From assembly GCA_017983615.1 (NCBI GenBank), contig JAGOBB010000003.1, positions 124,001 to 188,000 of the forward strand: a stretch of DNA of 64,000 nucleotides, written 5' to 3'. Position numbers and translations under genes: made by a program. The DNA is from Azonexus sp. (GTDB lineage: Bacteria > Pseudomonadota > Gammaproteobacteria > Burkholderiales > Rhodocyclaceae). Numbering within the stretch: position 1 is the first letter of the stretch; each line of letters opens with the position of its first letter. The notes beneath the pieces are model-generated. The model saw only the letters and a list, made by a program, of their open reading frames with translations, did not search any database and had not been told where the DNA came from. Positions 1 through 64,000 of the stretch are shown piece by piece.

Positions 1-153
1 AGTCAGGTGCCCGATGCCGAGCAACTTTTCCAGCTGGCTGCGCTCTGCAATGGCCTCCTTGATCTTCTCACGATGCCGGTCGGCCGACGGATTGAGGACG
101 ACGGCGAGGATCACGGCGGCGACGGTAACGATCAGGGTGGCGGGTTTGGACAT
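1..153 (-). CDS. DUF4359-like small protein, 3' end cut by the window edge
   Basis: The minus strand reads from ATG at 153 to the window edge without a stop and gives 51 residues: a short hydrophobic N-terminus (ATLIVTVAAVILAVVLNPSA), then a charged helix (DRHREKIKEAIAERSQLEK). A hydrophobic segment running into NPS and a charged helix is typical of DUF4359-like exported or membrane-anchored small proteins, whose function is unknown. A GAGGAA ribosome site lies just upstream of the ATG. The family call is from memory of the pattern. The C-terminus lies outside the window. Confidence 0.5.
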   Translation of the reverse strand, partial: MSKPATLIVTVAAVILAVVLNPSADRHREKIKEAIAERSQLEKLLGIGHLT

Positions 154-465
154 GGCGGTTCCTCGTTTGGTGGCATCGGGCGGCCAAAGCGTTGCTGGAG
201 GGCACCAATTGTCTGCTGGTAATCTGCACGGTGGCGCCCAGGGGGGCATTTGCAATGCGATGCTCGGTCCGTAACGGCCCCCAAAATCAGATTGGCAAGC
301 AATTGGCGAGAAAGACGGGGCATGCAATCCATTGAAGCCAATTTACATGGGTCAGTCCGCAAGATAGCGTGCTGAAACTGCCGTCTAGCGTGACCTATTT
401 CCTGTGGACTGGGCAAGCAATATCTAATAATTGCGGGTATTGCTTTCCGCCAACGGGAGTTCGGT
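154..465. other. Intergenic region without a recognisable gene
   Basis: This gap separates two divergent genes and should hold both promoters. I see no convincing sigma-70 boxes, no RNA gene and no strong hairpin. Around 254-296 there is a weak resemblance to the 40-bp interspersed repeat (ATGCT, CGGTC, GGCC and AAAATCA in the right order), possibly a decayed copy. Confidence 0.4.
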
Positions 466-1314
466 TTGTCGCGGTTCCTGCCCTTCATGTTGTTCTTTAT
501 TGCCTCGATTGCCGGTACGCCGGCTAGCGCCGCTCAATTTGAGGAGGCACCGCGTGTGATTGCCGCGCTGGAGCAGGGGCGCGCAGCCGAAACCGGGGCC
601 GGGGTCCGCAAGAATCTGATGCTCGCCGTGCGGCTCTATTGCGATGCTGCCGCGATGGGCGGGGCAGAAGCGTATTTGCGGATTGGCCGCTTGTTGAAAG
701 CGGCGCCCGGGGGATTGCGTAAACCGGACATGGCCAATGCCTATTTCGCCATGGCTGCCACGCTCGGCAACGAAGAGGCGCTCAAGCACTACGACCCGCA
801 GCATGGCAATGCCACGCTAGAGGGTGAGTGTCCGGCCGCATCGGAAATGCACTACGCTGATTCGGATTTCGATGTTGCCGCATACCTGAGCAAACAGCCG
901 GCCAGCAAGCAACAGATTGCCAGCTTGATACGCAAGGTGGCCGTGAAACTCCAGATCAATGAGCACTTCGCGCTGGCCATCGCGATGGCGGAATCGAATT
1001 TCGATCCGAGGGCGGTTTCACCGAGCAATGCCCAAGGGGTGATGCAACTGATCCCGGCAACTCAGGAACGCTTCGGAGTGACCCGTCCCTTCGATCCTGA
1101 GCAGAACATCAAAGGAGCGCTGGCCTATATCCGCTGGCTGGAAAAGCGCTTCGCCGGCGACTGGCGCCTGGTGGCTGCGGCCTACAATGCTGGCGAGGGC
1201 GCGGTGGATCGTTACAACGGCATTCCACCTTATGCGGAAACCCAGCAGTATGTTCGCCGGGTCATGCGCTTTTTCGGCAGGCAGGCCAAGACCGACGTAG
1301 CACTGTCGATTTAG
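466..1314 (+). CDS. Lytic transglycosylase with Sel1-like N-terminal region
   Basis: Predicted periplasmic murein lytic transglycosylase of 282 residues that cleaves the MurNAc-GlcNAc bond of peptidoglycan. Residues 1-22 are a signal peptide ending at ASA. Residues about 30-115 resemble Sel1/TPR-type helical repeats (RLYCDAAAMGGAEAYLRIG, YFAMAATLGNEEALKHY). Residues about 145-270 form the SLT domain, with the catalytic glutamate at E176 in AMAESNFDP, then GVMQLIPAT and AAYNAGEGAV, all family hallmarks. The start is TTG at 466, chosen because a GGGAG ribosome site lies at the right distance and the signal peptide is complete; ATG at 487 would cut into it. It stands alone, so its exact role (remodelling, secretion-system assembly) cannot be deduced. 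Confidence 0.88.
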   Translation: MSRFLPFMLFFIASIAGTPASAAQFEEAPRVIAALEQGRAAETGAGVRKNLMLAVRLYCDAAAMGGAEAYLRIGRLLKAAPGGLRKPDMANAYFAMAATLGNEEALKHYDPQHGNATLEGECPAASEMHYADSDFDVAAYLSKQPASKQQIASLIRKVAVKLQINEHFALAIAMAESNFDPRAVSPSNAQGVMQLIPATQERFGVTRPFDPEQNIKGALAYIRWLEKRFAGDWRLVAAAYNAGEGAVDRYNGIPPYAETQQYVRRVMRFFGRQAKTDVALSI

Positions 1315-1417
1315 GGCTGCTGTCCGCGCAAGGCCCGTTTTGACCGGCAAACACCATATTCTTGGTCTTCTCCCACCTGTTTGCCATCCCACATTATCTG
1401 TCGTCTCGGAATTTCCC

Positions 1418-1457
1418 GAATGCTACGGTCGGCCCGAAAAAAAGGCCAAAATCAAAA
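1418..1457 (-). repeat. 40-bp interspersed repeat, copy 1
   Basis: Starts with the perfect core AATGCTACGGTC, then GGCC, an A7 tract, a second GGCC and AAAATCAAAA. It lies in the gap between the transglycosylase and the DinB-like gene. This copy is nearest to the consensus of the family. Strand is given as the strand that reads GACCGTAGCATT. Confidence 0.9.
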
Positions 1458-1461
1458 TAAT

Positions 1462-2076
1462 CTACGCGGCCGGCGATGCAGACTTGTGCTGCGTTTGCTG
1501 CGCCACGATGCGCTGCAACTGCCGCCGATGTGCCATCGTATGCATGGCCGCCAGCGCATGCCAGCCGCGCAGGTCCAGTTCGCCGAACCACGGATGGGCG
1601 TGGCGCAAGCTGGTGCGCAAATCGCCCAGGCTATCGATCAGCCGGACATAGTCATCGACCGCCGCCCGCAGCAGACCGTGTTGCTCGGCACCGGCCCCCG
1701 GTTCCGGCTTGACCTCGGCGATGCGCAGTTCGCGCCCGAACGCCGTGCCGTCCGCCAGGGCCTCGGCCAGCTGGCGGATGCCGGTAGCGACGATGACCAG
1801 ATGCTGCAGCACCATGTTCGCCGACCAGCAACGGCTGCTGTCCTCCAGCCCGGTCACCCGCGGCAGCAGCACTGGCTCGCTGGCCAGCGAATCCGGCAGG
1901 CTGGCCGCCAGCGCCAGCGCCGTCTCGGTCTCCCGACGCAGCCAGCGGCTCAGCGCATCCTTGCTCAACATGGCGCGCAGGGATTGCAGGAAAGCACTGG
2001 AAATCCAGCGTTCCAGGGCCGGCAGGCCGGCGCCGGGCGGGGCGAGATCGGGTTCTTGGTCCATGGTGTTTTGCAA
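1462..2076 (-). CDS. DinB-like / DUF1569-type four-helix protein
   Basis: 204-residue, mostly helical protein resembling the DinB/YfiT superfamily of metal-dependent four-helix bundles. The C-terminal segment AMHTMAHRRQLQRI supplies the His pair typical of the metal site, and a third His can come from MVLQHLVI. Members include thiol S-transferases and many proteins without an assigned reaction, so no reaction is claimed. Start is uncertain: TTG at 2076 or ATG at 2064. It follows the lipoprotein gene at 2086 on the same strand and may be cotranscribed with it. Interspersed repeat copy 1 lies directly after its stop. Confidence 0.65.
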   Translation of the reverse strand: MQNTMDQEPDLAPPGAGLPALERWISSAFLQSLRAMLSKDALSRWLRRETETALALAASLPDSLASEPVLLPRVTGLEDSSRCWSANMVLQHLVIVATGIRQLAEALADGTAFGRELRIAEVKPEPGAGAEQHGLLRAAVDDYVRLIDSLGDLRTSLRHAHPWFGELDLRGWHALAAMHTMAHRRQLQRIVAQQTQHKSASPAA

Positions 2077-2085
2077 AGTTTCCAG

Positions 2086-2559
2086 TTATTGCCAACGACA
2101 AGCGCGCTCGAACACGAAAGGCTTGTCGACCAGGGTGCCGACGGCCGCCGGCTGGTCGTTGCCGGGTCGCAGCAACAATGCCCGCTCATGCCAGGGATCA
2201 TCCCGCAGGATGTAACGCGCGCCCGGCGCCAGCACCACCTCCATGGCGTAGCAGCGGATGGACTGCAGGACGAAAGGATGCCCGTGCGGCACGCTGCTCA
2301 GCCACAGCCGGTGCGGACCCGGCTTCACGACAAATGACCAGTCGCGGAACACGCTCGGGATGCGGATGGCGTCGATGGGATGGCTGTCGATGCCACGCAC
2401 CAGCAGGGGCTGGCTGGCGTCGTTGTCGAGCAGCGAGACGGTAGCGAGATTGCCGGTATCGGCGCCGTCCAGCGCAACGAGCGAGTGGGTCAGCGGCGCA
2501 CAGGCCGCCAAGACGGCCGAGGCCAGCAGCAGGGCGAGAAGGCGAGCCTCAGTGCGCAA
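2086..2559 (-). CDS. Putative outer-membrane lipoprotein
   Basis: 157 residues with a lipoprotein signal: a hydrophobic stretch ends in the lipobox LAAC, so the mature protein would start at the cysteine near residue 20. The rest (YILRDDPWHERALLL, AIRIPSVFRDWSFVVKPG) has no family I recognise with confidence; it looks like a small beta-rich domain. The start is TTG at 2559 and overlaps the end of the upstream membrane-protein gene, so translation is probably coupled. Confidence 0.65.
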   Translation of the reverse strand: MRTEARLLALLLASAVLAACAPLTHSLVALDGADTGNLATVSLLDNDASQPLLVRGIDSHPIDAIRIPSVFRDWSFVVKPGPHRLWLSSVPHGHPFVLQSIRCYAMEVVLAPGARYILRDDPWHERALLLRPGNDQPAAVGTLVDKPFVFERACRWQ

Positions 2560-2902
2560 ACTGGAACCGCACGAGCGCCATGGTCAGCGCGAAGAGATAG
2601 CCGTAGGAAAACTTGTCGATGCGTAACACGGCGTCTCCACGCTTGGCTCGCCATGCCCCCATCGCACCCATGCACAAGCCGACCGCGAGCGGTGTCAGCA
2701 ACAGATTGGCCAGTCGCGGCAAACCCGCTGGCGTCAGGTGGGCCGGAAAGACGAGCAGACTCAGCCCGCCGGCGAGGGCGCCGAAAATCGCATAACCGAG
2801 CGCGGCCAGCCAGGGATTCGGCGGTTTGCGACATGGCTGCGTCGCCGGGTGCGCATGTGCTACTGGAAACAGTGGCGCCACACCCGGACGAAGATCAGCC
2901 AT
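2549..2902 (-). CDS. Small integral membrane protein, function unknown
   Basis: About 117 residues from ATG at 2902; an in-frame TTG at 2938 would add 12 residues but lies inside the attC right core. Two or three hydrophobic helices are visible (AALGYAIFGALAGGLSLLVF and LANLLLTPLAVGLCMGAMGAW), followed by a third near the C-terminus (GYLFALTMALVRFQF). It lies immediately after the attC recombination point on the same strand, the position a cassette gene would take, but its base composition matches the chromosome. It overlaps the lipoprotein gene downstream. Function is not recognised. Confidence 0.6.
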   Translation of the reverse strand: MADLRPGVAPLFPVAHAHPATQPCRKPPNPWLAALGYAIFGALAGGLSLLVFPAHLTPAGLPRLANLLLTPLAVGLCMGAMGAWRAKRGDAVLRIDKFSYGYLFALTMALVRFQFAH

Positions 2903-2932
2903 CTTCTGGCGCTGGGAGTTGGCCGGCGGACA

Positions 2933-3002
2933 GCCCAACGTCTGAATTCACCGGACCTTGCGCGGCTTTGTGCGCAAGGTCCGGTGAAATGATGGGTTGG
3001 GC
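2933..3002 (-). other. Integron attC recombination site (candidate)
   Basis: A 70-bp imperfect palindrome bounded by the integron core heptamers GCCCAAC (2933-2939) and GTTGGGC (2996-3002). The inner arms 2947-2963 and 2972-2988 are perfectly complementary over 17 bp around an 8-nt loop. A 7-nt unpaired spacer separates the core and inner arms on each side, as in attC. Read on the minus strand, the end of the upstream small ORF translates this site as PNPSFHRTLR, the kind of C-terminal tail often seen in cassette proteins that read into attC. This orients the cassette on the minus strand, with its gene at higher coordinates. Confidence 0.78.
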
Positions 3003-3154
3003 TTCATGCGCCAATGAACAGTGCGCCGTTTCTTATGGGAATGTGGCTTAATGTTATATAAGCATTTCGGTTCGCTTTGAACTAATAGGTCGACCAAATC
3101 GAAGAGTCTGTTTGCCGATGCTTTTCTGATAAGTGCGTAATCACGCGTTTCCAA
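2948..3154 (-). CDS. Small cassette-type ORF running into attC
   Basis: 68 residues with no recognised domain (ETRDYALIRKASANRLFDLV). It starts at TTG 3154 with AGGAGG five bases upstream, inside the end of the GAF gene, with which it overlaps by 14 bp. The C-terminal tail KPNPSFHRTLRTKPRK is translated from the attC site, a frequent feature of integron-cassette proteins. The ribosome site also encodes the last residues of the GAF protein, so it could be coincidental; whether this ORF is expressed is open. Confidence 0.4.
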   Translation of the reverse strand: METRDYALIRKASANRLFDLVDLLVQSEPKCLYNIKPHSHKKRRTVHWRMKPNPSFHRTLRTKPRKVR

Positions 3155-3524
3155 GATAGCCTCCTAAAACATCGTCACACTCCAATAGAAGTCCAAGCAT
3201 ATCGGCATATGCTGCTCCGAGTTCTTTATGACTTCCATAGCTGAATCCGTCATCAAGTAAGCAGTCGATATTCAGTATTCCCTGATACTCGTAGCTTTTC
3301 TTAAACGGAATACACAATCCAGAGCGGTAAAATTTCTCATAATCAGGCCGAATTCGGACGAATGTATGATCGTTGTGGGACCAAGGTACTACATCGCCTG
3401 TTGCCAGTGCTTTTCCAACTATTCCTTGAGAAGCAAGGAGAGGGTCGCTGTGTTTGCTTTCTCTTTGCGGATTGGCATTGTGGCAATAGTAAACGGTTCT
3501 GAAGCGGCCATCACGTTGACGGAG
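3141..3524 (-). pseudogene. GAF-domain protein, N-terminus lost to an IS
   Basis: The minus strand encodes the C-terminal part of a GAF-like sensor domain: QGIVGKALATGD, YRSGLCIPFKKSYEYQGILN and GAAYADMLGLLLE match the order of GAF core motifs (G-V-x-G, yrS-x-ciPi, G-v-l-n-i-d, L-x-x-ad-l). The reading frame runs into the IS terminus at 3525, where the original start is missing. The stretch is AT-richer than the surroundings and lies upstream of the attC site on the same strand, so it is probably the remnant of an integron cassette. Any ligand is unknown. Confidence 0.6.
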
Positions 3525-3586
3525 TGAGGTGCCCCCCAAAAACAGTGCCACAGGGAATTTAGTAAAGTCCGTTTTCGAGAAGGAGA

Positions 3587-3856
3587 ATGGACTTGAAGAA
3601 GCGGTTTTCAGAAGAGCAGATCATCGGCTTTTTACAGCAGGCGGAAGCCGGCATACCGGTCAAGGAACTGTGTCGGCAACATGGTTTCAGTGACGGATCG
3701 TTCTACAACTGGCGAGCAAAGTTTGGCGGCATGTCGGTTCCGGATGCCAAGCGGTTGAAGGATCTCGAAGCGGAGAATGCCAAGCTCAAACGGCTGCTGG
3801 CCGAATCGATCCTCGATGCGGAGGCACTTAAGGCTGCTTTAGGCCGAAAACGCTGA
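3587..3856 (+). CDS. IS3-family transposase OrfA
   Basis: 89-residue DNA-binding subunit of the transposase. The N-terminal helix-turn-helix is visible ([40 protein letters not shown]), followed by a leucine-zipper-like helix ([17 protein letters not shown]) used for oligomerisation. A GAGAAGGAG ribosome site precedes the ATG. The stop is TGA at 3854. An A4 run at 3847-3850 just before it lets the ribosome slip by -1 into the orfB frame, giving the OrfAB transposase as known for IS3 elements. Confidence 0.92.
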
Positions 3857-3882
3857 GCCCCCAGCAAAAGCGTGAGGCAGTC

Positions 3883-4713
3883 ATGGTGATGCGTGAATCG
3901 ACAACGATTTCCGAGCGCCGTGCCTGCCTGCTGGTGGGTTTGTCGCGCACGGTCCTGCATTACGAATCGACGGTACAGCCAGAGAATGAGCAATTGCAGG
4001 CAAGACTGGTTGAGCTAGCCGGCGAGCGTCGTCGGTTCGGCTATCGCCGCCTGCATGCCTTGGTTCGCCGTGAGGGCGTTCAGGTCAATCACAAGCGTAT
4101 CTATCGCCTCTACAGCGATGCCGGCCTATCGGTTCGGCGACGCAAGAAGCGACATGGAGTGGCCGTCGAGCGGCAGGCACTGGAGTTGCCGTCCTCGCCG
4201 AACCAGGTCTGGTCGATGGATTTCGTCAGTGACGCATTGGCCAATGGCCGCCGGATCAAGGTGCTGACTATCGTCGATGACTTCAGCAAGGAGGCCATCG
4301 ATCTCGCCGTCGATTTCGGAATATCAGGACATTACGTGACCCGAGTGCTTGATCAAGCAGCACGGTTCCGGGGCTACCCCAAGGCGATCCGGACTGACCA
4401 GGGGCCTGAATTCACAGGCAAGGCATTGGACCAATGGGCCTGCCAGCACGGCGTACAGCTCAAGCTGATCCAAGCGGGCAAACCGACGCAGAATGCGTTC
4501 ATCGAGAGCTTCAACGGCCGGTTCCGGGATGAGTGCCTGAACGACCATTGGTTTACGAGCTTGCCCCAGGCTCGTATCCTGATTGCCGCTTGGCGCCGAG
4601 ACTACAACCAGCATCGGCCACATAGCTCGCTGGATTACCTGACGCCCGCAGAATTTGCGGCCAAACATCGATCCAGTGACCCCGATGATCCTGTCGGGAA
4701 AGGATGTATTTAG
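3883..4713 (+). CDS. IS3-family transposase OrfB (DDE integrase core)
   Basis: 276 residues from the first ATG. The same frame is open upstream ([12 protein letters not shown]), so the working protein is the OrfAB fusion made by -1 frameshifting at 3847-3850. An HTH_21-like region ([20 protein letters not shown]) is followed by the rve integrase core with all three catalytic acids: D in WSMDFVSD, D in RTDQGPEF and E in [17 protein letters not shown]. Length and motif spacing are complete, so the enzyme is probably functional. Confidence 0.93.
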
Positions 4714-4772
4714 AAGTGCAAACCAAGGACTTTTACTAAAACACCCTTGGCACTAAATCCGGGGGCACCTCA

Positions 4773-4928
4773 AAAGTACGAAGCAATATCTTCGGCATCA
4801 AGTTCGTCTACTGTTCGACCATGAAAATATGAGCTTAGGCGATCAAACCAACCAACGTACGACTCAACAGTGCGATGACTGTACTTTCGTTGTTGCAACA
4901 GAGAGGTAACGGCTTCTTTGGTCGTCAT
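4773..4928 (-). pseudogene. Tyrosine recombinase, N-terminal fragment cut by an IS
   Basis: From ATG at 4928 the minus strand encodes 52 residues (TTKEAVTSLLQQRKYSHRT, VESYVGWFDRLSSYF, TVDELDAEDIASYF) that match the N-terminal SAM-like core-binding domain of phage/integron integrases. The stop is the TGA created by the IS terminus. The catalytic domain (R-H-R-Y) is absent from the window. With attC on the other side of the IS, this could be the stub of an integron integrase, but it might also be another XerC/D-like enzyme: an IntI gene usually faces away from its cassettes, and this fragment points the same way. Confidence 0.55.
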
Positions 4929-5162
4929 GAGTGCGTGCAAAGAATCTAACTTTTAAGTATGCCTCCCAAAAAGGCAGGCAATTTCGTCAGTTAAGAATTT
5001 AGAATTTGTTAAGAATCATTTGGATGCCATGAATTTAGGCCTCCTAAAATGCCTTTCAAAGCCAATCCCCCAACATCGATATGTTTGATTGGGTGAACTG
5101 GCTTGGCCAGGAAAGGATACGACAGCGGGGTGCTGTCGTCTATTCGAAACGAATAATTGCCG
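4929..5162. other. AT-rich intergenic stretch at the island edge
   Basis: AT-rich compared with both neighbours (for example AATTTAGAATTTGTTAAG near 5000). No gene, attC or attI was found. A poor inverted GCCTCC/GGCAGGC pairing lies around 4960-4980. It probably contains the promoter of the truncated recombinase and marks the right edge of the acquired segment. Confidence 0.4.
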
Positions 5163-6986
5163 CTACTGCCCGCGCAAAAACAGCTTGTCCAGCTGATCCA
5201 TCGTCAGCTCTGTCCACGTCGGGCGGCCGTGGTTGCATTGGCCGGCGCGTTCGGTTTCTTCCATTTGGCGGAGCAGGGCGTTCATTTCGGGCACGGTCAG
5301 CTGGCGGCGGGCGCGGACGGCGCCGTGGCAGGCCATGGTGGCGAGGAGTTCGTTGCGCCGCGCGGTGGCGAGCTGGGTGATGCCGTGTTCGCGGAGCTCG
5401 GCGATCAGCGATTTGGCCAGGGCGGCGGGGTCGCCGCTTTGCAGCAGGGCGGGGACGGCGCGGACGCCCAACTGGTTGGGGCCGAGCGGGGCGATCTGGA
5501 AGCCGAGGTCGGCTAGGGCGTCGGTGTGTTCTTCGACGGCGGCGATGTCGAGCGGGTCGGCGGCGAAGACGGCCGGGATCAGCAGCGCCTGGGTGGCGAT
5601 CTGGCGATGGTCGAAGGCGGTCTTCAGCTTTTCGTAGAGGATGCGCTCGTGCGCGGCGTGCATGTCGATCAGGATCAGGCCGCGGGCGTTCTGGGCGAGG
5701 ACGTAGATGCCGTGCAACTGGGCCAGCGCGTAGCCGAGCGGCGGGCCGTCGCTGCCGGTGCTTTCAACGGGCTGGAATTGCGGGGCGACTTCGGGGCGGG
5801 GGGCGGGCGACTGGCCGATGTCCTGCGCGGCGCGGGCGAAGGCGAGGTAGGCGGCGGCCGCCGGTTCGGCGACGCCGAGGCTGCCTTGATGGCGCAGCGG
5901 CGGGGAATATTCGTAATTTGGCCGAATTTCCGGGGTTACCGTAGCATTTGAATATTCAGCGTTCGCAGTGCTGCGTTCAACCAGCGCCGGGGCCGCTTCG
6001 GCCTGTACCGGCGCGGCCAGCGTGCGCTGGATGGCGTGGAAGACGAACTGGTGCATGGCGCGCGAGTCGCGGAAGCGGACTTCGGTCTTGGCCGGGTGCA
6101 CATTGACGTCGACCAGCGCCGGGTCGATGTTGACGAACAGGCAGACGGCCGGCTGGCGGCTGCCGTGCAGCACGTCGCGGTAGGCTTCGCGCAGGGCGTG
6201 GCTGATGATCTTGTCGCGCACGAAGCGGCCGTTGACGAAGACGTACTGGCCGTCCTTGGCGTCGGTGGCGCGGGTCGGGTCGATGGCGAAGCCGGCGATG
6301 GCCAGCGCGTCGGTGCCAGCCTCGATGCGCCGGGCGGCACCGAGGAAGTCGTCGCCGAGGATGTCGGCAATGCGCCGCGGCGCATCGGCGGGGGCGAGCT
6401 GGAAGAGGTTGCGGCCGTTGTGGGTCAGGCTGATCGCGACATCCGGCCGGGTCAGCGCCAGGCGCTTGACGGCATCGGCGCAGTGGGCGAATTCGGTGCT
6501 TTCCGATTTCAAAAACTTGCGGCGGGCCGGGGTGTTGAAATAGAGGTCGCGCATTTCGACGACGGTGCCGGCCATCAGCGCGGCCGGCTCGGGCTCGCCG
6601 CCGGGTTCGCCACGCAATTTCCAGGCGTGCGCGGCGCCGCGTTCGCGGCTGGTGATGCTCAGGCGAGCGACGGAAGCGACCGAGGCCAGCGCCTCGCCGC
6701 GAAAGCCGAGAGTGCCGACGCGTTCGAGGTCGTCGAGCGAGGCAATCTTGGAAGTGGCATGGCGGGTCAGGGCCAGCGCCAGTTGATCCTTGGCAATGCC
6801 GCAACCGTCGTCGGTGATGCGGATCAGCTTGACGCCGCCTTCTTCCAGATGCACCTGGATGGCCTTGCTGCCGGCGTCGAGGCTGTTTTCGAGCAGTTCC
6901 TTGAGGACGGAGGCGGGTCTTTCGACCACTTCGCCAGCGGCAATCTGGCTGATCAGCAGGTCTGGGAGGCGGGCGATGGTCGGCAT
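5163..6986 (-). CDS. mutL: DNA mismatch repair endonuclease MutL
   Basis: 607-residue mismatch-repair ATPase that couples MutS recognition to strand nicking. The N-terminal GHKL ATPase carries ENSLDAG, DDGCGI, HATSKI and GTLGFRGEALAS. The C-terminal dimerisation domain has the endonuclease motif DMHAAHERILYE from D441, plus ACHGAVRA and CNHGRP. It therefore belongs to the nicking MutL type, as expected without MutH. Start is ATG at 6986 (PTIARLPDLLISQIAAGEVV); an upstream in-frame start at 7037 adds a tail not seen in the family. Interspersed repeat copy 2 lies in the flexible linker between domains and is translated as NATVTPEIRPN. It is divergent from katG. Confidence 0.97.
   Translation of the reverse strand: MPTIARLPDLLISQIAAGEVVERPASVLKELLENSLDAGSKAIQVHLEEGGVKLIRITDDGCGIAKDQLALALTRHATSKIASLDDLERVGTLGFRGEALASVASVARLSITSRERGAAHAWKLRGEPGGEPEPAALMAGTVVEMRDLYFNTPARRKFLKSESTEFAHCADAVKRLALTRPDVAISLTHNGRNLFQLAPADAPRRIADILGDDFLGAARRIEAGTDALAIAGFAIDPTRATDAKDGQYVFVNGRFVRDKIISHALREAYRDVLHGSRQPAVCLFVNIDPALVDVNVHPAKTEVRFRDSRAMHQFVFHAIQRTLAAPVQAEAAPALVERSTANAEYSNATVTPEIRPNYEYSPPLRHQGSLGVAEPAAAAYLAFARAAQDIGQSPAPRPEVAPQFQPVESTGSDGPPLGYALAQLHGIYVLAQNARGLILIDMHAAHERILYEKLKTAFDHRQIATQALLIPAVFAADPLDIAAVEEHTDALADLGFQIAPLGPNQLGVRAVPALLQSGDPAALAKSLIAELREHGITQLATARRNELLATMACHGAVRARRQLTVPEMNALLRQMEETERAGQCNHGRPTWTELTMDQLDKLFLRGQ
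5912..5949 (+). repeat. 40-bp interspersed repeat, copy 2 (inside mutL)
   Basis: Near-consensus copy with one core change (ACCGTAGCATT preceded by T instead of G) and a degenerate tract part. It lies in the linker-coding part of mutL and is read as NATV on the mutL strand. The palindromic octamer GAATATTC stands directly on both sides (5905-5912 and 5950-5957), like a target duplication. Confidence 0.75.
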
Positions 6987-7085
6987 GCCGGGATTATCCC
7001 AGATTGCACCTTGATAGCGGCAGCGCATCGTCGCCATAGAACGAACTCACTGGTAAGCGATAGGGTCGTTGACTACGATTCTTAG

Positions 7086-9320
<2,235 letters not shown>

Positions 9321-9330
9321 GCTGGCCGTG

Positions 9331-9366
9331 GGCGTTCCGGGGCGCGCTGAGCGCCGCCGGGACGCC
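9331..9366 (+). terminator. GC-rich hairpin after katG
   Basis: Imperfect inverted repeat GGCGTTCCGGGGCGC / GCGCCGCCGGGACGCC 11 bp after the katG stop. There is no T-run after it, so it may act as a 3' stabiliser or a weak terminator. Confidence 0.45.
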
Positions 9367-9501
9367 TGGTCCGGCTGTGTCGGGATATTTGACAGTGGCT
9401 TATCTTCTTTTTCGAGAAATCATTACGGATCAATATGATATGTTCTTGGGAATGATTTTTGCTGTCTGCTGATTTCCATAAACCCTGTTTCGGAGAAAAG
9501 C

Positions 9502-10107
9502 ATGAAGAAGCTCCTTGCCGCAGCGTTGATCTGCGCATCCTCACTCAGCCACGCCGCACTGATTTCCTCGAGCGCCGACCCCGCACTGGCCGGCGGCAGC
9601 GTTATCGACTTCACCGGCATGGCGACCGGCAATGCCTCCAGCTATACGGTTGGTGACGTTACTTTTTCGACCTCCTCGGGCACCCTGCGCATCGCTCCCT
9701 TCGGCGAAGGCGGCAGTAGCTGGCTGGGTAGCGGCCAGACGCTGACCACACGCGATACCACCAACAGCGCTTTCTCGATCGCTTTTGCCAATCCTGTCTC
9801 GGCCTTCGGCATGGACTGGGGTGCAGCCAACCCGAGCTGGAATGTCTCGCTGTTCGACTCTGCCAACAACCTGCTGGAAACTGTGGTCTTTGTCGGCGGT
9901 AACGCCGGTGCCTCGTTCTCCGAATTCTATGGCGCACAACACGCCGGCATCTCGCGCGTCGAACTGACCTCGGTTGGCGGCTACGACTGGGTGATCGTCG
10001 ATGACTTTACCTATGTCGCCGGTCGCAACCAGGTTCCGGAACCCGGCTCGATGGCCCTGGTCGCGCTCGCGATGCTTGGCCTGGGTGCCGTACGCCGCCG
10101 CAAGTAA
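9502..10107 (+). CDS. PEP-CTERM sorted exported protein
   Basis: 201-residue exported protein. Residues 1-18 are a signal peptide (KKLLAAALICASSLSHA). The C-terminus carries a full PEP-CTERM signal: VPEPGS, a hydrophobic helix (MALVALAMLGLGA) and the basic tail VRRRK, which is cut and sorted by an exosortase/EpsH system encoded elsewhere. The middle is a beta-rich domain (SFSEFYGAQHAGISRVEL, WVIVDDFTYV) common among PEP-CTERM proteins tied to exopolysaccharide or biofilm matrix; no enzyme signature is visible. A GGAG site lies before the ATG and a strong terminator follows. Confidence 0.9.
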   Translation: MKKLLAAALICASSLSHAALISSSADPALAGGSVIDFTGMATGNASSYTVGDVTFSTSSGTLRIAPFGEGGSSWLGSGQTLTTRDTTNSAFSIAFANPVSAFGMDWGAANPSWNVSLFDSANNLLETVVFVGGNAGASFSEFYGAQHAGISRVELTSVGGYDWVIVDDFTYVAGRNQVPEPGSMALVALAMLGLGAVRRRK

Positions 10108-10125
10108 GCTGCCGCGTCGATCCAG

Positions 10126-10150
10126 AAAACCCGCTGCGGCGGGTTTTTTT
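10126..10150 (+). terminator. Rho-independent terminator
   Basis: Stem AAACCCGC / GCGGGTTT followed by a T7 run, directly after the first PEP-CTERM gene. Confidence 0.9.
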
Positions 10151-10180
10151 ATGTCCACCGCATCTACAGTGGAGCTTGGG

Positions 10181-10221
10181 GAATGCTACGGTCGGCCGCA
10201 AAAAAAGGCCAAAAATCAAAA
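10181..10221 (-). repeat. 40-bp interspersed repeat, copy 3
   Basis: Perfect core AATGCTACGGTC, GGCC, an A7 tract, GGCC and AAAAATCAAAA. It lies between the terminator of the first PEP-CTERM gene and the end of the convergent second one. Confidence 0.9.
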
Positions 10222-10280
10222 TGCCGGACAATGAAAAGGGCCGGACTTGCCGACCCTTGATTCGCCGCGGGAGCCTGGTA

Positions 10281-10889
10281 TCAATTGGCCGGCTGGCGAC
10301 GGCGCCGGATGCCGGCCAGGCCAACGATGGACAGGCCAAGAAGGGCCAGCGAGCCCGGCTCGGGAACCTGGTTCGGATCGGTGGTGACCGTATTGGTGAA
10401 CGAGAAACTAAGGTCGTTGTAGTCAAACGGCCCGTCGTACAGGTCTTCGAAACTGACCAGTGTTTCGTCTGGCAGCCAGTCTTCCTCGACATTGGCATGG
10501 GCGTTGCCGTCCGGATTGCGCGACGCATCGCCGGTAAAAAAGTCGTAACCGGTGTCGTTGACATGCAGGCGGAACATCAATTCGGTGCCAATCGAGAACG
10601 AACCCAGATTCACCGTGCTGCCTACGGCGGAACCATGATTGTTGAAAATGAAAAGATCGTTTGACGTGTTGCCGTCGTCACCGGGGTCTCCGCCGGCGTC
10701 CAGCATCAGGTACAGGTCGTTGCTGAATGAGGCAGAATTGCCCTGATAGGTCGCGATAATGTCGGATGTGCTGCCGACCAGGACTTTTAGCCCGGTACCG
10801 GTGGCAGCGATGGGAAAGGCGTGCGAGGTAGCGGGAAGCGCCAGTGCTGCAAGGCTGACAACTGCGCTGAGCCATTGGGTCGGTTTCAT
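10281..10889 (-). CDS. PEP-CTERM protein with DUF4114-like domain
   Basis: 202-residue exported protein. The signal peptide is at 1-24 (ending ATSHA). A middle segment with a DUF4114-type signature (TLVSFEDLYDG, FDYNDLSFSF) follows acidic Asp/Asn-rich stretches that suggest calcium binding. The C-terminal PEP-CTERM signal is VPEPGS, then LALLGLSIVGLAGI and RRRR. It converges with the other PEP-CTERM gene, and both would be processed by the same exosortase. A clear AAGGAG site precedes the ATG. The role is probably in surface or matrix structure; the partner is unknown. Confidence 0.88.
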   Translation of the reverse strand: MKPTQWLSAVVSLAALALPATSHAFPIAATGTGLKVLVGSTSDIIATYQGNSASFSNDLYLMLDAGGDPGDDGNTSNDLFIFNNHGSAVGSTVNLGSFSIGTELMFRLHVNDTGYDFFTGDASRNPDGNAHANVEEDWLPDETLVSFEDLYDGPFDYNDLSFSFTNTVTTDPNQVPEPGSLALLGLSIVGLAGIRRRRQPAN

Positions 10890-11138
10890 GAATTACTCCT
10901 TGTTGTGATTGTTGCGCGTTCTCTGAAGCACACGGTATGCCATTGTTCAACCGACTGAATTGATGACATTTTTTCTAGTTGTTTCTTCGGCTGTGTAAAT
11001 TTTTTCGACGGAATATTGGGAGGGCGCGCCAGATGAGCGGGCGGGTACGGCGCCCGGTGGGGAAGGGGCGGCGCTGCCGCCTCGGCAGACGCCGCCCATG
11101 GGGTAAAATGCACCCTCATTCAACGCCCGGCGCGCCGC

Positions 11139-11780
11139 ATGGAAATCCTCTCCCAGTTCATCGAAATCGTCCTTCACCTCGACAAGCATCTGGCGGTGCT
11201 GGTCCAGCAGTACGGGCTGTGGATCTACGGCATCCTGTTCTTCATCGTCTTCGCCGAAACCGGTTTCGTCGTGACGCCCTTCCTGCCCGGCGATTCGCTG
11301 CTATTCGTGGCCGGCGCGCTGGCCGCCATCGGCGAGGGCGGCATGGATATCTTCACGCTGATCGCCGTGCTGATTGTCGCGGCGGTGCTCGGCAACACGG
11401 TCAATTACCAGATCGGCCGTTTCCTGGGGCCGAAGGTCTTTCACTGGGAAAACTCGCGCTTCTTCAATCGTGACGCGCTGGTCAAGACGCACGCCTTCTA
11501 TGAAAAACACGGCGGCAAGACGCTGGTCATCTCGCGCTTCCTGCCGCTCTTTCGCACCTTCGCCCCGTTCGTTGCCGGCATCGGCGCGATGAGCGTCGCC
11601 CGTTTCACGCTGTTCAACCTGATCGGCGCCGCCGGCTGGGTCGTCTCGCTGTGCCTGGCCGGCTACTGGCTGGGCAACCTGCCGTGGGTCAAGGCCAACC
11701 TGTCGCTGATCATCGTCGGCATCATCATCTCCTCGCTGATCCCCATCGGCTGGGGTTACCTGAAGAGCAAGGAAGCCTGA
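11139..11780 (+). CDS. DedA family membrane protein
   Basis: 213-residue inner-membrane protein of the DedA/VTT family, related to undecaprenyl-phosphate and phospholipid flippases. Hallmarks are FAETGFVVTPFLPGDSLLF, GNTVNYQIGR and the F-x-R-(x3)-R signature in SRFLPLFRTFAPFVAG. About five hydrophobic segments are visible. The stop overlaps the ATG of the next gene by one base (TGATG), so it is translationally coupled to the lipoprotein gene. DedA proteins matter for envelope integrity and drug or pH resistance; the substrate here is unproved. Confidence 0.92.
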   Translation: MEILSQFIEIVLHLDKHLAVLVQQYGLWIYGILFFIVFAETGFVVTPFLPGDSLLFVAGALAAIGEGGMDIFTLIAVLIVAAVLGNTVNYQIGRFLGPKVFHWENSRFFNRDALVKTHAFYEKHGGKTLVISRFLPLFRTFAPFVAGIGAMSVARFTLFNLIGAAGWVVSLCLAGYWLGNLPWVKANLSLIIVGIIISSLIPIGWGYLKSKEA

Positions 11781-12484
11781 TGCGCTGGCTGGCCGTCCTT
11801 CTCGCCCTGACGCTGACGGCCTGCACGACCAAGCTGGGCAAGGACGGCCGGACGGAGACGACGGTCGATGTCAAATATCTGGGCAAAACCGAGGTTGACC
11901 GCATTGCCGACACCAACCGCGACGAAGTGGTCAGCGGCCTGCTGCTGATCGCCGACAAGCTCTACAAGCGCAACCCGAAGGAATGGAAGAAGGCCGGCCA
12001 GCCCAGCCGCGAGGCGGCACTGGACAGGTTGAAGCAGCGCCTGCAGCAGCGCTGGCCGGAGTTGAACGGCCTGCGCGAAGGCCCGGCCGCGGCGCTGGCC
12101 TTTACCGATAGCTACACCGGCGACCGCGTCGCGGCGCTGGTCTACGGCCTGCTGACCATGGTCGATGCCGCCTACGAGCACAAGGAGGAGTTCTACATCC
12201 TCGACAGCCTGAACGAAATGAAGCTCTACAACAGCGCGCGCAACATGGACGTCGCCGTCTGGAAGCTCGGCCACGACCGCAATGCGGCCGGCGAGCCCTT
12301 CCTGATCTCGAACGAACTCGATCCCGGCAACCGCAACCTGTCCTTCGAGCGCGAATTCGGGCGGATCATGGGCCTGCTCGACTTCCTGGCCAAGGTCGTC
12401 GCCGATCGCAATGGCCGCAATTTTTCCCGGCTGACCCACACCGTGGCCAGCACGATCTTTTTACCGGTGAGTTTTTTGAAATGA
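11780..12484 (+). CDS. Putative lipoprotein
   Basis: 234 residues from ATG at 11780. The lipobox LTAC is in RWLAVLLALTLTAC, so the mature protein starts at Cys15. The remainder is helical (DRLKQRLQQRWPELNGLREG, VYGLLTMVDAAYEHKEEFY) without a family I can name, but similar proteins are common in betaproteobacteria. It sits between dedA (1-nt overlap) and purN (ATGA overlap), an operon of three genes. The position next to dedA suggests an envelope role, which is inference only. Confidence 0.8.
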   Translation: MRWLAVLLALTLTACTTKLGKDGRTETTVDVKYLGKTEVDRIADTNRDEVVSGLLLIADKLYKRNPKEWKKAGQPSREAALDRLKQRLQQRWPELNGLREGPAAALAFTDSYTGDRVAALVYGLLTMVDAAYEHKEEFYILDSLNEMKLYNSARNMDVAVWKLGHDRNAAGEPFLISNELDPGNRNLSFEREFGRIMGLLDFLAKVVADRNGRNFSRLTHTVASTIFLPVSFLK

Positions 12485-13128
12485 AGAATATCGTCATCCT
12501 GATTTCCGGCCGCGGCAGCAACATGGAGGCGCTGATCGCCGCCCGCGATGCCGGCAATCTGCCGGTCAACATCGCCGCCGTGATCAGCAACCGGCCCGAT
12601 GCCGCCGGGCTGGCGACCGCCGCCCGGGCCGGCATCGCGACCCGCCACCTCGACCACAAGGCCTTCGCCGGACGCGAAGCCTTCGACGCCGCGCTGGCCG
12701 AATGCATCGACGGCTTCGCCCCCGATCTGGTCGTGCTCGCCGGCTTCATGCGCATCCTCAGCGAAGGCTTCGTCCGCCACTACGAGGGCCGGTTGATGAA
12801 CATCCACCCCTCGCTGCTGCCGTCCTTTCCCGGCCTGCACACCCACCAGCGGGCGCTGGAAGAGGGCGTGCGCATCCACGGCTGCACCGTGCATTTCGTC
12901 ACGCCGACGCTCGATCACGGCCCGGTCATCATCCAGGCCGCCGTGCCGGTGCTCGACGGCGACACCGAAAGCAGCCTGGCGGCGCGCATCCTGGTCCAGG
13001 AACACAAGATCTACCCGCAGGCCGTGCGTTGGTTCGCCGAAGACAAGCTGACGCTGGACCACGGCCGCGTCCGGCTGGCCGCCGATCTCGTCGCCGACGC
13101 CGCGCTGGTTTCGCCCGAGGTACATTAA
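12481..13128 (+). CDS. purN: Phosphoribosylglycinamide formyltransferase
   Basis: 215-residue GAR transformylase that uses 10-formyl-tetrahydrofolate in the third step of purine synthesis. The Rossmann start VILISGRGSNMEALI binds the phosphate. Catalytic triad residues are N107 and H109 (MNIHPSLLPSF) and D145 (TLDHGPVI). GLHTHQRALEEG and HGCTVHFVT are also typical. The ATG overlaps the lipoprotein stop (ATGA). A MITE-like element lies immediately after the stop. Confidence 0.97.
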   Translation: MKNIVILISGRGSNMEALIAARDAGNLPVNIAAVISNRPDAAGLATAARAGIATRHLDHKAFAGREAFDAALAECIDGFAPDLVVLAGFMRILSEGFVRHYEGRLMNIHPSLLPSFPGLHTHQRALEEGVRIHGCTVHFVTPTLDHGPVIIQAAVPVLDGDTESSLAARILVQEHKIYPQAVRWFAEDKLTLDHGRVRLAADLVADAALVSPEVH

Positions 13129-13287
13129 GAGCCTGTGAAATATTTGTTCACGCCCGCTCCCCGCGCCCAGACGAGCCCGCTCGGCGTTGCAAATGCTCGC
13201 CATAGCCCGAGCTATGGCTGTGCTTTGCGCCTTGATCGTGCACGCCTGAGCACGTTGCTCGGGCGCGCCCAAATAATTCACAGGCTC
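13129..13287. mobile_element. MITE-like inverted-repeat element
   Basis: A 159-bp non-coding element that fills the gap between purN and the DUF3108 gene. Its terminal inverted repeats GAGCCTGTGAAATATTTG and GAGCCTGTGAATTATTTG match at 17 of 18 positions. Inside there are further inverted segments (CATAGC / GCTATG; CGAGCA / TGCTCG). It has no ORF, so it would depend on a transposase elsewhere. It begins at the base after the purN stop. Confidence 0.7.
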
Positions 13288-13296
13288 TGAGCCGCC

Positions 13297-14262
13297 ATGC
13301 CCCTCGCTTTCCTCGCCGCGCTCGCCGCCTCGCTCGGCATCCACGTCGCTGCCCTGTTCGGGCCGGACGTCGAGCTGTTCGGCGGTGGCGACGAGCCGGT
13401 GACCCTACGCGCCGAATTGCAGCCCTTGCCGGCGCCCAAACCGCCAGCCGAGCCCAGGCCGGCCGCCAAGCCGCGCCCCAAGGTGGCCAAAGCCACGCCG
13501 CTGGCCACGACCCAGGCTGCGCCCGCGGCGCCAGTTGTTCCCGCCCCGCCCGAACAGAATTCTGAAAATGGCCAAAAAAACGAGCCGACCGTAGCATCGG
13601 ATCACAGCGCGCCGCCGGAGCCGGCCAAGCCCCTGCTGCCGGCCAACGGCACTATCCGCTACGCCATATTCATGGGCGAGCGGGGCTTCCAGATCGGCCG
13701 CGCCGAACATACCTGGGAATTCACCGAGGACGGCCGCTACCGCCTGACCGGGATGACCGAAACCAGCGGCCTGGCCGCCCTCTTCAAGTCCATCCGTTTC
13801 GAGAACGAAAGCAGCGGCCGGCTGGTCGCCGGCGGCCTCCAGCCGGAGTTGTACCGGACCCGCAAGAACGGCCAGGACGCCAACGAAAACGCCGATTTCG
13901 ACTGGGCGACGACGGCCGTCCACCTGTCGCGCGGCGACAAGACCCAGGCCATCGTCGCCGGCACCCAGGACATCCTGTCGCTCAACTACCAGCTCGCCTA
14001 CCTGCCGCGGCCGGAAGCCGGGACGACGGTCGGCGTCGTGACCGGTCGCAAGTTCGAGCGCCATGTCCTCGATTCGCTCGGCGAAGAGGAACTGGTCACG
14101 CCGGCCGGCCGTTTCCGCACGCTGCACCTGCGCGCCATGGGCAGTAATGTGACTGAAATCTGGATTGCGCTCGATCGTCACCGCCTGCCGGTTAAAATCC
14201 GCTTTACCGACAAGAAAGGCGACGTTTACGAACAAGTCGCCACCGAAATAGGAATGCCATGA
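13297..14262 (+). CDS. DUF3108 domain protein
   Basis: 321 residues. The N-terminus has one hydrophobic helix (PLAFLAALAASLGIHVAALF), then a long Pro/Ala/Lys linker (about 45-115, TonB-like in composition), then a DUF3108 domain (about 118-320: MGERGFQIGRAEHTWEFTED, GRFRTLHL, EIWIALDRHRLPVKIRF). DUF3108 is expected to be periplasmic with a beta-barrel or LolA-like fold and unknown role. Interspersed repeat copy 4 lies in the linker and is read in frame as NEPTVASD. The stop overlaps the next start (ATGA). Confidence 0.85.
   Translation: MPLAFLAALAASLGIHVAALFGPDVELFGGGDEPVTLRAELQPLPAPKPPAEPRPAAKPRPKVAKATPLATTQAAPAAPVVPAPPEQNSENGQKNEPTVASDHSAPPEPAKPLLPANGTIRYAIFMGERGFQIGRAEHTWEFTEDGRYRLTGMTETSGLAALFKSIRFENESSGRLVAGGLQPELYRTRKNGQDANENADFDWATTAVHLSRGDKTQAIVAGTQDILSLNYQLAYLPRPEAGTTVGVVTGRKFERHVLDSLGEEELVTPAGRFRTLHLRAMGSNVTEIWIALDRHRLPVKIRFTDKKGDVYEQVATEIGMP
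13562..13598 (+). repeat. 40-bp interspersed repeat, copy 4 (inside DUF3108 gene)
   Basis: GGCC, an A7 tract and CCGACCGTAGCAT with one core mismatch at the last base. The middle tract is A-rich on this strand, whereas most copies have T there. It is in frame and adds residues of the linker. Confidence 0.8.
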
Positions 14263-15521
14263 AAGCCCGCTTCACCCCCGCCCTGTTTGCCCACGCCGAA
14301 GCCGTGCTCGGCCAGTTGCTGACTTTCGAGCACCCGGCCGACGCCGTCGTCTCGCGCTATTTCCGCGAACATCGCGAACTTGGCCACGCCGACCGCGCCT
14401 TCGTCGCCGAAACGGTGTTCGCCGTGCTGCGCCGCGGCCGCAGCTTGGAAGTGCGCTGTGCCGCGCAGCTTTCCAACCGCCGCCGCCTGCTCGCCGCACT
14501 GGCCGTGACCCGCGGCTGGAGCCAGCGCGAACTGGCGCCGGTGTTGAAGGCCAACGAGGAAGAATGGCTGGCCGCCGCCAAGGCCATGCGCGAGGAGGAC
14601 ATGCCGCCGGCCGTCCGCTGCGACCTGCCGGACTGGCTGTACGAACGCCTGGCCGCCCAGTTCGGCGCCGACGAAGTGGTCGCCCTGGCCCGGGCGCTGA
14701 ACCAGCCGGCGCCGCTCGACCTGCGCGTCAATACGCTGAAGATGAACCGCGAGACGCTGCTCGAAAAACTGGCCGCCGATGGCATCGCCGCCGTGCCTGG
14801 CCCGCTGTCGCCGATGGCTATCCGCCTGCGCGACAAGCCGGCCCTGGCCAAGACCGCGCTCTTCCTCGAAGGTGCCTACGAAGTGCAGGACGAAGGCAGC
14901 CAGTTGCTCGGCTACCTGCTCGAACCCAAGCGCGGCGAAATGGTCGTCGATTTTTGCGCCGGCGCCGGCGGCAAGACGCTGTTGCTCGGCGCCATGATGC
15001 GCAATACCGGCCGCCTCTACGCCTACGATGTTTCCGACAAGCGGCTGGCCAATCTCAAGCCGCGCCTGGCCCGCTCCGGCCTGTCCAACGTCCATCCGGT
15101 GCGCATCGAGCACGAGCGCGACCAGAAGATCAAGCGCCTGGCCGGCAAGGCCGACCGCGTGCTGGTCGACGCGCCGTGTTCCGGCCTCGGCACGCTGCGC
15201 CGCAATCCCGACCTGAAGTGGCGGCAAAGCGAGACCTCGGTCGCCGAACTGACCGTCAAGCAGGCAGCGATTCTCGAAGCCGCCGCCAAGCTGGTCCGCC
15301 CCGGCGGCCGACTGGTCTACGCCACCTGCAGCCTGCTGGCCGCGGAAAACGACGAGATCATCGCCGCCTTCCTCGAAAAACATCCCGATTTCACGCTGGC
15401 GCCGGCTTCGGCGGTGCTCGGCAAGCACGGCATTGCCGTCGAGGGCGATACCCTGCGCCTGCTGCCGAATGTGCACAACACCGACGGCTTCTTCGCCGCC
15501 GCCATGGACCGCAAGATTTGA
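14259..15521 (+). CDS. RsmB-like 5-methylcytosine RNA methyltransferase
   Basis: 420-residue SAM-dependent m5C methyltransferase of the NOL1/NOP2/Sun (RsmB/RsmF) group acting on rRNA or tRNA. The N-terminal NusB-like helical region is about 1-140. The Rossmann core has VDFCAGAGGKTLLLGA (SAM site) and VLVDAPCSGLGTLRRNPD. The two catalytic cysteines are C307 (DAPCSGLG) and C357 (YATCSLLAAEN). The target base cannot be told from sequence. It is coupled to the DUF3108 gene by an ATGA overlap. Confidence 0.9.
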   Translation: MKARFTPALFAHAEAVLGQLLTFEHPADAVVSRYFREHRELGHADRAFVAETVFAVLRRGRSLEVRCAAQLSNRRRLLAALAVTRGWSQRELAPVLKANEEEWLAAAKAMREEDMPPAVRCDLPDWLYERLAAQFGADEVVALARALNQPAPLDLRVNTLKMNRETLLEKLAADGIAAVPGPLSPMAIRLRDKPALAKTALFLEGAYEVQDEGSQLLGYLLEPKRGEMVVDFCAGAGGKTLLLGAMMRNTGRLYAYDVSDKRLANLKPRLARSGLSNVHPVRIEHERDQKIKRLAGKADRVLVDAPCSGLGTLRRNPDLKWRQSETSVAELTVKQAAILEAAAKLVRPGGRLVYATCSLLAAENDEIIAAFLEKHPDFTLAPASAVLGKHGIAVEGDTLRLLPNVHNTDGFFAAAMDRKI

Positions 15522-15535
15522 TGCTGACTACCTCA

Positions 15536-15617
15536 CCGCAGGGGTGCAGAGACGCTGAGAAAACAGGGAGCGTAGACAATCCCCTGGTTTTTTCTCCGCG
15601 TCTCCGTGTCTCTGCGG
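15536..15617. repeat. Imperfect inverted repeat of CTCTGCG type
   Basis: Arms 15536-15565 and 15588-15617 are complementary at about 24 of 30 positions (CCGCAG...GAGACGC.GAGAAAA and its complement). It resembles the widespread extragenic sequence rich in TCTCCGTGTCTCTGCGG. It fills most of the gap between the methyltransferase and the channel gene. Confidence 0.55.
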
Positions 15618-15636
15618 TTCAACCGGGTTTTCCAGA

Positions 15637-16911
15637 ATGAACGAAAAAAGCCAGGCCCTGCGCCTGATCAACGATCTGCTGGCGGATTTCCGCAATCCCG
15701 ATTTCGTCTGGCAGGTTATCGCGCTGCTCGCCTGTCTTGGCCTTGCCGGGCTGGTCGCCCGCTGGTGGCGCGGCAGCCGGACCGAGGGTGCCGGCCGGTT
15801 GTCCGATGCCAGTTCGCGCCTGGCCTTCCCGCTGACCGGTATGGTCCTGACCGGCATCGCGCTGGCGGCGCTCGGCAACTTCATTCACGTCAACCTGCTC
15901 AAGCTGGCCATGCCGCTGCTTGGCTCGATGGCACTGGTGCGCGGCGTGGTCTTCGTGCTCCGCCAGGCATTCCCGCAGGCAGCCTGGCTGACTGCCTGGG
16001 AGCGCATCATCGCCGCCACCGTCTGGGGCTGGCTGGCGCTCTACATCACCGACCTCGCACCCTACGTCATCGAGGTGATGGAAGGCGTGCAATTCCACGT
16101 CGGCAAGCAGCACATCGACCTGTGGACGGTGCTGCGCGGGATCGCCACCGTCTTCCTGACTGTCGTCTTCGCACTGTGGATCGCCGGGGTCATCGAAGCG
16201 CGCCTGATGCGTGTCCACACGCTCGACGGCAATTTGCGCCTGGTCGGCGTCCGTGTCGCCAAGGCAGTGCTGACCGTGGTGGCCATCGTCGCCAGCCTGG
16301 CGCTGGTCGGCATCGACATGACGGCGCTGTCGGTATTCACCGGGGCGCTGGGCGTCGGCCTTGGCTTCGGCCTGCAGAAGATCGCCAGCAATTACGTTTC
16401 CGGCTTCATCATTCTGCTCGACCGCTCGATCCGTATCGGCAACATCATCCAGGTCGGCAGCGACAGCGGCGAAGTGACGCAGATCACGACGCGCTACACC
16501 GTGCTCAAGCATCCGGCCGGCAGCGAGTTCATTGTTCCCAACGAGACGCTGATCGGCTCCACGGTGCAGAACCAGACCTGGTCCGACACCCGGCTCCGCC
16601 TGACCGCCACGCTTGGCGTTGCCTACGACACTGATCTCGACCTCGCCTGCCGGCTGATGGTCGACGCCGCCGCCGCTCACTCGCGCGTGCTGGCCGAGCC
16701 GCCACCGAAGGTTTTCCTGACCCAGTTCGCAGACAGCAGCATCAACCTCGAACTCGGCTTCTGGATCGACGATCCCGAAGAGGGCAAAGGCAACATCGTG
16801 TCCGATGTCAATTTCGCCATCTGGCGTGCCTTCAGGGAACACGGTGTGCAAATCCCCTTCCCGCAGCGCGAAGTGCGGCTGCTCAACGAAACAGGCGGGA
16901 AGCTTTCCTGA
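15637..16911 (+). CDS. MscS-family mechanosensitive channel
   Basis: 424-residue inner-membrane protein. Several N-terminal hydrophobic segments (about 20-225) precede the MscS pore helix and beta domain: FTGALGVGLGFGLQKIASNY, SGFIILLDRSIRIGNII, ITTRYTVLKHPAGSEFIVPN. This is the expected Gly/Ala-rich pore helix and the following beta sheet; the C-terminal alpha/beta domain (about 320-420) is complete. It should release solutes on hypo-osmotic shock. No strong ribosome site is visible, and the start is chosen for the first Met before the first hydrophobic helix. It converges with ccdA-like across interspersed repeat copy 5. Confidence 0.9.
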   Translation: MNEKSQALRLINDLLADFRNPDFVWQVIALLACLGLAGLVARWWRGSRTEGAGRLSDASSRLAFPLTGMVLTGIALAALGNFIHVNLLKLAMPLLGSMALVRGVVFVLRQAFPQAAWLTAWERIIAATVWGWLALYITDLAPYVIEVMEGVQFHVGKQHIDLWTVLRGIATVFLTVVFALWIAGVIEARLMRVHTLDGNLRLVGVRVAKAVLTVVAIVASLALVGIDMTALSVFTGALGVGLGFGLQKIASNYVSGFIILLDRSIRIGNIIQVGSDSGEVTQITTRYTVLKHPAGSEFIVPNETLIGSTVQNQTWSDTRLRLTATLGVAYDTDLDLACRLMVDAAAAHSRVLAEPPPKVFLTQFADSSINLELGFWIDDPEEGKGNIVSDVNFAIWRAFREHGVQIPFPQREVRLLNETGGKLS

Positions 16912-16973
16912 AATTGGCCGTTTTTTGGGGGCGACCCTGGGGCCAGCCTTTGTTTCTATGGTCGTAGCATTCG
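16909..16973 (+). repeat. 40-bp interspersed repeat, copy 5 (split by 26 bp)
   Basis: GAAATTGGCCGTTTTTTGGG and CGACC are followed by 26 extra bases (16937-16962) and then CGTAGCATTC. The core is therefore interrupted after GACC. The copy fills the gap between the convergent mscS and ccdA-like stops. Confidence 0.7.
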
Positions 16974-16976
16974 GTC

Positions 16977-17705
16977 TCAGAACAGCGTTGTCGCCCGCAC
17001 CCAGGCGTCCGGCAGCACGCTGACGACCTGCGCTTCCAGCCACTTGTCGGCACCGGATAGAATCGCCAGCCCGGTAAGCAGGATGATGATCCCAAAGGCC
17101 TTCTTGATGCCGTCGATGCGGGCCAGCACCCAGCCGCGCGCCGCATTGAAACCCCGGCGCGAAGCGTAGGCTACGGCGACCAGCGGGATCGCGGCGCCGA
17201 GGCCGAACAGGCCGAGGATGATGCCACCGCGCATCGCACCGCCTTCGCTGGCGACCAGCGTCAGCGCCGAGGCGAGCAGCGGGCCTGAGCACGGACTCCA
17301 GACCAGCCCCAAAACCCCGCCGAGCAGCAGCGCACCGCCGAGGGAACCGCCGTCCAGCCGGGATGATGCAGCGTTGGCGCTGGAGGCGATGGGCAGCATC
17401 CATTCGGTGAAGCGCCGGTTGAGTACCGGCACCAGCATGACCAAGCCGAAGACGATCAGCATCCAGGCGCCGAACAGGCGCACGCTGTCCGAATCGATGC
17501 CGAGCGCCGGACCGAGGGCGCCGAGGACGATGCCGATCAGCGCGAACGAGGTCGCCATGCCGACGCCCATGGCCAGCGGTGCCAGCCGGTTGGCCTGCAC
17601 CGCCCCGCCAATGACCAGCGGCAGGATCGGGAAGACGCAGGGCGATAGCGTCGTCAGGCTGCCGGCGATCAAGCTCAGGCCGAGGTGGGTCAGCGGGATG
17701 TCCAT
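16977..17705 (-). CDS. CcdA/DsbD-type transmembrane thiol transporter
   Basis: 242 residues with six or more hydrophobic helices, of the LIV-E/CcdA (DsbD transmembrane) family that moves electrons from cytoplasmic thioredoxin across the membrane. The two active cysteines are in LSPCVFPILPLV and VWSPCSGPLL, at the family positions. It lies 15 bp after the thioredoxin-like gene, and both appear to be driven by the ECF-type promoter at 18129-18157. It may keep the exported thioredoxin-like partner reduced. Confidence 0.88.
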   Translation of the reverse strand: MDIPLTHLGLSLIAGSLTTLSPCVFPILPLVIGGAVQANRLAPLAMGVGMATSFALIGIVLGALGPALGIDSDSVRLFGAWMLIVFGLVMLVPVLNRRFTEWMLPIASSANAASSRLDGGSLGGALLLGGVLGLVWSPCSGPLLASALTLVASEGGAMRGGIILGLFGLGAAIPLVAVAYASRRGFNAARGWVLARIDGIKKAFGIIILLTGLAILSGADKWLEAQVVSVLPDAWVRATTLF

Positions 17706-17720
17706 GGCGAGGCTTTTCGC

Positions 17721-18101
17721 TTACTTGGCGCTGTCGAGCACGGCGCGCAGGGCCTTGGGGTCGGTGTCGCCGGCCAGCCGACCGGTTTCCTTGCCGCCCT
17801 TGTAGGCGATGACCGTCGACTGTGTGCGCACGCCGAGCTGGCGCTTCAGCTCGCGTTCCTTGTCGTAATTGACGACGAGCAGTGTTCCCGGCACCGACGC
17901 GTCGCCCTTCCAGCCGTTGAATACTTTTTCCTGGGCGCGGCAGGTCGGGCACCAGTCGGCGTGGAAATGCAGGGTCACCGATTCGCCGGCTTTCTGTTTG
18001 GCGGCCAGGGTTTCCGGTGCATAGGGCTGGATGTCGAGAGCCAGGGCGAAGTTGCAGGCGGCCGACAGGGCGATGGCGGCAAGGGTGACGATGGTTTTCA
18101 T
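17721..18101 (-). CDS. Exported thioredoxin-fold protein
   Basis: 126 residues with a signal peptide (TIVTLAAIALSAACNFALA) and a thioredoxin fold. The redox motif is WCPTC in LHFHADWCPTCRAQEKVF, and the cis-Pro region may be STVIAYKGG. It should reduce or isomerise periplasmic thiols and receive electrons from the CcdA-like protein encoded just downstream. GGAGAACAAC precedes the ATG. The ECF-type promoter 28 bp upstream matches that of the anti-sigma/hvfABC operon, which links thiol chemistry to the cysteine-rich HvfA. Confidence 0.88.
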   Translation of the reverse strand: MKTIVTLAAIALSAACNFALALDIQPYAPETLAAKQKAGESVTLHFHADWCPTCRAQEKVFNGWKGDASVPGTLLVVNYDKERELKRQLGVRTQSTVIAYKGGKETGRLAGDTDPKALRAVLDSAK

Positions 18102-18128
18102 GTTGTTCTCCGTTGCGGTGGGGTATTC

Positions 18129-18157
18129 ATTAGTCGCCGGCGCGGCGAAAAACTTAC
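18129..18157 (-). promoter_or_regulatory. ECF-type promoter of the thioredoxin/ccdA operon
   Basis: On the minus strand it reads GTAAGTTTTT, 11 bases, then CGACTAAT, ending 27 bases before the ATG at 18101. Both boxes and the spacer length are identical to those at 20404-20432, while the spacer sequence differs. This is the pattern of a shared ECF sigma promoter. Confidence 0.8.
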
Positions 18158-18172
18158 AGCCGGGTGCCCGCT

Positions 18173-18913
18173 TCAGATCAGGCGGCCGAGGACGATGCCC
18201 TGCCGGCGCAGGTCGTCGAGCAGCGCGGCGCCGTGGGCCAGCAACTGCTCCGGTGCGGGGTGCTGCAATTCGGCGGCGATCTGCCGGATGGCCGCCTCGC
18301 CGGTTGTGGGGGCGGTGGCGAGCAGGGCCAGCAGGCGGGCGGTGACGGCATTGATGGCGCTGAACTGCACATGATCGTCGGCGTCGCGATAGACGACCAG
18401 ATGCGTCGGCTGCGGCTTGCGCGGCCGGTAGTCGGGGCCGATGCGATGCACCGGCCAGGCGTAGGCCAGATTGAGCAGTGCCGGGTTGAGGGCGACCGGG
18501 GCGGCCAGCAGGTCGCCGGCCGGGTTGTGCGCGGGTGTCGCGCAATCCATCACGTCGACGGCCAGCTCAGCCCATTCGTAGTGCGCCAGTTCGGCCAGCC
18601 AGGCGGGCAGTGGCTGGCGGATGTCTGCTTCGGCCAGGTAGCGGGTGAATTCGCGCGGAATTTCCCGGAACCACGGGGTGTGCAGCGGCCAGTCGCGGTA
18701 GAAGGTCCGGCACAGGCGGCGCCAGCGCTGTTCGCCGACGATGGCCCGGCTGACCGGGAAGCAGGCATCGACGAAGCCGCAAATGTTGTTGAACAACAGT
18801 TCGTTGTACACCGCCATCCGGCGGGCAGGCACGCCAGCCGGGCGCGGCACGTGGTGCGGGTCGCGCAGGTGGCCGGCGAAGGCGCGCTGGAAATTCTGGA
18901 AATCGGCGTTCAT
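18173..18913 (-). CDS. hvfC: HvfC/DUF2063 family partner protein
   Basis: 246 residues. The N-terminal DUF2063 domain is visible (FQRAFAGHLRD, RRMAVYNELLFNNICGFVDA, FPVSRAIVGE), followed by a C-terminal domain (THLVVYRDADDHVQFSAIN and a helical end) seen in HvfC/BufC proteins. The family partners an MNIO enzyme and recognises the leader of the precursor peptide, by analogy with MbnC. Its ATG overlaps the hvfB stop (ATGA), so it is the third gene after hvfA and hvfB. It should help HvfB modify HvfA. Confidence 0.85.
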   Translation of the reverse strand: MNADFQNFQRAFAGHLRDPHHVPRPAGVPARRMAVYNELLFNNICGFVDACFPVSRAIVGEQRWRRLCRTFYRDWPLHTPWFREIPREFTRYLAEADIRQPLPAWLAELAHYEWAELAVDVMDCATPAHNPAGDLLAAPVALNPALLNLAYAWPVHRIGPDYRPRKPQPTHLVVYRDADDHVQFSAINAVTARLLALLATAPTTGEAAIRQIAAELQHPAPEQLLAHGAALLDDLRRQGIVLGRLI

Positions 18914-19755
18914 CAGGCGGCCTTCCGTTCGACGGCCACCGCCTGGAGGCGGGCGATCTGCTCGACTTCGGCGGTCAGCGCCGGCAGGTCGGGGATGTTG
19001 AAGTCGCGTTCCAGGCAGGTCGGCACTTCGCCGCCGATGCGGGCGTAGGCGGCTTCGAGAATGCCCCAGACCGGGTCGATCACTTCGGCGCCGTGGGTGT
19101 CGATCAGCAGGCCGTCCGGCTCCACCCAGTGGCCGGCGACGTGGATGTAGCAGGTGCGTTCGAGCGGCAGCGCGCTCATGAAGGTGAGCGGGTCGAAGCT
19201 GAAATTGCGGCTGTTGACGTAGATGTTGTTGACGTCGAGGTGGAGCAGGCAATCGGCTTCCTGGACGATGGCGGAAATGAAGTCGGTCTCGCTCATTTCG
19301 GCGCCCGGCGGGGCAACGTAGTAGGAGGCGTTTTCGATGCCGATGCGCATGCCGAGGATGTCCTGCGCCCGTTTGATGCGTTCGGCTGTCCATTGGACGG
19401 CCTTTTCGGTCATCGGGATCGGCAGCAGGTCGTAGAGGTGGCCTTCGTCGGCGCACCAGGACAAGTGTTCGGTGTACAGCGTCATGCCGTGTTCGGTCAT
19501 GAAGGCCTTGATGCGGCGGAGGAGGGCTTCGTCGAGCGGGCCGGGGCCGCCGAGCGACAGCGACAGGCCATGGCAGACGAAGGGATAGCGTTCGGTGAAA
19601 TGGCGCAGGTCCTTGCCGGAGCGCCCGCCCATGCCCGCCCAGTTTTCCGGGGCCAGCTCGAAGAAGCGGATGGCTTCCGGGACGGCGGTTTTCAGCGGGG
19701 CGATCAGTTCGCGGCGAAAGCCGAGGCCGGCGCCGTGTGCGTGTCGTGCCAACAT
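18913..19755 (-). CDS. hvfB: HvfB, MNIO (DUF692) iron oxygenase
   Basis: 280-residue multinuclear non-haem iron-dependent oxidative enzyme with a TIM-barrel fold. Likely iron ligands sit in VCHGLSLSLGG, YTEHLSW, HLDVNNIYVNS and YIHVAGH, and FFELAPENWAGMGG starts the barrel. MNIO enzymes modify cysteines of ribosomal peptides, for example to oxazolone-thioamide in methanobactin-type products. Here the neighbouring substrate is HvfA. It is followed by hvfC with an ATGA overlap, and about 70 bp separate it from hvfA upstream. Confidence 0.9.
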   Translation of the reverse strand: MLARHAHGAGLGFRRELIAPLKTAVPEAIRFFELAPENWAGMGGRSGKDLRHFTERYPFVCHGLSLSLGGPGPLDEALLRRIKAFMTEHGMTLYTEHLSWCADEGHLYDLLPIPMTEKAVQWTAERIKRAQDILGMRIGIENASYYVAPPGAEMSETDFISAIVQEADCLLHLDVNNIYVNSRNFSFDPLTFMSALPLERTCYIHVAGHWVEPDGLLIDTHGAEVIDPVWGILEAAYARIGGEVPTCLERDFNIPDLPALTAEVEQIARLQAVAVERKAA

Positions 19756-19824
19756 GGAGGAGACTCCGTTCGGGAAGAAATGGCGGGCGGGGCGAACCCC
19801 GCGCCGCCCGGGGTCAATGCTGGC

Positions 19825-20151
19825 TTACTTCTTGGCGCCGCAGGCGGCATCCTTCTTCTTGTCGCCGCCGCAAGCGCCGTCTTTCTTCTTGTCGGCACCG
19901 CAGGCAGCATCTTTCTTCTTGTCACCGCCGCACGAGGCGTCCTTCTTCTTGTCGGCGCCGCATTTGGCTTCGCCCGCCTTCTTGCCGCCACAGGAGCCGT
20001 CCTTGGTCTTGGTGTCGGCCTGCGCCAGCTGGTAGCCGACTTCCAGCTTGGCAGCACCGAAGGGGTTTTCGGCAGCGTGGGCAACCGGGCTCAGGGCAAT
20101 GGCGGCAAAGGCGGAGCCGACGGCGAGGGAAACGACATTTTGCTTTTTCAT
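19825..20151 (-). CDS. hvfA: HvfA-like cysteine-repeat RiPP precursor
   Basis: 108 residues. Signal peptide 1-26 (ending VAHA) is followed by a leader AENPFGAAKLEVGYQLAQA, which matches the NPF...L..GY pattern of HvfA metallophore precursors. The rest is a low-complexity core with cysteines at 54, 64, 74, 84, 94 and 104, exactly ten apart, each followed by Gly; typical units are DASCGGDKKK and DAACGADKKK. HvfA proteins usually carry EGKCG repeats, so this Lys-rich ten-residue unit is a divergent form. By analogy HvfB/HvfC should modify the cysteines to bind copper or another soft metal in the periplasm. A GGAGAAAATC site precedes the ATG. The metal is inference. Confidence 0.85.
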   Translation of the reverse strand: MKKQNVVSLAVGSAFAAIALSPVAHAAENPFGAAKLEVGYQLAQADTKTKDGSCGGKKAGEAKCGADKKKDASCGGDKKKDAACGADKKKDGACGGDKKKDAACGAKK

Positions 20152-20182
20152 GATTTTCTCCGTTGAGATTGAGGGTCGTGGA

Positions 20183-20362
20183 TCAGTCCTTGGAACTCAT
20201 CCAGGCGCCCATGGCCTGACGCATGAAGGCGAACTGCTTTTCCGCCCGGCGGCAACCAACGCAAATCGCCAGATGCATGCGGAACTGCAGGCGCTCCAGG
20301 AGGGAGAGCTTGCGTTCCATTTGAATCGAGGCGAGGCGGGTGGCTTCCTTGCAGCTGATCAT
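20183..20362 (-). CDS. Zinc-finger anti-sigma factor
   Basis: 59 residues from ATG at 20362 (AGGA six bases upstream); upstream in-frame starts would only add residues without a ribosome site. It has a zf-HC2-like zinc site, HLAICVGC (H-x3-C-x2-C) with an earlier Cys in ISCKEA. Such small proteins bind and hold ECF sigma factors until oxidation or metal releases them. It is the first gene of the minus-strand operon with hvfA, hvfB and hvfC, and is divergent from the ECF sigma gene, its probable partner. Confidence 0.85.
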   Translation of the reverse strand: MISCKEATRLASIQMERKLSLLERLQFRMHLAICVGCRRAEKQFAFMRQAMGAWMSSKD

Positions 20363-20403
20363 TGCAGTTCCTGTCATTCGTCGTTGGCTTGGTGGCCTGT
20401 TCA

Positions 20404-20432
20404 ATTAGTCGGCGCGGTCATGAAAAACTTAC
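20404..20432 (-). promoter_or_regulatory. ECF-type promoter of the anti-sigma/hvfABC operon
   Basis: On the minus strand GTAAGTTTTT is followed after 11 bases by CGACTAAT, 41 bases before the anti-sigma ATG. Identical boxes and spacing occur at 18129-18157. Both have T before and C after the -35 box. It lies in the gap shared with the ECF sigma gene. Confidence 0.82.
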
Positions 20433-20481
20433 AAAAATTTTTTACAGTATGATCCCGTACTGGAAAAACGAGCGAACCGAC

Positions 20482-21051
20482 ATGCCCTTGGACCCCCTGC
20501 AAGACCCCGAGTTTCTCACAGGCCTGCGCCGTGACATGCTGCGCTTCGCGGAGATTCAGCTCCGCGACAAGGCGCAGGCCGAGGATGCCGTGCAGGAAGC
20601 CTTGACCGGGGCCCTGTTGGGACGCGAAAAATTCGCCTCGCGCGCTTCGCTGCGCACCTGGGTGCTGTCCATCCTGAAAAACAAGATCGTCGACGCGCTG
20701 CGCAGCAAGATTCGCCAAAATGCTACGGTCGAGCCGGAAAATGAGGCAAATCCAAATCCCTGGTTTGACGACCGCGAACACTGGACAGAGGACACTCGTC
20801 CGTCGGAATGGCAGTCGCCGCAGGAGGCCATGGAAAGCAAGCAGTTCTGGGAAGTCTTCGAGACTTGCCTCTACCGCCTGCCGGAAGCCAGCGCCCGCAT
20901 CTTCACCATGCGCGAGGTGCTTGGTTTCGATACCGACGAAATCTGCGAGACCATCGGCATCACCAGCAACAACTGCTTCGTCCAGTTGCACCGGGCGCGC
21001 CTGGCACTGCGCGCCTGCCTCGGCGCCAACTGGTTCGGCGAAGCGGCCTGA
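20482..21051 (+). CDS. ECF RNA polymerase sigma factor
   Basis: 189 residues from ATG at 20482 (PLDPLQDPEFLTGLRRDMLR); an ATG at 20449 would add 11 residues but lacks a ribosome site. Region 2 is visible (FAEIQLRDKAQAEDAVQEAL, SLRTWVLSILKNKIVDALR). Region 4 follows (LPEASARIFTMREVLGFDTD, EICETIGITSNNCFVQLHRA). The two are joined by a linker of about 60 residues into which interspersed repeat copy 6 is read as QNATVEPENEA. It is divergent from the anti-sigma gene and very likely recognises the paired promoters at 20404-20432 and 18129-18157. It may be induced by copper, gold or oxidants; that is inference. Confidence 0.92.
   Translation: MPLDPLQDPEFLTGLRRDMLRFAEIQLRDKAQAEDAVQEALTGALLGREKFASRASLRTWVLSILKNKIVDALRSKIRQNATVEPENEANPNPWFDDREHWTEDTRPSEWQSPQEAMESKQFWEVFETCLYRLPEASARIFTMREVLGFDTDEICETIGITSNNCFVQLHRARLALRACLGANWFGEAA
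20718..20755 (-). repeat. 40-bp interspersed repeat, copy 6 (inside ECF sigma gene)
   Basis: Perfect core AATGCTACGGTC with a drifted tail (GAGCCGGAAAATGAGGCAAA, then TCCAAATCC). It codes for the linker between sigma regions 2 and 4, a region free to vary. Confidence 0.82.
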
Positions 21052-21063
21052 CGACTGTCCGGC

Positions 21064-21705
21064 ATGGCACGTAGGGTGATTCGTGCCGGCCTTTTCTGCG
21101 GCATTTTGGCGCCACTGCTCTGGGCTGCAATGATCGTCGCCGTTGGCGAGCTGCGCCCCGGCTTCGATCACGTCGGGCAATACATCAGCGAACTGGCCGA
21201 ACGTGGTAGCGCCAACGCGGGGCTCATGCGCTACGGCGGCTTCGTGGCCAGCGGGTTGCTCCACATCGCTTACGCGGCCGCCTTTTACGCCGCCTTGCGC
21301 GGGCGGACCGAACGTCGCCGCCTGATCCTGCTTGTCGCCGTGCTGATTGCGCTCAACGGCCTCGGCCGGATCGGCGCCGGCCTCTTCGCCTGCGCGCCGG
21401 GTTGCGCCGCGCCGGAAGATCCCGTGCAGCGTCTGCACAGCCAGGCGGCAACTGTCGCCTTCCTGGCCATCGCCGCGGCCGCCCTGTTCGGCAGCATGCT
21501 GTTCCGCAGCGCCCGGGGGATGCAGGCGCTCGGCCTGTATTCGCTGGCCACCGGTATCGCCGGCCTGCTTTTCCTGGGCCTGATGTCAGCCGGTGAGGTC
21601 GCGCGCGTCGGCCTTTACGAGCGCCTGGCCTCGGGCATCCTCAGCCTGTGGGTGCTGGTCACGGCCCTGCGGCTGGCTACTCGCGGCAACGAACCGGACA
21701 CCTGA
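21064..21705 (+). CDS. DUF998 family membrane protein
   Basis: 213 residues with about six hydrophobic helices and DUF998 traits (DHVGQYISELAERGSANAGL, GLLHIAYAAAFYAAL, GRIGAGLFACAPGC). The reaction is unknown. It starts 12 bp after the sigma gene and is probably cotranscribed with it, so it might be linked to the same stress response, but no motif shows this. Confidence 0.8.
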   Translation: MARRVIRAGLFCGILAPLLWAAMIVAVGELRPGFDHVGQYISELAERGSANAGLMRYGGFVASGLLHIAYAAAFYAALRGRTERRRLILLVAVLIALNGLGRIGAGLFACAPGCAAPEDPVQRLHSQAATVAFLAIAAAALFGSMLFRSARGMQALGLYSLATGIAGLLFLGLMSAGEVARVGLYERLASGILSLWVLVTALRLATRGNEPDT

Positions 21706-21792
21706 TTCCGCCGCCGGTAGTCCGTTTCGGTCATCTTCCGGCAATGCTGGCCGCCGATAATCTCGGCCACACCAGCCGAGGATTTTCCTGCC

Positions 21793-22068
21793 ATGTTCAA
21801 AAATGCCGCCGCATTGTGGCGCGCCTACACCACCTGGGTGCGCCGCTTGCCGCAGGCAACGGTCTTCATCTTTGCCGCCCGCTCGCGCTGGGGACGTTCG
21901 TTCAAGATTTTTCTCTTTGGGGTCGGCATTTTCCTGCCCCTCGGCTCCCTGATCTGGGTGCTGCTCTTCTGGCATGGCAACGGGGTTCTCAGGCACGGCG
22001 TGGCCTGGCAATTGAACAAACCCGCCGTCGTTCGTCACGCCTCGGAACTGCCTGCGCCAGTCGAGTGA
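21793..22068 (+). CDS. Small membrane protein
   Basis: 91 residues with one clear hydrophobic helix (IFLFGVGIFLPLGSLIWVLL) after a basic N-terminal half. No family recognised. The gene ends exactly where the convergent dehydrogenase gene ends (22068/22069). Confidence 0.55.
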   Translation: MFKNAAALWRAYTTWVRRLPQATVFIFAARSRWGRSFKIFLFGVGIFLPLGSLIWVLLFWHGNGVLRHGVAWQLNKPAVVRHASELPAPVE

Positions 22069-23223
22069 TCAGGGGCGAGGCGCCGGTTCCAGACGAACGA
22101 TCTGGCCGCGGCTGTGGTCGGTCAGCAGATAAATGTAGCCGTCCGGGCCGGCACGGACGTCGCGGATGCGCCCGAGTTTCCCTTCCAGCAGGCGTTCCTC
22201 GCGCACGACACGATTGCCGTCGAGCGTCAGCCTGACCAGCATCTGGCCCTTCAGCGCACCGACGAACAGGTTGCCGTGCCAGCCTGGAAAGCGGTTGCCG
22301 GTGTAAAACGCCATGCCGGACGGGGCGATGGAAGGCGTCCACTGCCAGACCGGCTGGACCATGCCCGCCTTGGCCGTGCCTTCGCCGATGCTGGTCCCGA
22401 TGATGTAGTTGCGGCCGTAGGTGATCACCGGCCAGCCGTAATTCTGGCCGGGGCGGATGATGTTGATCTCGTCGCCACCCTGCGGGCCGTGCTCGTGCGC
22501 CCAAAGCTCGCCGGTTTCCGGATGCAGCGCAGCGCCCTGGATATTGCGGTGGCCGAGCGTGAATTTCTCGGGTTTCGCGCCGGGCTTGGCGGTGAAGGGG
22601 TTGTCGGCCGGCACCCGGCCGTCGTCATGCAGGCGGATGACCGAGCCGGCATGGTCGTCGAGGCGCTGGGCGCGGTCCTTGTCGCCGCGCTCACCGAGCG
22701 TGATGTGGAGAAAGCCCTGGCGGTCGAACACCAGACGCGAGCCGAAATGATGGCTGGTGGCCGATTTCGGCTGCATGCGGAAGATCACCTCGACGTCGCG
22801 CAGGGCATGGCCATCGAGCCTGCCGCGCAAGACCTCGGTGCCGTAGCCATCGGCGTCGGCGCCGGCGTAGGAGAGATAGACCCAGCCGTTGCGGGCGAAG
22901 TCCGGGTGTAGCGCGACGTCGAGCAAGCCTCCCTGGCCGATCGCAACCACCGGCGGTACGCCGGCAATGGGCTGGGGGTCGAGGCGGCCGTCGGCCGCGA
23001 CCAGGCGGAGCCGGCCCGGACGCTCGGTCACCAGTTTGCACCCGTCCGGCAGGAAGGCCAGACCCCATGGGTATTCCAGGCCTTCCGTCACGGCGACGGC
23101 CCGGAAGCGCTGGGCTTCACCGGCTGGCGTCTGAGCCGCTACACCGGGACCGCACAGGCCAAGCAGGAGCCCGAGCAACGCGCTCGCTATCGTGCTCGAT
23201 TTCGACAATCCCGGCATCTTCAT
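22069..23223 (-). CDS. PQQ-dependent sugar dehydrogenase-like protein (YliI/Asd type)
   Basis: 384 residues, exported (signal peptide about 1-30, ending GVAA). A six-bladed beta-propeller of the GSDH family: GLEYPWGLAFLPDG, GGLLDVALHPDF, GHRNIQGAALHPETGELWAH, HGPQGGDEINI and NYGWPVITYG are the typical signatures for PQQ and calcium binding. It should be a periplasmic soluble aldose dehydrogenase passing electrons to the chain; the sugar is not known, and no PQQ biosynthesis gene is in the window. Interspersed repeat copy 7 lies 15 bp upstream of its start. Confidence 0.9.
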   Translation of the reverse strand: MKMPGLSKSSTIASALLGLLLGLCGPGVAAQTPAGEAQRFRAVAVTEGLEYPWGLAFLPDGCKLVTERPGRLRLVAADGRLDPQPIAGVPPVVAIGQGGLLDVALHPDFARNGWVYLSYAGADADGYGTEVLRGRLDGHALRDVEVIFRMQPKSATSHHFGSRLVFDRQGFLHITLGERGDKDRAQRLDDHAGSVIRLHDDGRVPADNPFTAKPGAKPEKFTLGHRNIQGAALHPETGELWAHEHGPQGGDEINIIRPGQNYGWPVITYGRNYIIGTSIGEGTAKAGMVQPVWQWTPSIAPSGMAFYTGNRFPGWHGNLFVGALKGQMLVRLTLDGNRVVREERLLEGKLGRIRDVRAGPDGYIYLLTDHSRGQIVRLEPAPRP

Positions 23224-23238
23224 GATAGCGCCTCGGGG

Positions 23239-23279
23239 TTTTTGATTTTGGCCATTTTATCGGGGCGACCGTAGCATTT
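23239..23279 (+). repeat. 40-bp interspersed repeat, copy 7
   Basis: TTTTTGATTTTGGCC, ATTTTAT, CGGGGCGACCGTAGCATTTG with an intact core. It lies upstream of the dehydrogenase start and after the terminator of the small-ORF pair. Confidence 0.9.
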
Positions 23280-23316
23280 GTGGGCAACCCATCTTTCATT
23301 TGACGGGCCGACAGGC

Positions 23317-23343
23317 AAAAAAATCCCCGCCTCAAGGGCGGGG
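23317..23343 (-). terminator. Rho-independent terminator of the small-ORF pair
   Basis: On the minus strand the stem CCCCGCC / GGCGGGG is followed by a T7 run. It ends the transcript of the two short ORFs at 23393-23673. Confidence 0.85.
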
Positions 23344-23392
23344 AAACAGGGAGTTCTCGAATCGGGGGGAATTCGAGAGGAGGGTAATTCGG

Positions 23393-23572
23393 TCAGCGCC
23401 TGCTGCGCATATTCACGACCAGACGGGCAATCGCGATGATGGCGCCGGCGGCAACGGCGGCGAGGACTGCCTTCAGCGGTTCGGCCTGGCCTTCGGTCAG
23501 CCAGTCGAAACCGGTGACGCCGACGAAGACGCCGAGCGATTCGCTGATTGGCAGGTTGTCCGCAAATGCCAT
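23393..23572 (-). CDS. Tiny membrane protein, second of a coupled pair
   Basis: 59 residues from ATG at 23572: AFADNLPISESLGVFVGVTG, a short polar stretch, then one hydrophobic helix (VLAAVAAGAIIAIARLVVN) and the basic end MRSRR. GGAA lies six bases upstream. The start overlaps the stop of the 33-residue ORF by one base (TGATG). A clean terminator follows. Function unknown, but the organisation indicates a real gene. Confidence 0.6.
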   Translation of the reverse strand: MAFADNLPISESLGVFVGVTGFDWLTEGQAEPLKAVLAAVAAGAIIAIARLVVNMRSRR

Positions 23573-23673
23573 CAGCGTTCCGTGCGGACTGGAATGGTCG
23601 CCAGGACGGGCTGGGCAGGCAGCATCGGGAACAGGTACTGGCGGGTCGCTTCGATAAATTGCTTGATGTTCAT
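23572..23673 (-). CDS. Tiny ORF, first of a coupled pair
   Basis: 33 residues (NIKQFIEATRQYLFPMLPAQ, then PVLATIPVRTER), amphipathic, with AAGGAAAC nine bases before the ATG at 23673. It is coupled to the 59-residue membrane protein. No family recognised. The pair lies between the dehydrogenase gene and the sensor kinase, in a stretch that otherwise looks empty. Confidence 0.5.
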   Translation of the reverse strand: MNIKQFIEATRQYLFPMLPAQPVLATIPVRTER

Positions 23674-23827
23674 TTTGATCGTTTCCTTTTCATCCTCTTG
23701 GTGGGCTTGAATTTCTTCCATGCCTCGCATTTTAGGGATGCACAGGCCAGACGTCTGTTGCGCGAGCGTTGCGCCGAGGTAACGGGTATTGATCTTGTGT
23801 GACGCTTTGTGACAGCGTCGAAATGGC

Positions 23828-25264
23828 CTAGCGGTGAGCTTTCCAGGTCAGCGTGAAGCGGGCGCCACCAAGCGGCGAGGCGTCGGCCGTCGCTGTGCCG
23901 CCATGTAGTTCAAGCACGCGGCGGGCGATGGCCAGGCCGAGCCCGTAGCCCCCGGTGGAGCGGTCGCGCGAACGGTCGAGGCGGGTGAAGGCTGAGAAGA
24001 TGTGTTCGCGTTCTTCCGGCGGGATGCCGATGCCATCGTCGTCGACGTGGATCTGAATGGTGTTGCCGACCATTTCTGCGTTGACTGAAATTCGCTTGCC
24101 GGCATATTTGAAGGCGTTGCGCAGCAGGTTGCGCAGGGCGTAGGGCATGGCCTTGCGGTCGAGATCCACGCAGAGATTTTCCGGAAGCTTGTCGGTGTCG
24201 ACGACGACTTCAAGCTGGCGGCCGAGCAGGCGGACGGAGTCGATCTCGTCGCTCAGCCAGTCGGCGAATTTGACCGTGGACAGGTGCGCTTCCGGGGCTT
24301 CGCGCTCGAAACGCGCGTAGGTCAGGCTGGTGTCGATCAACTGGTCGAGTTCGTCGAGATCGGCTTCCATCATCGCCCACAGGCGTTCGCGCTCAACACG
24401 CTCGTCGGTTTCGGAAAGCATTTCCAGGGCAAAACGCATGCGAGCGATCGGCGTGCGCAATTCGTGCGAAATGCCGCAGGAGAGTTCACGGTGGGTGGCG
24501 AGCAGTTGGCGGATGCGCTCGGCCATGCTGTTCATGGTGTCTGAGAGTGGGGCAAAGAGCTGGGTCCGGGCGGCCGGCGAACGGGCGTCGAAATGGCCGT
24601 CGCCAAGATCGCGCGCCGTCTGGCGCAAGGCCTCGAGGTCGCGCCAGACGGGGCGGATCCAGAACCACAGCGCGATGGCGAAAATGACGCCGATCAGGCT
24701 CCACGTCAGCAGGCGCAGGCGCAGTTCGAGCGGCAGGCGGTCCTTCAGTTCCGGATTCCGGTTCGAGGCCAGCGGGCCAACGACCAGTACCTGGCTGGAC
24801 GTGCCGAGGCGGTGGTACATGATGTCGCCGTCGTGATCGATGGCGATGTCGCCGGCATCGAGCTTGTTGACCTGGTCGGCGGTCAGTTTGTGGTCGAGCG
24901 TCATGCGCTCGACGATGCCGAGGCGATAGGAGAATTTTTCGTCCAGCGTCGTGATCGTCTTTGGCCATTCGCGACGCGGATGGCTGAACAGCTCGTCCTC
25001 GATCAGCGTGATGGTCCCGCGCATGAAGCGGCGGGCATAGTCATCGGTGATGCCGCGTTGGGCGGCGGAGATGACGAAATCGGCGGTGAAGGCGATGGCG
25101 ACGAAGGAGCCCATCGCCAGCAGGTAAAAATTGAAGAACAGCTTGGACAGGCTGTACCGGCTGCCGCGCCAGCGCGGCAGCGAAACTCGGAAGAGCGAGC
25201 GGGCCAGCCCGAGGCCGCGCTCCTTGCCGGTCGATTCGGGCGGCGGTGCGTCAGTTCCAGTCAT
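23828..25264 (-). CDS. RstB-like sensor histidine kinase
   Basis: 478-residue membrane kinase. There are two transmembrane helices (about 45-65 and 185-205) with a periplasmic region between, then HAMP. The DHp domain has the phospho-His in SCGISHELRTPIARMRF, and the ATPase has N-box LLRNAFKYAG, DDDGIGIPPEER and GGYGLGLAIA. The periplasmic layout and the DNA-binding partner resemble RstB of enterobacteria. The start overlaps the end of the response-regulator gene (25251-25264). The signal is unknown. Confidence 0.9.
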   Translation of the reverse strand: MTGTDAPPPESTGKERGLGLARSLFRVSLPRWRGSRYSLSKLFFNFYLLAMGSFVAIAFTADFVISAAQRGITDDYARRFMRGTITLIEDELFSHPRREWPKTITTLDEKFSYRLGIVERMTLDHKLTADQVNKLDAGDIAIDHDGDIMYHRLGTSSQVLVVGPLASNRNPELKDRLPLELRLRLLTWSLIGVIFAIALWFWIRPVWRDLEALRQTARDLGDGHFDARSPAARTQLFAPLSDTMNSMAERIRQLLATHRELSCGISHELRTPIARMRFALEMLSETDERVERERLWAMMEADLDELDQLIDTSLTYARFEREAPEAHLSTVKFADWLSDEIDSVRLLGRQLEVVVDTDKLPENLCVDLDRKAMPYALRNLLRNAFKYAGKRISVNAEMVGNTIQIHVDDDGIGIPPEEREHIFSAFTRLDRSRDRSTGGYGLGLAIARRVLELHGGTATADASPLGGARFTLTWKAHR

Positions 25265-25955
25265 GCTTGCTGAACAGATAACCCTTGCCGCGCACGGTCT
25301 TGATGCGCGTCGGGTTTTCCGGATCGTCGTTCAGCTTCTTGCGCAGGCGGGAGATGCGGGCATCGATCGAGCGGTCGAGGCCATCGAAGCCGATGCCGCG
25401 GAGTTCCTGCAAGAGATCGTCGCGCGACAGCACGTTGCCGGCATGGTTGGCGAGCAGCCACAAGAGGTCGAATTCGGCCGTGGTCAGGTCGATGGTCTGG
25501 CCGGCCAGCGAGGCGGTGCGGGTCGCCTGGCTGATCTTGAACTGACCGAAGACCATGCTTTCCGCTTCACCTGTCGTCGTGTCGCCGGTGCTCGGCAAAC
25601 GGCGCAACAGGGCCTTGATGCGGGCGAGCAGCACGCGTGGCTGGACCGGCTTGGCGATGTAGTCGTCGGCCCCCATCTCGAGACCAAGAATCTGGTCGAA
25701 ATCCTCGTCGCGGGCGGTCAGCATCAGGATCACGCCACGATACTGCGAGCGCACCGCGCGGCAGACCTCGAAGCCATCCTTGCCGGGCAGCATGACGTCA
25801 AGAATGACCAGATCGGGTTGTTCGGCCAGGATGCGGGCCTCGGCGGTGTCGCCACGCGGCTCGATGCTGACTTGCAGATCGTTCTTGGTCAGGTATTCAG
25901 CCGTCAGTTCGGCCAGGCGTTCGTCGTCTTCGACAAGCAGGATGCGTGTATTCAT
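25251..25955 (-). CDS. RstA-like OmpR-family response regulator
   Basis: 234 residues. The receiver domain has acidic VEDDERLAEL, the phospho-Asp in LVILDVMLPGKDGF, T in LMLTARDED and K in YIAKPVQPR. The C-terminal winged helix is visible (LTTAEFDLLWLLANHAGNVL, LDRSIDARISRLRKKLNDD, IKTVRGKGYLFS). Together with the kinase downstream it forms a two-component pair. It is divergent from dsbB. Confidence 0.93.
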   Translation of the reverse strand: MNTRILLVEDDERLAELTAEYLTKNDLQVSIEPRGDTAEARILAEQPDLVILDVMLPGKDGFEVCRAVRSQYRGVILMLTARDEDFDQILGLEMGADDYIAKPVQPRVLLARIKALLRRLPSTGDTTTGEAESMVFGQFKISQATRTASLAGQTIDLTTAEFDLLWLLANHAGNVLSRDDLLQELRGIGFDGLDRSIDARISRLRKKLNDDPENPTRIKTVRGKGYLFSKHDWN

Positions 25956-26064
25956 CCGGCTATCTTAACGGCGGGCCGGTCGCCGGTCCATAGTGCCGCC
26001 ATTTTCGCAGGCAAGCGCGTCATGCCTTAGAATCGCGGCTGACTGTCTAACAGGAAGCATCTGG

Positions 26065-26553
26065 ATGATTTTCCCGAAAGTGCCCTTGCGGGCGTGGTTT
26101 GCGACGCTGGGTCTGGGCTGTTTCGGCCTGGTGGCATTCGGCATGGCGTTGCAGCAAATCTACCATCTGGCGCCGTGTCCGCTGTGCATCTTCCAGCGCC
26201 TGCTCTATCTGGCGATAGGTGCTCTTGGCCTGCTCGGCTTCGTATTGCCGGCCGGGCGCCTGCTCTGGGTGGCGCTGATCGGTGGCCTGGGTCTGCTCGG
26301 AACCGGCGTTGCCGCTTATCAGACCTGGATGCAGGCGTATCCGCATCTGGCGCCGGAATGCAGCTATACCGACCCGAATATCATCGAGCGTCTGGTCGAC
26401 TGGTTGGGCATGGAATGGCCGTCGCTGTTCCTGGCCACCGGTTTCTGTACCAGCCGCGACTGGGAGCTGTTCGGTCTGTCGATGGCCAACTGGTCGGTGC
26501 TGATCTTCATTGGCATCGTGGCCTATGCCGCGCTGTTCCTGCGGCGCAAATAG
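26065..26553 (+). CDS. dsbB: Disulfide bond formation protein DsbB
   Basis: 162-residue inner-membrane quinone reductase that reoxidises DsbA. Four hydrophobic helices are visible; the first Cys pair is CPLC in HLAPCPLCIFQR and the second pair comes from APECSYTD and GFCTSRDW. Start is ATG at 26065 with AGGAAG ten bases upstream; the longer upstream frame has no ribosome site. A terminator follows, shared with rpmG. Confidence 0.94.
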   Translation: MIFPKVPLRAWFATLGLGCFGLVAFGMALQQIYHLAPCPLCIFQRLLYLAIGALGLLGFVLPAGRLLWVALIGGLGLLGTGVAAYQTWMQAYPHLAPECSYTDPNIIERLVDWLGMEWPSLFLATGFCTSRDWELFGLSMANWSVLIFIGIVAYAALFLRRK

Positions 26554-26560
26554 CAGGCCT

Positions 26561-26591
26561 GAAAAAACAAAACCCGCCGAAAGGCGGGTTT
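26561..26591 (-). terminator. Terminator between dsbB and rpmG
   Basis: Stem AAACCCGCC / GGCGGGTTT with a four-base loop. On the minus strand it is followed by TTGTTTTTTC, so it mainly serves rpmG, and may also stop dsbB transcripts. Confidence 0.85.
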
Positions 26592-26613
26592 GTCGAATGC
26601 CGGAGAAGCCGAA

Positions 26614-26781
26614 TTACTTCAGCTTTACTTCCTTGTAAGCAACGTGCTTACGGGCCTTCGGGTCGTACTTCATGAACTCCAGCTTTTCAGGCGTCGTGCG
26701 CTTGTTCTTGGAGGTGGTATAGAAGTGACCGGTACCAGCTGTGGATTCCAGCTTGATTTTTTCGCGACCGCCTTTAGCCAT
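26614..26781 (-). CDS. rpmG: 50S ribosomal protein L33
   Basis: 55 residues, the usual length of L33: [39 protein letters not shown] and [15 protein letters not shown]. No CxxC zinc motifs, so it is the zinc-independent form. It follows rpmB with a 19-bp gap, the standard rpmB-rpmG order. Confidence 0.97.
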
Positions 26782-26800
26782 TTTTCGTATCCTTCCTTAA

Positions 26801-27034
26801 TCAGACTTCGCCACGGGCGCGCAGGTCGGCGAGGACGGCGTCGATGCCGTTCTTGTCGATCAGACGCAGGCCGGCGTTGGAAACGCGCAGACGCACGAAG
26901 CGGTTTTCAGTTTCAACCCAGAAGCGGCGATACTGCAGATTCGGCAGGAAGCGGCGCTTCGTTTTGTTATTGGCGTGGGAAACGTTGTTCCCAACCATCG
27001 GGCCTTTACCCGTTACTTGGCAGACTCGCGCCAT
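26801..27034 (-). CDS. rpmB: 50S ribosomal protein L28
   Basis: 77 residues with family marks [33 protein letters not shown] and [16 protein letters not shown]. Standard length. First gene of the rpmB-rpmG operon, with AGCACC rather than a strong ribosome site upstream. Confidence 0.97.
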
Positions 27035-27115
27035 GATGGTGCTCCAGAATTCGCTAGAAGAAAGCCCGGGAGTATAACAAAAACTCCTGAATCCTTTCAA
27101 GGGGTTTTGTGTTTT

Positions 27116-27796
27116 TCATAGCAGTCCCCGTTCGGCGAAGGAGAGCGGCGGGGTGTGGCCGGCAACGATGAAATGGTCAAGCAGCTTGACGTCGACCAGG
27201 GCTAGCGCCTCTTTTAGCGAGCGGGTCAGCATTTCGTCGGCCTTCGATGGTTCGGCGACGCCGGAGGGGTGATTATGCGCCAGGATGACCGCCGCGGCGT
27301 TTTGCGCGAGGGCCGATTTGACCACTTCGCGCGGGTAGACCGACGTCTGGGTCAGCGTCCCGCTGAATAGTTCCTCTGCCTTGATCAGCCGGTTCTGGGC
27401 GTCGAGCCACAGCGCCATGAACACTTCGTGGCCCCGGCTGCCCAGCTTCAGGCGCAGCCAGTCGCGGACCTTGCCGGGTGAGGTGAAGCTGTCGCGGGTC
27501 GCCATTTCCTGCGCCAGGGCGCGGCGGGCCAGTTCGAAGCTGGCCTTCAGTTGCGCCGCCTTGGCCATGCCTATGCCGGATACGCTGGCCAGCTCGGCCA
27601 GCGAGGCGTCGACCAGGGTGGCGAGCTGGCCGTCGAAGCGTTGCAACAGGTCGCGCGCCAGGTCGACGGCGCTTTTGCCGCGCACGCCGACTCTTAAATA
27701 GATGGCCAGCAGTTCGGCGTCGGACAGGGCTTCCGGGCCATGCGCCAGTAGACGTTCGCGGGGGCGTTCGCCTTCGGGCCAGTCAGTAATCGCCAT
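27116..27796 (-). CDS. radC: RadC family JAB/MPN domain protein
   Basis: 226 residues. An N-terminal helix-hairpin-helix region ([40 protein letters not shown]) precedes a JAMM metallo-domain with the zinc motif [15 protein letters not shown] (HxH-x10-D) and an upstream Glu. RadC was once linked to recombination repair; its true reaction is unclear. It is divergent from coaBC with only 47 bp between, as in many proteobacteria. Confidence 0.95.
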
Positions 27797-27843
27797 ATTC
27801 TTTTCCAGTAGAATGAGCGGAGTCCAATTCTAATGGCAAGACA

Positions 27844-29034
27844 ATGGAATTATCGGGAAAACGCATCGTTCTTGGCGTCACCGGCGGCATCGCTGCCTAC
27901 AAGGCGGCCGAACTGGTCCGCCTGCTTGGCAAGCAGGGCGCCGAGGTGCAGGTGGCGATGACCGAGGGGGCGACGCACTTCGTTACGGCGACGACTTTTC
28001 AGGCGCTGTCCGGCAAGCCGGTCTATCTCGATCAGTGGGACGCGCGGATGCCCAACGCCATGGCGCACATCGACCTCAGCCGACAGGCCGACCTGATCCT
28101 GGTCGCACCGGCCTCAGCCGATTTCCTGGCTCGCATCGCGCACGGCATGGCCGACGATCTGCTGGCGACCATGGTGCTGGCCCGCGATTGCCCGCTACTG
28201 GTGGCGCCGGCGATGAACCGCCAGATGTGGGAAAACCCGGCCACCCAACGCAATATGGTGCAACTGCAGGCCGATGGCGTGCAGATCCTCGGGCCGGCCA
28301 GCGGCGAGCAGGCCTGCGGCGAAGTCGGCGCCGGCCGCATGCTGGAGCCCGAGGAAATTCTCGAAGAAGTGATCGCCTTCTTCGCGCCCAAGGTATTGAG
28401 CGGCCGGAAGGTGTTGATTACCGCCGGGCCGACCTTCGAGGCCATCGACCCGGTGCGCGGTATTACTAATCTGTCGTCCGGGCGGATGGGTTATGCCGTT
28501 GCCCGCGCGGCGCGGCAGGCCGGCGCGCAGGTGACGCTGGTCTCCGGGCCGGTTGGTTTGCCGGTGCCGCAGGGGGTTGATCGGGTCAATGTGCGCAGCG
28601 CCCTCGACATGCACGCCGAGGTCATGGTGCGGGCGGCCGCGGCGGATGTCTTTATCGCAGTTGCCGCGGTGGCCGATTACCGCGTCGCTAACGCGGCCGA
28701 TCACAAGCTGAAGAAGGACACGGGTGGCATCCCGCCGATCGAACTGGTCGAGAACCCGGACATTCTGGCCGAAGTGGCGGCGATGTCGGGCGGCCCGTTC
28801 TGCGTCGGCTTCGCGGCCGAGAGCCGCAATCTGGAAGAATATGCGCAGACCAAGCGGCGCAAGAAGAATATCCCGCTGATCGCCGGCAACCTGATCCAGG
28901 ACGGCTTTGGCGGCGACGACAACCGGCTGGTGCTGTTCGACGATGCCGGTGTCCATCCGCTGGCGCCGGCGCCCAAGTCGGTGCTGGCCCGGCAACTGAT
29001 CGAACACATCGCCCATTTGACAGGAACACACTGA
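27844..29034 (+). CDS. coaBC: Phosphopantothenoylcysteine decarboxylase / synthetase
   Basis: 396-residue bifunctional coenzyme A enzyme. CoaC part about 1-180: flavin-binding [18 protein letters not shown], catalytic His in [13 protein letters not shown], substrate clamp [17 protein letters not shown] and PAMNRQMW. CoaB part about 190-396: [37 protein letters not shown] and the CTP-site lysine motif HKLKKD. It overlaps dut by one base (TGATG). Confidence 0.96.
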
Positions 29035-29483
29035 TGCATCAGATCGATATCAAGATTCTCGACAACCGTCTGCGCGAAAGCCCGCCGCAATATGCCACGC
29101 CTGGCTCGGCTGGCCTCGACCTGCGCGCCTGCATCGAAGGGCCGCTGCATGTCGAACCGGGGCAGACGACGCTGGTGCCGACCGGCATGGCGATTCACCT
29201 GGCCGATCCGGGGCTGGCGGCGATGATCCTGCCGCGCTCGGGGCTGGGTCACAAGCACGGCATCGTGCTCGGCAACCTGGTCGGGCTGATCGACAGCGAT
29301 TACCAGGGGGAACTGATGGTGTCGGTGTGGAACCGTAGCCATGCGGGCTTTACGATCAATCCGTTGGACCGCATTGCGCAGTTGGTCATCGTGCCGGTCC
29401 TGCAGGTCGGCTTCAATATCGTCGACGATTTCGATGCCAGCCATCGTGGCGAAGGTGGTTTCGGCAGCACGGGCCACGGCTGA
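29034..29483 (+). CDS. dut: dUTP diphosphatase
   Basis: 149-residue trimeric dUTPase that keeps uracil out of DNA. The motifs are in order: [31 protein letters not shown] with the catalytic Asp, RIAQLVI, and the C-terminal P-loop-like [11 protein letters not shown]. Translationally coupled to coaBC, the usual arrangement in proteobacteria. Confidence 0.97.
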
Positions 29484-29523
29484 TTTTGATTTTTGCCCTA
29501 AAAAAGGGGCGACCGTAGCATTC
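29481..29523 (+). repeat. 40-bp interspersed repeat, copy 8
   Basis: Overlaps the dut stop codon and reads TGATTTTGATTTTTGCCC, TAAAAAA, GGGGCGACCGTAGCATTC. The middle tract is A-rich, and GCCC/GGGC flank it. A terminator follows at once. Confidence 0.9.
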
Positions 29524-29526
29524 ATA

Positions 29527-29553
29527 AAAAACCGGGTCACAGACCCGGTTTTT
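29527..29553. terminator. Bidirectional terminator between dut and pntB
   Basis: Stem AAAACCGGGTC / GACCCGGTTTT with T runs in both directions; it ends dut on the plus strand and pntB on the minus strand. Confidence 0.9.
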
Positions 29554-29571
29554 CGTTGGTGGGGCGGTGAA

Positions 29572-30942
29572 TCAGCCCATCGCCTTCAAATGCTGGATGA
29601 TCTCCCCGGCCATGGGCTGGGCATCGCCGTAAAGCATCCGGCAGTTGTCGGTGTAGAACAGCGCGTTCTCGACGCCGGAGTAACCCGTTCCCTTGCCACG
29701 CTTGATCACGATGACGTTCTGCGCCTGGTCGGCGTTGAGAATCGGCATGCCGTAGATCGGGCTCGATTTGTCGGTCCGCGCCGTCGGATTCACCACATCG
29801 TTGGCCCCGATGATCAGCGCCACGTCGGCCTGGCCGAACTCGCCGTTGATCTCTTCCAGGTCGAAGATCTTGTCGTAAGGCACGCCCGCTTCGGCCAAGA
29901 GCACGTTCATGTGCCCCGGCATGCGTCCTGCCACCGGGTGGATGGCGAACTTCACCTCGACCCCGGCTTCTTCGAGGATCGACGTCATTTCCCAGACCTT
30001 GTGCTGGGCATGCGCCACCGCCATGCCGTAACCTGGCACGATGATGACCTTGGAGGCGTAGCGCATCATCGCGGCCGCGTCGATCGCCCCTACTTCCTTC
30101 ATCGAACCGCTGATCGCTTCACCGGCCCCCGAGGCCACCATCGGCGTAAAGAGGATGTTGGAGATCGGCCGGTTCATCGCCTTGGCCATCAACTGGGTCA
30201 GGAGCGTACCGGCCGCGCCGACCACGATGCCGGCGATGATCAGCGCCGGATTGCCGAGCACATAGCCTTCGAAGCCGACCGCCAGTCCGGTGAAAGCGTT
30301 GAACAGCGAGATCACCACCGGCATGTCGGCGCCGCCGATGGGCAGCGTGACGATCAGGCCGAGGATCAGCGAGATGGCGAAGAAGAAGACGATCAGTTCC
30401 GGCTGGGCCGGCGCCATGACGACCATCGCGATGCCGAGGCCGACGGCGTTGAGGGCGAGCACGACATTGACCGCATTCTGCGCCGGCAGGCGGATGGCTT
30501 TCTTCAAGACCCCCTGCAGCTTGGCCCAGGCGACGCAGGAACCGGTGAAGGAGACGGCGCCGATCAGGGCACCAAGGACAGCCAGTACCGTGGTGACGGT
30601 GTTGTGGGCATCGCCCTTGGCGAACTCGATGGCGGCAATCGCGGCGGCGGCACCGCCGCCCATGCCGTTGTAAATGGCGACCATCTGCGGCATGTCGGTC
30701 ATTTTGACCTTCTTGCCGGAGATCCAGGCGGCGGCGCCACCGAGACCGAGGGCGGCAACCATCAGCGCGAGGTTCTTCAGGCCGGGGACGAGGAAGGTGC
30801 CGGCGATGGCGATCAGCATGCCGTAGCCGGCGACGACGATACCCTTGCGGGCGCTGGCCGGCGAGCTCATGCCCTTGAGGCCGAAGATGAAGAGGAGCGC
30901 GCCGAGGAACCAGGCGCCCTGGACGTAAATGGGGAGCGTCAT
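29572..30942 (-). CDS. pntB: NAD(P) transhydrogenase subunit beta
   Basis: 456-residue membrane subunit of the proton-translocating transhydrogenase. About eight or nine N-terminal helices (dII) are followed by the cytosolic NADP-binding domain dIII: VPGYGMAVAHAQHKVWEM, HPVAGRMPGHMNVLLAEAG, LIIGANDVVNPTAR and RGKGTGYSGVENALF. It moves hydride from NADH to NADP using the proton gradient. Last gene of pntAA-pntAB-pntB. Confidence 0.96.
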   Translation of the reverse strand: MTLPIYVQGAWFLGALLFIFGLKGMSSPASARKGIVVAGYGMLIAIAGTFLVPGLKNLALMVAALGLGGAAAWISGKKVKMTDMPQMVAIYNGMGGGAAAAIAAIEFAKGDAHNTVTTVLAVLGALIGAVSFTGSCVAWAKLQGVLKKAIRLPAQNAVNVVLALNAVGLGIAMVVMAPAQPELIVFFFAISLILGLIVTLPIGGADMPVVISLFNAFTGLAVGFEGYVLGNPALIIAGIVVGAAGTLLTQLMAKAMNRPISNILFTPMVASGAGEAISGSMKEVGAIDAAAMMRYASKVIIVPGYGMAVAHAQHKVWEMTSILEEAGVEVKFAIHPVAGRMPGHMNVLLAEAGVPYDKIFDLEEINGEFGQADVALIIGANDVVNPTARTDKSSPIYGMPILNADQAQNVIVIKRGKGTGYSGVENALFYTDNCRMLYGDAQPMAGEIIQHLKAMG

Positions 30943-30944
30943 GA

Positions 30945-31226
30945 TCAGCCTTCCTTCTTCTTGAACATGGCGAGCATGCGCTCGGTGACGACGTAGCCGC
31001 CGGCGGCATTGGCGGCGCCCAGCGCCACGGCGAAGAAGCCGATGGCCTGTTGCAGCACGGTGTCGGCCGTGCCGAGCATCAGCATGGCGCCGACGACAAC
31101 GACGCCGTGGACGAAGTTGGAACCGGACATCAGCGGGGTGTGCAGGATGACCGGGACCTTGGCGATGATCTCGTAGCCGGTGAAGGCGGCGAGCATGAAG
31201 ATGTAGAGCGCGAGCAGGCCGTCCAT
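30945..31226 (-). CDS. pntAB: NAD(P) transhydrogenase subunit alpha, part 2
   Basis: 93 residues from ATG at 31226 with three hydrophobic helices (LLALYIFMLAAFTGYEII, LHTPLMSGSNFVHGVVVVG, AIGFFAVALGAANAAGGY). LHTPLMSGSN is the family mark of the membrane part of the alpha chain, here on its own gene as in Rhodospirillum. The start overlaps the pntAA stop (ATGA). Confidence 0.94.
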   Translation of the reverse strand: MDGLLALYIFMLAAFTGYEIIAKVPVILHTPLMSGSNFVHGVVVVGAMLMLGTADTVLQQAIGFFAVALGAANAAGGYVVTERMLAMFKKKEG

Positions 31227-32353
31227 CAGGCTTCTCCCATGACTTGTTTGACGGTGGCGTGGACGGTGACGCCGTCCTTGCACAGCAGGGTGCCGGCGAC
31301 GACGTCGTCGGTCCAGTCGAAATTGAGTTCGCCGTCCTTGATCCACGGCGAAATGAAATTGTAGAGGTTCTTGGCGTACAGCTCGGAGGCGTGGGTCGGC
31401 ATGCGCGAGGCGAGATTCAGCGGCCCGTGGATGTGCACGTCGTTGGCGATGACGTGTTCGCCGGCTTGGGTCAGGGCGCAGTTGCCACCGGACTCGGCGG
31501 CCATGTCGACGATGATGGCGCCGTATTTCATGCGGCCGATCATTTCGGTGGTGATGATGATCGGCGCTTTCTTGCCGGGGATGGCGGCGGTGGTGATGAC
31601 CACGTCGGCCATGGCGACGGCCTTGGTCAGTTTCTCGGCCTGGGCGGCTTTCTCCTCGGCGGTCAGCTCACGGGCGTAGCCGCCGGTGCCGTCGGCGGCG
31701 ACACCGGTGTCGACGAACTTGGCGCCGAGCGATTCGATCTGCTCGCGGGCGGCGGAGCGGACGTCATAGGCTTCAACCATGGCGCCGAGGCGCTTGCAGG
31801 TGGCGATCGCCTGCAGGCCGGCAACGCCGGCGCCGATGACGAGCACCCGCGCCGGGCGGATGGTGCCGGCGGCGGTGGTCAGCATCGGGAAGAACTTGGT
31901 GCAGCGGGCAGCGGCGATCAGGCCGCACTGGTAGCCGGCGCAGGAGGCCTGGCTGGACAGGGCGTCCATGCTCTGGGCACGGGAGATGCGAGGCAGGAGT
32001 TCGAGCGAGAAGGCGGTGATCTTCTTCGCATTCAGGGCGGCAAGACGGGCCTTGTCCTCGAAGGGCTTGAGCAGGCCGATCAGCACCGAACCTTCGGGCA
32101 TCGCGGCAATCTCTTCGGGCGACGGTGGGGTGACGCGCAGGATCAGCTGGGCGCCGGCATAGGCTTCGGCGATGCCGCCGACCAGCGTTGTGTCGGCGTA
32201 ATCCGAGTCGAGGAAATGGCTCTCGGTGCCGGCGCTCTGCTCCATGCGCAACTTGGCGCCGAGCGCGGTAAATTTCTTGGCGGTTTCGGGAACGAGGGCA
32301 ACCCGGCTTTCGCCGGGTAGTCGTTCGCGGACGCTTGCAATGGATAAAGGCAT
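31226..32353 (-). CDS. pntAA: NAD(P) transhydrogenase subunit alpha, part 1
   Basis: 375-residue soluble NAD-binding domain dI. Motifs: RVALVPETAKKFTALGAKLR, QASCAGYQCGLIAA, the Rossmann loop VIGAGVAGLQAIATCKRLGA and DMAAESGGNCALTQAGE. The membrane segment is encoded separately by pntAB. First gene of the operon. Neighbouring NADP-dependent isocitrate dehydrogenases make a role in NADPH/NADH balance plausible. Confidence 0.95.
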   Translation of the reverse strand: MPLSIASVRERLPGESRVALVPETAKKFTALGAKLRMEQSAGTESHFLDSDYADTTLVGGIAEAYAGAQLILRVTPPSPEEIAAMPEGSVLIGLLKPFEDKARLAALNAKKITAFSLELLPRISRAQSMDALSSQASCAGYQCGLIAAARCTKFFPMLTTAAGTIRPARVLVIGAGVAGLQAIATCKRLGAMVEAYDVRSAAREQIESLGAKFVDTGVAADGTGGYARELTAEEKAAQAEKLTKAVAMADVVITTAAIPGKKAPIIITTEMIGRMKYGAIIVDMAAESGGNCALTQAGEHVIANDVHIHGPLNLASRMPTHASELYAKNLYNFISPWIKDGELNFDWTDDVVAGTLLCKDGVTVHATVKQVMGEA

Positions 32354-32415
32354 AGCTGTTCTCTTATTTGGGGGAAAATTTCCCGCCTATTTTAGGGGGT
32401 GCATTCTGATATGCA

Positions 32416-34188
32416 CTACACAGGATCAAAAATTGTGTTGCAAAAACGCAGTTCGACCGGGTACGGGAAGAAATCCTCGACGTGCCCCTCGCGGATCTTC
32501 TGTTGCGCGTTCTGCCAGAATTTCGGCGACAGCAAATCGGCGTGGTGCTTGTGGAAGACCTTGCGCAGCACCGGCGAGGCGAGCAGGAAGGTGCTGAATT
32601 CCTCCGGGAAAACGTCGTTCTTGGCCACCGCATACCAGACCTCGCCGGACATCTCGGTTTCGAAATCCGGTGCCGGCGGGATTGCCCGGAAGTTGCAGTC
32701 GGTCATGTATTCGATTTCGTCGTAGTCGTAGAAGACGACGCGGCCGTAACGCGTGACGCCGAAGTTCTTCCACAGCATGTCGCCCGGGAAGATGTTGGCC
32801 TGGGCCATTTCGCGGATTGCGCTGCCGTATTCCTTGATCGCGTGCTCCAGGCCTTCCATGTTATTGGCGCGTTCCATGCGGTCGAGGTGGATGTTCAGCG
32901 GTTCCATCCGGCGCTCGATGTAGAGGTGCTTGATGATCAGCTGGTCGCCGTCGATTTCGAAGCAGGAGGGGGCAAGGGTACGCAGCTCTTCCATGACTTC
33001 GTCGTCGAAGCGGTTGAGCGGGAACATCACGTTGGAGAATTCCAGCGTGTCGGCCATCCGGCCGACCCGGTCGACCTGCTTGACCATCATGAACTTGCGC
33101 TTGACGGTCGCGTGGTCCATGTTCTTCGAGGCGCCGAAGACGTCCTTGATGATCTTGAACACGTAGGGGTAGGACGGCAGCGTGAAGACCAGCATGACCA
33201 GACCACGGATGCCGGGGGCCATGATGAATTTGTCTTCCGAATGGTGCACGTGATAGATGAAGTCGCGGAAGAACATGGTTTTGCCCTGCTTGCCGAGGCC
33301 GAGCATGATGTACAGCTCTGAGCGCGGCTTGGCCGGCAGGATCGAGCGCAGGAACTGGACGTAGCCGGATGGCACTTCCATTTCCACCATGAAGTAGGCG
33401 CGCGACAGCGAGAAGAGCAGGCCGATCCGCCAGGCGTCGAGCAGGATGGTGTCGAGAAAGAGCTTGCCGTCCTCGTCGTGCAGGACAGGGATGGCGAACG
33501 GGTATTCGGTCGAACCGTTGATTGCCTTTCCGATGATGTAAGCGGCCTTGTTGCGGTAGAAGGCCGAGCCGAGGACCTGGATCTGGAAATTGACCTCGCG
33601 GCGCGGCATGCCGTTCAGGAAGCGGTGCACCGCCACGTAGACATGTTCGACATCGCGCTCCAGGTCGGCGAACGGACGGTGCCAGTCGAAATCCGCGACG
33701 ATCTTGCGCACGGCGCCGCGCAGGCCATCTTCCTTGGCGTAATAGCTGCGGTAGGTCTGGCTGTCGTCGCCTTCGAGATTTTCGGTCGAAATGGTCGGGC
33801 GGACGAAAATGAAATCGTTGTGGAAATAATTCCGGTGCAGGATCTTGGTCGTCACCGAGTTGAAGAAGGTTTCGGCCAGCTCCGGCTGCTTGTGGTTGAG
33901 CAAGAGCCCGATATAGAGCAGCTTGACCTGCTGCCAGGTCGCGTAGTCGATGCTCGCCGCATCGAATTCGTTGCGCAGGCGCTCTACGCACTCGTCGACG
34001 CGGTCGTCGTAGAAACGGATGCGTTCCTTGACGGCCTTGTGCACGCCCAGCCAGTCACCGTGCTCGAAGCGCGTCTTGGCTTCGCGGCAGGTCTGGCGGA
34101 ACAGCGTGTAGTGTTTATTGAACCCCTGAATCATGGCCAGCGCGATCTGGTGCGCGTTGGTGCCATAGAGGCCGACTGAAATCTTCAT
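32416..34188 (-). CDS. aceK: Isocitrate dehydrogenase kinase/phosphatase
   Basis: 590 residues from ATG at 34188; a longer frame exists but lacks a ribosome site, while GGGGA precedes this ATG. AceK phosphorylates or dephosphorylates dimeric Icd to direct isocitrate to the glyoxylate bypass. The kinase core has FALAPGIRGLVMLVF-type sequence (here MAPGIRGLVMLVFTLPSYPY), KIIKDVFG, and the catalytic segment ANIFPGDMLWKNFGVTRYGR, VVFYDYDEIEYM. Its substrate, icd, lies about 2.7 kb away, with the phospho-Ser site conserved. Confidence 0.96.
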   Translation of the reverse strand: MKISVGLYGTNAHQIALAMIQGFNKHYTLFRQTCREAKTRFEHGDWLGVHKAVKERIRFYDDRVDECVERLRNEFDAASIDYATWQQVKLLYIGLLLNHKQPELAETFFNSVTTKILHRNYFHNDFIFVRPTISTENLEGDDSQTYRSYYAKEDGLRGAVRKIVADFDWHRPFADLERDVEHVYVAVHRFLNGMPRREVNFQIQVLGSAFYRNKAAYIIGKAINGSTEYPFAIPVLHDEDGKLFLDTILLDAWRIGLLFSLSRAYFMVEMEVPSGYVQFLRSILPAKPRSELYIMLGLGKQGKTMFFRDFIYHVHHSEDKFIMAPGIRGLVMLVFTLPSYPYVFKIIKDVFGASKNMDHATVKRKFMMVKQVDRVGRMADTLEFSNVMFPLNRFDDEVMEELRTLAPSCFEIDGDQLIIKHLYIERRMEPLNIHLDRMERANNMEGLEHAIKEYGSAIREMAQANIFPGDMLWKNFGVTRYGRVVFYDYDEIEYMTDCNFRAIPPAPDFETEMSGEVWYAVAKNDVFPEEFSTFLLASPVLRKVFHKHHADLLSPKFWQNAQQKIREGHVEDFFPYPVELRFCNTIFDPV

Positions 34189-34367
34189 TCCCCGAAATCT
34201 CCTCAGCGAACCAAAGATTCTAACATCGGGTTTTCCAAATGCATGGCCGCTTGCCGGGCTGTGCGCAGCGTGCCGGCGGCGCGACAATTTTGATGTTTTG
34301 TAAGCACCGTGAAAGGGGAAGGGCGTATATTCGCCCCGCGTAAATCAACCAAAGTCGAGGAAATCCC

Positions 34368-36605
34368 ATGGCCGCAGGTAAGTCGAAGATCATTTACACC
34401 CTCACGGATGAGGCCCCGTTGCTTGCAACCTGTGCCTTCTTGCCGATAGTCCGGACCTTTACCGGTCCGATCGGTATCGAAATCGAGAAGGCGGACATTT
34501 CCGTGTCGGCCCGCGTACTCGCCGAATTCTCCGACTACCTGCCGGATGACCAGAAAGAGCCCAATACCTTGGGCGAACTGGGCAAGAAGTGCCTGCTGCC
34601 GGAAACCAACATCATCAAGCTGCCGAACATTTCGGCGTCTGTCGCGCAGCTCAAGGCCTGTGTCAAGGAATTGCAGGAAAAGGGCTATGCCATTCCCGAT
34701 TACCCGGAATCGGCCAATACCGATGAGGAAAAGGCGCTCAAGGCCCGCTTCGGCAAGTGTCTGGGTTCGGCGGTCAATCCGGTGCTGCGCGAGGGTAACT
34801 CCGACCGCCGCGCGCCGATGGCGGTCAAGAATTACGCCCGCAAACATCCGCATTCGATGGGCGAATGGAAGCAATGGTCGCAGACCCACGTTTCCCACAT
34901 GGACCACGGCGATTTCTACCACGGCGAAAAGTCGATGACCCTCGACAAGCCGCGCGAAGTGCGCATGGAACTGATCGCCACGGGCGGCAAGACCACGGTG
35001 CTGAAGCCCAAGCTGTCGCTGCTCGAAGGCGAGATCATCGACTCGATGTTCATGAGCAAGAAGGCGCTCTGCGAGTTCTACGAGCAGACGCTGGAAGATT
35101 GCCGCCAGTCCGGCATCCTGTATTCGCTGCACGTCAAGGCGACGATGATGAAGGTTTCGCACCCGATCGTCTTCGGCCACTGCGTCAAGATCTACTACAA
35201 GGACGCCTTCGAGAAGCACGGCAAGACCTTCGACGAACTCGGCATCAACGTCAATAACGGCATGGTCGATCTCTACGAGAAGATCAAGGCCCTGCCGGAG
35301 TCGAAGCGCGACGAGATCATCCGCGACCTGCACGCCTGCCAGGAACATCGGCCGCGTCTGGCCATGGTCGACTCGGCCAAGGGCATCACCAATTTCCATT
35401 CGCCGAACGACATCATCGTCGACGCCTCGATGCCGGCGATGATCCGCCAGGGCGGCAAGATGTGGGGCGCCGACGGCAAGCAGTACGACAGCAAGTGTGT
35501 CATGCCGGAATCGACCTTTGCCCGCATTTACCAGGAGATGATCAACTTCGTCAAATGGCATGGCAACTTCGATCCGCGGACCATGGGCACGGTGCCGAAC
35601 GTTGGCCTGATGGCCCAGCAGGCCGAGGAATACGGCTCGCACGACAAGACCTTCGAAATCCTTGAAGACGGCATCGCCAACATCGTCGACAACAACACCG
35701 GCGAAGTGCTGCTCACCCAGAACGTCGAAGCCGGCGACATCTGGCGCATGTGCCAGTGTAAGGACGCGCCGATCCGCGACTGGGTCAAGCTGGCCGTCAC
35801 CCGCGCCCGCCAGTCCAACACCCCGGCTGTTTTCTGGCTGGACAGCTATCGTCCGCACGAAGTCGAGCTGATCAAGAAGGTCAACAAGTACCTCAAGGAT
35901 CACGATACCAGCGGCCTTGAAATCTACGTGATGAGCCAGGTGCGCGCCATGCGCTTCACGCTCGAACGCGTCAGCCGCGGCCTCGACACCATCTCGGTGA
36001 CCGGCAACATCCTGCGCGACTACCTGACCGACCTGTTCCCGATCATGGAACTGGGCACCTCGGCCAAGATGCTGTCCATCGTCCCGCTGATGAACGGCGG
36101 CGGCATGTACGAAACCGGTGCCGGCGGTTCGGCCCCGAAGCACGTCCAGCAACTGGTGCAGGAAAACCACCTGCGCTGGGATTCGCTCGGTGAGTTCCTG
36201 GCCCTGGCCGTGTCGCTGGAAGAGCTGGGCATCAAGGAAGGCAACAAGCGCGCCGTTCTGCTGGCCAAGACACTCGACGCTGCGACCGGCAAGCTGCTCG
36301 ACAACAACAAGTCGCCGTCGCCGAAAACCGGTGAGCTGGACAACCGCGGTTCGCAGTTCTACCTCGCCATGTACTGGGCGCAGGAATTGGCTGCCCAGAC
36401 CGAGGACCAGGAACTGGCAACCCACTTCGCCAAACTGGCCAAAACCCTGACCGCCAACGAGGCGCAGATCGTTGCCGAACTGAAGATGGTCCAGGGTCAG
36501 CCGGCGGACATCGGCGGCTATTACAAGGCCGATGCCGAGAAGTGCAAGGCGATCATGCGTCCGAGCCCGACGCTGAACGCTGCGCTGAAGGCTGCCCGCG
36601 TCTAG
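34368..36605 (+). CDS. NADP isocitrate dehydrogenase, monomeric type
   Basis: 745 residues, the size of the 80-kDa monomeric isocitrate dehydrogenase (IDH-II). Family marks: [71 protein letters not shown] and YYKADAEKC. It oxidises isocitrate to 2-oxoglutarate with NADP and is not the AceK target. GAGGAAAT precedes the ATG. A strong terminator follows. It is the same strand as the dimeric icd, 255 bp downstream; the two enzymes are unrelated in length and sequence order. Confidence 0.97.
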
Positions 36606-36637
36606 TCGGAACTGAAGCCCCTTCGGGGGCGGCAAAG

Positions 36638-36670
36638 AAAAAGCGAAGGCCGGTCCGGTCTTCGCTTTTT
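36638..36670 (+). terminator. Rho-independent terminator
   Basis: Stem AAAAAGCGAAG / CTTCGCTTTTT with an inner CCGG/CCGG pairing and a T tract, following the monomeric isocitrate dehydrogenase gene. Confidence 0.9.
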
Positions 36671-36708
36671 TCGTTTTTGGCCTGTTTTTGGCATCGACCG
36701 TAGCATTT
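36671..36708 (+). repeat. 40-bp interspersed repeat, copy 9
   Basis: TCGTTTTTGGCC, TGTTTTT, GGCATCGACCGTAGCATT; the core is intact. It starts directly after the terminator. Confidence 0.9.
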
Positions 36709-36860
36709 TGGCAGGGCGGCCAAAGGGCTGACAGCGGTGGGCCTTTTGCGACATAATTATGAATGCTGCCGGTCGCAGGTAATCCCTAGTCCGGCCTCCC
36801 CACTAGGGGACATTTGACGCAAAACCCAAGTCGTCCAATAAAACAACTCATGGAGTGGAT

Positions 36861-38102
36861 ATGGCATCTCACATCACGGTTCCGCAAGGCGGTCAGAAAA
36901 TCGTTCCGGGGCAGGCGATCCCGAACAATCCGATTATTCCCTTCATCGAGGGCGACGGCATCGGCATCGACATCACGCCGGTCATGATCAAGGTGATCGA
37001 CGCTGCGGTAGCCAAGGCCTACGGTGGTGCCAAGAAGATCCACTGGATGGAAGTCTATGCCGGTGAAAAATCCACCCGCCTCTACGGTCCGGACGAATGG
37101 TTCCCCAAGGAAACCTTCGACGCCCTGAAGGAATATTCCGTCTCCATCAAGGGCCCGATGACGACGCCGGTCGGTGGCGGCATCCGTTCCCTGAACGTCG
37201 CCCTGCGCCAGGAACTCGACCTCTACCAGTGCGTCCGTCCAGTCCAGTACTTCAAGGGCGTCCCGTCGCCGCTGAAGAACCCGGAATTGACCAACATGGT
37301 CATCTTCCGCGAGAACACCGAAGACATCTACGCCGGCATCGAATGGGCTGCCGAGTCCGAAGGCGCCAAGAAGGTCGTCAAGTTCCTGCAGGAGGAAATG
37401 GGCGTCAAGAAGATCCGTTTTCCGGCCACTTCCGGCATCGGCATCAAGCCGATCTCGATCGAAGGCACCACCCGCCTGGTCCGCGCCGCGCTCAAGTACG
37501 TCATCGCCAACGACCGCAAGTCGCTGACCATCGTGCACAAGGGCAACATCATGAAGTTCACCGAAGGCCTCTTCCGTGACACCGCCTACAAGGTGGCCCA
37601 GGAAGAATTCGGTGCCGAGCTGATCGACGGCGGCCCGTGGTGCAAGTTCAAGAACCCGAATTCGGGTCGTGAAGTCATCGTCAAGGATTCCATCGCCGAT
37701 GCCTTCCTGCAGCAGATCCTGCTCCGTCCGGCCGAGTACGACACCATCGTCACCACCAACCTGAACGGCGACTACATCTCCGACGCGCTGGCCGCCCAGG
37801 TCGGCGGCATCGGCATCGCCCCGGGCGCCAACATCTCCGACAACTACGCCTGCTTCGAAGCCACCCACGGTACCGCCCCGAAGTACGCCGGTCTGGACAA
37901 GGTCAACCCGGGTTCGCTGATCCTCTCCGCCGAAATGATGCTCCGCCATCTCGGCTGGGTCGAAGCCGCCAATCTGGTCATCAAGGCCATGGAATCCGCC
38001 ATCGGCGACAAGAAGGTGACCTACGACTTCGCCCGCCTGATGGACGGCGCCGACGAACTGTCGTGCTCCGCCTTCGGCGACGCGATGATCGAACGCATGT
38101 AA
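36861..38102 (+). CDS. icd: NADP isocitrate dehydrogenase, dimeric type
   Basis: 413 residues from ATG at 36861 (GGAG five bases upstream; the ATG at 36855 is an alternative with a poorer site). Typical Icd: [28 protein letters not shown] with the Ser that AceK phosphorylates in E. coli (S113), [30 protein letters not shown] and [19 protein letters not shown]. Consistent with control by the nearby aceK. A terminator follows. Confidence 0.97.
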
Positions 38103-38128
38103 GTTTGGCCGGCGCCACTGCCTGCACG

Positions 38129-38156
38129 AAGCCCCCTGATGGGGGCTTCGTCTTTT
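38129..38156 (+). terminator. Rho-independent terminator of icd
   Basis: Stem GAAGCCCCC / GGGGGCTTC with loop TGAT, followed by GTCTTTT. Confidence 0.85.
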
Positions 38157-38254
38157 GGAGGGAGCGGTTGGCCAACGAGAGGCGTATGCTGTTGCCAGCC
38201 AGTTGGCCAGCGATGCAAGCGCAGCGGCAAGGCGCGAACGAAAAGGATAGTCCT

Positions 38255-38827
38255 GTGAGCCCAGCGAAAATCAACGAACTGTTCGACCTCCTGCGTGCCG
38301 CATGCGCCCGCCAGTTCCGCTTCAATCCCCGGCGGATTAGCGCAGGAATGCGCTATGTCGGCACCGAAGGGCATGGCAAGGATCTGGTTCATGTCTTCCG
38401 TGATGCCGGCACGCATTCGCAGATCGTGCTGCAGAGCACCTCCGCCATCCTGCGCGAAAAGCATGGCGACAACCCGCACTGGACCGATGCCGAGAAAGCC
38501 CATTACCAGCAGACCGATGCCGAGATCGATGCCGAAATTGCCGCCAAACAGGCCGAGCTCGATTTCACCCGCAATTCCCCGCTCTATCAGGAGCACCGCA
38601 GCCAACTGCTGGCGCATTACAAGGACTGGCCCGGCTATCAACCCGGCGGACCGAAGCCGCGCGAAGCAGCAAGGCTGCTGATCACGGCCCTGGCCGCGGC
38701 GAATGATGCCAGCCTGGCGGCCTTCGCCGAACATATGGGGTCGAACGATCCAGAACATCTGGCCCATTTGCTGCTGTCCCCATGTCACCTCGAGATCGAA
38801 GCCAGCCGAGCCGCAGCCACGCCCTGA
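38255..38827 (+). CDS. Conserved hypothetical protein
   Basis: 190 residues from GTG at 38255, chosen because AAGGA lies seven bases upstream; the first ATG of the frame (38188) has no ribosome site. It has a helical, acidic centre (WTDAEKAHYQQTDAEIDAE, IAAKQAELDFTRN) and helical end (LLITALAAANDASLAAFAEH). No family recognised. Followed by another unknown gene on the same strand. Confidence 0.6.
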   Translation: MSPAKINELFDLLRAACARQFRFNPRRISAGMRYVGTEGHGKDLVHVFRDAGTHSQIVLQSTSAILREKHGDNPHWTDAEKAHYQQTDAEIDAEIAAKQAELDFTRNSPLYQEHRSQLLAHYKDWPGYQPGGPKPREAARLLITALAAANDASLAAFAEHMGSNDPEHLAHLLLSPCHLEIEASRAAATP

Positions 38828-38875
38828 CCCGGCGCCTGCAAGCGGCAACTCCCCGGTGGGAAGTACAATGCAGGG

Positions 38876-39379
38876 ATGACAACAACTGCAATCAACGATC
38901 CCGTCGAGACCGAGGCGTCCGACCTCATCAACGAACCGAAACTGTGGCGCGACAAAGGCTGGACGGCCCGTGTCATCAAGAATGAAGACGACGAGGGCTG
39001 GGCCGTCGAAATGACCAAGGATGGCGAAGCAGAGCCGGCCCTGGTCGGCCCGTGGACCATGGGGCGCGACAAGAAAAACCCCAAGCCGCTGGACGTTGCC
39101 GCCTTCCAGACCCTGGTCAAGACCGCTTCGGAAGTGCTGCGCCGTCACGAGCATCAACGGCAGGCATTGCTGCACAAAAAGCTTACGGTCGATGCCGATT
39201 TCGGGCCGATTTTGATCAGCCTCGACATCGTCGCCGATGAAGACGATCCCTACGCCACGCTGGCTGCCGAGGATGCCCAAGGCGAAGCGCTCGGCAAGGT
39301 GCGCGTCGGGCCAGATTTCAAACTGAACCCGGCCAGCGCCAGGGCCTGGATCGCCGATGAATTCCGCCAGCCCGAATGA
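38876..39379 (+). CDS. Conserved hypothetical protein
   Basis: 167 soluble residues (RDKGWTARVIKNEDDEGWAV, FQTLVKTASEVLRRHEHQRQ, DEDDPYATLAAEDAQG). No signal peptide or membrane segment. Related unknown proteins exist in Rhodocyclales as far as I recall. It overlaps the longest form of the RNA methyltransferase gene by 23 bases, so the two may be cotranscribed. Confidence 0.65.
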   Translation: MTTTAINDPVETEASDLINEPKLWRDKGWTARVIKNEDDEGWAVEMTKDGEAEPALVGPWTMGRDKKNPKPLDVAAFQTLVKTASEVLRRHEHQRQALLHKKLTVDADFGPILISLDIVADEDDPYATLAAEDAQGEALGKVRVGPDFKLNPASARAWIADEFRQPE

Positions 39380-39887
39380 TCCCGACGGCAGCGCATCGGC
39401 CATGAGCGGCCGGGAAACCATCACCCGCAAGCAGGCCGTGCAGGGCTATACCGGCTACTCGTGCATCGGGCTCTACAACCCCAAGGGGCCGGAGAATGTC
39501 GGCGCCATCATGCGCGCCGCCGGCTGCTATGGCGTCAATACCGTCTTCTACACCGGCACCCGCTACGAACGTGCCTCGTCCTTTCGCACCGACACCAAGC
39601 AGGTCCACCTGCAACTGCCGCTGATCGGCGTCGACGACCTGCAGCAGGTGATTCCCTTCGGCTGCGTGCCGGTCGCCATCGAGGTCCACCCTGATGCCCA
39701 GCCGCTGACCGAATACCGGCACCCGGAACGGGCCTTCTACATCTTCGGCCCGGAAGATGGTGGCCTGAAGAAGAACGTCACCTCATGGTGCAAGGACATC
39801 GTCTACATCCCGACGCACGGCTGCATGAACCTGGCAGCGACGGTCAATGTCGTGCTCTACGACCGGATGCTGAAAGCGGGGCGCTAG
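39357..39887 (+). CDS. SpoU/TrmH-family RNA 2'-O-methyltransferase
   Basis: 176 residues (161 if started at ATG 39402; no clear ribosome site for either). Knotted SPOUT fold: IGLYNPKGPENVGAIMRAAG (motif 1, N-x-G-x-x-x-R), FYIFGPEDGGL (motif 2) and GCMNLAATVNVVLYDRM (motif 3). It acts on tRNA or rRNA; the position modified is not known. Confidence 0.88.
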   Translation: MNSASPNDPDGSASAMSGRETITRKQAVQGYTGYSCIGLYNPKGPENVGAIMRAAGCYGVNTVFYTGTRYERASSFRTDTKQVHLQLPLIGVDDLQQVIPFGCVPVAIEVHPDAQPLTEYRHPERAFYIFGPEDGGLKKNVTSWCKDIVYIPTHGCMNLAATVNVVLYDRMLKAGR

Positions 39888-39903
39888 GCGAGCTTTCGGC
39901 CGG

Positions 39904-40755
39904 TCAGCGCGGCAGCAGCTTGCGCATGAATTCCTCGACCTTGGCCGGTCGAATGGGCTTCAGGAAATAGCCGATGGCGCCGCCGGCGATCGCTGCTTGC
40001 ACCACCTGGCGGCTGGCGTTGCCGGTGACCATGATCACCTTCGTGTGCGGGCTGGCAGCATGAATTTCCGGCAGCGCATCGAGTCCGGACATCCCCGGCA
40101 TGTTCACATCCAGGCAGACCAGGGCCGGGCGGGTCCTTCTGACGACCTCGATGCCTTCCTGCGCATTGGTGGCCAGTCCGGTCACCTTGATGCCGATTTC
40201 CTGCAGGACGCCTTTCATCAGCAGGCGGATAGAGCCGCTGTCGTCGACGATGACGGCGGAGCGCGGTACCACGCCATTGGCCTCCGGGGGCGACGAGGCC
40301 GGAGGTTCGGCGGTTGATAGGTCTTGCATTGTTGATGCCCCGGCGGGCGTTGGTGACACTTCCGCCGGGGCAGCTGCCGCTCGTGCCGCAATCGTCCGCG
40401 AACGTTCGATCTGGGTCAGTTCGTCGATGATCCGGGCAGGCTCGAACGGCTTCTGGATGAAACCCGCAGCACCAAGATCGGCGGCATGCCCCTGCAATTC
40501 GGGTTCGCTGGAACCGCTGATCATCACGACGTCGACTTGATTGGCCGCGGCGTCCATCTCAGCGAGCAATTCAAATCCGTTTTTTCCCGGCAATTCGTAA
40601 TCCAGGCAGACCACGTCGGGACGTTCGTTCCGGACGAAATCGAGCAGGCCGCGTCCATCCGGGAACTGAGCCACGACCTCGTGCTCTTCGCCCTCGCAGA
40701 TGGCGCGCAGCAGGTTGCGCATCGCTTCATCGTCATCAACGATCACGATCTTCAT
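39904..40755 (-). CDS. Double-receiver response regulator without output domain
   Basis: 283 residues: receiver 1 (about 1-120) with VDDDEAM, phospho-Asp in VVCLDYELPGKNGFE and K in GFIQKPFEP; an Ala/Pro linker (about 121-165); receiver 2 (about 166-283) with VDDSGSI, LVCLDVNMPGMSGL and GYFLKPIRP. No DNA-binding, GGDEF or kinase domain. Such proteins act in phosphorelays or as CheY-like effectors. No kinase is adjacent, so partners are unknown. Confidence 0.88.
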   Translation of the reverse strand: MKIVIVDDDEAMRNLLRAICEGEEHEVVAQFPDGRGLLDFVRNERPDVVCLDYELPGKNGFELLAEMDAAANQVDVVMISGSSEPELQGHAADLGAAGFIQKPFEPARIIDELTQIERSRTIAARAAAAPAEVSPTPAGASTMQDLSTAEPPASSPPEANGVVPRSAVIVDDSGSIRLLMKGVLQEIGIKVTGLATNAQEGIEVVRRTRPALVCLDVNMPGMSGLDALPEIHAASPHTKVIMVTGNASRQVVQAAIAGGAIGYFLKPIRPAKVEEFMRKLLPR

Positions 40756-40978
40756 GTCATGTCCTCGTGTGAAAAATGTCGATCAGCCCCAATGCCCGTC
40801 AGGCGGCCGGCTCGGTAGCTGCGGATGGCGACCAGTTTACTTCGCTTGGGCTGAGGGGTGCTGGAAAGTTGGCGGCTTCCGCCTTCCGAAGGTGAGCGCT
40901 CGATGACTTTTCAAATAATTTGCGTTGCCACAACAGCCATGTGAGCATTTGGCCTGACAATTTTTCTGGTGGCTCGGT

Positions 40979-41620
40979 ATGCACAATCCTCCCAAATTCC
41001 AGCAGCACAGCGTCGCGGCCATGCATGCACTGATGCGCGCTCATCCGCTGGCGCTCTTGATCACGCATGGTCCGAGTGGCTTGCAGGCATCGCCCATCCC
41101 ATTTCTCGTCTATGCCGATGAAGGCGAAAACGGCACCCTGCGCGCCCACATGGCACGCGCCAACCCGCACTGGAAAGAACTGGGCGACGTGGACGAGTGC
41201 CTGGTGGTCTTTCAAGGTCCGGATGGCTATGTCACGCCGTCGTGGTACCCCAGCAAGGTTGCCACGCAGAAGGTCGTGCCAACATGGAACTATGCGACGG
41301 TTCATGTTCACGGCAAGCCGCAGGTGTTTGCCGATGCCGCCTGGCTGGCGCGGCAACTGAACGACCTCACATCCTTCCATGAGGCGCCCCGTCCGGCACC
41401 CTGGTCGGTGGCCGACGCACCGGATGACTACATCGCGGCACAAATGAAAGCCATCGTCGGCATCGAGATTCCAATTGCGCAGCTGGAGGGCAAATGGAAG
41501 ATGAGCCAGAACAAGGAAGAGGCCGACCGGCAAGGGGTATTGCGCGGGATGCGCACGGCGGACGACGCCCACGCAAACCAGGCCGTCGCCGATCTGCTGG
41601 AGCGCAGTCTCGCCCGATAG
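40979..41620 (+). CDS. PaiB-like FMN-binding protein
   Basis: 213 residues of the PaiB / FMN-binding negative transcription regulator family (split-barrel flavin fold): LITHGPSGLQASPIPFLV, GTLRAHMARANPHWKEL, VFQGPDGYVTPSWYPSK, VPTWNYATVHVHGKPQVF and KWKMSQNKEEADRQGVLRGM. The B. subtilis member affects sporulation and proteases; here the reaction is unknown. The start has no strong ribosome site. The 223-bp gap upstream shows no other feature. Confidence 0.9.
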   Translation: MHNPPKFQQHSVAAMHALMRAHPLALLITHGPSGLQASPIPFLVYADEGENGTLRAHMARANPHWKELGDVDECLVVFQGPDGYVTPSWYPSKVATQKVVPTWNYATVHVHGKPQVFADAAWLARQLNDLTSFHEAPRPAPWSVADAPDDYIAAQMKAIVGIEIPIAQLEGKWKMSQNKEEADRQGVLRGMRTADDAHANQAVADLLERSLAR

Positions 41621-41711
41621 GTCGAGCTTGTCTCCACCCCAGCGACGCCGCGGAGGGGCTTCTTTTTGCAGTAAAATCTGCGCCGTTTCCCCCTTTTTCT
41701 GGTGTTTTGCG

Positions 41712-41969
41712 ATGAGTACAGACCAAGCCCCTGCCGCCCTGAGCGCCGACGATTTGTTGAAGCGGCAAAAGGAAGTCCGCAAGTGGGTGGTGTTGCGCGG
41801 TGTCCTGCTCGGCGTGCTGGTCGCCGCCTGGTGGATGCTGTTCGTGCCCGACTCCATTGTTGCTTCGCCCATGAAATACGTGCTGGGCGTCGTCGTCGGC
41901 CTGGTGGCGACGGGCGGCTATCTGTACCAGTTGCGCAGCGTCTTCCAGGCGCCGGTCGTCAAGGATTGA
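41712..41969 (+). CDS. Small membrane protein
   Basis: 85 residues from ATG at 41712. A charged N-terminus (SADDLLKRQKEVRKW) is followed by two hydrophobic helices (VVLRGVLLGVLVAAWWMLF and YVLGVVVGLVATGGYLYQL). No family recognised. It stands 37 bp before murI on the same strand. Confidence 0.6.
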   Translation: MSTDQAPAALSADDLLKRQKEVRKWVVLRGVLLGVLVAAWWMLFVPDSIVASPMKYVLGVVVGLVATGGYLYQLRSVFQAPVVKD

Positions 41970-42006
41970 TCGCCGGGCGAGCCTGCCGGCGGTCCGGGGA
42001 GTTTTT

Positions 42007-42795
42007 CTGAACAACCAGCCCATCGCGGTTTTCGACTCCGGCCTCGGCGGCCTGACGGTCCTGCGCGCCCTGCGGGAGCGGCTGCCACAGGAAGATTTCT
42101 TCTATTTCGCCGACACCCGCTTCCTTCCTTACGGCGACCGGCCGGAGACTTTCCTCAAGGAACGCGGCGTTTTGATCGCCGAAGCCCTAGTTCGCCACGG
42201 CGCCAAGGCGCTGGTCATTGCCTGCAACACGGCGACCGCAGCGGCCGCCGAAGCAATTCGGGCCGCCATCGATTTGCCTGTTGTCGCGCTGGAACCGGGC
42301 GTCAAGCCGGCTGTGGCGCTGACCCGCAGCGGCGTGATCGGTGTGCTGGCGACGACGCGCACCTTGCACAGCGAGCGTTTCCAGCGCCTGGTCGGCAATC
42401 ACGCCAACGGCCACCGCGTCATCGCCCAGCCTTGCCCGGGGCTGGCCGAAGCCATCGAGACACTGGGGCCGGACAGCGCCGAGGTCGAGCGCCTGCTCGA
42501 TGCTTTTGTCGCGCCGCTGGCCGCGGCCGGGGCGGACGTTGTAGTCCTTGGCTGCACGCATTACCCGTGGGTGGCCGAATCCATCGCCCGGCGCATGCCG
42601 GCTGGCACCACGCTGCTCGACACCGGTGAGCCGGTTGCCCGCCAGCTCGAAAGGTTGCTCTCAGCCGGCCAGCTGCTCGGCGGCGGCCATGGCCGCCTGA
42701 GCATGGCGACCAGCGGCGACCCCCTGGCCGTGAATGCTACGGTCGCCCGTCTTTTTGGGGCAAAAATGAAAATCGAACACTGGGAGCCGCGATGA
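42007..42795 (+). CDS. murI: Glutamate racemase, with probable CTG start
   Basis: 262-residue enzyme giving D-glutamate for peptidoglycan. Motifs: AVFDSGLGGLTVL, YFADTRFLPYGDRP, catalytic Cys in VIACNTATAAA and second catalytic Cys in VVLGCTHYPW. The conserved N-terminal motif lies upstream of the first ATG/GTG/TTG of this frame (42172), so translation must begin earlier. The only fitting codon is CTG at 42007, five bases after GGGGAG. Repeat copy 10 encodes part of the C-terminus (NATVARLFGAKMKIEHWEPR). The stop overlaps the next start (ATGA). Confidence 0.92.
   Translation: MNNQPIAVFDSGLGGLTVLRALRERLPQEDFFYFADTRFLPYGDRPETFLKERGVLIAEALVRHGAKALVIACNTATAAAAEAIRAAIDLPVVALEPGVKPAVALTRSGVIGVLATTRTLHSERFQRLVGNHANGHRVIAQPCPGLAEAIETLGPDSAEVERLLDAFVAPLAAAGADVVVLGCTHYPWVAESIARRMPAGTTLLDTGEPVARQLERLLSAGQLLGGGHGRLSMATSGDPLAVNATVARLFGAKMKIEHWEPR
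42732..42775 (-). repeat. 40-bp interspersed repeat, copy 10 (inside murI)
   Basis: Intact core AATGCTACGGTC, then GCCCGTCTTTTTGGGGC and AAAAATGAAAATC. It codes for the last residues of MurI as NATV and following. The middle tract is of the flipped type. Confidence 0.88.
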
Positions 42796-44006
42796 GCGAG
42801 GGGCAAAAAGACGTGGCGCAGAAACCACTGGCCGGACTCAAGGTCGTCGAACTCGGCACGCTGATCGCCGGGCCGTTCTGCACGCGGATCATGGGCGAGT
42901 TCGGCGCCGAGGTGATCAAGGTTGAATCGCCCGACGGCGGCGACCCATTGCGCAAGTGGCGCAAGCTCTACGAAGGCATGTCGCTGTGGTGGTATGTCCA
43001 GGCGCGCAACAAGAAATCGGTGACCGCCAACCTCAAGCACCCGGAAGGCCGCGAATTCGTCCGCAAACTGATCGCCGACGCCGACATCCTGGTCGAGAAC
43101 TTCCGCCCCGGCGTGCTGGAAAAGCTTGGTCTTTCGTGGGAACAGCTGAAGGCCGACAACCCGGGGCTGGTCATGGTCCGCCTCTCAGGCTTCGGCCAGA
43201 CCGGGCCGTACAAGGACCAGCCGGGTTTCGGCGCGGTCGGCGAATCGATGGGCGGCCTGCGCTACATCACCGGTTTTCCCGACCGGCCGCCGGTACGCAC
43301 CGGGATTTCTATCGGCGACTCGATTGCCGCGCTGTGGGGCGCCATCGGCGCGCTGATGGCGTTGCGCCACAAGGAAGTCAATGGCGGCGCCGGGCAGGTC
43401 GTCGACGTCGCGCTCTACGAGGCGGTCTTCGCGATGATGGAATCGCTGGTCCCGGAATTCGACGTCTTCGGCTTCGTCCGCGAGCGCACCGGCAACATCA
43501 TGCCCGGCATCACGCCGTCGAACACGCACACCACGAAGGACGGCAAGCACGTGACCATCGGCGCCAATGGCGATGCAATCTTCAAGCGTTTCATGCATGC
43601 CATCGGCCGCGCCGATCTGGCCGACGACCCGACGCTGGCCGACAACGCCGGCCGCGACGCCCGGCGCGACGAAATCTACGGCCTGATCGACCGCTGGGTC
43701 GCCGAACACGACGAGGCCGAAGTGCTGGCCCTGCTGTCTGCCGCCGAAGTGCCGTCGTCGCGCGTCTATTCGGCCGTCGATATGTTCGCCGACCCGCAAT
43801 TCATCGCCCGCCAGATGTTCGAATCTGCCAGGCTGCCGGACGGCAAGGAATTCCGCCTGCCGGGCATCGTTCCCAAGCTGTCGGAGACACCGGGCGGCAC
43901 CGAGTGGATCGGCCCGGCCCTCGGCGAACACACCGACGCCGTGCTGACCGAACTGGGCTACGCGGCGGAGCGCATCGCTGCGCTACGGGCCGACGGGGCG
44001 ATTTGA
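42792..44006 (+). CDS. CaiB/BaiF-type (class III) CoA-transferase
   Basis: 404 residues: LKVVELGTLIAGPFCTRIMG, FGAEVIKVESPDGGDPLRKW, NKKSVTANLKHPEGREFVRK, NFRPGVLEKLGL and GFGQTGPYKDQPGFG are typical of the interlocked-ring class III CoA-transferases. The acidic residue expected to form the aspartyl-CoA anhydride is likely in SIGDSIAALWG. The substrate (formyl-, succinyl-, benzylsuccinyl- or other CoA) cannot be told. Coupled to murI by ATGA. Confidence 0.9.
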   Translation: MSEGQKDVAQKPLAGLKVVELGTLIAGPFCTRIMGEFGAEVIKVESPDGGDPLRKWRKLYEGMSLWWYVQARNKKSVTANLKHPEGREFVRKLIADADILVENFRPGVLEKLGLSWEQLKADNPGLVMVRLSGFGQTGPYKDQPGFGAVGESMGGLRYITGFPDRPPVRTGISIGDSIAALWGAIGALMALRHKEVNGGAGQVVDVALYEAVFAMMESLVPEFDVFGFVRERTGNIMPGITPSNTHTTKDGKHVTIGANGDAIFKRFMHAIGRADLADDPTLADNAGRDARRDEIYGLIDRWVAEHDEAEVLALLSAAEVPSSRVYSAVDMFADPQFIARQMFESARLPDGKEFRLPGIVPKLSETPGGTEWIGPALGEHTDAVLTELGYAAERIAALRADGAI

Positions 44007-44067
44007 TGACGTTCGATTTGAGGGGTGATGGCGGATATTTGCGTGCCCCCCTCGGATGGGGTGGACT

Positions 44068-44808
44068 TTAGGCGGAGGCTACGTTGCGCTCCGCTCGAAG
44101 CTTGACCATGCGGACGGTATCCATTAGATCGACGGAGTTTGTCGCTTGCGGAATACTCTCGTTCATCATCATGAGTTCCATCACCAACTGCATAAATTCA
44201 AGCCTCTTCATGGCTTCGTTAAACGAGAGGGAGCCTTCAGTGACACTATCAAGCGGACCAATGAATTGGACCCGGTGAACCGGATGTGGAGGGCAGTTCA
44301 AAACTATCTCCAAGACTAGTTTCTGAATACTGGTGCTCGCCGAAGACTTTGCTGTTATGCCGCCGATGATGGCGCCAATGCCCCCGAGAATTACGCCTCC
44401 AGCAATTGCTCTGCCGATAACGCTGCTGCTGGACGTCTTGTGAACTGTATCCTCATCCTTAACGATTGAGGTTCCAAGGACATCAGTAAAGTTCAGTGAC
44501 CAGTGAGCCACGGCACCATCAGCTGATGTTTCATGAAAACAGACACGCTTGCTTTTCGAGTCGATAAGGACGCTGGGTAACTGGTGAGAAGGACAAAATC
44601 CCTCAGCCATCAACTTGGCTTGAATCGCTTCTAATCCTTTCTTCGCCCGCAAGTGCGTTGCCACACCATGAACTATTAGCGGGAGCAGAACAATTGGAAT
44701 GAATATATAGGTGAAAGCAATGAGAATGTTCTGTTCTATTTGCGGTTGCAATAGGGAGAGTGCTGTGTAGTAGGCCGCAATGCACAATATTGAAGCAACA
44801 ATTTTCAT
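44068..44808 (-). CDS. Hypothetical membrane protein of accessory origin
   Basis: 246 residues. Two N-terminal hydrophobic helices (IVASILCIAAYYTALSLL and LIAFTYIFIPIVLLPLIV), a soluble middle, then a glycine-zipper segment (AIAGGVILGGIGAIIGGITA) that can insert in or pack on membranes. Codon and base use is clearly AT-richer than the flanking murI/CoA-transferase genes, which suggests transfer. No family recognised. Confidence 0.6.
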   Translation of the reverse strand: MKIVASILCIAAYYTALSLLQPQIEQNILIAFTYIFIPIVLLPLIVHGVATHLRAKKGLEAIQAKLMAEGFCPSHQLPSVLIDSKSKRVCFHETSADGAVAHWSLNFTDVLGTSIVKDEDTVHKTSSSSVIGRAIAGGVILGGIGAIIGGITAKSSASTSIQKLVLEIVLNCPPHPVHRVQFIGPLDSVTEGSLSFNEAMKRLEFMQLVMELMMMNESIPQATNSVDLMDTVRMVKLRAERNVASA

Positions 44809-44842
44809 GGTGGTTAGGCGGTTAGGTGGATTTCTGGTCAGG

Positions 44843-45481
44843 CTAGTTTAGTTTCGGTATTAATAAAGCAATTGCACTTGCTTCACGTTCCAACTGTAGT
44901 TGAAATTTTCCGTAGTTCGAAAAATGTAAATATTGATATACGGCGCGCTGATTTGCTTTATACAAGAGTGGTAGGGAACCCAATGTTGTTGGCGCTTTAG
45001 GAAGCCAAGAAAATGCACCACTGGCTCTCATGAGGCGAGCCACACCTGCCGAGATAAAGATGTGCTCAGCATCACCTTCAAGGATTGCGGAGTTGAGCAT
45101 TTGAAGATGCGATGGGTTCAGATCCTCGGGAGAGAGTTTGTTTCTACCAATGGTTGGCACGTGTAGCAACTCCACGAACGACACGAGTTCTGCATGCTCC
45201 GGCTTAAAGCCGATCTTTGCGAATGTCGCGTGGTAGCGACGACCGTCACCACGATATTGCGAAAGGAGAAAGGGATGATGAACTCCATGCCGACGCCAGA
45301 AAGAAACGCCGTCTTGGTGATACTCCAAAACATTCTGGAAAATGGGTGTGTTCTCAATACCTGCAGAGTAGTTTGCATCTAGACCAACAAAGAGAAACTT
45401 CGCTGAGCTAGGAATAGCTCCTTGGTACGGTTGTCGTGCAAAGAGTTTTTTAAGCTCGTGGGACGGGTGCTGTTGATACAT
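44843..45481 (-). CDS. Hypothetical protein, possible uracil-DNA-glycosylase-like fold
   Basis: 212 residues from ATG at 45481; the upstream part of the frame looks non-coding. FLFVGLDANYSAG at the start, ELVSFVELLHVPTIGRN in the middle and HIFISAGVARLM toward the end resemble the order of motifs of the UDG superfamily (water-activating loop, then a H-x-S-like segment), but the match is loose. It is AT-richer than the surroundings, like its neighbour, and the two may have arrived together. Confidence 0.45.
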   Translation of the reverse strand: MYQQHPSHELKKLFARQPYQGAIPSSAKFLFVGLDANYSAGIENTPIFQNVLEYHQDGVSFWRRHGVHHPFLLSQYRGDGRRYHATFAKIGFKPEHAELVSFVELLHVPTIGRNKLSPEDLNPSHLQMLNSAILEGDAEHIFISAGVARLMRASGAFSWLPKAPTTLGSLPLLYKANQRAVYQYLHFSNYGKFQLQLEREASAIALLIPKLN

Positions 45482-45587
45482 CACGTAAGTCGCTTTATTC
45501 CAAAGAGATGAGTTAATCGTATAACAATTACCTTTGGCGGGGCAGCATAACAACACCAACTGTCGCAGCCGACAGTCCACCCGTCGA

Positions 45588-46139
45588 TCAACGCAACCTG
45601 AACCGCACCGGCAGCACCACCTGACGTGGCGCGTCGGCTGGTAGCGATTGCAGTGAACGGACGGCGCGCAGGGCGGCTTCGTCGAGGATGGGGTGGCCGC
45701 TGCCCTGTTCGACGCGAGCTGCGACGACCTTGCCGGCTTCGTCGATGACGAGCAGGACATCGACCTCACCCTGTAGCCCCTGGGCGATGGCTTCGGCTGG
45801 GTAGAACTGGCCGGCGGCGTCGAGTTTCTTCAGGTGGTCGCGGACGGTCTGGGTCCAGGTTTTCGGGGCTTTTGTCGGATTGCTTGGTTCGGGCCGGGGT
45901 TTGGCCGGTTTTTCGGGGGCGCTGGCCTTGGGTGCTTCGGTGGCGGCGGGCTTGGGCGGTTCGGGCAGGGTCAGCGGCGGGGCGGTAGGTGCGGCCGGGG
46001 GCGGGCGCAGTTCGGCAACCATGAATGCTACGGTCGGCGTCTTTTTTTGGCCAAAATCAACGGCTGGCACGAAGGGCAGCAGGTGCAGGGTGAGCGACAG
46101 CGCCAGCGCCGCAAAAAGCCGGTAATCGGTCCGGGTCAT
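45588..46139 (-). CDS. TonB-like energy transducer
   Basis: 183 residues from ATG at 46139. N-terminal anchor helix (LFAALALSLTLHLLPFVPAV), Pro-rich periplasmic linker (about 50-110: LPEPPKPAATEAPKASAPEK) and C-terminal TonB domain (GLQGEVDVLLVIDEAGKVVA, PILDEAALRAVRSLQSLP). Repeat copy 11 lies just after the anchor and is read as DFGQKKTPTVAFMV. No ExbB/ExbD or receptor gene is adjacent. Confidence 0.85.
   Translation of the reverse strand: MTRTDYRLFAALALSLTLHLLPFVPAVDFGQKKTPTVAFMVAELRPPPAAPTAPPLTLPEPPKPAATEAPKASAPEKPAKPRPEPSNPTKAPKTWTQTVRDHLKKLDAAGQFYPAEAIAQGLQGEVDVLLVIDEAGKVVAARVEQGSGHPILDEAALRAVRSLQSLPADAPRQVVLPVRFRLR
46023..46060 (-). repeat. 40-bp interspersed repeat, copy 11 (inside tonB-like gene)
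   Basis: Intact core AATGCTACGGTC, GGCG, TCTTTTTTTGGCC and AAAATCAA. On the gene strand it gives PTVAF, using the only frame of the element without a stop in that direction. Confidence 0.88.
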
Positions 46140-46176
46140 GAGAAAATGTGGGCTGGCCTGAGGCAATGGAAAAGCG

Positions 46177-47208
46177 ATGAATCGAACTGCAAGAGTGGTC
46201 GTCATGATAATCGGGATGGGGCTGTCGCTGGCATCCGCGGGGCCGGTTTTTTCGGCCGGCAACCCGGCGGCGCCTGACCCGGTGGTGTTCACCAACAGCA
46301 TGGAACTCGGCGATCTTCGCCAGGCCGAAACCTGGCTCGACGCCGGCATGCCGCCTGATTACATGGGCAGCCGCACGGGTACCGGGCTGATGATCGGTGC
46401 CTGGGAGGGCAAGATCGAGCTGATGCGCCTGTTCGTTTCGCGCGGCGCCGATATCAACAAGCTAAACGCCAACGGTGAATCGGCGATTGCCCTTGCCGCC
46501 TGGCGCGGTCATCTGGAGGCCGTCAAATGGCTGCTTGAGCGTGGGGCACGGATCAACGCGGCGCCTCGCCAGTGGTCGGCGCTACATTACGCGGTGTTTG
46601 CCGGCCACCCCGAGGTGGCGAATTTCCTGATCGATCAGGGCGCCGATATCAACGCGCAGAGTACCAATGGCTCCAGCGTGCTGATGATGGCCGTCTACGA
46701 AGGCCATCAGGACCTGGCGCGTAAACTGATCGAAAAGGGCGCCGACCGGACGCCGAAGAACGATTGGGGCGACGGCGCGCTGGAGTGGGCGATGCGCCAA
46801 AACCGCCTGGAAATCGCCAAGATGGTCAGCAATCCCGAGGAATTCAACATCGCCGTCAGTCAGCCCAAGGAAAAGTGGGGCGAGCCGATGCGTTCGCTAC
46901 GGACTTCGAAGGAGCTAGAGGAATTGCTGAGCATGCGCGAAAGGCTGGCTGAGCGCAGCATGTCGACCGAGTTGATCGACAAGCGCATTGCTGCCGAGCG
47001 CGTGCGCATCGTGCGCAGCGAACTCGACCGCCAGGCGCCGGCCCGTGCTGCGGCGCTGGAAATCACCGCCAGCCGCAACAAGCCGCAGGAGCAGTCGGCC
47101 AATATCGTCTATGACGCCGCTGGTAAGGCGGTGGGTTTCAAGGTGCCGCCCGCCACCTTCACCGGCAAGCCGAAGATGCCGCCCAAGGGTAAGGTCAAAA
47201 ATTACTAG
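46177..47208 (+). CDS. Exported ankyrin-repeat protein
   Basis: 343 residues with a signal peptide (about 1-27, VVMIIGMGLSLASAGPVFSA) and four or five ankyrin repeats (about 50-210): NGESAIALAAWRGHLEAVKW, WSALHYAVFAGHPEVANFLI, GSSVLMMAVYEGHQDLARKL. A helical C-terminal part (LRTSKELEELLSMRERLAER) and a basic end follow. A periplasmic protein-binding role is likely; the partner is unknown. It is divergent from the TonB-like gene. Confidence 0.88.
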   Translation: MNRTARVVVMIIGMGLSLASAGPVFSAGNPAAPDPVVFTNSMELGDLRQAETWLDAGMPPDYMGSRTGTGLMIGAWEGKIELMRLFVSRGADINKLNANGESAIALAAWRGHLEAVKWLLERGARINAAPRQWSALHYAVFAGHPEVANFLIDQGADINAQSTNGSSVLMMAVYEGHQDLARKLIEKGADRTPKNDWGDGALEWAMRQNRLEIAKMVSNPEEFNIAVSQPKEKWGEPMRSLRTSKELEELLSMRERLAERSMSTELIDKRIAAERVRIVRSELDRQAPARAAALEITASRNKPQEQSANIVYDAAGKAVGFKVPPATFTGKPKMPPKGKVKNY

Positions 47209-47296
47209 TCGTTAGTCATTAGTTGCTAGCGACGAGTGACATTGCAAATCACCATCGGCTGATGCAGACTTCGCCGATCAACTGAGAGGAACGGGC

Positions 47297-47629
47297 ATGC
47301 TTTACGTGGCAAGAGATGGCGATGGGCGCATTTGTGACTTGCATCCCATGCCGCTGGGCGATGCCAAAGAGGCATTGCCGGCCGACAATGCCGAGGTGCT
47401 CCAGTTCATCCACGACCGCTGGCGGCAGAATGAACTCGATTCCCTCGACCGGGATTTTGTCCGGGTCATCGAGGATACGATCGAGCTGCTGATGGCCAAG
47501 AACCTGATCCTGTTTACCGACCTGCCGCCCAAGGTCCAGGAAAAGCTGCTGCGCCGCAAGGAAGTGCGCCAGCAGCGCCATTACGCCGGCAATTTCGGCT
47601 CCGGCGGCGACGACATCATTCCGCTGTGA
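47297..47629 (+). CDS. Conserved hypothetical protein
   Basis: 110 soluble residues with GAGAGGAACGG before the ATG (LYVARDGDGRICDLHPMPLG, FIHDRWRQNELDSLDRDFV, RVIEDTIELLMAKNLILFTD). I recall similar unnamed proteins in betaproteobacteria. No catalytic motif. It stands alone and converges with the FixJ-type regulator. Confidence 0.7.
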   Translation: MLYVARDGDGRICDLHPMPLGDAKEALPADNAEVLQFIHDRWRQNELDSLDRDFVRVIEDTIELLMAKNLILFTDLPPKVQEKLLRRKEVRQQRHYAGNFGSGGDDIIPL

Positions 47630-47650
47630 GCGCCTGCCGGCTGCCCGGCA

Positions 47651-48259
47651 TCAATTGACCGTCATCACCGCCTTGACCAGTTCGGCCAGGGTGCGTACGC
47701 CCATTTTTTCCATGACTCTCGCCCGGTGGGCTTCGACGGTCTTCATGCTGATGTTCAGTTCGTCGGCGACCTGCTTGTTGAGCTTGCCGGCGACGACCAG
47801 TTGCATGACTTCGCGCTCGCGTTGGGTCAGCTGATCGAGGCGGTGCGAGATGGCGCCGTCGCGCTGGCGGCGGGCCGATAGCTCGGCATCCAGTTCGAGG
47901 GCGCGGCGGATGCGCGTGAGCAGGTCTTCGTTGTTGAACGGCTTTTCGATGAAATCGCAGGCGCCGCGCTGCAGGGCCGAGACGGCCATCGGCACGTCGC
48001 CGTGGCCGGTGACGAAGATGATCGGCAGTTGGGAGCCGAGAAATTCCAGTTTCTCGTGCAGTTCCAGGCCACTCATTTCCGGCATCCGGACGTCGAGCAC
48101 CAGGCAGCCGCGCATCTGGTCGTGGCGGGCTTTCAGGAAGCTCTCGGCGGAATCGAAGCAGACGACCTTGTAGCCTTCGCCTTCGAGCAGCCAGGTCATC
48201 GAATCGCGCATCGCTTCGTCGTCGTCGACGACATGGATGATGGGGGTCGTTTCACTCAT
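47651..48259 (-). CDS. FixJ/LuxR-type response regulator
   Basis: 202 residues from ATG at 48259. Receiver: VVDDDEAMRDSMTWLL, phospho-Asp in GCLVLDVRMPEMSG, T in IFVTGHGDVPMAV, K in FIEKPFNNED. A helical linker, then the LuxR helix-turn-helix: LTQREREVMQLVVAGKLNKQ, VADELNISMKTVEAHRARVM. The ATG overlaps the end of the kinase gene (48252-48259), so they form one operon. The regulated genes may include lrgAB upstream; inference. Confidence 0.92.
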   Translation of the reverse strand: MSETTPIIHVVDDDEAMRDSMTWLLEGEGYKVVCFDSAESFLKARHDQMRGCLVLDVRMPEMSGLELHEKLEFLGSQLPIIFVTGHGDVPMAVSALQRGACDFIEKPFNNEDLLTRIRRALELDAELSARRQRDGAISHRLDQLTQREREVMQLVVAGKLNKQVADELNISMKTVEAHRARVMEKMGVRTLAELVKAVMTVN

Positions 48260-50651
48260 CGCTATCCTCGGTGCTTTCTTCAAGTGGTACGGTGAAATGG
48301 AAGACGGTGCCGCCTTCGCGCCGCGGGGTGGCCCATAGCCGCCCCTGGTGAAACTCGATGATCGAGCGGCAGATGGCCAGCCCGATGCCCATGCCTTCGG
48401 CCTTGGTGGTGTAGAAGGGGGCGAAGATCTTTTCCATGTCTTCCTCGGCCAGGCCGTGTCCAAGGTCGGCGACGGCGATTTCCAGCATCCGGTCGTCCAC
48501 TCGCCTGGCTTGTACGGTCAACTGGCGGCGTTCGAAAGGGACGTCGCTCATCGCCTCGATGCCGTTCTTGATCAGGTTGAGCAGCACCTGTTCGATCATG
48601 ATGCGGTCGACGACGATTTTCGGCAAATGCTCGGGCAGGTCGACGACGATCAAGGTGCCGGTGCGCTGCGCCTCGATGTCGGCGAAGGCGCGGGCTTCGT
48701 CGACCAGTTCTTCCAGTGCGATCGGTTGCCGGTTGGGGTCGCCCTTCTTGACCATGTCGCGCATGCGGCGAATGATCTTGCCGGCCCGCTCGGCCTGGTC
48801 GGAAGCTTTTTGCATGGCAGCCAGCAGGTCGTCGATCTTGTAGTTGCCGGCCTGCATGCGCTTGACGCAGCCGGCGCAGTAATTGGCGATGGCCGACAGC
48901 GGCTGGTTCAGCTCGTGGGCCAGCGAGGAGGCCATCTCGCCCATGGTGATCAGCCGCGAGGTCTGTTCGAGGCGCTTCTGCTGCTGCAGGTTGACCTCGT
49001 CGATGTGCTTGCGGTCCGTGATGTCGGCGGCGATCTGGACGCGCACGGTGCGCCCGTCCACCCAGCGGATGGCGCGTTCGTGCAGGTGGTACCAGTGGCC
49101 GGACAGGGTGTGCTGGATTTCGCCGTCGAACAGTTCGCAGGGGAGTTCGTCGGTGGTCAGGGCGGCCGGGTCGGGGTGCAGCCAGCCATGGGTCGGCCGG
49201 CAGGCGGCGGTGACCAGCGCCGTGTCGCGGCCGACGCTGTCGAAACCGAAAATGTTCTGGAAGGCGCGGTTCGCAAAGAGGATTTCGCCGCTATGCACGT
49301 CGGCGACATGCACGGCTGAATCGAGGCCGTCGATGACCGTCTCGAAGCGTTCGTGGGCGCGCTCGAGTTCGACGCGGACCCGCTTGGGTTCGGTGATGTC
49401 GTTCATCGAGGCCATCCACCCGATCTGCAGGCCATTGGTGTCGATCAGCGGCGAGAAGTAGAGGCGGACGTCGAAGCGTTCGCCGCTCTTGCGCATGATG
49501 CGCATCTCGAAGCCGGCGGCCGGGGCTTTGCCGGCCAGCGCGGTGTCGATGTTGTATTGAAGGCGCTCGAATTCTTCCGGCGGCCAGTAGGGGTAGGGCG
49601 GCTTGATGCCGACCAGCTCGCTTTCATCGAAGCCGGTCATCCGGCAGAAGGCGGCATTGACGAAGGTGATCCGGCCTTCGAGGTCGATGGCGCGCAGGCC
49701 GGTGATCATCGACTGCGACATGGCCTGGCGGAAGGCGTAGGCGGCGCGCAGTTTTTCTTCGGTTTCGGCGCGGTGCTGGGCGTGACGGCGTAGTTGGATC
49801 AGCGTGATGGTGGCGATCACGGTCAGGATGATGATCAGCGCCGCCGGCAGGAAGGTCAGCCAGACGCCGCCGCCACGGTAGGCGACGATGTTCAGGCCGA
49901 GCCGGTTGTTGGGCAGGTCGAGGTTGATGGCACCGGACAGCTGGCGGTCGGTGGGCTTGACCGACGAATTGGAGAACACCTCGCGGTCCTGGGCGTCGAC
50001 CACGGTCAGGCTGTAGCGTGCCGTGAAGGCGGTTGGCAGCGTGGCACGCAGCATGGTCTCCAGCGACTGGATGGCAATGAAGGCGCCGATGTCGGCCCGC
50101 CCGCGCTGGACCGGGAAAATGATGTCGTGCATCGGACCGAGCGTTGCGTCGCGATAGTCCGGCGAAACGACAGTGCGCCGGATACGCAGCGCTTCCTGCA
50201 GGGCGGCCAGGCGGGGGCCGGCGAGTTGGTCGCCGACGAAGGTGACGGTCGACTCGTTGGGGGCAACCCATTCAACCTTGCCGTCGATATCGACCCAGAC
50301 GATGGCGATGATTTCCGGCGCCTCGCGCACGTAGCGCCCGGCGCGGACCTGGAAGGATTCGTAGGTGAGCTGCTTGAATTCCTGGTCGCGACCGAGTTCG
50401 CCAAGGAAGTCCTGGTGGGCCTGCAGGCGGTTCTCGATGGTCCGCTCGGCCCAGTGCATGTCGCCCTCCAGCGCCGATTTCGCGGTATCCAGCTCGCGCC
50501 ACTGGAGCAAGCCGGTGACGACCAGCATGGCCAGCGCGAAGACGCCGATGGCGACATAGGGGGCGAGCCACAGCCAGGTCTGCCGGGGCTGTGCGGAAAG
50601 GGATCGCATGAGCACGGAGAGATTTTTCGCCGTCGGCAGTCGTTCGGCCAT
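48252..50651 (-). CDS. PAS-domain sensor histidine kinase
   Basis: 799 residues: transmembrane helix about 30-50, a periplasmic CHASE-like sensor (about 52-275), second helix (about 272-292), PAS 1 (about 310-430: RAIDLEGRITFVNAAFCRMT), PAS 2 (about 435-560), DHp with the phospho-His in SSLAHELNQPLSAIANYCAG, and ATPase (IEQVLLNLIKNGIEAM, DLGHGLAEEDMEKIFAPFYT, GMGIGLAICRSIIEFHQGR). This is the FixL/DctB/TtrS type that pairs with FixJ-like regulators. The signal is unknown; no haem motif was verified. Confidence 0.92.
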   Translation of the reverse strand: MAERLPTAKNLSVLMRSLSAQPRQTWLWLAPYVAIGVFALAMLVVTGLLQWRELDTAKSALEGDMHWAERTIENRLQAHQDFLGELGRDQEFKQLTYESFQVRAGRYVREAPEIIAIVWVDIDGKVEWVAPNESTVTFVGDQLAGPRLAALQEALRIRRTVVSPDYRDATLGPMHDIIFPVQRGRADIGAFIAIQSLETMLRATLPTAFTARYSLTVVDAQDREVFSNSSVKPTDRQLSGAINLDLPNNRLGLNIVAYRGGGVWLTFLPAALIIILTVIATITLIQLRRHAQHRAETEEKLRAAYAFRQAMSQSMITGLRAIDLEGRITFVNAAFCRMTGFDESELVGIKPPYPYWPPEEFERLQYNIDTALAGKAPAAGFEMRIMRKSGERFDVRLYFSPLIDTNGLQIGWMASMNDITEPKRVRVELERAHERFETVIDGLDSAVHVADVHSGEILFANRAFQNIFGFDSVGRDTALVTAACRPTHGWLHPDPAALTTDELPCELFDGEIQHTLSGHWYHLHERAIRWVDGRTVRVQIAADITDRKHIDEVNLQQQKRLEQTSRLITMGEMASSLAHELNQPLSAIANYCAGCVKRMQAGNYKIDDLLAAMQKASDQAERAGKIIRRMRDMVKKGDPNRQPIALEELVDEARAFADIEAQRTGTLIVVDLPEHLPKIVVDRIMIEQVLLNLIKNGIEAMSDVPFERRQLTVQARRVDDRMLEIAVADLGHGLAEEDMEKIFAPFYTTKAEGMGIGLAICRSIIEFHQGRLWATPRREGGTVFHFTVPLEESTEDSDE

Positions 50652-50663
50652 TGGTGCTTACCC

Positions 50664-51386
50664 TTAGTTGGACAGCCAGCCGGCGATGGCCGGCACGAGC
50701 AGGGCGGTCAGCGCGCCGTTCATGCCCATGGCCAGCGCGGCGAAGGCGCCACTCTGCTCGCTCACCTGGAACGCTCGGGCGGTACCGATGCCGTGCGAGG
50801 CGATGCCAATGGCGAAGCCACGAACAGCTGGATCGCGCACCTTGATGGCATCGAACACGAAGCGTGCGCCGACGGCGCCGAGGATGCCGGTGACGATGAC
50901 CAGTACGGCGGTGAGCGACGGAATGCCGCCGATCCGTTCGGCGATGCCCATGGCGATCGGTGTCGTCACCGACTTGGGGGCGAGCGACAGCTGCGTCGCG
51001 CTGCTGGCGCCGAACAGCCGGGCGATCAGCACGGCCGAGACGATGGCCGTCAGGCTGCCGGCGAGCAGGCCCGCCAACACCGGCAGCAGCATCGAGCGCA
51101 CACGCTTGAATTGGGTGTAGAGCGGAATGGCCAGCGCGACGGTTGCCGGTCCAAGCAGAAAATGCACGAATTGGGCGCCGGCGAAATAGGTCTCGTAGGT
51201 CGTGCCAGTCAGGCTCAGGAACAGCACCAGCACGGCGACGGCGATCAGCACCGGATTGGCCAGCGGATTGTGGCCCGAGCGCTGATAGATCCAGAAGGCG
51301 CCCTGGTAGGCGAGCAGCGTGATGGTCAACCCGAGCAGCGGCGAAGCAGAGAGGTAAACCCAGATCTGGCCGATGTCCTGAGTCAT
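50664..51386 (-). CDS. lrgB: LrgB/CidB-family membrane protein
   Basis: 240 residues with about six hydrophobic helices; hallmarks are QLSLAPKSVTTPIAMGIAER, GGIPSLTAVLVIVTGILGAV and GFAIGIASHGIGTARAFQVS. It works with LrgA in holin/antiholin-like control of murein hydrolases or in metabolite (glycolate, pyruvate) export. The start overlaps the lrgA stop (ATGA). Only 12 bp separate it from the kinase gene downstream. Confidence 0.92.
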   Translation of the reverse strand: MTQDIGQIWVYLSASPLLGLTITLLAYQGAFWIYQRSGHNPLANPVLIAVAVLVLFLSLTGTTYETYFAGAQFVHFLLGPATVALAIPLYTQFKRVRSMLLPVLAGLLAGSLTAIVSAVLIARLFGASSATQLSLAPKSVTTPIAMGIAERIGGIPSLTAVLVIVTGILGAVGARFVFDAIKVRDPAVRGFAIGIASHGIGTARAFQVSEQSGAFAALAMGMNGALTALLVPAIAGWLSN

Positions 51387-51736
51387 GATGCTTGTCCAGT
51401 CGGGGGGCGTGAGCAGAGCTTCATGACCAGCGCCGTGACGATCAGCGTTGCCGCCGTGCTGATCAGCAGGGACAGCGCCAGCGGTAGCCACTCGTCGGCG
51501 ACCCGGTGCAAATGCACCATGATGCCGGTGCCGGCCGGCACGAAGAGCAGCGACAGGTGTTGCAGCAGATTCTGGCTGGTGGTTTGCAATTCGGGCGGCG
51601 GTCCGCCGCGCAGCAGCAGGGCGACGAACAGGAAGAGCATGCCGAGCACCGGCCCGGGGATCGGCAGCGCCAGGCCGCGGGCGATCACCTCGCCGGCCAG
51701 TTGGAAGATCAGTAATTGGGTCAGGGCGCCGAGCAT
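51383..51736 (-). CDS. lrgA: LrgA/CidA-family membrane protein
   Basis: 117 residues with four hydrophobic helices (GALTQLLIFQLAGEVIARGL, LPIPGPVLGMLFLFVALLL, LLQHLSLLFVPAGTGIMVHL). Family signature LPIPGPVLGM and FVPAGTGI. First gene of lrgA-lrgB, leading into the PAS kinase/FixJ genes. Confidence 0.92.
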   Translation of the reverse strand: MLGALTQLLIFQLAGEVIARGLALPIPGPVLGMLFLFVALLLRGGPPPELQTTSQNLLQHLSLLFVPAGTGIMVHLHRVADEWLPLALSLLISTAATLIVTALVMKLCSRPPTGQAS

Positions 51737-51854
51737 GATGCGGTCCTCGAAAGCGGATGAGTGCAGTCTATTGCTTCTTTGGGAGCTGTAATAGTAGGCA
51801 AAAGGTCGTTTGATTTTTGACTAAAAGTAATGAAACTCTGGCGCCGGGCCAAAA

Positions 51855-51894
51855 TTTCGAATTTGGCTGTTTTTTGCCGCCGACCGTAGCATTC
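51855..51894 (+). repeat. 40-bp interspersed repeat, copy 12
   Basis: TTTCGAATTTGGC, TGTTTTTT, GCCGCCGACCGTAGCATTC with an intact core, in the divergent gap between lrgA and the Mrr-like gene. Confidence 0.9.
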
Positions 51895-52007
51895 ATGTGG
51901 ACTCGGTTCGCAGTTCAGTCAGGTTGGCGCCCAGTCCATGGAGCTCGCGCAGGCAATAATTTTTTCGGCATAATTCCGCCTTGTGAAAAATCGCTGAAAG
52001 CATTGCC

Positions 52008-52826
52008 ATGGCGCGAAAAAAGACATCGACTTTTGAAGATTTGATGGAAATTGCTGCGCTGCTGCCATGGTGGGGTGGCGTCCTGTTGGCGGTGGTTGCC
52101 TACGGGATCTTGCATTACTTTGCCGTGCAGCCGAATGCTGCGCCGACCGAACTCAAGAGCATGGGGGCTTTCGCCGGGCGGGAACTGGGGCGGACGCTGG
52201 CACTGTTTCTCCAATACATCGTGCCGCTGGCCTTTCTGCTCGGCGCCATCATTTCGGCCGTGAAAGCAGCGCGCGCCCGGCGTCTGCATCGCCAGGTCAG
52301 TCAGGCGCCCTCACGCAATGCGCTGGAAAGCATGTCCTGGCGTGAATTCGAAGAACTGGTCGGCGAAACCTTTCGGCAGCGCGGTTTCCAGGTTGAACGG
52401 CGCGGCGGTAGCGGGCCGGATGGCGGTGTCGATCTGGCCCTGCATCTGGGCCGCGACACCTATCTCGTCCAATGCAAGCAATGGAAATCGCGCAGCGTTG
52501 GTGTGGCCACCGTGCGCGAACTGTTCGGTGTCATGGCCGCCGAAGGTGCAGTGGGCGGCTTCGTCGTCGCCTCCGGCGCTTTTACCGAAGAAGCCAAACG
52601 CTTTGTCGAAGGCCGCGCCATCGAACTGGTCGGCACCGATACCCTGCTCACGCTAATCCAGTCCGGTGCCGCTCAGCCGGTAGTACAGCCAGCGGTGACC
52701 GAAATCGCTTGCCCGCAATGCCGCGCCCCAATGGTGCAGCGCACCGCCAAGCAGGGCGCTACGGCTGGCGAACGTTTCTGGGGCTGCACCCGCTACCCGG
52801 CTTGTCGGGGCACCCGCCCGGCATGA
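52008..52826 (+). CDS. Membrane-anchored Mrr-like endonuclease with zinc ribbon
   Basis: 272 residues. Two N-terminal transmembrane helices (about 18-38 and 60-85), then an Mrr_cat-type PD-(D/E)xK domain (about 108-215: MSWREFEELVGETFRQRGFQ, GPDGGVDLAL, DTYLVQCKQWKSRSVG), where D of GGVDL and Q-x-K of VQCKQW are the expected catalytic residues. A C-terminal topoisomerase-type zinc ribbon is formed by CPQCRAPM and FWGCTRYPACRG. Such proteins may restrict foreign DNA or process membrane-near DNA; function unproved. No methylase gene is nearby. Confidence 0.85.
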   Translation: MARKKTSTFEDLMEIAALLPWWGGVLLAVVAYGILHYFAVQPNAAPTELKSMGAFAGRELGRTLALFLQYIVPLAFLLGAIISAVKAARARRLHRQVSQAPSRNALESMSWREFEELVGETFRQRGFQVERRGGSGPDGGVDLALHLGRDTYLVQCKQWKSRSVGVATVRELFGVMAAEGAVGGFVVASGAFTEEAKRFVEGRAIELVGTDTLLTLIQSGAAQPVVQPAVTEIACPQCRAPMVQRTAKQGATAGERFWGCTRYPACRGTRPA

Positions 52827-53100
52827 GCCGCCATGCTGCGCCGGTGTGCCGCCCGCCTAGAATGGCGGCCTGATTGCCAACGGCTGCCATCCTGGACAAG
52901 AAAAACCATGTTTCGATTTTTGCCGTTTTTTAGGGTCGACCGTAGCATTCCGCGATTTTCGACCTATTTCCTGAGTACGGCACGGCAAACTGTTGGCGAA
53001 TCAGCGTCGTCTAGCCCGACTGGCCTGGCCGGTTGACTGCATACATGGAAAGCTGGCCGCAAGATGTTGGAGGGTCGGGGTAATCGAGCGAGTCAGCATT
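52827..53100. other. Intergenic region with repeat copy 13
   Basis: Together with 53101-53247 this is a gap of about 420 bp between the Mrr-like gene and aceB. It contains interspersed repeat copy 13, the palindromes at 53101-53154 and the aceB terminator. I see no ORF with a ribosome site. Confidence 0.5.
52911..52950 (+). repeat. 40-bp interspersed repeat, copy 13
   Basis: TTTCGATTTTTGCCG, TTTTTTAGGG, TCGACCGTAGCATTC with an intact core. Confidence 0.9.
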
Positions 53101-53136
53101 CATACAATTTGATCAATTGATTGATCAAATTGTATG
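53101..53136. repeat. Perfect 16-bp-arm palindrome
   Basis: CATACAATTTGATCAA and its exact complement TTGATCAAATTGTATG around the loop TTGA. It is AT-rich, unlike the genomic average, and carries no T-run typical of a terminator. A second smaller inverted repeat TTCGCAATTTGCGAA follows at 53140-53154. The role is unknown; operator, recombination site and RNA hairpin are all possible. Confidence 0.75.
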
Positions 53137-53190
53137 AGGTTCGCAATTTGCGAACTGCGAACCAGTCCGTCCCTTGAATTCTATCCACCA

Positions 53191-53222
53191 ATAAAAAAGC
53201 GCCGGGTTTGACCCCGGCGCTT
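53191..53222 (-). terminator. Rho-independent terminator of aceB
   Basis: On the minus strand the stem AAGCGCCGGG / CCCGGCGCTT is followed by a T-run (TTTTTTAT), 26 bp after the aceB stop. Confidence 0.9.
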
Positions 53223-53247
53223 CTGTCTCGCTCCAGCCTTTTGTTCT

Positions 53248-54846
53248 TTACGCCATCGCTTCGTACAGCGGCAGGGTCAGGAATTCCGGGTATTCCGGGG
53301 TCAGCGACATCTTGTCGAAGATGACGGCGGCCTGATCGTAAGTGGCGGTGTCTTCGCCCTGGGCGGTGACGGTGGCCTTCACCTTGGCCAATTCCTCGGC
53401 GATCATCGGGCGGACCATCTCTTCGGTGACCTTGCGGCCGTCGTCGAGGATGCCCTTCGGCGAAACCACCCACTGCCAGACTTGCGAGCGGGAGATTTCG
53501 GCGGTGGCCGCATCTTCCATCAGGTTGTGGATGGGCACGCAGCCATTGCCGGCCAGCCAGCTGCCGAGGTAGTGAATGCCGACGTTGATGTTGTTGCGCA
53601 GGCCGGCTTCGGTGATCGGTTGTTCCGGCTGGAAGTCGAGCCACTGGGCCGGGCCGAAGTTGCCTTCAACCTGCTTTTCCCACTGGTTCGGCTTGTCGCC
53701 GAGAACCTTGACGAATTCTTCCATGGCGATCGGCACGAGGCCCGGGTGAGCCACCCAGCCGCCGTCGAAGCCGTCGTTGGCATCGCGGGTCTTGTCGTGA
53801 CGGATGCCAGCCAGGGCCTTTTCGTTGGCGACCGGGTCGTTCTTGATCGGGATCAGGGCCGACATGCCGCCCATCGCCGGAGCGCCGCGCTTGTGGCAGG
53901 CCTGGACCAAGGCCAGGGCGTAGGAGCGCATGAACGGCACTTCCATGGTGATGGCGCCGCGCTGGGCCAGGCAGAAGTCCTTGTTCTTCTTGAACTTCTT
54001 GATGCAGGAGAAGATGTAGTCCCAGCGGCCGGCGTTGAGGCCGGAGGAGTGGTTGCGCAGTTCGTAGAGGATTTCTTCCATCTCGAAGGTGGCGAGGATG
54101 GTTTCGATCAGCACAGTGGCCTTGATGGTGCCTTGCGGCAGGCCGATATGGTCCTGGGCCATGACGAAGATGTCGTTCCACAGGCGGGCTTCGAGATGGC
54201 TTTCCATCTTCGGCAGGTAGTAGAACGGGCCGGCGCCGCGGGCGATCTGTTCCTTGGCGTTGTGGAAGAAGACCACGGCGAAGTCGAAGATGCCGCCGCC
54301 GACGCGCTGACCATCAACCAGCACATGCTTTTCGTCGAGGTGCCAGCCGCGCGGACGAATCTGCAGAGTGGCGATCTGGTCGTTCAGCTTGTACTGCTTG
54401 CCGTTGTCGCCGGTGAAGCTCAGCTCGCGGCGGATGGCCTTGTACAGGTTGACCTGGCCCTGGATCTGGTTGTCCCAGTTCGGGGAGTTGGAATCCTCGA
54501 AGTCGGTCATGTAGGAATCAGCGCCTGAGTTGAAGGCGTTGATGATCATCTTGGCTTCGACCGGGCCGGTGATTTCGGTGCGGCGGCGCTCCAGGGCCTT
54601 GGGCAGCGGGGCGATCTTCCAGTCGCCGGCGCGGATTTGCGCGGTTTCCGGCAGGAAGTCGGGCATTTCGCCGGCATCGATGCGGGCCTGGCGGGCAACG
54701 CGGGCCTTGAGCAGTTCCTGGCGACGGGCCTCGAAGGCGCGGTGCAGCTTGGCGACCAGTTCGAGGGCTTCGAAGGTCAGGATGGATTCGTAACCCGGCT
54801 TGATGTCGCCGGTGATTTGCACGCCTTGGGGCAGATTGAGGCTCAT
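53248..54846 (-). CDS. aceB: Malate synthase A
   Basis: 532 residues, the size of isoform A. It condenses glyoxylate with acetyl-CoA in the glyoxylate bypass. Motifs: RPRGWHLDEKHVLVDG, ILATFEMEEILYELRNHSSG, LNAGRWDYIFSCIKKFKK and FDGGWVAHPGLVPIAMEEF; the catalytic Asp near the C-terminus is expected in SRSQVWQWVVSPK-LDDGRKV. It is divergent from a LysR-type regulator, a likely controller. Confidence 0.97.
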   Translation of the reverse strand: MSLNLPQGVQITGDIKPGYESILTFEALELVAKLHRAFEARRQELLKARVARQARIDAGEMPDFLPETAQIRAGDWKIAPLPKALERRRTEITGPVEAKMIINAFNSGADSYMTDFEDSNSPNWDNQIQGQVNLYKAIRRELSFTGDNGKQYKLNDQIATLQIRPRGWHLDEKHVLVDGQRVGGGIFDFAVVFFHNAKEQIARGAGPFYYLPKMESHLEARLWNDIFVMAQDHIGLPQGTIKATVLIETILATFEMEEILYELRNHSSGLNAGRWDYIFSCIKKFKKNKDFCLAQRGAITMEVPFMRSYALALVQACHKRGAPAMGGMSALIPIKNDPVANEKALAGIRHDKTRDANDGFDGGWVAHPGLVPIAMEEFVKVLGDKPNQWEKQVEGNFGPAQWLDFQPEQPITEAGLRNNINVGIHYLGSWLAGNGCVPIHNLMEDAATAEISRSQVWQWVVSPKGILDDGRKVTEEMVRPMIAEELAKVKATVTAQGEDTATYDQAAVIFDKMSLTPEYPEFLTLPLYEAMA

Positions 54847-54956
54847 GACAGCTCCTGGAAGAGTGATGGGAATGTTTCGACAGGACGCATTCTATGGTGA
54901 TTCCGAGTCGCGAAAAATGGGGGTAGAATCATTTCATCTTTTACTTTGAGTATCGA

Positions 54957-55859
54957 ATGGACCGCCTGAAGCAGATCGAAGCCTTCGTTTCGGCAGCGAC
55001 TCGCGGCAGCTTGTCGGCCGCTGCCCGCATTGAAGGCGTGACGCCGGCGATCATCGGTCGCCGGCTCGATGCGCTGGAAGCCCGGCTCGGCGTCAAGCTC
55101 CTGCTGCGCACGACGCGCAAGCTGACCATTACCTTCGAAGGGCAGGCCTTTCTCGAGGATTGCCAGAAGACGCTGAATGACTTGGCCAATGCCGAAGCGG
55201 CAGTGTCGCTGGGCGGCGTGCGGGCCAGCGGTCAGTTGCGGGTCTCGGCGCCATCCGGTTTCGGGCGCCGGCATGTCGCGCCGCTGGTCGGTGAATTCAT
55301 GCTGGCCAACCCGGAAGTGACCGTCAATCTCGACCTCAGCGACCGCCTGGTCGATCTGCTCAACGAGAACATCGACTGCGCCATCCGCATCGGCGAACTG
55401 ACCGATTCCAGCCTGATCAGCGTTCGCCTCGGCGAAATGCGCCGCATGGTGGTGGCCAGCCCGGCCTATCTGGTCGCCCATGGTGTGCCGCGCGAGCCGG
55501 CCGACCTGGCTGGTCACAACTGTCTGTCGCTTGGCCAGCAGCGTGGCTGGGTCTTTCGCGAACCGGCCTCCGGCACGGTCGACACGATCAAGGTTGGCGG
55601 TACGTTCGAATGCAACGACGGTGCCGTTCTGCACGAATGGGCGCTGGCCGGCCGCGGCCTGGCCTGGCGCTCGCTGTGGGAAGTCGGCCAGGACTTGAAG
55701 GAAGGCACGCTGACCTCGGTGCTCGACGCCTGGCAGGCGCCGCCGATGGGTATCTACGCCGTCTTCCCGCAACGCCGCCACTTGCCGCTGCGGGTTCGGC
55801 TGTTCATTGACCTTCTCAAGGACACCTACAGCCGGCCGAGCTATTGGGAGTTGCGCTGA
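54957..55859 (+). CDS. LysR-type transcriptional regulator
   Basis: 300 residues. N-terminal winged helix (LKQIEAFVSAATRGSLSAAA, EGVTPAIIGRRLDALEARLG, LLLRTTRKLTITFEG), then the substrate-binding domain (about 90-295). It is divergent from aceB with 110 bp between, the usual layout for a LysR regulator and its target. The co-inducer is unknown. Confidence 0.92.
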   Translation: MDRLKQIEAFVSAATRGSLSAAARIEGVTPAIIGRRLDALEARLGVKLLLRTTRKLTITFEGQAFLEDCQKTLNDLANAEAAVSLGGVRASGQLRVSAPSGFGRRHVAPLVGEFMLANPEVTVNLDLSDRLVDLLNENIDCAIRIGELTDSSLISVRLGEMRRMVVASPAYLVAHGVPREPADLAGHNCLSLGQQRGWVFREPASGTVDTIKVGGTFECNDGAVLHEWALAGRGLAWRSLWEVGQDLKEGTLTSVLDAWQAPPMGIYAVFPQRRHLPLRVRLFIDLLKDTYSRPSYWELR

Positions 55860-55866
55860 GCGCGCC

Positions 55867-56220
55867 GTGAAAACGCCCGTCTTTCGAGCCCTCGGCCTCG
55901 TTTCGGTGGCACTCGGCCTGGTCGGCGCAGTGCTGCCACTGTTGCCGACGACGCCTTTCCTGATCCTCGCCGCTTATTTCTTCGCCCGCTCGCATCCGGA
56001 ATGGGAAGCGAAGCTGCTGGCCCATCCGACCGTCGGCCCGGCGATCCGGGCCTGGCGCGACCACCGAGCAATTCCACGCGTCGCCAAGCGGATGGCAGCA
56101 GGGCTGATGGCGATCAGCATCGTCGCCGCCTGGTTCGGATTGCCCGAACCGTGGCGTTATGTGCCGTTGGCGGTCGCTGTGCCGCTGCTCGGCTGGATGT
56201 GGTCCATGCCGTCCGTCTGA
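55867..56220 (+). CDS. DUF454 (YbaN-like) membrane protein
   Basis: 117 residues from GTG at 55867 (7 bp after the LysR stop). DUF454 hallmarks LGLVGAVLPLLPTTPFLILA and AAYFFARSHPEWEAKLLAHP, then WRDHRAIPRVAKRMA. Three hydrophobic helices. Function unknown; in other bacteria it lies near haem or DNA-metabolism genes. Confidence 0.85.
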   Translation: MKTPVFRALGLVSVALGLVGAVLPLLPTTPFLILAAYFFARSHPEWEAKLLAHPTVGPAIRAWRDHRAIPRVAKRMAAGLMAISIVAAWFGLPEPWRYVPLAVAVPLLGWMWSMPSV

Positions 56221-56259
56221 ATGTAAAATTCAAAAGTCATAGAGAGGCAAGGGAAGAGC

Positions 56260-56778
56260 GTGGAAATCCAGGAGGTGGCCAGTCTTGTTGAGGTCCTTGT
56301 GGTCGGAGTGGCGAGCATCTGGGCGTATTTTCGCTTTCGCGGCCGAGATTTTGGACTCACCGATTTCCTGATCTTTGTGCCACTTGCGCTCGGCGCTGAC
56401 TGGCTTGCCTATGTGCTGTTCGGCGTCGTACGCGGCTCTTCGGACTACGGAGGGCTTCTGGCGCTCCTGGTATTGTTGGGCTTGTTGCCCCTTGCCGCTG
56501 GTCTGACGGCCATTGCGGCGATGGCCACGATTGTCTGCGTGTCCATTTATCCCGCCGCTCGAAGCGGGGCGCTAGTCTTGGTGGTGTTGTTGGTGCTGGC
56601 CCATTTTGCACACAGGCATTTTGATGAGGGCAATGAGCCGGGCGGCATGTTGAACAACGATCGGCTAGCCGGCGAAAACTGGGCAATGGAATCTGGGGCC
56701 CGATCAAGGGAAGATTGCGATCGACAGTCCTCTGCACCGGGCTTCAGACGCGGTTGCTATGCGCAACTGAGCCGGTAA
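56260..56778 (+). CDS. Hypothetical membrane protein
   Basis: 172 residues from GTG at 56260 with GGGAAGAG upstream. Four hydrophobic helices (ASLVEVLVVGVASIWAYFRF, LIFVPLALGADWLAYVLFGV, LLALLVLLGLLPLAAGLTAI, ALVLVVLLVLAHFAH), then a hydrophilic tail. No family recognised. Confidence 0.6.
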   Translation: MEIQEVASLVEVLVVGVASIWAYFRFRGRDFGLTDFLIFVPLALGADWLAYVLFGVVRGSSDYGGLLALLVLLGLLPLAAGLTAIAAMATIVCVSIYPAARSGALVLVVLLVLAHFAHRHFDEGNEPGGMLNNDRLAGENWAMESGARSREDCDRQSSAPGFRRGCYAQLSR

Positions 56779-56823
56779 TAGCCTGCATCGCCCCAGGGGC
56801 GCTGACAATAGCCGAAGCAGGGC

Positions 56824-56864
56824 AAATGCTACGGTCGGGCCGAAAATATCCCCAAAATCAGAAA
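56824..56864 (-). repeat. 40-bp interspersed repeat, copy 14
   Basis: AATGCTACGGTCGGGCC, GAAAATA, TCCCCAAAATCAGAAA; the core is intact. It lies between the membrane protein gene and the Excalibur pseudogene. Confidence 0.88.
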
Positions 56865-56937
56865 GCCGGCCTCATGTGCCTGGTGGCGAGTCGCGCCGAA
56901 ATATTCAGGATGATGAATCCCGGAAAATCCCGCGCCA

Positions 56938-57508
56938 TTAGTTTCGCCCGGGCGCACTACACCATTGCTGCTCGCAGGGAACACCATCATGGTTCCCGTC
57001 CATTTGCGTTCCGGGACAGTTATTGATGAACCAGGTGGCTTCTGCGCACGATGTCATCTGCGAGCAATGCGTGCGCCCATCACAAGTGAATCCAGAACTA
57101 GAGGCAGCGGCGGGTGCGGCTTGAGTTGGAGGGGGTGGCTGGTAGTGCCTCCAAGTGAAGACGGTGGGCACGGCCCTTGAACCACTGATAGCCCGACGCC
57201 AAGGCAACGCCTATCAATGCAACGGCAAACAGGGTGCCCAGCCAACTTACGGAATTTGTCTTGGCTCCAGCTTTGGCCATGCGCTGGCGCGCGCCAGGAA
57301 AAGCTTTTCGTTCTACCTTGGTCGCTTGGGGGCGGCCATCGCGCCCTGACGTTTCTTAGTAGGTAACTTTCTCGCCGACGGTTGGACGGGACCCGTCCTT
57401 CGGGAAGGCGCTGATATGGACAAAGATCGGCGTATTCCCTTCAAGCGGCGAAATGAATCCGAAGCCCCGTTCATCGTTCCAGGTTTGGAGAGTGCCTGTT
57501 TTGCGCAT
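56938..57508 (-). pseudogene. Broken cold-shock domain / Excalibur membrane protein
   Basis: From ATG at 57508 the frame gives a cold-shock domain (RKTGTLQTWNDERGFGFISP, TPIFVHISAFPKDGSRPTVG) up to an in-frame TAA at 57356-57358. The same frame then continues with GRDGRPQATKVERKAF and a transmembrane helix (VSWLGTLFAVALIGVALASG). A one-base shift near 57160-57190 then moves the frame to a Pro-rich linker and an Excalibur calcium-binding domain (THCSQMTSCAEATWFINNCP, MDGNHDGVPCEQ) ending at 56938. CSD-TM-Excalibur is a known bacterial architecture, so this is one gene with a nonsense and a frameshift mutation. A sequencing error could explain one but hardly both. Confidence 0.8.
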
Positions 57509-57602
57509 TTATCAATCCATTGAAGGCCGCCAGAGACCGGATTATGCCATTCGATTTGATTGGGTGGCGGCTGAATCAGGGCTTGTTCAGGTAATGCTCA
57601 AG

Positions 57603-57632
57603 AAAAAGGCCAGCACCTTGTGAGTGCTGGCC
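57603..57632 (-). terminator. Rho-independent terminator of aceA
   Basis: On the minus strand the stem GGCCAGCAC / GTGCTGGCC is followed by TTTTTCTTG, 40 bp after the aceA stop. Confidence 0.9.
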
Positions 57633-57671
57633 CCTTGCTGCCGGGTAAGGCAGCGCTAAAGCGGTCGCTTC

Positions 57672-58982
57672 TTAGTGGAACTGCTCTTCTTCGGTCGAGC
57701 CGGTGAGGGCCTTGACGGAGGAGGAGCCGCCCTGGATGACGGTGGTGACTTCGTCGAAGTAACCGGTGCCGACTTCCTGCTGGTGGGAAACGAAGGTGTA
57801 GCCTTCTTCGCGAGCGGCGAATTCCGGTTCCTGAACCATTTCAACGTAGTGCTTCATGCCTTCGCCGCCAGCGTAGGCCTTGGCGAACTTGAAGGTGTTG
57901 TACCAGTTGACGTGGATGCCAGCCAGGGTAATGAACTGGTACTTGTAGCCCAGCGCCGAAAGCTCTTCCTGGAAAGCAGCGATCTGCGAGTTGTTGAGGT
58001 TCTTCTTCCAGTTGAAGGACGGCGAGCAGTTGTAGGACAGCAGCTTGCCCGGGCAGGCTGCCTGGATGGCCTGGGCGAATTCACGGGCGAAGCCGATATC
58101 CGGCACGCCGGTTTCGCACCAGACGAGGTCGGCGTACGGAGCGTAGGCGACGCCACGGGAGATGGACTGCTCCAGACCGTTCTTGACGCGGTAGAAACCT
58201 TCCTGGGTGCGCTCGCCGGTCAGGAACGGCTTGTCGTTCTCATCGTAATCGGAGGTGATCAGGTTGGCAGCTTCGGCATCGGTACGGGCCAGGATCAGGG
58301 TCGGAACGCCCATGACGTCAGCGGCGAAACGAGCGGAGATCAGCTTTTCGATGGCTTCGCGGGTCGGGACGAGCACCTTGCCGCCCATGTGGCCACACTT
58401 CTTGGCGGCAGCCAGCTGGTCTTCGAAGTGCACGCCAGCGGCACCGGCGGCGATCATGTTCTTCATCAGTTCGAAGGCGTTCAGAACGCCACCGAAACCG
58501 GCTTCAGCGTCGGCAACGATCGGCAGGAAGTAGTCGATGAAGCCTGCATCGCCCGGGTTGACGCCGCGCGACCACTGGATTTCGTCAGCGCGCTTGAAGG
58601 TGTTGTTGATGCGGCGAACCATGGTCGGGACTGAGTCGTAGGCGTAAAGCGACTGGTCCGGGTACATGGTTTCGGAGGTGTTGCCGTCGGCAGCAACTTG
58701 CCAGCCGGACAGATAGACCGCTTCCAGGCCAGCCTTGGCCTGTTGCATGGCTTGACCAGCGGTGATGGCGCCGAAAGCGTTGACGTAGCCCTTCTTGGCG
58801 CCGCCGTTAACCTTTTCCCAGAGGACCTTGGCGCCGCGCTGGGCCAGGGTGTATTCCGGCTGCAGGGAGCCGCGCAGGCGGACGACGTCAGCAGCGGAGT
58901 AGCCGCGCTTGACGAGCTTCCAGCGGGGGTTTTCAGCCCAGTCTTTTTCGAGGGCGGCGATTTGCTGTTCGCGAGTGCTCAT
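57672..58982 (-). CDS. aceA: Isocitrate lyase
   Basis: 436 residues. It cleaves isocitrate to glyoxylate and succinate, the first step of the bypass. Active-site signature [10 protein letters not shown], with [34 protein letters not shown] and [15 protein letters not shown]. Expression together with aceB, aceK and icd makes up the full control point in this window. A palindrome about 110 bp upstream of its start may be an operator. Confidence 0.97.
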
Positions 58983-59089
58983 GTGAATTCCTCAGGAGAT
59001 GTGGTTTGGGGGTAACGGCATTGAACCGGGTGCGTATGGTGCAATGTCGGCGGAAGAAAGTATAGTTATTTTTTTGCGGGGCAGCAATA

Positions 59090-59110
59090 GTCTTATATAA
59101 GACATAAGAC
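59090..59110. promoter_or_regulatory. Possible operator upstream of aceA
   Basis: Perfect 14-bp palindrome GTCTTATATAAGAC (59090-59103) followed at once by a third half-site ATAAGAC (59104-59110). It lies about 108 bp before the aceA ATG in the 217-bp gap between aceA and rraA, both on the minus strand. Spacing and symmetry suit a dimeric regulator; which one is unknown. Confidence 0.5.
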
Positions 59111-59199
59111 AATTTCTTTTCAAATAAAAACAGCGTATTACGCGTAAATTTTCACGATGTAAAACGCTGTTTGTGTTTGTGAAACCAGAAAGCGCTGCG

Positions 59200-59691
59200 T
59201 CAGCACAAAGCTTTGCTGCTGACTAGAACACCATCCTCGTCGGCATACAGGTATTCGCCTGGATTGAAGGTGGCGCCACCAAACGTGACGGCCACATTTT
59301 TGTCGCCAACACCCTTCTTGAGGGTCTTCTGCGGGTGCGTATTCAGGGCGCGAACACCGATGTCGATGCCGTTGATGTCGCCCGAGTCGCGGATGCAGCC
59401 GTAAACGACGACGCCATTCCAGCCATTCTTGGCGGCCAGGATGGCCAACTGGTCGCCGACCAATGCGCAGCGTAGCGAGCCACCGCCATCGATGACCAGT
59501 ACCTTGCCGCTGCCATCTTCGCCAAAGGCTTCGCGGACCAGCGAGTTGTCCTCGAAAATCTTCAGCGTGACGATCTGGCCGGAAAAGCTGGTTCGGCCGC
59601 CATAGCGCTGGAACATTGGGGCGACGACGCGGACCGTCTTGCCCAGTTCGGATTCGAATTCATCGCACAGATCAGGGGTCTTGAAGCTCAT
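59200..59691 (-). CDS. rraA: RraA family protein
   Basis: 163 residues from ATG at 59691 (AGGAC upstream). RraA/4-hydroxy-4-methyl-2-oxoglutarate aldolase-like fold: [40 protein letters not shown] and [16 protein letters not shown]. It may inhibit RNase E or be an aldolase; the G-D-x20-R-D motif for the aldolase is present (GDQLA...RDSGD). Upstream is the clpA terminator. Confidence 0.88.
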
Positions 59692-59710
59692 GGAAAGGTC
59701 CTCGAAATAA

Positions 59711-59738
59711 AAAAAGCCGTGCAATGTTGCACGGCTTT
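59711..59738 (-). terminator. Rho-independent terminator of clpA
   Basis: Stem AAAGCCGTGCAA / TTGCACGGCTTT; on the minus strand a T-run follows (TTTTTTTATTT). Ends clpS-clpA. Confidence 0.9.
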
Positions 59739-59757
59739 CGGGGTAGATGGCAATCGT

Positions 59758-62019
59758 TCAGACGACAGCTTCGGCTTTTTCTTCCTCGAAATCGAGTCTG
59801 ATCTTGCCGTCCTTGTCCAGGTCGACCGTCACACGGCCGCCGCTGGCCAGCTTGCCGAACAGCAATTCGTCGGCCAGCGCCGAGCGGATGGTGTCCTGGA
59901 TCAGGCGGGCCATCGGGCGTGCGCCCATCAGGGGGTCGAAGCCCTTCTCGGCCAGCATTTCCTTGACCGCCTCGCTGAAGTGCGCCTCGACCTTCTTCTC
60001 GTGCAGCTGCTCTTCCAGTTGCATCAGGAACTTGTCGACGACACGCAGGATGATCTCGTGATCGAGCGGTGCGAAGGAGATTGTCGCATCCAGGCGGTTG
60101 CGGAATTCCGGCGTGAACAACCGCTTGATCTCGGCCATTTCGTCGCCGCTCTGCTTCGAATTCGTGAAGCCCATGCTGGACTTCTGCAGGTCGGCGGCGC
60201 CGGCGTTGGTGGTCATGATGATCACGACATTGCGGAAATCGGCCTTGCGCCCGTTGTTGTCAGTCAGCGTACCGTGGTCCATCACCTGCAACAGGATGTT
60301 GAAGATGTCCGGGTGGGCCTTCTCGATTTCGTCGAGTAGCAGCACGCAGTAAGGCTTCTTGGTGATCGCCTCTGTCAGCAGGCCGCCCTGGTCGAAACCG
60401 ACGTAGCCCGGCGGGGCGCCGATCAGCCGCGAGACGGCATGGCGCTCCATGTATTCCGACATGTCGAAGCGCTGCAGTTCTACGCCCAGGCAATAAGCCA
60501 GCTGTTTGGCGACTTCGGTCTTGCCGACGCCAGTCGGGCCGGAGAACAGGAAAGAGCCGATCGGCTTGCCCGGGTTGCCGAGGCCGGAACGCGCCATCTT
60601 GATGGCCTGGGCTAGTGCGTCGATCGCCTTGTCCTGGCCGAAGACGGTGGCCTTGAGGTCGCGGTCGAGGTTCTTCAGCGCACCGCGATCATCGAGCGAG
60701 ACGTGCTGCGACGGGATGCGGGCGATCTTGGCGACGATCTCCTCGATATCCGTCTTGTTGATTACCTTCTTTTGTTTCGACTTGGGCAGGATGCGCTGGG
60801 CCGCGCCGGCTTCGTCGATCACGTCGATCGCCTTGTCGGGCAGATGGCGGTCGGTGATGTAACGGGCTGCGAGTTCGGCCGCCGAAGTAATGGCTGTAGC
60901 CGAATATTTGATGCCGTGGTGCGCCTCGAAGCGTGCTTTCAGGCCCTTGAGGATTTCCACCGTTTCAGCCACCGACGGCTCATTAACGTCAATCTTCTGG
61001 AAGCGGCGGGACAGCGCGCTGTCCTTTTCAAAAATGCCGCGGAACTCGGTGTAGGTTGTCGCACCGATGCACTTCAGTTGGCCGGACGACAGGGCCGGCT
61101 TCAACAGGTTGGAGGCATCCAGCGTACCGCCGGAGGCCGAGCCGGCCCCGATCAGCGTGTGGATTTCGTCGATGAACAGGATGGCGTGCGGATTGTCCTG
61201 CAGGGCCTTGAGAACACCTTTCAGGCGCTGCTCGAAGTCGCCGCGGTACTTGGTGCCGGCCAGCAGCGAACCCATATCCAGCGAATAGACATTGGCCTTG
61301 GCCAGTATTTCCGGCACTTCGCCTTCGACGACCTTGCGGGCCAGTCCTTCAGCAATCGCAGTCTTGCCGACGCCGGCTTCGCCGACCAGCAGCGGGTTGT
61401 TCTTGCGCCGGCGGCACAGCGTCTGGATGACGCGCTCCAGTTCCTTGTCGCGGCCGATCAGCGGATCGATCTTGCCTTGCAGCGCCAGCGCGTTGAGGTT
61501 GATCGTGTATTGCTCCAGTGGCCCGGCTTCGGCCTTTTCGCCTTCGGTCTCGATTTCGCCTTCCGACGCAGTCTTCTGGGGCTGCGGCACCTTGCTGATG
61601 CCGTGCGAAATGAAATTGACGACGTCGAGCCGGGTGATGCCCTGCTTCTGCAGGAAATAGACAGCGTGCGAATCCTTTTCGCCATAGATGGCGACCAGCA
61701 CGTTGGCACCGTTAACTTCTTTCTTGCCAGAAGACTGGACGTGCAGGATGGCCCGTTGAATGACGCGCTGGAAGCCCAGAGTCGGTTGCGTGTCGATGTC
61801 GTCCTCGCCGGAAACGGTCGGCGTGTGCTCATCGATGAAATTGGTCAGATCCTTGCGCAGTGTATCGGTCTTCGCCCCACAGGCGCGCAGGGCTTCGGCG
61901 GCTGAAGGATTGTCGATCAGCGCCAGCAGGAGGTGCTCGACGGTAATGAACTCGTGGCGTTTTTGACGCGCCTCGACGAAGGCCATGTGCAGGCTGACTT
62001 CGAGTTCCTGGGCAATCAT
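59758..62019 (-). CDS. clpA: ATP-dependent Clp protease ATP-binding subunit ClpA
   Basis: 753-residue AAA+ unfoldase that feeds ClpP. N-domain (about 1-150), first AAA with [19 protein letters not shown] and [19 protein letters not shown], second AAA with [40 protein letters not shown] and [13 protein letters not shown]. Start is ATG at 62019, overlapping the clpS stop (ATGA). Together with ClpS it degrades N-degron substrates. Confidence 0.97.
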
Positions 62020-62327
62020 CAGTTTTCCTCCATGATGCAAGCAAGCGGGTGTTGGTGCTGGCGCGCGAATGCAATGACCTGTTCCACCTTGGTGGCGGCG
62101 ATATCGCGCGGGAAGATGCCGCACACGCCTCGACCTTCGTTGTGAACTTTGAGCATGATTCGCGTCGCTTGTTCAGTGTCCAGAGAAAAAAACCGCTGCA
62201 GAACGGTGATGACGAATTCCATCGGTGTGTAATCGTCGTTCAGCAACACCACCTTGTACATCTTCGGCGGACCCAGCTTGCTGCGTTGTGCCTCAAGTTG
62301 TCCGCCTTCCTGATACTTCGTAGCCAT
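62019..62327 (-). CDS. clpS: ClpA adaptor ClpS
   Basis: 102-residue N-recognin that delivers substrates to Clp[41 protein letters not shown] and [20 protein letters not shown] are the standard signatures, with D-D-Y-T-P-M-E-F forming the N-degron pocket. First gene of clpS-clpA. Divergent from cspA. Confidence 0.97.
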
Positions 62328-62455
62328 GCGCTCGATTCTATACAGTCCGTCTCAATCCGCAATATAAAATAATTTGGGGTTGAATCGCCGGATTTCCAGC
62401 GTACGACAAGCAATTCCCTTGCCTGATTTATGCTGCGCTGCGGCATCGAAACTTG

Positions 62456-62484
62456 TTGACGACGATATTCAGGCGGGGTAGAAA
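62456..62484 (+). promoter_or_regulatory. Sigma-70-like promoter of the cold-shock gene
   Basis: TTGACG, 17 bp, TAGAAA. It would start the transcript near 62491 and leave a leader of about 110 nt before the ATG, as usual for csp genes whose leaders fold with temperature. Confidence 0.55.
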
Positions 62485-62602
62485 GCCAGTGTGTTTGGAT
62501 TCAAGCTGCATCGAGGTTGCCATGAGCACCGGGTCGTTGAGCTCAAACAGGGAGTCGGGGAGACCCGGAAATTTGTTCGTTTTTTGTATGAAAGTTGCAA
62601 AC

Positions 62603-62806
62603 ATGGCAATCGGTACTGTCAAGTGGTTCAATGATTCCAAGGGCTTTGGTTTTATCACTCCTGACGATGGCAGCGAAGATCTCTTCGCGCACTTCTCCGC
62701 CATCAACATGAATGGTTTCAAGACCCTGAAGGAAGGCGAAAAAGTTTCCTTCGAAGTTGTGCAAGGCCCCAAGGGCAAGCAGGCTTCCAACATCCAGCGC
62801 GCTTAA
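62603..62806 (+). CDS. CspA-family cold-shock protein
   Basis: 67 residues, the standard length: [20 protein letters not shown] (RNP1), [18 protein letters not shown] (RNP2) and [20 protein letters not shown]. Single-strand RNA/DNA-binding OB fold. ATG at 62588 is a possible five-residue longer start. A strong terminator follows. Confidence 0.96.
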
Positions 62807-62824
62807 GCCCCGGATTAAAATGTT

Positions 62825-62857
62825 AAAAGCCCGCCTGGTTTCAGGCGGGCTTTTTTT
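62825..62857 (+). terminator. Rho-independent terminator of the cold-shock gene
   Basis: Stem AAAGCCCGCCTG / CAGGCGGGCTTT followed by a T7 run; it may also help end soxZ on the other strand. Confidence 0.92.
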
Positions 62858-62879
62858 ATTGCCGTGCGAGTTCGGCTGA

Positions 62880-63191
62880 TCAGCTGACGACGATTTCGTC
62901 CTGACGTCGTTCGCCGAGATTGTCCGTCCAGGCCACCGACAGTTTGTCGCCGGCCTTGATGCCACGAGCCTTGAAGGTAAAGAGCGGATTCCTGGAAATC
63001 GACGTGTTCAACTGGCCGTCGACGACCGGCTTGCCGTTCAGCGAGACGGTGAAGGTCTGGATGAAATTCATCGGAACCGCCTGGCCACCTTCGTCCTTGC
63101 GCTGCCCGGTTTCCATCGGATGCTGCATAAGGATGCGGAGGTCGGCGGTTTCGCCCTGAATTTGTGCGCGAATCTTGATTTGTGCAGCCAT
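62880..63191 (-). CDS. soxZ: Thiosulfate-oxidation carrier subunit SoxZ
   Basis: 103 residues from ATG at 63191: AAQIKIRAQIQGETADLRIL, HPMETGQRKDEGGQAVPMNF and LGERRQDEIVVS. SoxZ pairs with SoxY to carry sulfur intermediates in periplasmic thiosulfate oxidation. It follows soxY by two bases. No other sox gene (soxA, B, X, C, D) is in the window. Confidence 0.95.
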   Translation of the reverse strand: MAAQIKIRAQIQGETADLRILMQHPMETGQRKDEGGQAVPMNFIQTFTVSLNGKPVVDGQLNTSISRNPLFTFKARGIKAGDKLSVAWTDNLGERRQDEIVVS

Positions 63192-63193
63192 GC

Positions 63194-63667
63194 TCAACCT
63201 CCGCAACCGCCGAGGGTGACTTTGATTTCCCGGAACGCGACGTGAGACTTGCCATCGCTTGTCCGGGCCACGACACGGATGCGTTGGGTTTCCGACAATT
63301 TCAGCTGGGCCCTGACATAGGGCAGCATCGGGCCGGAAAACTCGATTGACGACGACAGCGGCATCGGGTTCTTGTCGGCGAAGATGGCCAGGCTGCGGGT
63401 ATTGGCGACGTTGCTGGTGATCTCCACTTCGACCTTGGCGCCGTTTTCGGCGATCTCCGGCGCGACGATGACGATGTCGCGGGTCTCGGCTGCGCCAGCA
63501 GCGCCATAGGCCTTCAAGGCATCGTTGACGTTGCGGGAGGTGAAGGCATTCTTGTTCCACTCGGCGGCGAGCACGGTTGTCGGCATTAGCAGGCCGGTGC
63601 CGAGCAGCGGCCCGAGTACGGCAGCCGAGGCGCCGCCTTTCAGGAGTTTTCTACGCAGTGCTTGCAT
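63194..63667 (-). CDS. soxY: Thiosulfate-oxidation carrier protein SoxY
   Basis: 157 residues from ATG at 63667. A Tat-like signal (LRRKLLKGGASAAVLGPLLG) is followed by the SoxY domain, and the C-terminal swinging arm LGGCGG carries the cysteine to which the sulfur substrate is bound. Exported with SoxZ. Upstream is moaC, 10 bp away. Confidence 0.95.
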   Translation of the reverse strand: MQALRRKLLKGGASAAVLGPLLGTGLLMPTTVLAAEWNKNAFTSRNVNDALKAYGAAGAAETRDIVIVAPEIAENGAKVEVEITSNVANTRSLAIFADKNPMPLSSSIEFSGPMLPYVRAQLKLSETQRIRVVARTSDGKSHVAFREIKVTLGGCGG

Positions 63668-63677
63668 GGGGCGAGGG

Positions 63678-64000
63678 CTATTCGGCAATCCAATGCCCAG
63701 ATTTGCCGCCCAGTTTTTCGAGCAGGCGGATGTGGTCGATACGCATGCCGCGGTCAACGGCCTTGCACATGTCGTAGATGGTAAGGAGACCGACCGAGGT
63801 GGCGGTCAGTGCTTCCATTTCGACGCCAGTGCGGCCGAAGCATTCGGCGGTGACTTCGCAATGCACGGCGCTTTGCGCTTCGTCGACGGTGAATTCGGCG
63901 GCGACGCGGGTCAGGGCGATCGGATGGCAGAGCGGGATCAGGTCGCCGGTGCGCTTCGATGCCTGGATGGCAGCGATGCGGGCGATACCCAGCACGTCGC
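63678..64000 (-). CDS. moaC: Cyclic pyranopterin monophosphate synthase MoaC, 5' end outside the window
   Basis: The last 107 residues are present: [60 protein letters not shown] and KLGGKSGHW, all hallmarks of MoaC, which makes cPMP for molybdenum cofactor. The N-terminus lies beyond 64000. Adjacency to soxYZ on the same strand suggests cotranscription. Confidence 0.95.

Follow-up and report, generated by a model that had tools for sequence, protein, structure and literature searches.

The window, by which we mean the whole stretch of 64 kb that was analysed, belongs to a genome labelled G000 here and carries an interspersed repeat within and between its genes (Table 1). The first-pass annotation had listed 14 copies, 11 of them with a perfect core and some inside genes, and this is borne out: all 14 copies exist, 11 cores are exact, two have one mismatch (at 5937 and 13587), one is split (16960-16971), and five of the 14 lie inside predicted genes. 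The orientation had been given as 8 plus and 6 minus; we count 6 plus and 8 minus. If up to two mismatches are allowed, the core is found 15 times in the window against 3.53 expected, and none of 100 shuffles reaches 15. The additional match, with two mismatches at 63833, has no tail and looks like a chance occurrence.

Table 1. Copies of the motif in the 64-kb window.
Position	Strand	Core	Context
1419..1459	+	exact	intergenic (convergent genes)
5908..5948	-	final C -> A	inside mutL; sister species have other dialects at the orthologous site
10182..10222	+	exact	intergenic (convergent); adjoins hairpin/T-run (by eye)
13558..13598	-	first A -> G	in DUF3108 gene; G002 and G034 have other dialects there
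16905..16971	-	split: 27 bp after AATGCTACG interrupt the core, remainder beyond; outer end approximate	
20719..20759	+	exact	in ECF sigma-factor gene; G002 has another dialect there
23238..23278	-	exact	intergenic
29482..29522	-	exact	touches gene end; adjoins hairpin/T-run (by eye)
36667..36707	-	exact	intergenic
42733..42773	+	exact	in Asp/Glu racemase gene
46024..46064	+	exact	in TonB gene, antisense to the gene
51853..51893	-	exact	intergenic (divergent)
52909..52949	-	exact	intergenic (convergent)
56825..56865	+	exact	intergenic (convergent)

The repeat is confirmed, and it extends across the whole genome. The check proposed in the first-pass annotation, a count over the full genome, gave 451 exact cores in G000 (228 and 223 on the two strands), or one per 6.5 kb, and none for the reversed pattern. 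The core AATGCTACGGTC has 12 bp and contains ACGGTC. The consensus of 79 copies is AATGCTACGGTC-R, followed by A/T tracts at +18..23, +29..33 and +36..40, which are present in both G000 and the genome G029 of the same dialect; at the positions of the first tract A makes up 62-77% and T 15-34%. Two tracts about 10-12 bp apart had been described before, and the centres of the first two are indeed 10.5 bp apart, with a third A-rich stretch besides. Over the 79 copies we found no conservation of the flanks beyond -1 and +40. The core is rigid: there are 79 perfect, 13 singly and 22 doubly mismatched copies, while 30 shuffled cores give means of 0, 1.5 and 32.

The 79 copies are spaced evenly (the coefficient of variation of the gaps is 0.64 vs 0.95 simulated, with none of 5000 simulations as low), and no gap is shorter than 1 kb where 12.2 such gaps are expected. 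They are enriched between genes, with 43 of the 79 being intergenic compared to 9.5% of random windows, and 25 of 29 intragenic copies use just two of the six reading frames. A class of terminators or regulatory operators would explain why convergent genes flank 15 of the 43 intergenic copies and why some copies in the window adjoin a hairpin or T-run, as judged by eye. We nevertheless hold it to be very improbable, as 36 of the 79 copies lie in or overlap genes, in both orientations, the 451 copies have no strand preference, and an Rfam search of the window at gathering scores gave no matches.

Next, we asked how the copies originate. At the three copies of the window that could be aligned with sister species, the orthologous sites are ungapped and the sister species have their own dialect there by substitution; no insertion was seen at these sites. 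In G000, at least two copies sit within a longer, about 540-bp repeat that has inverted symmetry of its own. At two G000 sites an inverted motif had seemed to occupy the corresponding place in G029, but both sites lie in one such repeat, so that four of the 11 spanning alignments are not usable as orthologous and were discarded. Two integrated elements contain no motif copies; in an integrase-bearing insert of 33.7 kb in G002 there are none where about 9 would be expected at 27 per 100 kb. A collection of viral contigs searched with one strict pattern gave no matches, which is weak evidence.

The first-pass annotation had named a mobile, REP-like repeat as its alternative. A short repeat that moves or is copied (a REP, a MITE or another transposable family) would account for numerous near-identical copies that are enriched between genes, convergent ones included, and for the copies within the 540-bp repeat. 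However, it does not fit the alignable orthologous sites, where there is no insertion and different dialects occupy the same nucleotides. In addition, the unconserved flanks speak against it, and the singly mutated copies are too scarce for decay. We consider a mobile origin extremely unlikely.

Outside the window, the motif was counted in 76 genomes of the genus. The exact core of G000 occurs in bulk in G000 and G029 alone among 60 genomes. Altogether, 42 of the 76 genomes are rich in the exact core or in a related motif (CGGTC with an A/T tract). In 40 of these, the pattern CGGTCRAC-N14-W5 has 117-941 copies against 0-15 for controls; dialects resembling the one of G000 escape this pattern, and G000 and G029 were classed as rich by their own core. 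Another 29 of the 76 genomes are motif-poor, and many of these carry comEC. The cut-offs between rich, middle and poor were chosen after the counts were seen, and the five middle genomes were omitted from tests. In 285 genomes from 67 other genera the counts are 0-11, that is near background; however, G090, G225 and G253 reach 11 against 0-3 for controls, and therefore a weak trace of the motif outside the genus is possible.

Several sister dialects contain GCGGTC. Among 13 genomes of the genus, six have a distinct first A/T tract, and in seven it is weak or near background. For the derivation of dialects, G018, G035 and G011 offered too few seeds, and the run for G030 was discarded since it converged on codon periodicity; the dialects of G011 and G030 were read by hand, and G361, G024, G362, G005 and G020 have too few sites for a consensus. 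No alternative motif was obvious in 80-100 kb of the motif-poor congeners G350, G354, G363, G016, G018 and G035.

Even spacing, species dialects and the occurrence within as well as between genes would also fit a signal of chromosomal architecture or recombination (Chi-like, KOPS-like or a site for a nucleoid or SMC-type protein), the reader protein of which varies by species. Chi and KOPS are short words oriented with replication, and the motif is like them in that its words are over-represented and species-specific. On the other hand, its strands are mixed locally, with 38 of 75 neighbours sharing a strand, as well as overall. Furthermore, a length of about 40 bp and one-sided A/T tracts are unlike a housekeeping signal, and near absence from 29 of the 76 genomes misfits a housekeeping role. 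We regard this explanation as unlikely.

Most probably, the repeat is a DNA-uptake signal built on the plan of the Pasteurellaceae uptake signal sequence (USS) in a betaproteobacterial genus. An uptake signal was also the leading idea of the first-pass annotation, and it is supported, not proved, by the copy number, the rigid core, the strand balance and the even spacing; it further fits the in-place substitution at alignable sites and the dialects of sister species. The USS is described in PMC1626085 as having a Hin type AAGTGCGGT, an Apl type ACAAGCGGT and a global form ANNNGCGGT, with two A/T-rich segments 3' of the core. According to the same source, perfect copies exceed singly mismatched ones in both the USS and the Neisseriaceae DUS, the density of both is roughly one per kb, and the commonest Apl 10-mer is ACAAGCGGTC, which contains GCGGTC. 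Like the USS, our motif has a rigid core with phased A/T tracts on its 3' side and hundreds of copies, many perfect and few near-perfect, in unbiased orientation, and it arises by mutation where window copies can be aligned. As in the USS, its dialects vary 5' of the core while RCGGT is constant, and several of them share the GCGGTC of ACAAGCGGTC.

The differences from the USS are equally specific. The core of G000 is AATGCTACGGTC and not ANNNGCGGT, and the host does not belong to the Pasteurellaceae. The first tract begins 7 bp past CGGT and not immediately 3' of the core, some species have it in a weak form, the tract spacing is 10.5 instead of 12, and there is the third A-rich stretch. The copies reach about one sixth of a density of one per kb, and several dialects exist inside one genus. 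The DUS is a word of 10-12 bp that contains CTG in all dialects and is described in PMC1626085 and PMC3630211 without flanking motifs; it has dialects between species and is absent in some relatives, as reported in PMC3630211. The motif is like the DUS in being an uptake-type repeat with dialects among species and some relatives without it. Unlike the DUS, the core of G000 has no CTG and phased A/T tracts flank the motif.

We suggest that, in natural transformation, a DNA-binding subunit of the type IV pilus would recognise the rigid core, and the best candidate for this subunit may be the minor pilin of the ComP family that is encoded beside fimT. The phased downstream A/T tracts could shape the duplex or make it bendable so that it can be pulled in, as the literature on the USS suggests. 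DNA that bears the motif would be taken up more often and then recombined in, so that copies born by mutation would spread and stay clean. Dialects differ between species of the genus.

ComP is the receptor for the DUS in Neisseria (PMC3868556, PMC4906244); for the USS, a receptor of the ComN/PpdA type is a prediction made for the Pasteurellaceae in PMC12616744. The pilins here were assessed against Pfam models. The pilin adjoining fimT exceeds the cut-off of the Pfam family ComP_DUS (PF16732) in G000 and at 27 of the 27 loci scanned, while none of three other pilins of G206 matches it. The scan covered 27 of 30 loci; G171, G384 and G351 have no such neighbour of fimT. The PF16732 model may be broad, and the pilin is a candidate ComP. 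It has 20 matches in the PDB, mostly major pilins and chiefly via the N-terminal half, and no entry named ComP is among these 20. The Pfam match, a likeness to the DUS, extends to motif-rich and motif-poor loci alike: the pilin is found at 18/18 rich, 1/1 middle and 8/8 poor loci scanned, and its presence is therefore not discriminating.

Pilin identities were compared for 20 of the 27 loci. Between G000 and G029, which share a dialect, the ComP-family pilin is 91% identical (MutL 96%), but between G000 and G002, with different dialects, it is 28% identical (MutL 92%). Motif-poor G354 and motif-rich G121 have ComP-family pilins that share 85% identity. For FimT, the identity is 91% between G000 and G029 (the G000 copy being cut by a contig end), 53% between G000 and G005 (MutL 96%) and 30% between G000 and G002. 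Since FimT, PilV and the ComP-family pilin diverge about equally between dialect groups, no single pilin stands out.

A match of at least 120 bits to the FimT profile occurs in 21/42 rich and 8/29 poor genomes (p = 0.09, not significant; counts include two matches cut by contig ends). FimT is not supported as a universal dialect receptor, because adjacent pilins diverge similarly and the other 21 of the 42 rich genomes have no 120-bit match. The profile (A1) was built from 17 of 30 loci; left out were partial G000, G023 and G383, G350, G378 and G009, where a neighbouring pilin had been picked instead, G024 with unread residues, G370 and G002 as near-duplicates of G371, and also G365, G171, G384 and G351.

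A match to the ComEC family is found in 71 of the 76 genomes of the genus and in all 51 high-quality ones; in G000 it lies within an open frame of 867 aa. Among genomes at least 95% complete, comEC is interrupted within a contig in 3/16 motif-poor and 1/28 motif-rich genomes (Fisher p = 0.13), where splits at contig ends or with TAG in G019 and G008 (rich) and G006 (poor) were excluded. Motif-less G018 has a truncated and motif-less G035 a frame-split comEC, but with no significant link across the genus, comEC was dismissed as a switch of the motif. The break in G035 may be a sequencing error, because its mutL is also split between frames.

It is possible, though we propose it tentatively, that this is a hybrid third system, in which a minor pilin of the ComP family, the receptor family of the DUS, reads a motif of the USS plan (an RCGGTC core with phased A/T tracts), and in which alterations or swaps of the pilin operon have repeatedly rewritten the genome-wide dialect in a single genus. 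In the literature consulted, uptake signals spread over the genome are known from two families, Pasteurellaceae and Neisseriaceae. If the explanation is true, environmental bacteria would form a third lineage, in which the USS floor plan occurs together with a pilin of the ComP family and with several dialects in a single genus. With species that lack the motif included, the genus would offer a comparative system for the rise, change and loss of uptake specificity. The receptor would be traceable as the protein that changes in step with the dialect, the dialect would predict which species can exchange DNA, and the motif would be of practical use for transformation of the genus. The named deposits that carry the motif are beta-/proteobacterial MAGs, entered as beta proteobacterium, Betaproteobacteria bacterium or Proteobacteria bacterium.

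All 14 copies of the motif that the first-pass annotation had listed for the window are present, and 11 of them have a perfect core as claimed; of the other three, two have a single mismatch and one is split. The orientations, given there as 8 plus and 6 minus, are in fact 6 plus and 8 minus. In 2.92 Mb of the window's own genome (G000; an incomplete assembly, 34 contigs, 85.7%) we found the 12-mer core 451 times, 228 times forward and 223 times reverse, and its reversed pattern not once, so that the genome-wide count is not near chance.

A consensus was drawn from 79 exact copies (452.7 kb of G000) and 40 further copies (400 kb of G029, a second genome with the same core). A purine-rich position -1 is followed by AATGCTACGGTC, R at +12 and S-rich bases; then come a six-base W tract (+18..23), an S-rich GGCC (+25..28), a five-base W tract (+29..33) and an A-rich stretch (+36..40), and there is little conservation outside these limits. 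The centres of the first two W tracts are 10.5 bp apart, which agrees with the earlier description of A/T tracts about one turn apart. That the W tracts are mixtures of A and T suggests that they are read by shape rather than by base. The G000 sample holds 79, 13 and 22 sites with zero, one and two core mismatches, against means of 0, 1.5 and 32 for thirty shuffled cores. According to the excerpt of PMC1626085, perfect copies outnumber singly mismatched ones in both the Pasteurellaceae uptake signal sequence (USS) and the Neisseriaceae DNA uptake sequence (DUS), unlike in regulatory binding sites.

Using genes predicted with a purpose-made simple gene caller, we see that 43 of the 79 copies in the G000 sample are intergenic, compared with 9.5% of random windows; 29 lie within genes and 7 overlap them partially, and 15 copies are situated between convergent genes. 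Among the 29 gene-internal copies, 16 are sense to the gene, in codon phase 0, and 9 are antisense, all in one phase. The spacing is more even than random (gap CV 0.64 vs 0.95, a value as low being reached in 0 of 5000 simulations), with no gaps below 1 kb where 12.2 were expected. Neighbouring copies share a strand in 38 of 75 cases.

The exact core was searched in 60 genomes (the own genome, 35 congeners and 24 from other families). It is abundant only in G000 (451) and G029 (310); 15 congeners have 1-5 exact cores, several also with the same A/T tail, and all 24 genomes of other families lack it. A scan of named genomes with a strict 22-mer, possibly without records close to the window's own genome, returned 33 stretches in three MAGs: Loclat_bin-15563 (CAIXSK01), AG28 (JAHRYW01) and CTSoil_120 (JAGTRS01; one copy). 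One strict pattern had no matches in a viral collection.

From de novo k-mers and profiles we derived related forms of the motif, or dialects, for the congeners (see table); G030 and G032 have weaker forms. CGGTC and the second tract are invariant, while the 5' side and two or three bases 3' of CGGTC vary. When sites are picked by CGGTCR plus the second tract and nothing else, the A/T share of the first tract falls into three ranges: 72-82% (G000, G029, G002, G034, G371 and G366), 56-62% (G014, G370) and 42-53% (G206, G011, G364, G032 and G030), the last in genomes that are themselves 34-41% A/T. The pattern CGGTCRAC-N14-W5 (controls 0-15) splits 76 genomes of the genus widely: 40 have 117-941 copies, 5 have 42-96 and 31 at most 37. 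Two of these 31, G000 (26) and G029 (13), are low by this pattern, yet rich by their own core. Outside the genus (285 of 297 family genomes; 67 genera) we found 0-11 copies, near the controls, the highest being G090, G225 and G253 with 11 each (controls 0, 3 and 2); a stricter pattern gave 0-4 copies there. Some dialects (G011, L162-L166; G031) have a perfectly palindromic core (ACGGTCGACCGT), which lets a single site act as a pair of head-to-head motifs flanked by tracts on either side. In G032 (L152-L156) the 12-mer AGAACCAGAACC occurs about 30 times within 100 kb, probably as a tandem array.

Features and sequence forms discussed in the text (G, genomes, mostly congeners; L, loci from such genomes; C, contigs)
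Feature	Genome or locus	Position	Form or remark
mutL site	G000, window	5908-5948	AATGCTACGGTA
mutL site	G029		AATGCTACGGTC
mutL site	G002		ACTTCCACGGTC-AACCGG
mutL site	G034		ATTCCCGCGGTC-AACCGG
mutL site	G335		GTTTCCGCGGTC-AACCCGG
Dialect core	G002		TKCCACGGTCAACCGGAAAA
Dialect core	G014		TGCTGCGGTCAAC
Dialect core	G034		TGCTGCGGTCGACGGCAAAAA
Dialect core	G121		TGCTGCGGTCGAC
Dialect core	G011 and G206		CACGGTCRAC
Dialect core	G031		ACGGTCGACCGT
Dialect core	G371		TGCTACGGTCAACCGGA
~540-bp repeat	L133 (G002)	10876-11415	motif copy
~540-bp repeat	L092 (G029)	1-554	motif copy
~540-bp repeat	G000, C2 and C4		two places, motif copy
mutL gene	G035	G035:C1:873232-875054	two overlapping frames
Dispersed repeat	window	13128-13294	intergenic, ~166 bp
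MbnB/TglH/ChrH-type RiPP modification enzyme gene	window	18913-19755	

At the mutL copy, G029, G002, G034 and G335 align with G000 across the motif without gaps. G005 has a weaker form at this place, and the motif-poor genomes G018 and G350 have nothing resembling the motif. Orthologues of copy 13587 carry the G002 and G034 dialects. At copy 20719 the dialect of G002 is seen, and G335 and G020 have partial forms there. Another G000 copy aligns, with small tail gaps, to a place in G011 with the G011 core. In-place substitution is thus shown for three window copies and not for the whole set, because copy 13587 is decayed in G029 and copies 10182, 16960 and 23267 are each alignable in at most one congener.

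Inserted DNA was also considered. The comEC gene of G002 (L226-L227) is broken near codon 27 by a 33.7-kb insert with a phage-type integrase, which has none of the dialect copies that occur at 27 per 100 kb in the rest of the genome. The largest copy-free gap of the G000 sample (19.7 kb) contains an island of some 8 kb with an integrase, weak evidence taken alone. In G374 (L230-L231) comEC is likewise interrupted near codon 27, by 33-34 kb, and since the two regions have blocks in common at 80-92% identity, some element may target comEC. In three genomes a motif copy lies within a roughly 540-bp repeat whose interior shows inverted symmetry.

By analogy, the motif would work like the USS, for which the excerpt of PMC1626085 describes a rigid core with A/T segments on its 3' side, a lack of bias in orientation, an origin by mutation, and dialects that vary 5' of a constant GCGGT. 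The motif here has the same plan, and the Apl 10-mer ACAAGCGGTC has the same terminal GCGGTC as several dialects. It differs in tract distance and spacing, in a variable first tract and a third tract, in its lower density and in its host. Because neither core nor host is that of the Pasteurellaceae signal, we do not class it as a USS. With the DUS it shares the existence of dialects, whereas the DUS, as far as the excerpt of PMC3630211 goes, lacks tracts and has another core. The DUS receptor, ComP (excerpts of PMC3868556 and PMC4906244), belongs to the same family as a pilin found here. Among the literature matches listed (titles and beginnings of abstracts, with subscription journals and preprints outside the coverage) none deals with uptake sequences of this lineage.

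A ComEC-family match is present in 71 of 76 genomes and in all 51 high-quality ones; in G000 it lies within an 867-aa open frame. At a contig end, G000 encodes a pilin that passes the Pfam threshold for ComP_DUS (PF16732, 'DNA uptake sequence receptor'), followed by a GspH/FimT-type pilin. The same pair in G206 is followed by PilV-like, PilW and PilY1 genes, and none of three other G206 pilins matches ComP_DUS. The ComP-family pilin was present in 27 of 27 scanned loci. In the soluble part of this pilin, identity is 79-91% within G000/G029, G206/G011 and G002/G370/G371, each group having one dialect, and 26-59% between them, with MutL 92-93% identical between G000 and G002/G370/G371. FimT follows the same pattern (30-67% between those groups with G000) and PilV roughly so. 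The operon therefore changes as a unit, and none of its genes stands out. The motif-poor G354 resembles the motif-rich G121 in both pilins, and neither comEC integrity nor FimT presence significantly tracks the motif across genus genomes. The ComP-family pilin is the best candidate for the receptor.

Between close species the operon of ComP-family pilin, fimT and pilV (L233-L262) is far more diverged than MutL (G000 vs G002: operon pilins 28-30%, MutL 92%), which suggests rapid change or exchange. In G035, mutL and likewise comEC lie in two overlapping frames, reflecting either two real breaks or sequencing errors.

Two further observations concern the window. G034 has roughly nine nearly complete copies of the dispersed repeat (90-97% identity) and G018 has one. 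Since its reverse complement matches it at roughly 70%, the repeat appears MITE-like. The gene for the RiPP modification enzyme possibly belongs to a small RiPP cluster.
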